Origin: Pararhodospirillum photometricum DSM 122
Lineage (GTDB): Bacteria; Pseudomonadota; Alphaproteobacteria; Rhodospirillales; Rhodospirillaceae
Direction of reading: 5' to 3'
Assembly (NCBI RefSeq): GCF_000284415.1
Contig: NC_017059.1
Span: 3,632,789-3,664,058, forward strand
Length of the DNA stretch: 31,270 nt
Shown here: positions 1 to 31,270 of the stretch, one piece after another
Numbering within the stretch: position 1 is the stretch's first letter
Layout of the letters: each line of letters opens with the position of its first letter
The notes under the pieces: model-generated
Database searches by the model: none
Seen by the model: the letters and a program-made list of their open reading frames with translations, nothing else
Told to the model about the DNA's origin: nothing
Translations under genes and position numbers: made by a program

Positions 1-942
1 TTTTTTATAGAGATCGCCATTATTGTTCATACCTACTTTGAGTTTCTCAACAACAAATCCCTGGAAGAGCGACAGGCCGCTCTGAACCGGGTTGCGGACC
101 AGATCCAAGGCAGCGCCGTGGGGCTGACCGACCGGGTTTTGTCTCAGGCGGGAACCCTGGAAGGGGTGGCGCGTACCGTCTTGGCCGAAGCGGAAACCTC
201 GGCTCAGAAGGCGGCCGAGGTTGCGGCCGCCGCCCAGCAGGTGACGGGCAACGTCGAGGCCATCGCCGCCACCGCCGAGGAACTCTCCAGCTCGATTTTT
301 GAGATCAGCCGCCAAGTCGGCGAGGCGGCGGCGGTGTCGTCCCAGGCCGCCGCCGAAACCTCGCGCATCAATGCCATGGTCGAGCGGCTGGCCACCGCCG
401 CTGACAAGATCGGCGAGGTGGTACAGCTCATCAACGATATCGCGAGTCAGACCAATCTCCTGGCCCTTAATGCCACCATTGAGGCCGCCCGGGCCGGCGA
501 GACGGGCAAGGGCTTTGCCGTGGTGGCGGGGGAGGTGAAGCACCTTGCCAATCAAACCGCCAAGGCCACCGACGAAATCTCCGGCCAGATCTCGGCGGTC
601 CAGGAAGAGACTCGGCATACCGTCGAGGCCATCCGTGCCATCGGGACGGTGATCGAGCGGGTGTGCGACATTTCGTCGGGGATCGCCGGTGCGGTCGAGG
701 AACAAGGCAGCGCTACCCAGGAAATCGCCCGCAACGTTCAGCGCGCGGCCCAGGGCACCCGGCAGGTCTCGGATACCTTTGAGGCCATTACCAAGGCAGC
801 CCACAACAACGTCCGGGGGGCCGGTCAAGTCCTAGGGGGCGCCGGGGAAATCACTTCAACCACCAAGAGCATGTCCACCGAGGTCACCCGCCTTCTGGCC
901 GACCTGCGCCGCCGGGAGGACGCCCCCCGGAGTAAACCCTAG
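1..942 (+). CDS. Methyl-accepting chemotaxis protein, C-terminal part
   Basis: The frame is open from the first base, so the start and the sensory N-terminus lie to the left of the window. About 313 residues are visible. A short hydrophobic run at the left edge may be the end of a membrane segment. The rest is the long alpha-helical cytoplasmic signalling domain, rich in Ala, Glu and Gln. The hairpin tip reads [20 protein letters not shown], followed by [15 protein letters not shown], the conserved region that contacts CheA and CheW. Gln/Glu pairs suited to CheR/CheB methylation flank the tip. No CheR-binding pentapeptide is seen at the C-terminus. The ligand cannot be told from this part. 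The gene is followed by two terminator-like hairpins and has no operon partner in view. Confidence 0.95.
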
Positions 943-948
943 CAAGCC

Positions 949-990
949 GAGGGGTCTGGGGAGGCAAGCCTCCCCAGCCTTGCCTTTTTT
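949..990 (+). terminator. Palindromic 3'-end repeat, copy 1, terminator orientation
   Basis: CTGGGGAGGC and GCCTCCCCAG form a near-perfect stem, followed by CCTTGCC and T6. It begins 7 nt after the chemoreceptor stop codon. It is the first of about eleven copies of a dispersed element in this window. In this orientation it reads as an intrinsic terminator for the chemoreceptor gene. Confidence 0.8.
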
Positions 991-1035
991 CCTTCCGGCT
1001 CTTCCCCGACCGGTGGTCGGGAAAACCGTCGTTCC

Positions 1036-1070
1036 GGGGCGCTCGGCCAAACAAGCCGCGCCCCTTTTTT
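1036..1070 (+). terminator. Second intrinsic terminator after the chemoreceptor gene
   Basis: GGGGCGC pairs with GCGCCCC, an inner GGC pairs with GCC, and a T6 run follows. A smaller hairpin (CCCGAC, loop, GTCGGG) lies at 1005-1021 just before it. Unlike the repeat at 949-990, this structure has no other copy in the window. From here to 1467 I see no gene; the stretch holds the likely promoter and leader of the acetate cluster. Confidence 0.7.
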
Positions 1071-1416
1071 ATTTCCCGAAATTCTCGCTTTCATGGTCCC
1101 TGCCGTTGCGTCACATCGTCTTACCCCTAAGGAAGTCGCGCTCATTTTTTGTTTCTTTGTTTCCGTAACGGCACTGCACAAAATCCGTTGAGAGTTTGAT
1201 TCTTTCGCCGTGTAATTTTGCCTTTTCTTTGAGGCGCTTGGCGGCATTTGGGTCCCGGGTCGCCCCGCAGAAAGGCGCCCTCCAGGGCAAAATTCCGCTG
1301 GTGTTTCCGCGCGCGTAAGGTATCGTCTGCACGCAACCCAGCTATGACGCTGGCACAAAATTTCGGGCATCGTAGAAGGGGCAACAAGCTCCCCGCGAGG
1401 CGCCCGGGGGAACGGA

Positions 1417-1453
1417 ACAGAGTCGGACAGCAAACCGTCCGACCGACCTCTGT
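1417..1453 (+). promoter_or_regulatory. Leader hairpin abutting the yjcH ribosome binding site
   Basis: ACAGAG-TCGGAC pairs with GTCCGA and CTCTGT around the loop AGCAAACC, with a five-base bulge on the 3' side. The 3' foot ends directly before the GGGAGG Shine-Dalgarno sequence at 1454-1459. A stable stem in this place could affect ribosome loading. No regulator or ligand class is recognised. Confidence 0.4.
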
Positions 1454-1467
1454 GGGAGGCTGTAAAA

Positions 1468-1842
1468 GTGTCTCGGACGATTTATGACCGGGTTCGGGCG
1501 AACCCAAAATTTCACGAGCTGATCGAGAAGCGCGGGCGCTTTGCCTGGATCCTCGCTGCCGTGATGCTGATCATTTACTACGGCTTCGTGATGGTCATCG
1601 CCTTCTGGCCCCAACTCCTGGGCCAGCCGCTGGGCGAGGGCTCCGTGACCACGGTGGGCATTCCCGTGGGCTTGGGGGTGATCGTGTCGGCCTTCCTGCT
1701 GACCGGGATCTATGTGTACCGAGCCAACGGCGAATTTGACGAGCCATCCCGCACGCACCCTGGCGGCCGTTACGACGGCCGCAGTTTCCCTCGCTCTGCC
1801 CACCGTGGCCTTCGCCGCCGGTTCGGTGGATGGGGCGGTTGA
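1468..1842 (+). CDS. yjcH: DUF485 (YjcH-like) inner-membrane protein; C-terminus appears altered
   Basis: The GTG start is 8 nt after GGGAGG. The protein has the DUF485 layout: a short basic N-terminus, a first membrane helix (about residues 27-50), a short loop and a second helix (about 70-93) ending in [14 protein letters not shown]485 proteins are made from the same operon as the acetate symporter ActP and are thought to assist it; their exact role is not settled. After GEFD (near 1740) the reading frame leaves family-like sequence and runs out of frame into the DNA encoding the ActP signal peptide, adding an Arg/Gly-rich tail that looks like read-through. The usual short charged C-terminus and a proper stop codon are missing. 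I infer a small deletion or assembly collapse at the yjcH/actP boundary. Confidence 0.8.
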
Positions 1843-3418
1843 AAAGCAGTCGGTCAACGTCACGGCCATTGCCATGTTCGTGGCCTTCGTGGTGGCGACC
1901 CTGGGCATCACCTACTGGGCGGCGCGCCGCACCAAGTCGGCCAAGGACTTTTATGCGGCTGGCGGTGGCATCACCGGCTTCCAAAACGGCCTTGCCATTG
2001 CCGGTGACTATATGTCGGCGGCCTCCTTCCTGGGGATCGCCGGCTTGGTGTTTACCTCGGGTTTCGATGGCCTCATCTACTCCATCGGCTTCCTCGTGGG
2101 CTGGCCGGTCATCATGTTCCTGGTGGCCGAGCGCTTGCGCAACCTGGGCAAGTACACCTTCGCCGACGTGGCGTCGTTCCGCCTGGGGCAAGGGCCGATC
2201 CGCTCCATGTCGGCCTCGGGCACGCTGGTGGTGGTGATCTTGTACCTGATCGCCCAGATGGTCGGTGCGGGCAAGCTCATCCAGCTTCTGTTCGGCCTCG
2301 ACTATTCCATTGCCGTGGTCCTGGTCGGCGTCTTGATGGTCGCCTATGTGATGTTCGGCGGCATGCTCGCCACCACCTGGGTGCAGATCATCAAGGCCGT
2401 GCTGCTGCTTTCGGGCGCCACCTTCATGGCGATTATGGTCATGGTCCAGTTTGGCTTTTCGCTGGAAGGTCTGTTTGCCAAGGCCACCCAGGTCCACGCC
2501 AAGGGCCTTGCCCTGATGGAGCCGGGCGGCTTGGTCAAGGATCCGGTGGACGCCATTTCTCTGGGCATCGCCTTGATGTTTGGCACCGCCGGCCTGCCGC
2601 ATATCCTGATGCGCTTCTTCACCGTGGCCGACGCCAAGGCGGCGCGTAAGTCGGTGTTCTACGCCACCGGGTTTATCGGTTACTTCTACATCCTGACCTT
2701 CATCATCGGCTTTGGCGCCATCGTCATGGTGCTCAATGTTCCCGAGTTCATGGCGGCCGACGGCAAGGGCATCCAGGGCGGCTCCAACATGGCGGCCATC
2801 CATCTGGCGCACGCCGTGGGCGGCAACGTGTTCCTGGGCTTTATCTCGGCTGTCGCCTTCGCCACCATCTTGGCGGTGGTGTCGGGTCTGACCCTCTCGG
2901 GCGCCTCGGCGGTGTCGCATGACCTGTACGCCTCGGTGTTCCGCAAGGGCCGCGCCGCCGAGACCGACGAAATCCGCGTCTCCAAGATCACGACCTTGGT
3001 TCTGGGTGTGGTGGCGATTATCCTGGGCATTGCCTTCGAGAGCCAGAACATCGCCTTCATGGTCGGCCTCGCCTTCGCCATCGCCGCGTCGGCCAACTTC
3101 CCCGTGCTGATCTTGTCCATGTTCTGGAAGGGCCTCAGCACCCGGGGCGCGTTCTTTGGTGGGTTCGCCGGTCTTATCACCGCTACCGTGCTGGTGATCC
3201 TGGGCCCGCCGATCTGGAAGAGCGTGCTGGGCCACCCGGAAGCCCTCTTCCCGTACTCCAACCCGGCCATCTTCTCCATGCCGCTCGCCTTCCTGGTGGC
3301 TTGGGCTGTTTCGAAGATGGATACCTCGGATGAAGCCCGGGCCGAGGCGGTGGCCTTCGACGATCAGTATGTTCGTTCGCAGACGGGCTTGGGGGCCGAG
3401 CAGGCGTCTAGCCACTAA
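1736..3418 (+). CDS. actP: Cation/acetate symporter ActP (sodium:solute symporter family)
   Basis: This is a polytopic inner-membrane symporter of the SSS family that imports acetate and other short carboxylates with a cation. Diagnostic stretches are [18 protein letters not shown] after the first helix, [15 protein letters not shown], and [16 protein letters not shown] in the middle of the protein. The N-terminus reads as a cleavable signal ([15 protein letters not shown]), as in other ActP proteins. No normal start is visible. The first in-frame ATG (1712) lies inside yjcH, and the TTG chosen here (giving [12 protein letters not shown]) has no Shine-Dalgarno sequence. The likely original ATG-ACG-AGC start appears fused to the yjcH GAATTTGAC segment through a shared TGAC. 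The core is intact; whether it is translated depends on whether this junction is real. Confidence 0.88.
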
Positions 3419-3430
3419 GTCAAGAGAAGG

Positions 3431-3466
3431 AAGGCTGGGGAGGCGGGGGCCTCCCCAGACCCCTCC
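3431..3466 (-). repeat. Palindromic 3'-end repeat, copy 2, reverse orientation
   Basis: CTGGGGAGGC, loop GGGG, GCCTCCCCAG, then ACCCCTCC. It starts 13 nt after the actP stop codon but points the other way from copy 1, so no T run follows it on the plus strand and it should not end actP transcription. The adjoining CTCCA-CTCC-TGGAG (3463-3476) forms a small hairpin that overlaps the Shine-Dalgarno sequence of the next gene. Confidence 0.8.
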
Positions 3467-3486
3467 ACTCCTGGAGAGGTGCGATC

Positions 3487-5295
3487 ATGGGGACGTTTGA
3501 TTTTGGGGGGCCTCCCTTTGACGCTTTGACGCCGAGCGAGCGTGACAAGCTGCAAGGCGGGGTGGATATCGCCTATTTTAAGCAAGGCGAGCGTCTCACC
3601 GGGCCGGATCGGCCGGGTGAGGCGCTTTTTGTTATTTTGAAGGGCTTGGTGGCCGAACGGGACGGTGATGATTTGCTGACCGTCCACGGGGCCGGCGACT
3701 GCGTGGGGGCCATGGCCTTGTTGCATGGTGCGCCGCCCCACGTGTCCGAGGCCCAGGAAGAGACCATTGCCCACGTTTTGCCGCGTCAACTCGTGCTTGA
3801 TCTGTGCCGGGCCAATCCCCGGTTTGAGCGCTTTTTTGCCACGTCGCTGGGCGATCGTCTGGCGGCCCATGCTCAGACCCAGCAGGTGCGGGGCATGGCC
3901 GGGTTCATGGTGGCCCGGGTGCAGGAGGCCTACTTGCATCCCCCCTTGACCGTTCCGGCCAGCACGTCGTTGCGCTCCGCCGCGGTGCTGATGAAGGAGC
4001 ACCGGGCGACCAGCTTGCTGGTCGAGGCCGAGGACGGCCGGCTGGGGGTGTTATCGGGTTCGGACTTGCGCGACGCCGTGTTTATCCGCGACTTGGCCCC
4101 CACGGCGCCGGTCGGCGTGTGCGCCACGTTTCGCACGGTGTTTGTCGAGGCCGACGATTTCTTGTTTTCGGCCCAGATTCTCATGACCCGCCACGGCATT
4201 CGCCGCCTGCCGGTGCGCCGCGACGGCAAGATCATTGGCGTGCTCGAAATGATCGACCTCTTGGGGCATATGTCGAGCCACGCCCATCTGGTGGCCCAGC
4301 GCGTCGACCGGGCCCAGTCGATTGACGATCTGGCCGGGGCGGCCCGGGCCCTGGAGCCCCTGGTGCAAGGGATGAACGGCTCGGGCGTGCCCGTGCGCGA
4401 CGTGGCCCGTCTGGTGTCCGACCTGTCGCGCAAGCTGCAAACCAAACTGTTTGCCCTGCTGGTCGCCGAGACGGCGCCCGATCTGGCCGAAGGTATGAGT
4501 TGTCTGGTGGTCATGGGGTCGGAGGGCCGGGGCGAGCAACTCACCAAAACCGACCAAGACAACGCCTTGATTCTGCGCGACGGAGGGGACCCCGTTGCCG
4601 TGCGCGGCCTGTGCCAGCGCTTTACCGAGGCCATGGTCAGCTTTGGCTATCCCCTGTGTCCCGGGGCCATGATGGTGTCCAACCCGGCCTGGACCCAAGA
4701 CGAGACGGCCTTTCGCCATGATCTCCTCGGGTGGATCACCCAGCCCAGCGAAACCGGCTTTCTCAACCTTGCCGCTTTTTTGGATGCCGAGGCGGTGGCC
4801 GGTGACGTGAACTTGTTGGCGGGTCTCAAGAACGAGGTGTTCGAGCGGCTGCGCGGGAACAATGCCTTTCTCAGCCTGTTTGCCCGCCCTGTTCTGGCGT
4901 TTGATACGCCCATTGGCTTTTTTCACCAGTTGGTGGTCGATCGTTCGGAGGCGGGCGGCGGGCTGGATGTCAAGAAAGGGGGGATTTTCCCGGTCGTTCA
5001 TGGGGTGCGGGCCCTGGCACTGGAATACGGGGTGACGGAAACCAACACCTTCGACCGCATCAAGGCCCTGAACGCCTTGGGGCGGCTGGAAGACACGGTG
5101 GCCGCCGATCTCGGCGAGGCGCTCCAGGCCTTGATGACCCTGCGCTTGGCGCGGGCCGGCCGCGAGGGCGCCGACACCCGCATTGAGGCCGGCGCTCTGA
5201 GCAAGGCCCAGCATGACGCCCTGCGCGATGCCTTGCTGGTGGTGAAGCGGTTCAAGGCGTTGTTGTCTCATCATTTCCACTTGGGGGCGTTCTGA
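3487..5295 (+). CDS. Cyclic-nucleotide-binding / CBS / DUF294 nucleotidyltransferase-like protein
   Basis: This is a cytoplasmic multidomain signalling protein of 602 residues. Residues about 10-115 look like a cNMP-binding fold. Residues about 155-275 are a CBS pair (the second ends in IRRLPVRRDGKIIGVLEMIDL). Residues about 300-440 are the DUF294 nucleotidyltransferase-like domain, with GSEGRGEQLTKTDQDNALI matching the GlnD-type active-site loop including its TDQD acids. The remainder is the DUF294 C-terminal domain. The start follows GGAGAGG by 7 nt. Proteins of this type commonly sit next to actP and a DnaQ-like exonuclease, as here, and probably link nucleotide or energy state to acetate uptake. 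That role and any transferase substrate are inference. The next gene starts one base after the stop, so the two are co-translated. Confidence 0.9.
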   Translation: MGTFDFGGPPFDALTPSERDKLQGGVDIAYFKQGERLTGPDRPGEALFVILKGLVAERDGDDLLTVHGAGDCVGAMALLHGAPPHVSEAQEETIAHVLPRQLVLDLCRANPRFERFFATSLGDRLAAHAQTQQVRGMAGFMVARVQEAYLHPPLTVPASTSLRSAAVLMKEHRATSLLVEAEDGRLGVLSGSDLRDAVFIRDLAPTAPVGVCATFRTVFVEADDFLFSAQILMTRHGIRRLPVRRDGKIIGVLEMIDLLGHMSSHAHLVAQRVDRAQSIDDLAGAARALEPLVQGMNGSGVPVRDVARLVSDLSRKLQTKLFALLVAETAPDLAEGMSCLVVMGSEGRGEQLTKTDQDNALILRDGGDPVAVRGLCQRFTEAMVSFGYPLCPGAMMVSNPAWTQDETAFRHDLLGWITQPSETGFLNLAAFLDAEAVAGDVNLLAGLKNEVFERLRGNNAFLSLFARPVLAFDTPIGFFHQLVVDRSEAGGGLDVKKGGIFPVVHGVRALALEYGVTETNTFDRIKALNALGRLEDTVAADLGEALQALMTLRLARAGREGADTRIEAGALSKAQHDALRDALLVVKRFKALLSHHFHLGAF

Positions 5296-5296
5296 G

Positions 5297-5923
5297 ATGC
5301 TTCAGCGCCTTCGCCGGGCGCTCGCGCGGCGCCGCCTCAAGGATCCGGCCTTCGCCTTTCTTTTCGACCCGCCGCCCCCCGACGAGGTGGTGTGCGTCGA
5401 TTGCGAGACCACCGGGCTCAACCGCCGCACCGATGACATTATCACCTTGGCGGCGGTACGGGTGCGCGGTAACCGGATCCTGGCCAGCCAGAAGCTTGAC
5501 CTTGTGGTCAAGCCCAGCCGTCCCATTGACCGCGACGCCGTGCGGATTCATTTGCTGCGCGAGGTGGATGTGGAGCGGGGCGTGGCGCCGCGTGAGGCGG
5601 TCGAGCGCTTCTTACGCTTTGCCGGATCCCGGCCCTTGGTCGGCTATTATCTCGAGTTTGATGTGGCCCTGATCGAGCGGCAGACGCGCCCCTGGCTGGG
5701 GATCGGCCTGCCCAACCCGCGTCTCGAACTCTCCGAGATGTTCTATGACTGGCGTACCCGAGGGCGCGATGGCCTGTATACGGGCAATGTGGATTTACGC
5801 TTTGCGACGATTTTGCAGACCCTTGATCTGCCTACCTTTCGTACCCACGATGCCTTTCAAGACACGGTCATGGCCGGGATGATTTACCTGAAGCTCAAGG
5901 CGTTGGAGGCGGCGGGCAGGTGA
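5297..5923 (+). CDS. DnaQ-like 3'-5' exonuclease (DEDDh family)
   Basis: This is a 208-residue single-domain exonuclease of the DnaQ/PolC-epsilon type. Exo I is VCVDCETTGL with D35 and E37. Exo II is VGYYLEFDVALIER with D122. Exo III is HDAFQD with H184 and D189, which fits HxAxxD and places it in the DEDDh subgroup. All four acidic metal ligands and the general-base histidine are present, so it should be active on single-stranded DNA or RNA ends. No polymerase module is attached. It begins one base after the DUF294 stop codon, so the two are one transcription and translation unit. Such pairs often accompany actP; the reason is unknown, and a job in DNA proofreading should not be assumed. Confidence 0.92.
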   Translation: MLQRLRRALARRRLKDPAFAFLFDPPPPDEVVCVDCETTGLNRRTDDIITLAAVRVRGNRILASQKLDLVVKPSRPIDRDAVRIHLLREVDVERGVAPREAVERFLRFAGSRPLVGYYLEFDVALIERQTRPWLGIGLPNPRLELSEMFYDWRTRGRDGLYTGNVDLRFATILQTLDLPTFRTHDAFQDTVMAGMIYLKLKALEAAGR

Positions 5924-5941
5924 ACGGGGCCTGAAGGGACA

Positions 5942-5981
5942 GGGGCTGAGGAGGTCGCCTCCAGAGCCGTTTCTTTGGCTT
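5942..5981 (+). terminator. Weak terminator-like hairpin, degenerate relative of the repeat
   Basis: GGGGCTGAGGAGG-TCG-CCTCCAGAGCC is followed by a T-rich stretch (TTTCTTTGG). It sits about 20 bp after the exonuclease stop codon, the same place as the dispersed repeat, and looks like a decayed copy of it. The stem has mismatches. Confidence 0.4.
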
Positions 5982-6074
5982 TGCGTGTCCTTTTGGCGGA
6001 ATGTTAACAGCATCGGCGTAGGCAGGAGGGATGTCGGCCCCCGCACCGGGCCGCCCAGCAACTGGAGCCCGCCG

Positions 6075-6627
6075 ATGACCCTTTATCTTTTACGTTTTGG
6101 GGACCTTGGCTTCCATCGGGGTGACCGTTGGAGGGATCGTTTGGGGGGGCTCGGGCGAAGGGCTCTGGATGATTTTGGCCGTGGTCTTGGTCTTGGGGCC
6201 TCTGGTGGCCCATGGCCTTTGGCTGTGGGGGCGCCGCCAGCCCGCCCGTGAGGTTCGGGAGCCGGAACCGGTGGGGGACGAGGAGGCGCCGGCTTTGTTG
6301 GGCCGGGGAGAGCGTCCGTTTGCTTTTGCCAGTCTTCAAGAGGCCCGGCGTGCCCAGTGCCGGTTGCCGGCGGGCACGGGCGTCCTCTATTGCGATGGCT
6401 TCCATTTTCTGACCGAAGGGCGGGTGAGGGACCGCGACCGCGCGCGGACCTATATCCGCCGGGTTTATGCCCTGCGCCCCGGGGACGAGGGGCGGCCGCT
6501 GCTGCTCGTGGGGGGGCAGGCCGGACTGGAGGCGTCGCCCACCCGGTTGGCATGGCGTTCGCATACCCCTGACCCCGCATCGGTGGCGACCGCCCGGTCG
6601 CGTGCCGTGGCGTCGTTGGGAGTGTAA
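6075..6627 (+). CDS. Unrecognised membrane-anchored protein, frameshifted near its start
   Basis: I do not recognise a family. The ATG at 6075 follows GGAG by 7 nt and begins MTLYLLRFG. The rest of a sensible protein lies in another frame, starting TLASIGVTVGGIVWGG. Removing one G from the GGGG run near 6099-6102 joins them into one hydrophobic N-terminus: an anchor to about residue 45 ending LVAHGLWLWG, then a basic, proline-containing linker and a soluble domain of about 120 residues. Without the repair, the only start for the main frame is a TTG at 6097 with no Shine-Dalgarno sequence. The predicted form is a single-pass or signal-anchored protein with its C-terminal domain in the cytoplasm or periplasm. 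The downstream gene follows after 21 nt. Confidence 0.6.
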
Positions 6628-6648
6628 AGGCCGTTGGGAGTATAAGGC
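6614..6648 (+). repeat. Tandem duplication across a stop codon and ribosome binding site
   Basis: CGTTGGGAGTGTAAAGGC is followed at once by CGTTGGGAGTATAAGGC. The first copy contains the TAA that ends the upstream gene. The second provides the GGGAG ribosome binding site for the gene starting at 6649. It is a recent-looking 17-18 bp tandem duplication at a gene junction. Confidence 0.75.
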
Positions 6649-7032
6649 ATGAGTGACGCCACGACCGATCCGGTACTGCGCGAAGCCCTGGAGCATTTGT
6701 CCCGCGCTGGGACCTGGGAAGAACTGCGCGCTGATCTGGATCGCCAGGGGATCTTGCAGGCTCTGGGCTCGGAGGGGCGTCAAGCCCTGGGACTCGCGTG
6801 GGAGCACCGCGAGGTGACGTCCCTCGACGACGGAGCCCTGGCGGCGGACCTGTGCCATTGGGCGCAAGGGGGGGATCGTCGAAACCATCCCCGAGGCTTT
6901 CAAGCGCCCCGTCCGGCGGTCTTGGTGGCGGAGGCTGCCCGTCGAGGATGGTTTACTCGCCGGTTACCCGGGGGGCGATGTGTGGTCAATCCACCGGGCT
7001 CGCCGCCTCTGGTCGTAGGGGTGGCGTTGTGA
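6649..7032 (+). CDS. Small protein of unknown function, probably frameshifted at a G7 run
   Basis: I do not recognise a family. The first 75 residues (MSDATTDPVLREALEHL...) are acidic, helical-looking and in a well-formed codon frame. At the G7 run 6868-6874 the good codon pattern moves to another frame. If one G is dropped, the protein continues AQGGIVETIPEAFKRPVRRS to a TAG at 7016-7018 with mostly G or C at third positions. The frame as given has a Pro/Arg/Gly-rich tail with a clearly lower share of G or C at third positions. I therefore think the natural product is about 122 residues ending at 7018. It probably forms a two-gene unit with the preceding membrane protein. Confidence 0.55.
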   Translation: MSDATTDPVLREALEHLSRAGTWEELRADLDRQGILQALGSEGRQALGLAWEHREVTSLDDGALAADLCHWAQGGDRRNHPRGFQAPRPAVLVAEAARRGWFTRRLPGGRCVVNPPGSPPLVVGVAL

Positions 7033-7167
7033 GGCACAGGGAAAGGGAAGCCTCGACGCGAGACAGCTTCGATGGCATACCGTCTAGGATAGTCTATCTA
7101 AATAAAGGCCGGCGCAGAGGGAACTTCACGGCGTCTTGAGAAGTGGCGCGCGGTATCAAGGGGGATG

Positions 7168-7197
7168 TGCGACAGTGAGACGTGCGACAGTGAAACG
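7168..7197 (+). repeat. 15-bp tandem duplication at the tolC-like start
   Basis: GTGCGACAGTGAGAC is followed directly by GTGCGACAGTGAAAC. It is in frame and gives the repeated residues ATVRR/ATVKR. It supplies two alternative GTG start codons (7175 and 7190), of which the first has the better ribosome binding site spacing. Confidence 0.75.
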
Positions 7198-8488
7198 ATG
7201 CAGACGAAGCCTTGCTTTTGCCCTGGTGACAGTGGTCGCCGGGATGCCGACCTTGGCAGGGGCCCAGTCCATTCAAGAGCTCTTGCCCCAGATCATCGAC
7301 ACCCATGACAAAGTGGCCGCCGCCCACAGCCGAGTGGAGGCCGCGCGCAACCGGGCCCGGGAAACCCTGGGGGGGTGGTTTCCGGTCCTGACCTTGCAAA
7401 ATCAGACCGGCTATGAGCACGTCGAGCGACCGCAAAGGATGTCCGACCCCAGCTACCATACATGGCAATCGGATGCGACCTTGACCCAGTTACTCTGGGA
7501 TTTCGGGGGCACCAACAGCCGGATCGAAGCCCAACGTCTGGTTCTTGAGCAAACGTCGTCTGAAGAAACGGCGGTGCGCCAGAACCTGATGCAAGAAGCG
7601 CTGACCGCTTATGTGAACCTCCTGCGGGCCGAGCGTCTTCTCGACTACGCCCGGCAGTCCGAAGACAATGTGCGCCGGCAGACGGGTCTTGAACAGGCCC
7701 GGGTGGATCGGGGCTCCGGCCTGTCCACCGACGTTCTCCAGGCCAAGACCCAGCTCGCCGGCGCCGAGGCCCGCCGCGTGCAGGCCGAAGGCGCGGTGCA
7801 GATTGCTCGCAACCGGTTTGAGGCGGTCTTTGGCTTCGTGCCCCCAAGCACCAAGGGGCTGGTGGCGCTCAAGGGCCCAGCGGGCGATGTGCTGCCCACC
7901 ACGTTGGACACGGCCCTCGCCCGGGCTCGCGACGCCAACCCCAGCTTGCGGGCCGCCATGGCGGCGGCCGGGGCCCAGCGGGCGATGACGGGGTCGGTGA
8001 TGGGCGAGCGGCTGTTCCCCCGGGTTGATCTGGTCGCTAGCAATGCTCTCAAGCACAACGTTGATGCCCTTGAGGGTGACAAAATGAACACCTCGGTGCA
8101 GGTGCGGGCCACGTGGTCCATTAACCTGGGCATGACCGCGGTCAACTCGTTGCGTGCCGCCGAGGCCGAGGCCCAGGCCGCCGGCCATAGCGAAGGCGAT
8201 ACCCGAACCCAGGTTGAGGAAAAAGTGCGCAACGCGTGGCAGCGGTTGGAAACGTCGCGGGCCAACGCGCGTATCCTGGCCAATCAGGCCAACATCGCGG
8301 GCGAGTTCTTGGATTTGGCCCGCCGCGAGCGGCAGTTGGGGCAACGCTCCTTGATTGACTTGTTGTCGGGGGAAACCGCGCTGTACAACGCGCAAGCGGA
8401 TGCCTACTCGGCCGAGGCTGATGTTATTATTGCCTCTTATGCCTTGATGGCTTCGGTAGGCGCGCTCGACATGGGGCAGATCCGCTAA
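7175..8488 (+). CDS. TolC-family outer-membrane channel protein
   Basis: This is an outer-membrane efflux or secretion channel subunit of the TolC/OEP fold, about 437 residues, which is the usual length. The GTG start is placed 10 nt after AAGGGGG and gives a basic N-terminus plus a signal peptide ending PTLAGA before QSIQELLP. The two OEP repeats are visible as long Ala/Arg/Gln-rich helical stretches (about residues 30-215 and 245-425) with short strand segments such as SDATLTQLLWDFGGTNSRIEA. GLEQARVDRGSGLSTDVLQAKTQLA is the typical second-helix region of each repeat. No membrane-fusion protein or ABC/RND pump lies next to it, so its partner is elsewhere. A 15-bp tandem duplication covers the first codons. 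tRNA genes follow. Confidence 0.88.
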   Translation: MRRATVKRCRRSLAFALVTVVAGMPTLAGAQSIQELLPQIIDTHDKVAAAHSRVEAARNRARETLGGWFPVLTLQNQTGYEHVERPQRMSDPSYHTWQSDATLTQLLWDFGGTNSRIEAQRLVLEQTSSEETAVRQNLMQEALTAYVNLLRAERLLDYARQSEDNVRRQTGLEQARVDRGSGLSTDVLQAKTQLAGAEARRVQAEGAVQIARNRFEAVFGFVPPSTKGLVALKGPAGDVLPTTLDTALARARDANPSLRAAMAAAGAQRAMTGSVMGERLFPRVDLVASNALKHNVDALEGDKMNTSVQVRATWSINLGMTAVNSLRAAEAEAQAAGHSEGDTRTQVEEKVRNAWQRLETSRANARILANQANIAGEFLDLARRERQLGQRSLIDLLSGETALYNAQADAYSAEADVIIASYALMASVGALDMGQIR

Positions 8489-8613
8489 CGTCTTGTCCTG
8501 CCGGGGATGGGGCAGGCGAGAGGAAAAGGGAAGCCTGGAGAGACGCGGGCTGTTTTTTGCCGTTGCCGGGCAGGAGCCCCGATGACCCTAGGGGCCGGAG
8601 GGTGTTTTTCTTC

Positions 8614-8642
8614 TTGACTCACGGGGGCAATCCGGCGAAATT
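8614..8642 (+). promoter_or_regulatory. Possible sigma-70 promoter of the tRNA-Ala cluster
   Basis: TTGACT, a 17-bp spacer and GAAATT lie 19 bp before the first tRNA. The -35 box is good and the -10 box is weak. Between the tolC-like stop (8488) and here I see only a T6 run at 8551-8556 after imperfect GC-rich sequence, with no gene. Confidence 0.4.
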
Positions 8643-8660
8643 CCGCGCCCTGATCCCTTG

Positions 8661-8737
8661 GGGGCCGTAGCTCAGTTGGGAGAGCGCAGCAATCGCACTG
8701 CTGAGGTCAGGGGTTTCGATTCCCCTCGGCTCCACCA
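8661..8737 (+). tRNA. tRNA-Ala(CGC), copy 1, with one extra U in the T loop
   Basis: The cloverleaf has acceptor GGGGCCG/CGGCTCC with the alanine-identity pair G3:U70. The anticodon stem is CAGCA/TGCTG and the loop ATCGCAC, giving anticodon CGC for GCG codons. CCA is encoded. The T loop reads TTTCGATT (8 nt) where copies 2 and 3 have TTCGATT. That insertion would disturb the T-loop fold, so this copy is either damaged or carries a sequencing error in a short T run. Confidence 0.9.
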
Positions 8738-8807
8738 GGGTCCTCGCCATTGCCGCAGAGGATGGGTCAGGCTAGAGTAAGGTGTTGAGTGGTTGTTTTT
8801 CCAGGGC

Positions 8808-8883
8808 GGGGCCGTAGCTCAGTTGGGAGAGCGCAGCAATCGCACTGCTGAGGTCAGGGGTTCGATTCCCCTCGGCTCCACCA
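8808..8883 (+). tRNA. tRNA-Ala(CGC), copy 2
   Basis: 76 nt, a full cloverleaf with G3:U70, anticodon CGC, a normal 7-nt T loop and encoded CCA. It is identical to copy 3. It is 70 nt after copy 1, and the spacers share no clear similarity. Confidence 0.96.
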
Positions 8884-8916
8884 GGAAAAGCAGGCAGGCA
8901 ACGCCCACCCCTCAAA

Positions 8917-8992
8917 GGGGCCGTAGCTCAGTTGGGAGAGCGCAGCAATCGCACTGCTGAGGTCAGGGGTTCGATTCCCCTCGGCTCCACCA
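8917..8992 (+). tRNA. tRNA-Ala(CGC), copy 3
   Basis: 76 nt, identical in sequence to copy 2 and 33 nt after it, followed by a strong intrinsic terminator. The three genes are best read as one tRNA operon. Confidence 0.96.
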
Positions 8993-9002
8993 GAATTTCC
9001 AG

Positions 9003-9032
9003 GGTCCGGTTGGCAACAACCGGGCCTTTTTT
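9003..9032 (+). terminator. Intrinsic terminator of the tRNA-Ala operon
   Basis: GGTCCGGTTG, the GNRA tetraloop GCAA, CAACCGGGCC and T6: a 10-bp stem with one G-U pair. It is unrelated to the dispersed 3'-end repeat. Confidence 0.9.
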
Positions 9033-9100
9033 GTTTTGCGCCGTCTCCGACGGGCTCGGAAGGTCCGGCCTCCCCGTCCTTTTCCTCAAAAATCCGAGGT

Positions 9101-9147
9101 GGACGAAATCGTCCGCAGTTTCCCCCGGATCTTGGACGAAATCATCC
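9101..9147. promoter_or_regulatory. Pair of 14-bp palindromes upstream of the sigma-54 activator gene
   Basis: GGACGAAATCGTCC (9101-9114) is a palindrome around AA. A second copy, GGACGAAATCATCC (9134-9147), has one arm mismatch. The starts are 33 bp apart, close to three helical turns, so two dimers could bind on the same face. They lie about 175 bp before the activator start. This is the arrangement expected for an operator or an enhancer-like site; the protein that binds is unknown. The rest of 9033-9321 shows no gene. Confidence 0.5.
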
Positions 9148-9321
9148 AAGAGACGGTGGTTTACCCCTGCCGTGTTGCACCGGGGACGACCCAAGTGTAA
9201 ATTAAGCGGGCAAAAATGGCGCTCGGAGAACGATGGTTTTCCGAAGGGTGCACGTTTCAGGAATTGGCGCGCCCAGACCCCCTGACCGCCGGGAGGGTGC
9301 GTTGATGTCGGGAGAGCCACG

Positions 9322-11604
9322 GTGGGGAAAAGGACGTTGGCCCGGCTCACGCCCCAGGCCGCCCCGGAAGGGGCACCCGATATGGTGGGGAGTTCCTCGG
9401 CTCTCCAACGCGTCCGATCGCTGATCGACAAGATCGCCCCGACCGATCGTCCCTTGCTCATTTTGGGAGAAACAGGCACCGGCAAGGAGGTCGTGGCCCG
9501 GCGCATCCACGCCCTGAGCGGCTATGCCGAGGGGCCGTTTGTGGATGTGAACTGCGGGGCCATCCCGGAATCCTTGGTGGAATCCGAGTTGTTTGGCCAC
9601 GTCAAAGGGGCCTTTACCGGAGCCTCGGCGTATCGCCCCGGGACCTTTTCCCAAGCGACCAAGGGGACCTTGTTTCTGGATGAAATCGGCGAGTTGCCGG
9701 TGGCGTTGCAGCCCAAGCTGCTGCGGGTTTTGGAGACCCGTTTATTTCGGCCGGTCGGATCGGCCGAGCCCTTGCACTTCGAGGGGCGGATCATCGCCGC
9801 GACTCACCGCGATCTGCGGGCCATGGTGGCCGAGGGCAGCTTTCGCGAGGATTTGTATTACCGGCTTGCCGTCTTTACCGTGGAGTTGCCCACGTTGGAG
9901 CAGCGCCGGGGCGATATTCCCGATCTAGTGCGGCATTTTGCCCTGCGCCAGCCCCGGCCCCTGAGCTTTTCCCCCGCCGCCTTGTCCTTGCTGCGCCAAC
10001 AGCCCTGGCCGGGCAACATCCGACAATTGCGCAATCTGATTGATCAGTTGGGGGTGTTGGCTGAAACGCCAGAGATTGGCTTGGCCGTCTTGGAGCCCTT
10101 CCTGGCCCATGCCCCGGAGCCCCGCCTACGCGAGGATGAGATCGCCGAGGCCCTGCTGCGCCTGCCCGGTGACGACAAGCTCCTGGCGGCGGAAAACCTG
10201 CTGATCGATCATGCCCTGGCACGGTGTGATGGCAACAAAAGCGCGGCAGCCAAGGTCCTGGGCGTGAGTCGCAAGGTCATCGAGCGCCGGCTGAAGTCTC
10301 GGGATGCTCCGCTGCAAAGAATGCGCGATCTCCTGGACGATGCCCGCTTGTTGGTGGACAGCGCCCGCTATCGCGAGGCCATCGTGACCTTGCGCCGTTG
10401 TCTGAAGCTACAGGGCGAGGGGGACGGGGAGGGCGAGGAAGAGGCCCTCTTGTTGTTTGATGTTTATCGCCTTTTGGGAATCAGTTTACGCAGTGTCAAC
10501 GGCTGGTTGTGTGCCGAGGCCCAGGACTGCTACCAGGCCGCCTTGAACCTGGGGCGTGGTGACCCTCTGGAACGGGCCCATCTCCAGTTCGGGATCTGGG
10601 GGGCGCAGCTCATGGCGCTGGATCTGGTGAAAGCCCGAGCCAGCGCCCAGGACATGATCCAGCATGCTTTGAGCCAGTCCTTGGGCGATGCCTTGGGCGA
10701 TGCGTATGTGGCTTTGGCCAATACCTTGTTTTGGCTGGGCGATGCCGAGGAAGCCTTGGCCTGTCTTGCCCGCTGCCAGCTTTTGGGCGTGGATCGCACC
10801 GAAGAACGCCTGGGCGGCCAGGGGATTGACTTGGCCAATCTTGCCCTCACCCTGGAGGGCTTGGCCGCTTTTCGTCTGGGATCCTTCGCCCAAGCCCGCA
10901 AAGCCCTGGCGATGCTGGTACGGCGCCTGGAAACTCAGCGCTTCCATGCCTTCAATCATGCCCTGACTCTTCAGGGCGCGGCGTGGTTGTCGTGTCTGTT
11001 CGAGGAACGGGAGGCTACCGGGACCCACGGGAGCGCCCTGGAAACCCTTTCGCGCGAGTATGGGTTTACATTCTATCAAGGCGTGGGTCAGATTTTCCGC
11101 GGGATTCACGAAGGCTGGGAGGGGGAGCCCGGGGTGGCCGAGGCCGTCATCCAAGAGGGCTACGATACCTTGCTGGTACGCCGAGGGGGCCGTTTGTTCC
11201 ATTCCTTTCAGGCGTGGCACCGCGCCTTAGCCTTACTTGCCGCCGGGCGGTCCCAGGAGGCCCTGGCCGCCGCTGATTTGGGTGTTGAGGTGGCCATGCA
11301 GACCCAAGACCGCGCCTATCTTGGCGAGCTTCTCGTCGTGCGAGCCCGGGCTAGGCGGGCGCTTGGCGAGGAGGAAGAGGCTTGCCAGGACCTGTACGGT
11401 GCGCTCTCCACCGCCCAGGCCCTGGGCTCGGTTGCGGCCCGGGTCGAGGCTGCCACGGCCTTGGCTCAGGTGTTGCGCGAGACCGGGCGGGCGGCGGCAG
11501 GGACCGAGCTGCTGACCCGGGCCCTGCGCGGGGTGGCCTTGTCCGAGGCGCCGCCTTTGGTGCAGCGCGCTCTTGCCCTGCTGGCGACCGACGCAGATCA
11601 CTAG
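9322..11604 (+). CDS. Sigma-54-dependent activator with C-terminal TPR-like region
   Basis: This is an enhancer-binding protein that would open sigma-54 promoters using ATP. The AAA+ domain comes almost at once: Walker A GETGTGKE (residues 49-56), the sigma-54 loop GAFTGA (96-101), Walker B LFLDE (117-121), sensor I IIAATHRDL and the arginine-finger region FREDLYYRL. A Fis-type helix-turn-helix follows at about 302-326 (NKSAAAKVLGVSRKVIERRL). There is no receiver, PAS or GAF domain in front. Instead, about 420 residues follow the HTH, made of Ala/Leu-rich helical pairs that look like TPR repeats and probably sense a signal or partner. The GTG start follows GGGAGAG by 5 nt. An ATG at 9305 in another frame is an alternative if a frameshift exists. 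A sigma-54-type promoter lies just after its stop codon. Confidence 0.9.
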   Translation: MGKRTLARLTPQAAPEGAPDMVGSSSALQRVRSLIDKIAPTDRPLLILGETGTGKEVVARRIHALSGYAEGPFVDVNCGAIPESLVESELFGHVKGAFTGASAYRPGTFSQATKGTLFLDEIGELPVALQPKLLRVLETRLFRPVGSAEPLHFEGRIIAATHRDLRAMVAEGSFREDLYYRLAVFTVELPTLEQRRGDIPDLVRHFALRQPRPLSFSPAALSLLRQQPWPGNIRQLRNLIDQLGVLAETPEIGLAVLEPFLAHAPEPRLREDEIAEALLRLPGDDKLLAAENLLIDHALARCDGNKSAAAKVLGVSRKVIERRLKSRDAPLQRMRDLLDDARLLVDSARYREAIVTLRRCLKLQGEGDGEGEEEALLLFDVYRLLGISLRSVNGWLCAEAQDCYQAALNLGRGDPLERAHLQFGIWGAQLMALDLVKARASAQDMIQHALSQSLGDALGDAYVALANTLFWLGDAEEALACLARCQLLGVDRTEERLGGQGIDLANLALTLEGLAAFRLGSFAQARKALAMLVRRLETQRFHAFNHALTLQGAAWLSCLFEEREATGTHGSALETLSREYGFTFYQGVGQIFRGIHEGWEGEPGVAEAVIQEGYDTLLVRRGGRLFHSFQAWHRALALLAAGRSQEALAAADLGVEVAMQTQDRAYLGELLVVRARARRALGEEEEACQDLYGALSTAQALGSVAARVEAATALAQVLRETGRAAAGTELLTRALRGVALSEAPPLVQRALALLATDADH

Positions 11605-11623
11605 CTCTCAAGCCCCAAAGACC

Positions 11624-11668
11624 GAGGGATCTGGGGAGGCCGTGCCCCCCAGCCTTTTCTTCTTTTTT
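11624..11668 (+). terminator. Palindromic 3'-end repeat, copy 3, terminator orientation
   Basis: GAGGGATCTGGGGAGGC, a CGT loop and GCCCCCCAG (one base missing from the right arm), then a T-rich run (CCTTTTCTTCTTTTTT). It starts 20 nt after the activator stop codon. Confidence 0.7.
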
Positions 11669-11678
11669 CTCTCCAACA

Positions 11679-11694
11679 TGGCACAGCATGTGCA
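11679..11694 (+). promoter_or_regulatory. Sigma-54 (-24/-12) promoter for the DUF917 gene
   Basis: TGGCAC-AGCAT-GTGCA matches the TGGCAC-N5-TTGCW consensus except for one base, with the invariant GG and GC at the correct 10-bp separation. The predicted transcript start is near 11705, about 60 nt before the DUF917 start codon. It stands between a sigma-54 activator gene and the likely target, which supports function. Other TGGCAC hexamers in the window lack the GC at -12. Confidence 0.65.
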
Positions 11695-11765
11695 TTTCCT
11701 CCCCCGCAAGTTCATGCCGGGTCGAAACAAGGACCCGCAGATCATGGGATAGAAGGGGGACCCCT

Positions 11766-12968
11766 ATGGGATACGAACTGAGCACGGACGATATGGAAGC
11801 CCTGCTCCTGGGCGGAGCCTTTTTCGGGAGTGGGGGCGGTGGCACCGTTCAGTCGGCCCGGCACCTGTGCGCCCACTTCAAGCCAGGCCGGTATTACCCG
11901 ACCGATCGGGTGGAGGTCGTGGGAGTGGCCGAGGCGACCGAGGGCGAGGCCGTGATGGTGGCCTACATGGGGGCGCCCGAAGCCATCAACAGCGTGGCCT
12001 ATCCCATTGGTCCGGTGGAAGCCGCCCGGGCCGTGCAGCAGCGCTTGGTGTCCCAGGGACGGACCCTGGCCTACATCGCGCCGCCGGAAAGCGGGGCCCT
12101 GGGCTTTGTGGTGGCGGTGCTCGTGGCCGCCAAGCTGGGCTTGAAGGTGATTGATGGCGACGGAGCCGGTCGCGCTGTTCCGTCCTTGCCCATGCTGACC
12201 TATGCCGCCGCCGGGGTTAGTCCGCGCCCGACTTTTTTGGTCAGCCAAGGCGAACTGCGGGTCGAGCTTGATGTCACCCCGCGTTATGGCGAAGACGGCG
12301 GCTTGCAGCATCAGCAAGATGTTTCGGTGATCGTCGAGCAGATGACGCGTCCGATCGTGGCGGCGCCGCAGTTTGGTCAGTTTGGTGGGCTGGCCTTGTG
12401 GGTGATGCCGCCGACCTTGCTCGACAAGGCCCTGCCCATCCGGGGCACCGTGGCCCGGGCCCTGACCCTGGGGCGCGCCTTGCAAGCGGGGCAGATCACG
12501 GCAACCGATGCCATGATCGAGTTTCTGGCCGAGCGTTTCCATATCCAGGCCGTGCCGATCATGCCGCCCGGGCGCTTGATGGCGGTCCAGACCGATACCA
12601 GCGGCGGCTTTGACACGGGCAAGGTGGTGTTGCAGTCCAACGGCCAGACCGTGACGGTTTTGTTTGAAAACGAGTCCCTGCTGGCCTGGGACAGCGCCAA
12701 GCCCCACCCCATCGCCATGGCCCCCGACTCCATCGCCTACTTCCTGGAGGGTAAGGGGCAGGCGGTATACACCAATGGCGACCTGATCCAGAGCAACGGC
12801 ACCCTTGATCCCTCGGTGATGAACCGCCGGGCCAGTCTGCTCGCTTGGCGGGCCGAGGCGCCGTTGACCGAACCGGGGGGGCTGATTCTTGACAGCTTCC
12901 GCGACGCGCTGAAGGACCTGGGCTATCTCGGGCCGTATGTGCCCGTGGATGCCCTGGCGGCGGCTTAA
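11766..12968 (+). CDS. DUF917 family protein (S-methyl thiohydantoin desulfurase-like)
   Basis: A 400-residue soluble protein. The ATG follows AGAAGGGGG with about 7 nt spacing; the reading frame extends further left, but that part overlaps the promoter. The family signature is near the N-terminus: LLLGGAFFGSGGGGTVQSA, then a Rossmann-like half ending VVAVLVAAKLGLKVIDGDGAGRAVPSLPM, and a beta-rich C-terminal half. DUF917 proteins often occur next to hydantoinase-type genes; the Pfam family has been renamed after S-methyl thiohydantoin desulfurase, to my recollection. The substrate here cannot be stated. No hydantoinase or transporter is adjacent. The only neighbour is the sigma-54 activator upstream, and with the -24/-12 promoter this suggests dedicated, inducible expression. 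Confidence 0.85.
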   Translation: MGYELSTDDMEALLLGGAFFGSGGGGTVQSARHLCAHFKPGRYYPTDRVEVVGVAEATEGEAVMVAYMGAPEAINSVAYPIGPVEAARAVQQRLVSQGRTLAYIAPPESGALGFVVAVLVAAKLGLKVIDGDGAGRAVPSLPMLTYAAAGVSPRPTFLVSQGELRVELDVTPRYGEDGGLQHQQDVSVIVEQMTRPIVAAPQFGQFGGLALWVMPPTLLDKALPIRGTVARALTLGRALQAGQITATDAMIEFLAERFHIQAVPIMPPGRLMAVQTDTSGGFDTGKVVLQSNGQTVTVLFENESLLAWDSAKPHPIAMAPDSIAYFLEGKGQAVYTNGDLIQSNGTLDPSVMNRRASLLAWRAEAPLTEPGGLILDSFRDALKDLGYLGPYVPVDALAAA

Positions 12969-12977
12969 AAGAGAGGA

Positions 12978-13013
12978 AAGGCTGGAGAGGCGCCGGGCCT
13001 TCCCAGACCCCTC
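12978..13013 (-). repeat. Palindromic 3'-end repeat, copy 4, reverse orientation, imperfect
   Basis: AAGGCTGGAGAGGC, GCCGG loop, CCTTCCCAG, ACCCCTCCGG. Begins 10 nt after the DUF917 stop codon, in the orientation without a downstream T run for that gene. Confidence 0.7.
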
Positions 13014-13047
13014 CGGTCCTTTGGAGAAGGAAAAAAGGGGGTTGCCT

Positions 13048-13106
13048 CCAGGGCGGGGGGTCAGGGGGGCAGACGCACTCCCGACGCCGCCTGACCTCCG
13101 CCCCGG
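13048..13106. repeat. Long imperfect inverted repeat between convergent genes
   Basis: CCAGGGCGGGGGGTCAGG (13048-13065) and CCTGACCTCCGCCCCGG (13090-13106) are inverted partners of about 17 bp around a 24-nt loop. With copies 4 and 5 of the dispersed repeat and a TTCCTTT/AAAGGAA pair at about 13141-13167, the whole 12969-13227 gap is filled with hairpins and no gene. Confidence 0.5.
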
Positions 13107-13169
13107 GGATCTTGATGCTGGTTAATCTTGGAGACGCTTTTTCCTTTTTAACACCCTCTTAAAGGAAAC

Positions 13170-13213
13170 GAGGGGTTTGGGGAGGCCGCGCCTCCCCAGC
13201 CTTTCTTTCTTTT
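13170..13213 (+). terminator. Palindromic 3'-end repeat, copy 5
   Basis: GAGGGGTTTGGGGAGGC, CGC loop, GCCTCCCC, AGCC and TTTCTTTCTTTT. It is 15 nt from the stop codon of the receptor gene on the other strand, but oriented so that its T run serves plus-strand transcription arriving from the DUF917 gene. Confidence 0.75.
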
Positions 13214-13227
13214 ACCGTCTTCCGCCC

Positions 13228-15243
13228 TTAAAACCGGGCGGATAGCTGCAATCCGAACTCACGCGGATCGTTGAGTTGTGCCCCAACATAGCTGTTGGCA
13301 TAAACCTGATAAAGAGTATCAGACAAGTTGCGGCCATAGACGCCGATTTTCACCCCATACTCGGTCTCATAGGTCATCCCCGCGTCCACCACCGTGTAAG
13401 CCCCCTGGCGTAGGGTGTTGTTTTCGTCGAAATAGTGCTCCCCGACGTGGCGTACGGTTGCCGTGGGCTGCCAACGGCCACCTTCACCGAAATGGCCGGT
13501 CCACGAGGCCCGCAGGCTGTAGGCCGGGGCATAAGGCGTGGTGTTGCCCTCGTACGGACCTTTGGTAAACCGGCTTCGGTTGACCATGCCACCGACAGAA
13601 ACTTCCTGATCCTCAAAAATCACGGCCGTGCCGCTGACCTCAACCCCCAGGCTACGGGCATCCCCCATGTTGGAGAGCGTCATCAAGCCTGCCGGTCCGC
13701 TGTAGCCTTGCACCTCGTGGCTCTCGATATCGTACACGGTGGCTTCGGTGCGTAGCCTCCCATCCCGTGACTGATACTTCCAGCCGGTTTCAAAGCTGAG
13801 AACGGTCTCGGAGCCATAAGAGGCCGTATCCAAAGTTGTGGTACCGGCTTTGTTAAAGCCTCCAGGCTTGTACCCCCGGCCAATGCCCACCCAAAGGCGA
13901 TGTTCCTCGGAAGGAAGGTAGGCAAGGGCCGCGTGAGGGGTGATGGCCCAAAACGTTGCCTCATTGCGGTGGTCACCGATTGCACCGGTTTCGTCGGGAA
14001 TGCTCATGAGGGACTTAGCCTTTTCCCAGGCCACACGGGCGCCGGCGCTGATCTCCCAGCGCGGTGCCAAGCGATACGTGCTATCAGCGAAGAAAGAGTG
14101 GGTCATCATGGTGTTGTCGGAGAGGGGGCCGCCCATGGACCCAATGCTTCCCTCACCTCCCACGTCCTCGTATTTGTAGCGTTGCCTTTGCCCGCTGTAC
14201 CCAACGATCAAGGACAGGTCATCGGCTTTGTAATTGGCGCGCAGTTCCCCATACAGGCTCGTTTGGTCTTCCTCCGTGTCGATGCCGTAGGTGCCAAAAG
14301 TGCGCTCCAGAAACATTTCTTGCCAGGAGACAATGCCTGTGGTTGTCCACCGATCGGTGATTTCGTGGGTCGCGCTCAGGCTGATATCATCAAGGCGGCG
14401 GTTGAGTTTGGGCGTTGTCACCACCGGATTGACCCTGTCGCGCGACAGATCATCCAAGGACACGTAGTATTCCTCTTCCGACCGATAGCGCTCGGTGCCG
14501 ATTTTCAAGCGCGCGCTGAACGGCTGGGAGGAGGGCAGGTAATGAAGCGAGACCCGTCCGCTGGTCACGCGGCGGTCGTCGATGTTTTCCAGGCCGCGAC
14601 TCGGATCGTCGAGCGAGCCTCCCTCCATACTGTCATTGGCCATGCCCTGGATTGCCCACCCGGCATGAAGACCACTGCTGGCCCCGCCCGACACCCGGTG
14701 CCCCCGGCTGAAGGCCTGAACGTCGGTCCACAGCGTTGGCTTGTCGTCGGGCAGGGCGCTTTCCACATTGATCACGCCGCCCAGGGCCCCGCGCCCATAA
14801 ACCGCGCCTTGCGGACCTTTGACGAGTTCAACCCGATCGACATTTTCCAGGGCTTGTGCATACGCGTGCGGTAACTGAGGAACGCCGTCCACATTCAGGC
14901 CGACCGCCGGCCCATAAAAATCGCCTGACGACAGGCCGCGCAATGTAAAATTGTTGTAAACCCGGGAGCTGCGCCCCATGGATTGCAGCTCGGGAAACAG
15001 TGTGTCGAGCTTATCGGTGCTGTTCACCCGGTCTTTTGCCAACGCCTCGCCCGTTTTCACGGCCACGCTGCCAGAGACCTCGAAATCCGTTTGGTCGCGC
15101 TTGTTGGCCGTTACCGAAACGGGAGCCAACATGATGACACCGTAGGCGGATTCTGTTCCTTCGTCTGGGGTTTCTTGCGCAAAAGCAGGCCACGTCAACG
15201 TCATCAGTAAAACGGCGCCACCGGCGCGAAAAGGCCCCTGCAT
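13228..15243 (-). CDS. fyuA: TonB-dependent siderophore receptor, FyuA (yersiniabactin/pesticin receptor)-like
   Basis: A 671-residue outer-membrane TonB-dependent receptor. ATG 8 nt after AAGGAG, then a signal peptide ending WPAFA before QETPDEG. A TonB-box-like APVSVTA precedes the plug domain (about residues 45-155: NFTLRGLSSGDFYGPAVGLN, then VELVKGPQGAVYGRGALGG). A 22-strand barrel ends in Phe, the usual assembly signal. Several stretches follow enterobacterial FyuA as I recall it: SSxDFYxPAVxLxVDGVPQL, YSGPxGxxTLSN, and HYFDxxNxLRQGxY near the end. That points to the yersiniabactin-type receptor branch rather than a general TBDR. No synthesis genes are in view, so it probably takes up siderophores made by others. 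GC content looks lower by eye than in neighbours, possibly a sign of transfer. Divergent from an AraC-type regulator. Confidence 0.9.
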   Translation of the reverse strand: MQGPFRAGGAVLLMTLTWPAFAQETPDEGTESAYGVIMLAPVSVTANKRDQTDFEVSGSVAVKTGEALAKDRVNSTDKLDTLFPELQSMGRSSRVYNNFTLRGLSSGDFYGPAVGLNVDGVPQLPHAYAQALENVDRVELVKGPQGAVYGRGALGGVINVESALPDDKPTLWTDVQAFSRGHRVSGGASSGLHAGWAIQGMANDSMEGGSLDDPSRGLENIDDRRVTSGRVSLHYLPSSQPFSARLKIGTERYRSEEEYYVSLDDLSRDRVNPVVTTPKLNRRLDDISLSATHEITDRWTTTGIVSWQEMFLERTFGTYGIDTEEDQTSLYGELRANYKADDLSLIVGYSGQRQRYKYEDVGGEGSIGSMGGPLSDNTMMTHSFFADSTYRLAPRWEISAGARVAWEKAKSLMSIPDETGAIGDHRNEATFWAITPHAALAYLPSEEHRLWVGIGRGYKPGGFNKAGTTTLDTASYGSETVLSFETGWKYQSRDGRLRTEATVYDIESHEVQGYSGPAGLMTLSNMGDARSLGVEVSGTAVIFEDQEVSVGGMVNRSRFTKGPYEGNTTPYAPAYSLRASWTGHFGEGGRWQPTATVRHVGEHYFDENNTLRQGAYTVVDAGMTYETEYGVKIGVYGRNLSDTLYQVYANSYVGAQLNDPREFGLQLSARF

Positions 15244-15346
15244 CAGCCCATCTCCTTTTTCCATTCCAGGAAGGATGCGGTCGGATACGACACGCACCAC
15301 CCCGACACAGGCGCGTGGCTGGACACCCCTTTTATCGATGTGGCAA

Positions 15347-15361
15347 TGAGATTTAATCTCA
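15347..15361. promoter_or_regulatory. TGA-N9-TCA palindrome between the receptor and regulator genes
   Basis: TGAGAT-TTA-ATCTCA is a perfect palindrome with 6-bp arms. It lies 104 bp before the receptor start and 60 bp before the regulator start. It matches the form of the iron-responsive IRO box (TGA-N9-TCA) bound by RirA in other alphaproteobacteria, and it is equally placed for the AraC-type regulator next door. Which protein binds is not decided by sequence. Confidence 0.5.
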
Positions 15362-15420
15362 ACCCCTGGAAGGCCGTCTAACGGTAGCCGGCCAGTTTTT
15401 GTGGTTTTAGGGCAAAATTC

Positions 15421-16377
15421 ATGAACCACTGTGGTCTGACGGATCGGGGCTCTCTCCCTCTGGGGAGCCATTGTCTGTGGCCGGCGTTGCCCCTTCCTGC
15501 CGAGGAAGCTGCCCGCCGTTTGCGCCTCCACGACGTTCAAGAAGACATCCTCCTCGGAACCTGGAGTGGCCCCGTGGAACGGGAGTGGGGGATCTCCGGC
15601 GAAGCTCCGCCCATGGTTTGTGTGGGGGTATTGCTTGAGGGCGAAGTGGCCATGAAGCCGGCCCTCGGTCCCGCGTTGACGCTGCGGCCAGATACCACGG
15701 TTTTATACGCCATGGGGCATGCGGCCCATGGCGACGATGTGGTGAAGGCACAAGGAGCGCTGCGTTTTGTGGATGTACGCTTTCCCCCGCGGATCTTTTT
15801 GCCCAGAGCCCCCGATCTCGCAATGACTGTTGTGCACGAAGCCCTTTTTGCCAAGACCGAGGGCTCTGACGGGGGGATGCTGCGGGTCGGATCCACCTCC
15901 CCCGAGGTACGACGAACCGCCAACGAAATTCTGGCGTGCGAGGCTGTTGAGGGTCCTTTCCTGAAAGAACTGTCTTTGCGTGCCAAGGCCCTGGAGTTGT
16001 TGGTCCTGGCACTCCGCGATAGTTTTCCGTCCCCTGAGGTCACGATTTCGGTGCGCGAGCGCAAGCGCATCGCCATGGTCTGCCGCCTCCTGGAGGGAGA
16101 CTACGGCAGGCGGTGGAGTACCGGACAGCTAGCGCGCCACGTCGGGCTCAGCGAAAAACGACTTCAGGCTGGGTTTCGCCACGTCATGGGGGCGTCCTTG
16201 CATGCGTACCTGCGCTCGATCCGCTTCAAGGTGGCTATGACCTTGTTGGGAAACGGGGGGAGCGTCACGGAAACAGCCTACGCGGTCGGCTTTTCAAGCC
16301 TCAGTCACTTCAGCAAGGCTTTCAAGGACCATACGGGGATGTCGCCAAGGGAGTGGAGACAGAGAAGTATCCTCTGA
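15421..16377 (+). CDS. AraC-family regulator, PchR/YbtA-like
   Basis: A 318-residue transcription factor. The N-terminal 200 residues are a poorly conserved ligand-sensing region (GVLLEGEVAMKPALG resembles a cupin strand segment). The C-terminal 100 residues carry the double helix-turn-helix: WSTGQLARHVGLSEKRLQAGFRHVMG, then VTETAYAVGFSSLSHFSKAFKDHTGMSPREWR, the standard AraC second-HTH signature. The ATG has only a weak AGGG in front. Divergent placement beside a FyuA-like receptor mirrors YbtA/FyuA and PchR/FptA, where the regulator binds internalised ferri-siderophore and activates the receptor gene. That function is inferred from context and family. The 177-bp intergenic region would hold its binding site. 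Confidence 0.9.
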   Translation: MNHCGLTDRGSLPLGSHCLWPALPLPAEEAARRLRLHDVQEDILLGTWSGPVEREWGISGEAPPMVCVGVLLEGEVAMKPALGPALTLRPDTTVLYAMGHAAHGDDVVKAQGALRFVDVRFPPRIFLPRAPDLAMTVVHEALFAKTEGSDGGMLRVGSTSPEVRRTANEILACEAVEGPFLKELSLRAKALELLVLALRDSFPSPEVTISVRERKRIAMVCRLLEGDYGRRWSTGQLARHVGLSEKRLQAGFRHVMGASLHAYLRSIRFKVAMTLLGNGGSVTETAYAVGFSSLSHFSKAFKDHTGMSPREWRQRSIL

Positions 16378-16390
16378 GTTAAAGAGCGCT

Positions 16391-16440
16391 TCAAAAAAAA
16401 GAGGACCCCACCGACACCTAGCGCCAATAGGGTCCTCTTT
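16391..16440 (-). terminator. Terminator of glnA, also usable from the AraC side
   Basis: AAAGAGGACCC and GGGTCCTCTTT form an 11-bp stem around a 21-nt loop. On the minus strand the stem runs into T8, making a good intrinsic terminator for glnA. On the plus strand only the TTT of the stem itself is available, so stopping of the AraC transcript would be weaker. Confidence 0.75.
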
Positions 16441-16507
16441 GCTAGCTCGACGGAAGGGGGCCACTTTGCCCGATAGGCGCGGTGCCCCCTAATGTTCAGA
16501 GCTTAGA

Positions 16508-17917
16508 TCACACCGAGTAGTACATCTTGTACTCGATCGGATGCGGCGCGTGCTCGAAGTTGTACACTTCTTCCCACTTCAGAGCCAAGTAGCCGTCGAT
16601 CATGTCGTCCGAGAACACGCCGCCCTTCTTGAGGAAGTCGCGGTCGGCGTTCAGGCTGTCCAGGGCTTCGCGCAGCGAGCCACAGACGGTGGGGATGCCG
16701 GCCAGTTCCTCGGGGGGCAGGTCGTAGAGGTTCTTGTCCATCGGGTCGCCCGGATGGATCTTGTTCTCGATGCCATCGAGGCCAGCCATCATCATGGCGG
16801 CGAAAGCGAGGTAGGGGTTGGCGCCCGGATCCGGGAAGCGAACCTCAACGCGCTTGCCCTTGGGGCTAGCGACGTAGGGGATGCGGCAGGAGGCCGAGCG
16901 GTTGCGGGCCGAGTAGGCCAGCAGCACGGGGGCCTCGAAGCCGGGGATCAGGCGCTTGTAGGAGTTGGTCAGCGGGTTGGTGAAGGCGTTCAGGGCCTTC
17001 GCATGCTTGATGATACCGCCGATGTAGTACAGCGCCATGTCGGACAGGTCGGCATAGCCCGAGCCCGCGAACAGAGGCTTGCCGTCCTTCCAGATGGACT
17101 GATGGGTGTGCATGCCCGAGCCGTTGTCGCCGGCGATGGGCTTGGGCATGAAGGTCGCGGTCTTGCCGTAGGCGTGGGCGACCATATGAACGACATACTT
17201 GTACTTCTGCATGTCGTCGGCGGCTTCAATCAGGGTGTTGAAGCGAATGCCCAGCTCATGCTGCGAGGGCGCCACTTCGTGGTGGTGCTTCTCGACGGGC
17301 ATGCCCATCTCGGCCATGGTCGAAACCATCTCAGCGCGCAGGTCCTGGGCACTGTCCACCGGCGGCACGGGGAAGTAGCCGCCCTTGATCGGCGGACGGT
17401 GGCCGTAGTTGCCTTCGTCGAACACCTTGCCGGTGACGTAGGGGCCTTCCTCGCTGTCGATCTCGAACATGCAGCGGTTCATCGACACGTCGTAGCGGAC
17501 GTCGTCGAACACGAAGAACTCGGCCTCGGGGCCGAAGAAGGCGGTGTCGCCGACGCCCGAGGAGGCCAGGTAGGCAAGTGCCTTCTTGGCGATCGACCGC
17601 GGACAACGGTCATAGGGCTGCCCGGTCGAGGGCTCGTAGACGTCGCAGAACAGGATCAGCTGGGGCTGGGCGGCAAACGGATCCATCACCGCGGACTTCA
17701 GATCCGGCTTCAGGATCATGTCCGACTCGTTGATGTCCTTCCAACCCGCGATCGACGAGCCGTCGAACATGATGCCCTCGTTCAGGGCGTCCTCGTCGAT
17801 GGTCGAGACGTACTGGGCTGTGTGCTGCCACTTGCCTTTCGGGTCGGTAAAACGGAAATCGACGAACTTAACGTCGTTTTCCTTGATCATTTCGAGAATG
17901 GTCTTGGCGTCGGACAT
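16508..17917 (-). CDS. glnA: Glutamine synthetase type I
   Basis: A 469-residue cytoplasmic dodecameric enzyme making glutamine from glutamate, ammonia and ATP. Near the N-terminus [18 protein letters not shown] is the GSI beta-grasp signature. The ATP/metal region has [25 protein letters not shown] and [19 protein letters not shown] and [17 protein letters not shown] follow. Tyr398 in [12 protein letters not shown] is the adenylylation site used by GlnE, so activity should be set by nitrogen status through PII. The length is standard. It is downstream of glnB by 208 nt on the same strand, as in Rhodospirillum rubrum, where a joint glnBA message and a processed glnA message are reported. The ribosome binding site is modest (GGGA, 10 nt before ATG). 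Confidence 0.98.
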
Positions 17918-18125
17918 GACCTTGAGTTCCCGTTGTCATGAGACTTGTCTAAAACTGCGGCGGCCCGGTCCTGCTGGAAGGGGTCACCGGCGAACAACCG
18001 GCGGACTGTGCCGGGCCACCTTTTCCTGCTCCTGGGTCCATCGGACGATCCCGGGGAGCGGGCCGGCAGGTGGCAAAGCCTGGTGAGGGTCAACGTCCGC
18101 GAGAGCGTCCCCTGCGACGCCCTTA
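17918..18125 (-). other. glnB-glnA intergenic region
   Basis: 208 bp with no reading frame worth calling. It contains GC-rich inverted segments, for example CCGGCGAACAACCGG. In Rhodospirillum rubrum the glnBA transcript is processed to give a glnA message, so this gap is the expected place for that or for a second glnA promoter. I see no clear sigma-54 or sigma-70 promoter in it. Confidence 0.4.
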
Positions 18126-18551
<426 letters not shown>

Positions 18552-18735
18552 TCAATCTCCAGGTAACAGACTGATTAAATTTACGGTTTTTTACCCCCGA
18601 CGGCGTCCTGACGCAAGCTTTACTGCCTTTGGTACGGGCACGATGCTTCTTCTTTGGGCATGCTTTTGAAATCAACGCGCGTTACCCTGGAGGCCGCCCA
18701 GGACCCAAGTCCCTGGGATGTCAGGAGGACTCGGC

Positions 18736-19923
18736 ATGAAGGCGGCGAACGCCCTGTTTTCGTCCCTTGGGACGACCATCTTTACCGTAATGTCGCGTCT
18801 GGCCCAGGAGCATGGCGCCATCAACCTGGGGCAGGGATTCCCCGAGGGCCTGGAGCCCCCCGACGTCATCGAGGCGGCCCGCGCGGCCTTGACGGCGGGA
18901 CCGCATCAGTATCCCCCCATGATGGGAGAGCCGGTGTTGCGGCAGGCCGTGGCTGCTCACGAGGCGCGCTTTTATGGCCTCGACATTGATTGGGAGCGCG
19001 AGGTCCTGGTCACCTCGGGCGCGACCGAGGCTCTGGCCGATGCCCTGTTCGGCTTGATCGAGCCGGGGGACGAGGTCGTGCTTCTTGAGCCTTTGTATGA
19101 TAGCTACCTGCCCATCGTGCGCCGTGCCGGCGGTATCCCCCGGCTGGTGCGCCTGGAGCCGCCGCACTGGGACTTGCCGCGCGAGGCCCTGGCCCGGGCT
19201 TTTGGGCCGCGCACCAAGCTGATGATCCTGAACTCGCCGATGAACCCCTGTGGCAAGGTGTTCTCGCCCGAGGAGTTGGTCTTCCTGGCCGACCTGCTGG
19301 AGCGCCACGACGCCTATGCCCTTTGCGATGAGGTTTACGAGCATCTGGTGTTCGATGGTCGGCCCCATGTGCCGCTGATGACCGTGCCCGGCATGCGCGA
19401 GCGCTGCGTGCGGATCGGCTCGGCCGGCAAGACCTTTTCGCTGACCAACTGGAAGGTTGGCCTGATCGTGGCGGCGCCGGCGCTCCTGGAGCCCATTGCC
19501 AAGGCTCATCAGTATCTCACCTTTACCACTCCGATTCCCTTGCAGCGCGCCGTCGCCTACGGGCTGGGCAAGGACGACGCCTATTTCGACGGGCTCAAGG
19601 CCGATATGCAGGCCCGGCGTGATCGGCTGGCCCGGGGCCTGGAGGCGCTGGGAGTTGGCGTGCTGGCCTGCGCAGGGACTTATTTTCTCAGTGCCGACTT
19701 TCGCCCGCTTGGCGTGGATCGGCCCGATGCCGAACTGTGCCGCTGGCTGACCACCGAGGCCAAGGTCACCTTGGTGCCGGTCAGTGCCTTTTATGCGCAG
19801 GACACCTCCGATTCTCCGCCTCCCGCCCACTTGGTGCGCTTCTGTTTTGCCAAGCGCGATGCCGATCTCGACGAAGCTCTGGCCCGCCTGGGGCGGTTTT
19901 TCAACAAAGCGACGCAGCCGTGA
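18736..19923 (+). CDS. PLP-dependent aminotransferase, class I/II (YbdL/KAT-like)
   Basis: A 395-residue fold-type I aminotransferase. The second ATG was chosen because GGAGG stands 7 nt before it; an ATG at 18718 would add six residues without a ribosome binding site. Substrate-region motifs are INLGQGFPEG near the N-terminus and HQYPPMMGEPVLRQA. The cofactor site has VTSGATEAL (phosphate), NSPMNPCGKVF (Asn), CDEVYEHLVFD (D198, Y201) and the Schiff-base Lys232 in SAGKTFSLTNWKVG. The order fits the methionine / kynurenine-glutamine aminotransferase group (YbdL, KAT I) more than aspartate aminotransferases. The exact amino acid is not decided. It is divergent from glnB and followed by tRNA-His; no operon partner. 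Confidence 0.88.
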   Translation: MKAANALFSSLGTTIFTVMSRLAQEHGAINLGQGFPEGLEPPDVIEAARAALTAGPHQYPPMMGEPVLRQAVAAHEARFYGLDIDWEREVLVTSGATEALADALFGLIEPGDEVVLLEPLYDSYLPIVRRAGGIPRLVRLEPPHWDLPREALARAFGPRTKLMILNSPMNPCGKVFSPEELVFLADLLERHDAYALCDEVYEHLVFDGRPHVPLMTVPGMRERCVRIGSAGKTFSLTNWKVGLIVAAPALLEPIAKAHQYLTFTTPIPLQRAVAYGLGKDDAYFDGLKADMQARRDRLARGLEALGVGVLACAGTYFLSADFRPLGVDRPDAELCRWLTTEAKVTLVPVSAFYAQDTSDSPPPAHLVRFCFAKRDADLDEALARLGRFFNKATQP

Positions 19924-19977
19924 AACAAAGCCCTTGACGCCCTCGGGCCAACCCAGTAAAAAGCGCCCCACATCGAC

Positions 19978-20055
19978 GGCGGGTGTAGCTCAGTTGGTTA
20001 GAGCGCGTGGTTGTGGTCCATGAGGTCGTGGGTTCGAGTCCCATCTCTCGCCCCA
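19978..20055 (+). tRNA. tRNA-His(GTG)
   Basis: Anticodon stem CGTGG/CCATG with loop TTGTGGT, giving anticodon GTG. Position 73 is C and G-1 is encoded at 19978, both histidine features. CCA is encoded. D and T arms are regular. The acceptor GCGGGTG/CTCTCGC has a U-U mismatch at 6-67 and a G-U at 4-69. Confidence 0.95.
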
Positions 20056-20064
20056 AGTCATGAA

Positions 20065-20095
20065 GGCCGGGTTCTCACGGAACCCGGTCCTTTTT
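20065..20095 (+). terminator. Intrinsic terminator of tRNA-His
   Basis: GGCCGGGTTC, loop TCACG, GAACCCGGTC, then CTTTTT. A ten-bp stem with one G-U pair, beginning 10 nt after the tRNA. Confidence 0.85.
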
Positions 20096-20110
20096 CCTTT
20101 GGCGCGGAGG

Positions 20111-20755
20111 TCAGACTCCGCCAGAGTCGGGGAGCGAACATGACTTTAGTTTTTGGACAAAACGAGGCAGGGGGTTGGCTGTCGCGTTGGCGCTCCTGTT
20201 GCCCGGTACCGCGCTGGCCGATGAGATCGGCTGTGTTTCCACCGCCTTCAAGATGTTGAGCAGCCCAACCAAAGGGGCGAAAGCAAACACCATAATCAGA
20301 TCGTTGAGCGCCACCTGAGATAAGGTGAAATGCGGCTCCCCCCGGCACAGCGAGGACCACACGAACACCATGGCGGTGCAGGGCGCGGCGGCGAGCAAAA
20401 TCAGCCCGGCAAGATAGCTGTCAATCTGGTCGGCGGGCAGCCAGGGGCGAAACAGGTGGCTGATGAACACCCAGCCCAGAAACGCCATGGAAAAGGGCTT
20501 GACCGCCCAGTTGACAAACAGGGTAACACCGATCCCCCGCCAGTGCGCGCGGACACCGTGCAACGCACCAAAATCAATTTTCAGCAGCATGGGAATGATC
20601 ATCACCCAAACCAACCCCGCCACCGGCAGGTTGACCTGAGCGACCTCCAGCCCGGCCAAGGCCTGGAACGGCGCGGGAAAGAGATGCCCCAGGCCAACCC
20701 CGATCCCGATGCACAAAAGAACCCATAGGGTCAGATACCGTTCAAACAGACTCAT
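20111..20755 (-). pseudogene. acr3: Arsenite efflux permease Acr3, truncated to its N-terminal half
   Basis: The first 166 residues are clear Acr3 (bile acid/arsenite permease superfamily): MSLFERYLTLWVLLCIGIGVGLG, then MIIPMLLKIDFGAL, NWAVKPFSMAFLGW and LAAAPCTAMVFVWSSL with the conserved Cys126 of helix 4. The family is about 350 residues with ten membrane helices. Here similarity stops after NDLIMVFAFAPLVGLL (near 20257), and a foreign 48-residue tail, the antisense of a creA remnant, runs to a stop. About five helices remain, so arsenite export by this product is unlikely. It is the last gene of an arsR-arsC-acr3 operon, 72 nt after arsC, with a copy of the dispersed repeat in between. 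Deletion or assembly error cannot be told apart here. Confidence 0.8.
20175..20257 (+). pseudogene. creA: Remnant of a creA-like gene (signal peptide and first strand only)
   Basis: In one plus-strand frame the DNA reads a signal peptide, LAVALALLLPGTALA, followed by DEIGCVSTAFKML. Enterobacterial CreA begins its mature part with an EEIGSVDTVFKM sequence, as I recall it, so this matches the start of a periplasmic CreA protein. After about 20257 the match ends and the plus-strand sequence becomes the complement of acr3. No proper start codon is in this frame. An ATG at 20140 with a good GGGGAG ribosome binding site lies upstream in another frame and may have been its start. The remainder of the gene (over 100 residues) is absent here. 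Confidence 0.5.
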
Positions 20756-20779
20756 ACTCCAGGCCTCCGTGCAAAATCC

Positions 20780-20818
20780 GAGGGGTCTGGGGGAGGCCCG
20801 CCTCCCCAGCCCTCCTTT
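20780..20818 (+). repeat. Palindromic 3'-end repeat, copy 6
   Basis: GAGGGGTCTGGGGGAGGC, CCGCCTCCCCAGC and a short CTCCTTT. It lies 10 nt from the arsC stop codon, with its T-rich end facing that gene, so it is antiparallel to the operon and sits between arsC and acr3. Confidence 0.75.
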
Positions 20819-20827
20819 AGGGACCGC

Positions 20828-21343
20828 TCAAGCCGGCGGCTCCCCCTCCCGAACCGCACCAATCGCATCCAAGCGACTTTGCAAAGACAAACGGTCCAAC
20901 GCAGGAATCGGCAGGGCCAGGAACAAGCTCAGGCGCGCCTGAAGCGTGCGCATGACCTCGCCCAAAAAGGCATTCTTCTCGGCCACCGGACCGACAAACG
21001 CCGCCGGATCGGGCAACGACCAGTGGGCGGTTACCGGCTGCCCAGGCCACACCGGGCACACCTCGCCGGCCGCGCTGTCGCAGACGGTGATGACGAAATC
21101 CAAGGCGGGGCCGTGCGGGGCCGCAAACTCGTCCCAGGATTTCGAACGCAGGCCCGAGGTCGGGAAACCGGTTTGAGTGAGCAGCGCCAACACCTGGGGA
21201 TCGATGGCCCCCTTGGGATGACTGCCGGCACTCAAGGCCCGAAACCGGCCGGCGCCCTCACGATTGAGAAGGCTCTCGGCCAGAATGCTTCGCGCCGAGT
21301 TCCCAGTGCACAAAAACAAGACCGTATAGATTTTATCAGCCAT
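20828..21343 (-). CDS. arsC: Arsenate reductase ArsC, low-molecular-weight phosphatase type
   Basis: A 171-residue cytoplasmic enzyme reducing arsenate to arsenite. The phosphate-binding loop near the N-terminus is LFLCTGNSARS with nucleophile C12 and R18 (C-x5-R). LRSKSWDEFA and FVITVCDSAAGEVCPVWPG carry the further cysteines of the thioredoxin- or glutaredoxin-linked LMW-PTPase group, and HWSLPDPAA contains the general-acid Asp. It is somewhat longer than the usual 130-145 residues, with an extended C-terminus. The ATG overlaps the arsR stop by 8 nt, so the two are translationally coupled. The arsenite made here would normally leave through Acr3, which is truncated just downstream. Confidence 0.93.
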   Translation of the reverse strand: MADKIYTVLFLCTGNSARSILAESLLNREGAGRFRALSAGSHPKGAIDPQVLALLTQTGFPTSGLRSKSWDEFAAPHGPALDFVITVCDSAAGEVCPVWPGQPVTAHWSLPDPAAFVGPVAEKNAFLGEVMRTLQARLSLFLALPIPALDRLSLQSRLDAIGAVREGEPPA

Positions 21344-21758
21344 GGCATTCCCCGTGGGATGGGTTGGCAACGGCTTGAGCCTCCGGGGGCAGGGCGGCCC
21401 GCCCCAGCGCACACACGCTGGCCACCGGGGTGGCCGTCACCTGGTCCAGGATCCGGGCATCGGCGCTCACGGTGGGATCGTCGGCCAGGCTGGTGGCCAC
21501 CAGCGCCAAGAAGGCGCGGGCATAGGGGTTGAAGGCCCGCTCGGCCAGCCGGTAGTAGACCCACTTGCCGTCCCGGCGCTGCTGCACCAGACCGGCCCCC
21601 TTGAGGGCGCTCAGATGTTTGGAGACGGTGCCCGGGGCGAGGTCCAGCACCGCGGTGATCTGGCACACGCACAGCTCGCCGCCTTCCAGCAGCTTCAACA
21701 GCCGCACCCGGGTCGGGTCAGCCACCGCCTTGGCAACGATTTCGAAGATCTCAAGCAT
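21336..21758 (-). CDS. arsR: ArsR-family arsenite-responsive repressor
   Basis: A 140-residue winged-helix repressor. Start placed at MLEIFEIVAKAVADPTRVRLL; the open frame upstream crosses the operator and is not coding. The metal site ELCVCQI (C30, C32) in helix alpha-3 matches the As(III) motif ELCVCDL of type ArsR. The recognition helix region reads LAPGTVSKHLSALKGAGLVQQRRDGKWVYYRL. The protein is a little longer than the minimal ArsR, with a C-terminal helical extension. First gene of arsR-arsC-acr3, with a 24-bp inverted repeat 17 bp before its start codon as the expected self-operator. Confidence 0.95.
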   Translation of the reverse strand: MLEIFEIVAKAVADPTRVRLLKLLEGGELCVCQITAVLDLAPGTVSKHLSALKGAGLVQQRRDGKWVYYRLAERAFNPYARAFLALVATSLADDPTVSADARILDQVTATPVASVCALGRAALPPEAQAVANPSHGECHG

Positions 21759-21774
21759 GCACCCAACACTGCCA

Positions 21775-21798
21775 TCATTTTCCCGAATGAGAAAATGA
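21775..21798. promoter_or_regulatory. ArsR operator, inverted repeat
   Basis: TCATTTTC-N8-GAAAATGA is a perfect 8-bp inverted repeat, AT-rich against a GC-rich background, immediately upstream of arsR. ArsR repressors bind such imperfect dyads overlapping their own promoter. Arsenite would release the repressor and induce arsR-arsC-acr3. Confidence 0.7.
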
Positions 21799-21852
21799 TA
21801 AACCCATGACACCCCCCAGGCAAGAGACAGCACGCCCTCCCTCCCCAGGAAC

Positions 21853-21896
21853 GGAGGGGCCTGGGGAGGCCCGCCGCCCCAGCCTTGCCTGCTTTT
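21853..21896 (+). repeat. Palindromic 3'-end repeat, copy 7
   Basis: GGAGGGGCCTGGGGAGGC, then CCGCCGCCCCAGCC and TTGCCTGCTTTT. The last bases overlap the stop codon of the methyltransferase gene on the other strand. CCCTCC-CCAGGAAC-GGAGGG just to the left forms the second, smaller hairpin seen beside several copies. Confidence 0.75.
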
Positions 21897-22632
21897 AGGG
21901 CACCCCCCGCGACGACCCCCGCAACGGCGAGGCCAGGGAAAGGCGCACCGGACGGGCAGGGGTGGGGCGCAGGACGGGAGCGGCAATTTCCTTCATACTC
22001 TCCGTCACCACCACGCCGCCAAACCCACGACACCAGCGCCGACCCAAGCGCTCGGCCGTCGCCGCCGAGCCGAGCAGGGCCCGCCCGGTCACGGGAGGCA
22101 GGAACAAGGCCGTGGAGGAATGAATCGGAGTAAACAGGCTGTCATGCAGCAGCTTTTCCAGTTGCCCCTGGGAAAACGGCCGGCCGCTGGCAAAGGGCGA
22201 GTGCTCCAGGCGGGCCCATAGGCCGGTGCGGTTGGGAACCACCACAACGAGGCGCCCGTCGTCGGTCAGGACCCGCCAGCATTCCCGCAGGACCTCGCGC
22301 AAGGCGCTGGTGTATTCTAGGGCGTGCACCAACAACAGCCGATCCACCGAGCGATCGGGCAGGGGCAACAGGCGCTCGTCCACCACCGAGGCGAGGCAAG
22401 GCTGATGGGCAGGCCAGCGTCGCGCACCCATGCCGGCGGGCATCAAGGCGATCACGCGCTCGGCCTCGGCCTGGAACGGACGCAAAAAGGGCGGGGCGTA
22501 GCCCAAACCGGCGACGCGGCAGCCCCGGACATCGGGCCACAGGCCACGCAAGGCCTGACCGATCAGCCGCCGGGCCATCCGCCCCTGCCGGCTTGCATAA
22601 AAGCTGCCCAGGTCCATCACGTCGGTCCACAT
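21895..22632 (-). CDS. Class I SAM-dependent methyltransferase
   Basis: A 245-residue cytoplasmic methyltransferase. Start taken at MWTDVMDLGSFYASRQGRMARR, the point where family-like sequence begins. Motif I is degenerate: RVAGLGYAPPFLRPF in place of the usual Gly-rich E/DxGxGxG. Motif II region: LPLPDRSVDRLLLVHALEYT. Motif III: LRECWRVLTDDGRLVVVVPNRTGLWARLE. This arrangement, including the weak motif I, is typical of a methyltransferase group found in alphaproteobacteria next to and divergent from gloB, as here. The substrate is unknown to me. The divergence region of 118 bp contains the gloB ribosome binding site but no operator that I can recognise. Confidence 0.85.
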   Translation of the reverse strand: MWTDVMDLGSFYASRQGRMARRLIGQALRGLWPDVRGCRVAGLGYAPPFLRPFQAEAERVIALMPAGMGARRWPAHQPCLASVVDERLLPLPDRSVDRLLLVHALEYTSALREVLRECWRVLTDDGRLVVVVPNRTGLWARLEHSPFASGRPFSQGQLEKLLHDSLFTPIHSSTALFLPPVTGRALLGSAATAERLGRRWCRGFGGVVVTESMKEIAAPVLRPTPARPVRLSLASPLRGSSRGVP

Positions 22633-22750
22633 GGGCCGAGTATAACAGGTCCGGCGCGTGCTTGCACAAGACCACGTCGCTCCGGCATCATCCCGAGCGA
22701 GGAGCCGCCCGATCCGGGGACGGCCCGGCGCTCGCCTGGAGGACCGTGTC

Positions 22751-23522
22751 TTGGAGACCCTGGACATCGCCATCATTCCCTTGCGCGCCGACAATTATGC
22801 CTACTTGCTGCGGTGCCGGGCCACCGGCCAGGGCGCGGTCATCGATCCCGGGGCGGGGGCGCCGGTGCTGGCCCACGCCCGAGCGCTGGGCTGGCCTTTG
22901 CATCAGATCCTGCTCACCCACCACCACGCGGATCATACCGATGGCGTGGAGGAAATCCACGACACGACGGAGTGCGCCGTGCTGGGGGCGGCGCTGGATC
23001 GGGCCCGCCTGCCACCCCTGACCCACGGCTTGGCCGATGGCGACCGGGTGCACGTCGGCGCGGTCGAGGGGGTGGCTCTGGCGACCCCGGGCCATACCCA
23101 CGGGCATCTGGCCTTCCACTTCCCCGCCGCGGGGGTGGTGTTTACCGGGGATTGCCTGTTCACCATGGGCTGCGGCCGGGTGTTCGAGGGCACGGCGGCG
23201 CAGATGTGGGCCTCCCTGGCCCGGCTGCGCGCCCTGGATCCCGATACTTTGGTGTATTGCGGGCACGACTATGCCGAGGGCAATGTGCGCTTTGCCCTCG
23301 CCTTGGAGCCCGCCTCGCCGGCGCTCAACGCCCATGCCGCCGACCTCAAGGCACGCCGCACCCGAGGCCAGCCCTCGGTGCCTTCCCGCCTCGCCGACGA
23401 GCGCGCCCTCAATCCTTTTTTTGCGCGCCGATGATCCGGTTTTGCTGCGCGCCCTGGGGTTGGCTGGCGCCGACCCTGTGACCGTGTTTGCCACTGTCCG
23501 TCACCGCAAGGATCACTTCTGA
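22751..23522 (+). CDS. gloB: Hydroxyacylglutathione hydrolase (glyoxalase II), frameshifted near its end
   Basis: A metallo-beta-lactamase-fold enzyme that hydrolyses S-lactoylglutathione to lactate and glutathione, completing methylglyoxal detoxification. The TTG start is supported by GGAGG 8 nt before it and gives METLDIAIIPLRADNYAYLL. The binuclear metal motif THHHADHTDG is at residues 56-65. TPGHTHGHL and FTGDCLFTMGCGRVFEG supply further ligands, and YCGHDYAEGN binds glutathione. The frame stops at 23434 after LNPFFARR. The family C-terminus (LRADDPVLLRALGLAGADP, then VFATVRHRKDHF) follows in another frame to the TGA at 23520-23522. Dropping one T from the T7 run 23414-23420 joins them. 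As written, the protein lacks its last 30 or so residues; I suspect a homopolymer error. Confidence 0.9.
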
Positions 23523-23523
23523 C

Positions 23524-24147
23524 ATGTCCGAGCCCCGTTTGCGCCTGCGCTACTCCCCGACCTCGCCGTTTGTCCGCAAGGTCATGGTGTTCGCCCACGA
23601 AACCGGCCTGATCGACCGGATCGAGCTTCTACCCACCGATGTCTGGCACCCCGAAACCGATGTCCGACGCGACACGCCCTTGGGCAAGGTCCCGGCCCTG
23701 ATCATGCCCGATGGCTTGGTGGTGGCCGAGAGCACCCTGATTTGCGACACCCTCGACCACCTGCACACCGGACCGCGCCTGTTTCCCGAGGGCGAGGGCC
23801 GGGTGGCGGCCCTGCGCTGGCTGGCCCTGGGCGACGGCATCCTGACGGCGTGCGTGACCCGCATCATCGAGGGCCGCTACCGCGCTGCCGACGCCCAGCA
23901 AGCGTGGTGGCTGGACCGCCAGATTACCTCCATTCAGGCCACCCTCGACGTCCTGGAAGCCGAGGCCGACACCTTGGCGGCGGCGCCGTTCTCGGTCGGC
24001 CCCCTGACCATCGCGGTGGCGCTCTCCTACCTCAGCTTCCGCTATTCCGGGGACGCGTGGCCGGACACCCGCCCCGGCTTGGCCGCGTGGCATGCCGAGG
24101 TCCAAACCCGCCCCTCGATGCGCGCCACCGAACCCCCCAGCGCCTAA
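23524..24147 (+). CDS. Glutathione S-transferase family protein
   Basis: A 207-residue soluble GST. The thioredoxin-like N-terminal domain runs to about residue 80 with RYSPTSPFVRKVMVFAHETG (Ser in the active-site region), the cis-Pro motif GKVPAL and ESTLICDTLD for glutathione gamma-glutamyl binding. The all-helical C-terminal domain includes RWLALGDGILTACVTRIIEG and PLTIAVALSYLSFRY. The ATG is one base after the repaired gloB stop codon, so the two form an operon for glutathione-linked detoxification. Substrate not determinable. A copy of the dispersed repeat follows the stop by 16 nt. Confidence 0.92.
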   Translation: MSEPRLRLRYSPTSPFVRKVMVFAHETGLIDRIELLPTDVWHPETDVRRDTPLGKVPALIMPDGLVVAESTLICDTLDHLHTGPRLFPEGEGRVAALRWLALGDGILTACVTRIIEGRYRAADAQQAWWLDRQITSIQATLDVLEAEADTLAAAPFSVGPLTIAVALSYLSFRYSGDAWPDTRPGLAAWHAEVQTRPSMRATEPPSA

Positions 24148-24162
24148 CCCCCTCCTGGAATC

Positions 24163-24203
24163 GAGGGGTCTGGGGAGGCCACGCCTCCCCAGCCTTCCCT
24201 TTT
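24163..24203 (+). terminator. Palindromic 3'-end repeat, copy 8, terminator orientation
   Basis: GAGGGGTCTGGGGAGGC, CA loop, CGCCTCCCCAGCC and TTCCCTTTT. Preceded by CCCCTC-CTGGAATC-GAGGGG, the smaller hairpin shared by several copies. Its T run is interrupted, so termination would be moderate. The remaining gap to 24495 holds the phaZ promoter and leader and no gene. Confidence 0.75.
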
Positions 24204-24354
24204 CCCTCCCTCCCCCCCGCCGAGTCGCCGCGCATTTCGTGCGCCGGAAAGGCCCAACGCCCCTTTCCCCCTTTAATTTGCGCACCACAATACCTATTCT
24301 CTCCCCCCGGCACGGCTCTCCCGCCCTCTTTCTGACGTCGGCGTGGGTTTCCCC

Positions 24355-24382
24355 TTGCGTTGGCACCGCCGAAAGATAAGAT
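24355..24382 (+). promoter_or_regulatory. Possible sigma-70 promoter of phaZ
   Basis: TTGCGT, a 16-bp spacer and TAAGAT, 114 bp before the phaZ start codon, in a locally AT-richer stretch. Confidence 0.4.
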
Positions 24383-24495
24383 CTTTTCAAAACAGGGAGG
24401 TTTCACGCACTTTTGTGTCGCGAAGCCGGACGACAGAGCTCGCCAACCGGGCCACGCCACACTTCCTCGCCCAAGCCGAGTACCGGGAGACGCGA

Positions 24496-25860
24496 ATGCT
24501 TTATGACCTTCACGAAATGCAACATGCGGCCCTGACGCCCTGGCGCTTCATGGCCCACACCATGCACGGGCTGTACACCAACCCATGGCTCCCCGCGTCG
24601 TACACCCGGGTCGGGCGGCAGATTGCGGCCGGTGCCGCCTTGTTCGAGCGCATGACGCGGCGCTATGGCAAACCGCGCTTTGGGTTCGATCACATTGAGG
24701 TCAACGGGCACCGCACGTGGGTCGAGGAAGTGACGGTGTATGATCTGCCGTTTTGCGATCTCGTGCATTTCAAGCGGGGCCTTGAGGCGCCGGGCCAGCC
24801 GCGGGTGCTGGTGGTGGCGCCGATGTCGGGGCATTACGCGACCTTGCTGCGTGGCACGGTGGAGGCGTTGCTGCCCGATCACGACATTTACATCACCGAC
24901 TGGGTCAACGCCCGTGAGGTGCCGCCGGACGAAGGGCGCTTCGACTTTGATACCTATGTCAACTATGTGCGCACCTTCCTGACGGTCCTGGGCCCCGGCA
25001 CCCACATTCTGGCGGTGTGTCAGCCCAGTGTGCCGGTGCTGGCCGCCGTTTCACTGATGGCCGAGGACAACGACCCGTGCCGGCCGGCGTCCATGGTGCT
25101 GATGGGCGGCCCCATCGACACCCGAGTCAACCCGACCGAGGTCAACCGCTTCGCCGACAGCCACGATATGGAGTGGTTCAGCAAGAACCTCATTCACACC
25201 GTGCCGGGCCAGTATCTGGGGCGGGGACGCGAGGTGTATCCGGGCTTTCTCCAGTTGTCGGGCTTCATGGCCATGAACATGGACCGCCATGTCAACGCCC
25301 ACCTGGATTATTTCAACCACTTGGTCGAAGGCGACGGCGATAGCGCCGATCAGCACCGGACCTTCTACGACGAATATCTGTCGGTCATGGATCTGTCCGC
25401 CGACTTTTTCCTGGAAACGGTCGAGCGTATCTTCAAGAACCACGAGTTGGCCGAAGGCAAGCTGGTGGTGGACAACCGCCGCGTCAATCCCGGCGCCATC
25501 ACCGATGTCTTCCTGATGACCGTTGAAGGCGAACGCGACGACATTACCGGCCCCGGCCAAACCAGCGCCGCCCACGATCTGTGCGCCAACCTGCCGCCGT
25601 CCTTGCGTCAGCACCATCTTCAGCCCAAAGTAGGCCACTACGGTATTTTCAATGGGCGCCGCTGGCGCGAGGACATTCTGCCCCATGTGCGCAAATTTAT
25701 TATCGAAGCGGATTTCGCGGCGGCGGGCCGCGTCCTTCCCCCCGCTGCCGCTGGCTCGCACGGCCACGCCGAGGTTCTGGGAGGTCAAACGCCTCACGGA
25801 GATGACGGAAACGGAGTGGGAGAGTTTGTGCGACGGGTGTGGGAAGTGCTGCTTGCATAA
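24496..25860 (+). CDS. phaZ: Intracellular polyhydroxybutyrate depolymerase
   Basis: An alpha/beta-hydrolase that mobilises stored PHB granules. The ATG follows GGGAG by about 6 nt and begins MLYDLHEMQHAALTPWRFMA, the conserved N-terminus of intracellular PhaZ. RVLVVAPMSGHYATLLRGTV and DIYITDWVNAREVP are family signatures. The nucleophile elbow is replaced by ILAVCQPSVPVLAA, where Cys takes the place of Ser as in the Ralstonia-type enzymes. The catalytic His is in KVGHYGIFNGRRWR near the C-terminus. The family usually ends some ten residues after that segment (about 410 residues). Here the frame continues about 50 further residues of Gly-rich sequence that overlaps the next gene out of frame, so the natural stop codon appears lost or shifted. 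The enzyme core is complete. Confidence 0.93.
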   Translation: MLYDLHEMQHAALTPWRFMAHTMHGLYTNPWLPASYTRVGRQIAAGAALFERMTRRYGKPRFGFDHIEVNGHRTWVEEVTVYDLPFCDLVHFKRGLEAPGQPRVLVVAPMSGHYATLLRGTVEALLPDHDIYITDWVNAREVPPDEGRFDFDTYVNYVRTFLTVLGPGTHILAVCQPSVPVLAAVSLMAEDNDPCRPASMVLMGGPIDTRVNPTEVNRFADSHDMEWFSKNLIHTVPGQYLGRGREVYPGFLQLSGFMAMNMDRHVNAHLDYFNHLVEGDGDSADQHRTFYDEYLSVMDLSADFFLETVERIFKNHELAEGKLVVDNRRVNPGAITDVFLMTVEGERDDITGPGQTSAAHDLCANLPPSLRQHHLQPKVGHYGIFNGRRWREDILPHVRKFIIEADFAAAGRVLPPAAAGSHGHAEVLGGQTPHGDDGNGVGEFVRRVWEVLLA

Positions 25861-26200
25861 ACTCCAGGAAGAAGACACGGGCCACATTCACTATACCAAT
25901 GTGGCCTGTGAACTCCTGGACCTTGCCTCTTGCCAGTGCGCGGACTACGTCAAACGCTGGGACACGGTCCCTGACTGCGTCAAGTTGACCCCCCGGCTCC
26001 TGCACCGCCTCGCCTGGATGCCCGAGACCTGCGCCTATCGCCTGCTAGCCCGTGGCGAGCCCCTACCGCCTTGGCATCCCCTGGAAACCGGCGACCCAGA
26101 AAGCGTCCACCGCGCCGGCATGAGCGCCCGCGGCCGCGCCGTCAGCGAACTCGACGCTGGCCCCCTGGAAGACCACATCGTCGAGTGGAGCGACCTTTAA
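25802..26200 (+). CDS. YcgN-type UPF0260 cysteine-cluster protein, start uncertain
   Basis: A small soluble protein with the family motif CDGCGKCCLHK (cysteines likely binding metal or an Fe-S cluster), TNVACELLDLASCQCADY, VPDCVKLTP and CAYRLLARGEPLPPWHPL. These match UPF0260/YcgN from end to end. The function of the family is unknown. The ATG used gives MTETEWESLCDG. However, the conserved family start (FWEVKRLTEMTETEW) is encoded just upstream in the same frame from about 25775, with no ATG, GTG or TTG close by; the next ATGs (25685, 25652) lie deep inside phaZ. The true start therefore seems to be missing or to overlap phaZ. It ends 8 nt before a copy of the dispersed repeat. Confidence 0.88.
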   Translation: MTETEWESLCDGCGKCCLHKLQEEDTGHIHYTNVACELLDLASCQCADYVKRWDTVPDCVKLTPRLLHRLAWMPETCAYRLLARGEPLPPWHPLETGDPESVHRAGMSARGRAVSELDAGPLEDHIVEWSDL

Positions 26201-26207
26201 AAGAATC

Positions 26208-26250
26208 GAGGGGTCTGGGGAGGCCGCGCCTCCCCAGTCTTCTTGTTTTT
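26208..26250 (+). terminator. Palindromic 3'-end repeat, copy 9, serving the plus-strand gene
   Basis: GAGGGGTCTGGGGAGGC, CGC loop, GCCTCCCCAG and TCTTCTTGTTTTT, 8 nt after the stop codon of the YcgN-type gene. A good intrinsic terminator, directly joined head to head with copy 10. Confidence 0.85.
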
Positions 26251-26289
26251 AAAAAGGCTGGGGAGGCGCGGCCTCCCCAGACCCCTCGA
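26251..26289 (-). terminator. Palindromic 3'-end repeat, copy 10, serving the minus-strand gene
   Basis: Read on the minus strand: GAGGGGTCTGGGGAGGC, CGC loop, GCCTCCCCAGCC and TTTTTAAAAA. It begins 5 nt after the fliN-like stop codon. With copy 9 it makes an 82-bp near-perfect inverted repeat that ends two convergent genes. Confidence 0.85.
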
Positions 26290-26293
26290 GTGC

Positions 26294-26578
26294 TTAGTCG
26301 CGGGGCTTTTGGGCGACCGAGCGGACCAATTCGGTGAAGGTCACGCCGATTTTGTCGCCATCGGTGATGATGACCTCGCCCCGGGCGATGAGAACATCGT
26401 TGGCGTAGACCTCGACGGGCTCGTTGATCTTCTGCTCCAGTTCAACGACGGCGCCACGGCCCAGTTTAAGGAGCTGGTGAACCCGCAGCACGGCCTTGCC
26501 GAGCACCACAGAGATTTCCACGGGAACGGAGTAGACCGCTTCCTTGGGCAGGCGCTTGTCGTCTTGATCGTCGGCCAT
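26294..26578 (-). CDS. fliN: FliN-like flagellar motor switch protein
   Basis: A 94-residue protein that is almost entirely the SpoA (FliN/SpaO C-terminal) domain: VYSVPVEISVVLGKAVLRVHQLLKLGRGAVVELEQ, then INEPVEVYANDVLIARGEVI and IGVTFTELV. In the flagellar C-ring this domain forms the lower ring with FliM and sets rotation direction and export-apparatus docking. The length fits the short FliN of alphaproteobacteria. It is not among other flagellar genes: upstream on the same strand, 56 nt away, is the yejF-like ABC gene, downstream a terminator. It could be read from the yej operon or its own promoter. A stand-alone paralogue is possible. Confidence 0.88.
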   Translation of the reverse strand: MADDQDDKRLPKEAVYSVPVEISVVLGKAVLRVHQLLKLGRGAVVELEQKINEPVEVYANDVLIARGEVIITDGDKIGVTFTELVRSVAQKPRD

Positions 26579-26634
26579 TGCTCGATCCCGTCTTGGGAAG
26601 GACTCGTCTTCGAGGGCATCATGCCAGCCCCGCG

Positions 26635-28266
26635 TTAAATTTTCATCCCTTCCCGCACACTCGTCGCAAGATCAGGATCAAGAGCGGCCTGAAGGAGTGC
26701 TTGGGTATAGGGGTGGGCAGGCCGGGTGAAGAGGGTTTCGGCGGGGCCGGCCTCGACGACTTGGCCGTTTTTCATCACCATGATCTCGGAGGCCAGGGCT
26801 CGCACCACCCGAAGATCATGGCTGATGAAGACATAGGCCAGCTTGTGCCGGTCCTGAAGGGCGCGCAACAGGTCCACGATCTGGGCCTGGACGGTGACAT
26901 CCAGGGCGCTGGTCGGCTCGTCGAGGATGATCAGCGACGGCGTGAGGGCGAGGGCGCGGGCGATCGAAACGCGCTGGCGCTGGCCGCCGGAAAACTCGTG
27001 GGGATAGCGGTCCTGGGCCTCGGGATCGAGTCCCACTTCTTGCAGCGCCTGGGAAACGCGGGCCCGCACCTCGGCCGGCGTGCGGGCAAGGCCGTGGACC
27101 ATCAGCCCCTCACCGACGATCTCGCCAATCGACAAGCGGGGCGACAGCGCCCCAAACGGATCTTGAAACACGATTTGCATGTGCCGGCGCACGGGGCGCA
27201 AGGCGCGGGCCGACAGCGTTTCCAGCGACCGCCCCAGAAACACGAGCCGCCCCTGGGCCGCGACCAGACGCAGTACGGCCAGCCCCAAGGTGGTCTTGCC
27301 GCTGCCGCTTTCGCCGACCACGCCCACGGTCTGGCCGGCCCGGACCTGGAACGACACGCCATCGACGGCACGCACCCAGGCCCGGGGGCGCCCGAACAGG
27401 CCGCCCTTGACCGGGAAGTGGACTTTGAGATCGTGGGCCTCCAGCACCACCGGGGCCGAGGCGTCGGGCGGCGGCGGCAGGCCCTTGGGGCGACTGGCCA
27501 ACAGGGTTCGGGTGTAGGGGGCCTGGGGCCGGGCAAAGACCTCGGCGGTGGTGCCGGTTTCGACGATTGCCCCGTCCTTCATCACCGCCACCCGGTCGGC
27601 GAGCCGGCGGACCAGCCCCAGGTCGTGGGTAATGAACAACAGCCCCATGGTGAAGCGCCGGCGCAGGTCGTCGAGCAAGGCCAGGATCTGCGCTTGGATG
27701 GTGACATCAAGGGCGGTGGTTGGTTCGTCGGCAATGAGCAAGGCGGGATCGTTGGCCAAGGCCATGGCGATCATCACCCGCTGGCGCTGCCCCCCCGACA
27801 ACTCGTGGGGCAGGGCAGAGAGGCGGGTCTCCAGGGCCTCCAGACCGACAAGGTGGAGCAACTCGGCGACGCGCGTGCGCAGCGCCGCCCCGCTCAGGCC
27901 CTTATGGAGGGTCAGGACCTCGCCAATCTGCCGCCCGATGCCGTGCAGCGGGTTCAGCGAGGTCATGGGCTCTTGAAAAATCATGGCGGCCCGGTCGCCG
28001 CGAATCTGCTGCAAGCGCGGTTCGGAGGCCGTGAGAAGGTTTTCGCCCTCCAGCCAGACGGCGCCTTGGGTCCGGGCCTGGGGCGGCAGGAGGCCCAGCA
28101 GCGACAAGGCGCTCACCGACTTGCCCGAGCCGCTTTCGCCGACCAGGGCCAGGGTTTCGCCGCGCGCGACGCTGAAGGAGACGTCGCGCACCGCCGCCAC
28201 CGAGGACACGCCGGTCTCGAAGGACACCGACAGGTTTTCGACGCGCAGGAGGGGGGCGTCGCTCAT
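26635..28266 (-). CDS. yejF: Peptide ABC transporter, fused dual ATPase (YejF-like)
   Basis: A 543-residue cytoplasmic protein with two ABC ATPase domains. The first has Walker A GESGSGKS (residues 43-50), signature LSGGQRQRV and LLIADEPTTALD. The second has GESGSGKTTLGLA, FSGGQRQRV and LIILDEPTSALD. Each is followed by the oligopeptide-type C-terminal segment (APYTRTLL, HPYTQALL). Start at ATG 6 nt after GGAGG. It overlaps the yejE stop by 4 nt (ATGA), so expression is coupled. YejABEF imports peptides such as microcin C in enterobacteria; the natural substrate in this organism is not known. Confidence 0.94.
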   Translation of the reverse strand: MSDAPLLRVENLSVSFETGVSSVAAVRDVSFSVARGETLALVGESGSGKSVSALSLLGLLPPQARTQGAVWLEGENLLTASEPRLQQIRGDRAAMIFQEPMTSLNPLHGIGRQIGEVLTLHKGLSGAALRTRVAELLHLVGLEALETRLSALPHELSGGQRQRVMIAMALANDPALLIADEPTTALDVTIQAQILALLDDLRRRFTMGLLFITHDLGLVRRLADRVAVMKDGAIVETGTTAEVFARPQAPYTRTLLASRPKGLPPPPDASAPVVLEAHDLKVHFPVKGGLFGRPRAWVRAVDGVSFQVRAGQTVGVVGESGSGKTTLGLAVLRLVAAQGRLVFLGRSLETLSARALRPVRRHMQIVFQDPFGALSPRLSIGEIVGEGLMVHGLARTPAEVRARVSQALQEVGLDPEAQDRYPHEFSGGQRQRVSIARALALTPSLIILDEPTSALDVTVQAQIVDLLRALQDRHKLAYVFISHDLRVVRALASEIMVMKNGQVVEAGPAETLFTRPAHPYTQALLQAALDPDLATSVREGMKI

Positions 28267-29309
28267 CGCCGGCCTCCCTGGCGCGGGTTGAAGGCATCGC
28301 GCACCGCCTCGCCGATAAACACCAGCAAGGTCAGCAGGCTGGCCAGCACGATAAAACCGGTGAGGCCCAGCCAAGGCGCTTGCAAGTTCTCCTTGCCGGC
28401 GCGCAGCAGTTCGCCCAAAGAAGGAGCGCCGGGCGGCATGCCGAGACCGAGAAAATCAAGGGCGGTCAGGGCGGTCACCGAACCGGAGAGCAAGAAGGGA
28501 GCAAAGGTCAAGGTGGCGACCATGGCGTTGGGCAAAACGTGGCGCAGCACGATGCGGGTGTTGGAGAGGCCGAGCGCCCGGGCGGCGCGGACGTAATCGA
28601 AATTGCGCGTGCGCAAGACCTCGGCACGCACCAGCCCGACCAGCGAGGTCCAGGAAAACAGCAACAGCACCAGCAACAAGGTCCAAAAGCCGGGCTGGAT
28701 CAGGCTGGCGACGATGATCAGCACGAACAGTTGCGGTAGCCCGCCCCAGATCTCGAGAAAGCGCTGGCCCAGGAGGTCGATCAGGCCGCCGAAATAGCCC
28801 TGCACGGCGCCGGCCACCACCCCAACGGCCGACGAGGTGATGGTCAGCATCAGGCCGAACAGAACCGACAAGCGAAAGCCATAGAGCAGGCGGGCAAAGA
28901 CATCGCGGCCCTGGTCGTCGGTCCCCAGCGGGTTTTCCCAACTGGGCGGGGAGGGGAAGGGAGTGCTGGTATCGCGGTTGACGGTCTGGGCGCTGTAGCG
29001 CACCAAGGGCCAGACGATCCAACCCTTGGCCTCGATGGCCTCGCGGACAAAGGAATCGCGGTAATCGGCGGGGGTGGGGAACAGGCCGCCGAAGGTCGTC
29101 TCGGGATAATCGCGCACCACCGGCAGATAAAAGGCGCCGTCGTAGCGCACCAGCAACGGCCGATCGTTGGCAATCAACTCGGCGCCCAGGCTGAGGCCGA
29201 ACAGGGCCAGGAACATCCACAAGGACACCACACCCCGCCGGTTGGCGCGAAAAACGGCCAGCCGGCGCTGGGCCAGGGGCGAGAGGGGCGGCAAACGAAG
29301 ACGGCGCAC
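28263..29309 (-). CDS. yejE: Peptide ABC transporter permease (YejE-like)
   Basis: A 348-residue inner-membrane permease of the DppC/YejE type. First membrane helix near residues 28-45 (LWMFLALFGLSLGAELIAN), a long periplasmic loop with NPLGTDDQGRDVFARLLYG, then about five helices. The EAA loop that docks to the ATPase is DYVRAARALGLSNTRIVLRHVLPNA. The GTG start is one base after the yejB stop with GGGAG 8 nt before it; a TTG further upstream would overlap yejB by 41 nt and is less likely. Confidence 0.93.
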   Translation of the reverse strand: MRRLRLPPLSPLAQRRLAVFRANRRGVVSLWMFLALFGLSLGAELIANDRPLLVRYDGAFYLPVVRDYPETTFGGLFPTPADYRDSFVREAIEAKGWIVWPLVRYSAQTVNRDTSTPFPSPPSWENPLGTDDQGRDVFARLLYGFRLSVLFGLMLTITSSAVGVVAGAVQGYFGGLIDLLGQRFLEIWGGLPQLFVLIIVASLIQPGFWTLLLVLLLFSWTSLVGLVRAEVLRTRNFDYVRAARALGLSNTRIVLRHVLPNAMVATLTFAPFLLSGSVTALTALDFLGLGMPPGAPSLGELLRAGKENLQAPWLGLTGFIVLASLLTLLVFIGEAVRDAFNPRQGGRR

Positions 29310-29310
29310 G

Positions 29311-30417
29311 TCAGGTCTCCCGGCTCGCGAAATCAATCCGCGGATCGACAAGGTGGTAGGTCAGGTCGCTGATGAGGGCCAGGACCAGGCCGATCAGGCT
29401 GAAGAGATAGAGGGTGCCGAACATCACCGGATAGTCGCGGCGCATGGTGCTCTCAAAGCCAAGCAGCCCCAGGCCATCGAGACTGAAGATGACTTCAATC
29501 AGGACCGAACCGGTGAACAGCATCGACACCAAGGCGGCGGGAAAGCCGGCGATGACCAGGAGCATGGCATTGCGAAACACGTGGCGGCGCAGGATCTTGC
29601 CTTCACTCAAGCCCTTGGCCCGGGCTGTCACCACGTACTGTTTGTGGATTTCGTCGAGAAAACTGTTCTTGGTCAGCAAGGTGAGACTGGCGAAGCCGCC
29701 GATGACCATGGCGGTGACCGGCAACACCATGTGCCAGAGGTAATCAATCACCCGCTCGGGCCAGGACAAGGTGTGCCAATCGCTGGAGACCAGCCCTTGC
29801 AAGGGGAACCAATTCAGGTACTGCCCCCCGGCGAAAACGACCACCAGCAGCACGGCAAACAAAAAGGCCGGAACGGCATAGCCGATGATAATGGCCCAAC
29901 TGGACAGAATGTCGAACCGCGAGCCATCGCGCACCGCCTTGAAGATCCCCAAAGGAATGGAGACCACATAAATGATCAGGGTGCTCCACAACCCAAGCGA
30001 CAAGGAAACCGGGAGCTTCTCCAACACCAGATCCAAAACGGGCCGTCCGCGAAAGAAGGACTCGCCGAGATCAAAGGTCGCATAATCGGCCACCATGCGC
30101 ACAAAACGCTCGGGCGCCGGCCGATCGAAGTGGAACTGTTCTTCCAAACGCTTGATATAGGCCGGATCAAGCCCCCGAGCCCCGCGATAGAGGCTCTCGC
30201 CGCCCCGGGTCGGATCGGAGCGCACGGGGCCAATCGCCTCGCCCTGCGCCTCGCCGGAAAAGCGCCCGGTGGCCGACCCGGCCGTTCCGCGCATCTCGGC
30301 CATCACCTGCTCGATGGGGCCGCCCGGGGCGAACTGCACGATCACGAAGTTGACCAGGATGATCCCGAACAAGGTCACCGGGATCAACAAAAGCCGGCGC
30401 AGCAAATAAGCGCTCAT
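29311..30417 (-). CDS. yejB: Peptide ABC transporter permease (YejB-like)
   Basis: A 368-residue inner-membrane permease of the DppB/YejB type, first gene of yejBEF. It starts [34 protein letters not shown], the usual first helix. The large periplasmic insert (about residues 50-120, including [18 protein letters not shown]) is typical of YejB. The EAA loop is [25 protein letters not shown]. The usual yejA substrate-binding gene is not between this gene and its upstream neighbour. What lies 101 bp upstream instead is the 3' end of an LpoA-like gene and a copy of the dispersed repeat, so the binding protein must be encoded elsewhere. Confidence 0.94.
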
Positions 30418-30470
30418 GACAGACCCGCGTGTCGGGAAAAGAAACATCGGAGGACCTCGGCCCCCCGGAC

Positions 30471-30508
30471 CCCAGGGGGCCGGGGAGGCAAGCCCCCCAG
30501 CCTTCCTC
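30471..30508 (+). repeat. Palindromic 3'-end repeat, copy 11, degenerate
   Basis: CCCAGGGGGCCGGGGAGGC, AA loop, GCCCCCCAGCC and TTCC. It lies 11 nt from the stop codon of the minus-strand LpoA-like gene and in the opposite orientation to it, between that gene and yejB. Confidence 0.6.
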
Positions 30509-30518
30509 GTGGGGCGCG

Positions 30519-31270
30519 CTAGAACACCGCGTTCGAGAACGAGGTGGGCGCCGGCTCTACCTGGGTCGAGCCGGTGCGCGACACCTCGCGAATGGCCAAG
30601 CCCCGCTCCACCGTGCCATCGGCGCGGAAGCGAAACAGGCCGCCCACCCCCATGAAGCCCTGCGGATTGCGCACGGCGTCCAAGGTGAAGGCCCGCGAGC
30701 CCCCACGCGCCAACACGGCGGCCAGCGCCGTGGCGTCATAGCCCAGGCCGGTCATCTCGATATCGGACGGCGCGGCTCCATAGGCAGCGCGATAGCGGGC
30801 GCGGAAGTTTTCCAAGGCCGCTTCATCGGGGGCGGGGTAGCGCGCCCCCACCAGCATGGGATCTTGCCCCAGGGTCTTATCCTCGCTCCACCGCATGGGG
30901 CCCAGGATCAGGACTTGACCCGGGGCGTAGCCCGCTTCGGGCAGACGGGCGGTCACGGCGTGCAGCCCCGGCCCCTTGTCGGCCAGCAGCAAGGTATCGA
31001 AGGTGCCGCCTTGGCGCAGACGGGTGACGGCGGCGGCGGCGTCGCTGCCGCTCGGGTCATAGGTTTCGAGCGCCGTCACCCGCAGCCCCAAGGCCCCGGC
31101 GGCCTGACGCACGGCGTCGGCGGTCCCGCGCCCCAAGGGCGTGGCCGGGAGCAGGGCGGCAACGGTGGTGCGCCCCTGGCGCCGGGCGTGGCTCAACACG
31201 CGGCGCACCTGCTCGCCCACCAGAAAGCCGATGAGGTGGACCGAGCCGCCGGCCACGCTCTGGTCGGTGG
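30519..31270 (-). CDS. Penicillin-binding protein activator (LpoA-like), C-terminal part
   Basis: The frame is open to the right edge, so the N-terminus and signal peptide are outside the window. The roughly 250 residues seen have the periplasmic-binding-protein type I fold: [66 protein letters not shown] and [18 protein letters not shown]. The end reads [29 protein letters not shown], as in the alphaproteobacterial penicillin-binding-protein activator family related to LpoA/YraM. LpoA is an outer-membrane lipoprotein that stimulates PBP1A in gamma-proteobacteria; the alphaproteobacterial members are less well tested. A leucine/amide ABC-type binding protein is the alternative reading. Confidence 0.82.

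Follow-up and report, generated by a model that had tools for sequence, protein, structure and literature searches.

A stop-codon-adjacent, REP-like palindromic repeat in the chromosome of Pararhodospirillum photometricum DSM 122

The window, a 31,270-nt stretch of NC_017059.1, carries eleven copies of one short hairpin-forming repeat, each close to the stop codon of a gene (distances below run from the element core to the nearest stop). Five copies lie in the terminator direction with respect to that gene. Three of these, all on the plus strand, are at 949..981 (stop at 942, 6 nt upstream), 11624..11656 (stop at 11604, 19 nt) and 24163..24196 (stop at 24147, 15 nt). The other two form a tail-to-tail pair with the loop CGC in both units: the left unit (26208..26241, plus) follows a gene for a CxxCxxCC domain at 7 nt, a value that depends on ORF 25652-26200, missed by the gene caller, and the right unit (26254..26287, minus) lies 6 nt from the stop at 26294 of a minus-strand FliN-like gene. 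The remaining six are reversed. Those on the minus strand are at 3431..3465, 12 nt past the stop (3418) of an SSF symporter gene and ahead of a DUF294/CBS gene starting at 3487, and at 12978..13013, 9 nt from a stop at 12968. Those on the plus strand each face a minus-strand gene: 13170..13203 (TonB receptor, stop 13228, 24 nt), 20780..20813 (LMW phosphatase, stop 20828, 14 nt), 21854..21886 (methyltransferase, stop 21895, 8 nt) and the diverged copy 30473..30504 (periplasmic-binding protein, stop 30519, 14 nt). All eleven copies claimed by the sequence-only reading are thus present, with the same 5:6 split of orientation on recount. Matches to the arm GTCTGGGGAGGC with at most two mismatches number 25 in the window, versus 7.0 ± 2.8 (maximum 14) in shuffled sequence.

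Beyond the window, 398 copies scoring at least 25 of 31 were found in 1,631,270 bases (42%) of the chromosome, against 9 in a reversed-sequence control, which extrapolates to about 946 genome-wide; the exact pattern CTGGGGAGGN{2,14}CCTCCCCAG occurs 609 times in the genome. One of the 398 lies too near a stretch end and is dropped from row-based counts (397 copies), of which 13 are in called genes, so that the element is a high-copy extragenic palindrome, as REPs and REPINs are. It spans about 45-50 nt: a weak head, the tag GAGGGGT, the stem arm CTGGGGAGGC, a free loop of 2-3 nt, the arm GCCTCCCCAG, CCTT and a T-rich tail. The head, roughly CC..AGGAA, comes from a positional profile upstream, and exact CCCAGG occurs in 32 of 299 solo copies (4.2 ± 2.0 expected). 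A second, CCCTC hairpin on the left had also been described; CCCTC within 30 nt upstream does exceed chance (43 of 299 solos versus 20.6 ± 4.2 in shuffles), but it is a minority trait. In the folded consensus RNA, GGAGGG pairs with CCUUCC, and this tag-tail pairing was rejected because the columns do not covary. The arms are about 95% conserved and the loops vary; exact matches to the arm TCTGGGGAGGC in the first 431 kb number 64 within elements and 0 outside them. No Rfam family is found at the copies.

Genome-wide, the copies cluster behind genes. In gaps between co-directional (tandem) genes, 136 of 212 copies lie within 25 nt of the upstream stop, where uniform placement inside the same intergenic gaps gives 52.6 ± 5.5; with strong neighbour genes only, the figures are 90 of 137 and 37.0 ± 4.6. 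(Gap statistics exclude 5 copies at stretch edges and the 13 in called genes.) Density in gaps of at least 45 nt is 2.79 per kb between convergent genes, 1.50 in tandem gaps and 0.81 in divergent ones. Orientation follows no such rule: 102 tandem copies have the direction of the genes and 110 the opposite, and of 112 convergent copies, 57 have the terminator direction with respect to the nearest gene. The proposal of a REP-like palindrome, dispersed, strongly biased to 3' ends and free of any rule of orientation, therefore extends to the genome scale, and neither outcome named beforehand as contrary to it, a lack of stop enrichment over other intergenic positions or a strictly terminator-like orientation, is seen. 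The claim that every copy lies near a stop and none in a gene is limited to the window, where all are within 24 nt, since elsewhere some copies fall inside called genes and 55 occupy divergent gaps.

A first alternative is that the element is a hairpin acting at the mRNA 3' end or on translation, within about 15 nt of the stop and in either orientation, and is kept there by selection, as has been suggested for E. coli REPs. The median stop distance is short for both orientations (15-18.5 nt in tandem gaps, 6 nt in convergent ones), and in tandem and convergent gaps together 187 of 324 copies are less than 15 nt from a stop. The free loops and conserved arms fit as well, as do the 21 of 27 stem pairs that still pair after changes on both sides and the covarying column pairs L8-R10 and L9-R9, whose scores are, however, matched by some unpaired columns nearby. 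Selection on the transcript's hairpin should show as strand-specific tolerance of G-U pairs, and in the first 831 kb single-arm changes did preserve a G-U pair on the transcribed strand at 18:5 in same-oriented and 6:12 in opposite copies (p = 0.005). This effect vanished in the held-out later 800 kb (17:7 versus 19:10, p = 0.77; pooled p = 0.053), and strand-specific RNA selection was therefore dropped. Further, tagged hairpins in three related genomes show no tight stop adjacency. We regard selection on such a hairpin as a possible but less likely explanation.

A narrower alternative holds that the copies are homogenised intrinsic terminators and nothing else. Hairpin, T-rich tail and stop adjacency all agree with it, a consensus scan of 11500-31270 detects four of the nine copies there (13170, 24163, 26208 and 26254), and a run of four T is commoner behind forward tandem copies (53 of 102) than behind reverse ones (37 of 110; p = 0.008 overall, with p = 0.037 for the first half of the data and a non-significant 0.15 for the second). 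It is plausible from these tails that forward copies are used as terminators. But copies that lie either way round in nearly equal numbers are not simply terminators, copies between divergent genes fit the idea poorly, and ordinary terminators share no primary sequence; we consider this explanation improbable. Forward copies also seemed scarce close to the next start (within 25 nt): the first half of the data gave p = 0.007, but the second gave 1.0 and the pooled set 0.055, and the signal was dropped.

The element could instead matter as DNA, through an intrastrand triplex like those proposed for E. coli BoxC/PIT/TM_ECO. The tract order GAGGGG-TCT-GGGGAG-GCNNGC-CTCCCC does fit class I (third strand, purine, pyrimidine), and Holder et al. 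(2015) name R. photometricum DSM 122 among genomes with more than 500 motifs composed almost only of G and C, and link the E. coli motifs with local genome instability. Against this, third-strand and stem changes show no association (L1/L15, p = 0.42; L2/L14, p = 1), so that the triad columns do not covary and a triplex requirement is unsupported; in the related genomes G016 and G064 the base that precedes GGGG fails to follow the stem; and the E. coli motifs are reported in the same work to be without promoter or terminator activity and without a stable triplex in vivo. We give this possibility little weight. Finally, the 10-12-mer, very abundant, conserved and found in pairs at gene ends, would suit a DNA uptake sequence that yields terminators where two copies are inverted. 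This idea is refuted as a single-arm signal and can be practically dismissed, because single arms are almost absent outside elements (CTGGGGAGGC in 431 kb: 163 times in elements, versus 4 times in the remaining intergenic and 0 times in the remaining coding sequence).

The arrangement of paired copies points elsewhere. Pairs less than 60 nt apart are without exception inverted: 36 head-to-head and 13 tail-to-tail, with no head-to-tail case, versus 78, 88 and 136 in that order for pairs 300-4000 nt apart (bins summed). Head-to-head spacers fall at 20-30 nt (16 of 36) or 39-41 nt (15 of 36), with 5 shorter, so that close pairs are inverted and non-randomly spaced in the manner of REPs and REPINs. 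The 39-41 nt spacers are themselves related, with a mean pair score of 10.9 versus -4.5 ± 0.4 in shuffles, and of 7.6 versus -2.5 ± 0.3 after trimming 7 nt from each end. As in REPINs, head-to-head units are more uniform than size-matched sets of solos (0.949 versus 0.887 ± 0.010). Divergent gaps hold 12 of 36 doublets versus 31 of 287 solos (p = 0.0008); the distance list for tandem doublets omits 1 of 19, which has one unit in a called gene. Other features count against a REP/REPIN assignment. The 299 solos and 49 pairs give a singlet:doublet ratio of about 6, and the ratio is below 2 in 17 of the 20 REP classes of PMC3116915. In addition, conserved arms with variable loops would not be predicted for a young mobile family without selection or conversion. 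The idea that solos are doublets with a decayed partner is weak, since inverted remnants (score at least 18) on the head side of solos number 65 of 296, versus 54 in a same-orientation control and 30 on the tail side.

Evidence on movement includes a filled site: a doublet here separates an apparent prfA from its neighbour, and the two genes overlap at ATGA in the congener. It is the only convincing one, as the flanks of ortholog pairs are too diverged for empty sites to be read. In 21 strict reciprocal-best gene pairs away from stretch edges, the element follows the G000 gene in 6 and the G001 gene in none. Some copies may multiply by ordinary duplication, since a two-copy inverted duplication (L096) carries an element copy in each arm; a tail-to-tail pair lies in the duplicated segments L098/L075. 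Doublet structure and the filled site support the suggestion of a mobile element as far as mobility can be inferred. The suggested link to a RAYT fared worse. REPs are commonly held to depend on RAYT, and PF01797 (Y1 transposase) has 0 matches in this genome, so that the cognate RAYT of a REP or REPIN is missing; with a cut-off of 20 matches for the comparison across the family, PF01797 is found in 1 of 9 element-rich genomes. Genomes of the family that are rich in the element include G000, G020, G016, G064, G066 and G014. Among the listed repeats longer than 150 bp (at least 41) in the sample, the multi-copy IS-like segment lacks the element, and within that scope the notion of a MITE of a resident IS was rejected.

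Taken together, we favor, with a probability of roughly two in three, a REP/REPIN-like, non-autonomous palindromic repeat. The replicative unit would probably be the inverted head-to-head doublet, and the spreading activity would be something other than a Y1 transposase encoded in the present-day genome. Most surviving copies would be those directly after a stop codon, a place where a strong hairpin leaves genes and promoters unharmed. There, an element may form the mRNA 3' end: with the T-rich tail downstream it could be an intrinsic terminator, and in either orientation an exonuclease-blocking hairpin. Movement, the doublet as its unit and the 3'-end role are what we infer from arrangement and placement.

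The tag may define a class of its own. The GGGGT-CYGGGG motif marks hairpins in four Rhodospirillaceae genomes. Before noncoding hairpin stems, GGGT is the commonest 4-mer in G020 and G016, shares first place with CCCG in G064 and comes second in G000 (75 versus 82 for AAGG). The GTAG tag is absent from the conserved profile, which shows GAGGGGTC, and the CGTC tag is likewise absent from it. The element is sparse in the congener and very abundant in this species. We tentatively propose, at odds a little short of even, a third tagged REP-like class, called 'GGGGT-tagged' after the GGGGT that precedes its CYGGGG stem. Within the genomes searched it would be limited to a few genera of Rhodospirillaceae, and a non-RAYT enzyme would move it or have moved it. 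In Pararhodospirillum it would have expanded to about 950 copies that today provide many genes with their 3' ends, and template switching or conversion inside the palindrome would keep paired copies alike. With CGTC-tagged REPs as an exception without a mover, GGGGT would be a second transposase-less tag class, and its abundance here against its sparseness in the congener would make it a suitable system in which to look for the agent that mobilises such repeats. Further, some 950 orientation-blind hairpins beside stops would let terminator, RNA-protection and translation roles be separated, since many genes of one genome are followed by forward or reverse copies of the same element.

We found no description of the family in the open-licence literature searched, and the earlier remark to that effect is nearly right; the 2015 survey names the strain as rich in G/C intrastrand-triplex motifs, a pattern that this element fits. 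Among known systems, REP/BIME elements and REPINs of Pseudomonas and E. coli (PMC3116915) share hundreds of intergenic palindromes, doublets that are nearly all inverted and have preferred spacings and a less conserved spacer, and doublets more uniform than singlets. They differ from the present element, which has no RAYT, a solo excess of about 6:1, no GTAG tag and strong stop adjacency; REP doublets are described there as scattered at random across extragenic DNA. CGTC-tagged REPs, mostly of alphaproteobacteria (PMC3733652), resemble it in a stem of about 8-10 bp, a short loop, an unpaired conserved tag at one end and predominantly head-to-head dimers without an associated transposase, as that account describes them, whereas here GGGGT precedes a CYGGGG stem, the loop is shorter and tail-to-tail dimers are not rare (13 of 49 pairs). 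BoxC/PIT/TM_ECO of E. coli (PMC4666352) is also G/C-rich and intergenic, with no strand bias, some inverted pairs and an intrastrand-triplex pattern, but the layout here is class I and not class II, copies number about 950 versus 23 in MG1655, stop adjacency is tight and a triplex is unsupported by covariation. The E. coli REPs at most 15 nt from a stop likewise set a hairpin directly downstream of an ORF (PMC12306157). There, 446 of 4,072 REPs lie within 15 nt, versus 187 of 324 tandem or convergent copies here, and ribosome stalling is cited for those less than 16 nt from the stop.

The 11 copies of the repeat that the sequence-only reading had placed in the window (3,632,789–3,664,058 of a single-contig chromosome of 3,876,289 bp) are all present. 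Each lies 6–24 nt from a stop codon and, as also proposed, orientations are mixed, with 5 copies facing as a terminator would and 6 facing the opposite way. The stop adjacency of the copy at 26208 depends on an ORF, 25652–26200, that was missed by our gene caller and carries a CxxCxxCC domain. In the convergent gap at 12978–13203, between an S-Me-THD-like gene and a TonB-dependent receptor gene, two oppositely facing copies stand 156 nt apart, each adjoining one stop. The window also holds three near-identical tandem tRNA-Ala(CGC) genes (8661–8992, + strand); the first has one additional T in the T-arm region, and two of the three also score as tmRNA in Rfam, exactly at the cut-off.

A similar placement bias is seen across the sampled chromosome. 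The sample of 1,631,270 bases, made up of the window and 80 stretches of 20 kb, contains 398 copies that score at least 25 of 31 against GAGGGGTCTGGGGAGGC/GCCTCCCCAGCCTT with 0–8 nt between the arms (9 in a reversed-sequence control); this extrapolates to ∼946 copies genome-wide. Genes were called by a simple custom codon-usage model, with approximate start positions. Gaps between co-directional genes hold 212 copies. The upstream stop is no more than 25 nt away for 136 of these (52.6 ± 5.5 expected from uniform placement inside the same gaps), and 102 have the same orientation as the upstream gene versus 110 the opposite; both the 3′-end bias and the indifference to orientation claimed from the window are thereby borne out. 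The bias persists where both neighbor genes are strongly supported (90/137 near the upstream stop versus 37.0 ± 4.6 expected) and in solos, copies without a close partner, between co-directional genes (116/165 versus 46.2 ± 5.1; orientation 78:87). Of 112 copies in convergent gaps, which lie a median of 6 nt from the nearest stop, 57 face in the terminator direction for the nearest gene. Counting gaps of at least 45 nt, copies per kb are 2.79 in convergent, 1.50 in tandem, and 0.81 in divergent gaps. A T4 run follows 53 of 102 forward versus 37 of 110 reverse tandem copies (p = 0.008; p = 0.037 for one half of the data and 0.15 for the other). Strand-specific selection on an RNA hairpin failed its test on held-out data.

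A positional profile of 108 copies gives a weak head of ∼11 nt (roughly CC..AGGAA), the tag GAGGGGT, the stem CTGGGGAGGC, a loop of 2–3 nt nearly free in sequence, GCCTCCCCAG, and then CCTT with a T-rich tail. Stem pairs altered on both sides still pair in 21 of 27 cases. Over the 397 copies, stem pair L8–R10 has the highest mutual information, and L9–R9 is also marked; several unpaired neighboring columns score as high, probably reflecting subfamilies. The same test showed no association for mirror (triplex) triads or for tag–tail pairing. Exact arms outside elements are almost absent from the first 431 kb. The second, left-hand hairpin that had been described survives in part: 43 of the 299 solos have its CCCTC half no more than 30 nt upstream (20.6 ± 4.2 expected), which is above chance and yet a minority of copies.

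Close pairs follow a different rule from distant ones. Pairs less than 60 nt apart comprise 36 head-to-head, 13 tail-to-tail, and 0 head-to-tail arrangements. At 300–4000 nt (bins summed) the corresponding numbers are 78, 88, and 136, close to the 1:1:2 expected at random. Loops are identical between partners in 32 of 49 pairs (8.7 expected from shuffled partners, with a shuffle maximum of 20), which suggests template switching or conversion within the palindrome. Uniformity is higher among head-to-head units (0.949) than among solos (0.887 ± 0.010). The spacer is 39–41 nt in 15 of the 36 head-to-head doublets, and these spacers align as one related, asymmetric sequence, scoring far over shuffles even after 7 nt are trimmed from each end. 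Divergent gaps, 28% of intergenic DNA, hold 12 of 36 doublets versus 31 of 287 solos (p = 0.0008). Doublets between tandem genes are also stop-adjacent: in 14 of 18, no more than 25 nt separates the nearer unit from the stop.

Comparison with the congener (G001) suggests gain of copies at individual junctions. At locus L019 of our genome, a doublet fills the junction between a gene and a putative prfA, judged by its start; the congener has an ATGA overlap there (L045). In 21 strict reciprocal-best gene pairs (>50% identity, none at a stretch edge), an element follows the P. photometricum gene in 6 and the congener gene in 0; one additional congener gene has a copy, and its partner runs off the stretch. 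The junction at window copy 3431 lacks an element in P. oryzae, and in two Haematospirillum genomes it holds what looks like an ordinary terminator; the junction at 30473 lacks an element in G001. Two long duplicated segments (97–100% identical, pair flanks 97%) each contain a tail-to-tail pair (L098 5164–5303 and L075 17314–17455) that keeps its arms and differs in its loops (CT/AA versus CGC/CGC), so loop turnover can outpace arm turnover. This pair stands just ahead of a promoter-like stretch, and the segments, which look like rRNA-operon leaders, may belong to rRNA operons. Elsewhere, a two-copy inverted duplication (L096 1146–2881 and 4032–5379, 98–99% identical) carries one element per arm, and a multi-copy, near-identical IS-like segment of ∼890 bp (L116 5763–6649, with pieces in L126, L130, L134, and L108) adjoins an element only at its L108 copy.

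The strict pattern CTGGGGAGGN{2,14}CCTCCCCAG has 609 matches in this genome (G000), 7 in the congener, 84 in G020 of the same family, and 0 in 58 further relatives searched. The commonest 11-mers of the first 431-kb sample are arm pieces, which is not so in the congener. Nine of 73 family genomes have 20 or more matches, counting both strands together, to a looser pattern, GGGGTCYGGGGN{3,22}CCCCRG: 629 in G000 (reversed control 50), 353 in G020, 193 in G016, 66 in G064, 43 in G066, 40 in G018, 33 in G065, 29 in G014, and 27 in G001. Outside the family, each of 288 genomes drawn from the class has 5 or fewer. In tagged matches, the Y/R positions compensate (C–G or T–A) in 21/22 cases in G016, 25/26 in G064, and 39/49 in G020; this pattern fixes the tag, which is tested only by a motif-free survey of noncoding perfect hairpins (600 kb for G000; genes called with the G000 codon model). 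There, stems begin CTGGGG or CCGGGG, and the 4-mer before the stem is most often GGGT in G020 and G016, GGGT tied with CCCG in G064, and in G000 AAGG (82), the opposite flank of the same element, with GGGT second (75). In the tagged matches of G016, G064, and G020, inner stems and 3′ flanks vary between genomes, and the matches do not lie tightly against stops. Matches inside called genes (11/25 in G064, 5/45 in G020) argue against a purely intergenic family in those two genomes, unless the gene calls are wrong. G016 has a uniform, longer element of ∼60 nt (L140–L149; an A/T-rich lead, GGGGTCYGGGGCC-loop-GGCCCCRG, and then CGAGGTRTGGAGCAGC), possibly a sister family, and G020 (L063–L074) has two related tagged hairpins, often ∼100 nt apart, each followed by a second hairpin.

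The RAYT/TnpA-like transposase that had been suspected was not found: PF01797 (Y1/RAYT) is absent from G000. Y1 occurs in 1 (G018) of the 9 family genomes with at least 20 looser matches versus 28 of the other 64, many of the 28 coming from one genus (g19), so that these data points are not independent.

Our literature search found no description of a stop-adjacent, GAGGGGT-tagged repeat family, and the main texts of PMC12306157 and PMC13155455 contain neither "rhodospirill" nor "photometricum." In PMC4666352, R. photometricum DSM 122 is one of the genomes listed as having >500 intrastrand-triplex motifs, almost only G and C, and the element fits class I as given there. PMC3733652 defines the GTAG REPs and the transposase-less CGTC REPs, and PMC2267715 lists BoxC and DUS-containing families. 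With REPINs, as described in PMC3116915, the element shares inverted-only doublets, set spacings, a related spacer, higher uniformity, and a more even intergenic spread. Because the doublet signature matches, the doublet was probably spread in the past by some enzyme, and solos would be its derivatives. Solos could cluster behind stops because this is the least harmful site or because a hairpin is useful there; the data fit both. The element is REP/REPIN-like in structure, without RAYT and without the tags that define described families; its link to stop codons is unusually strong and holds in either orientation.
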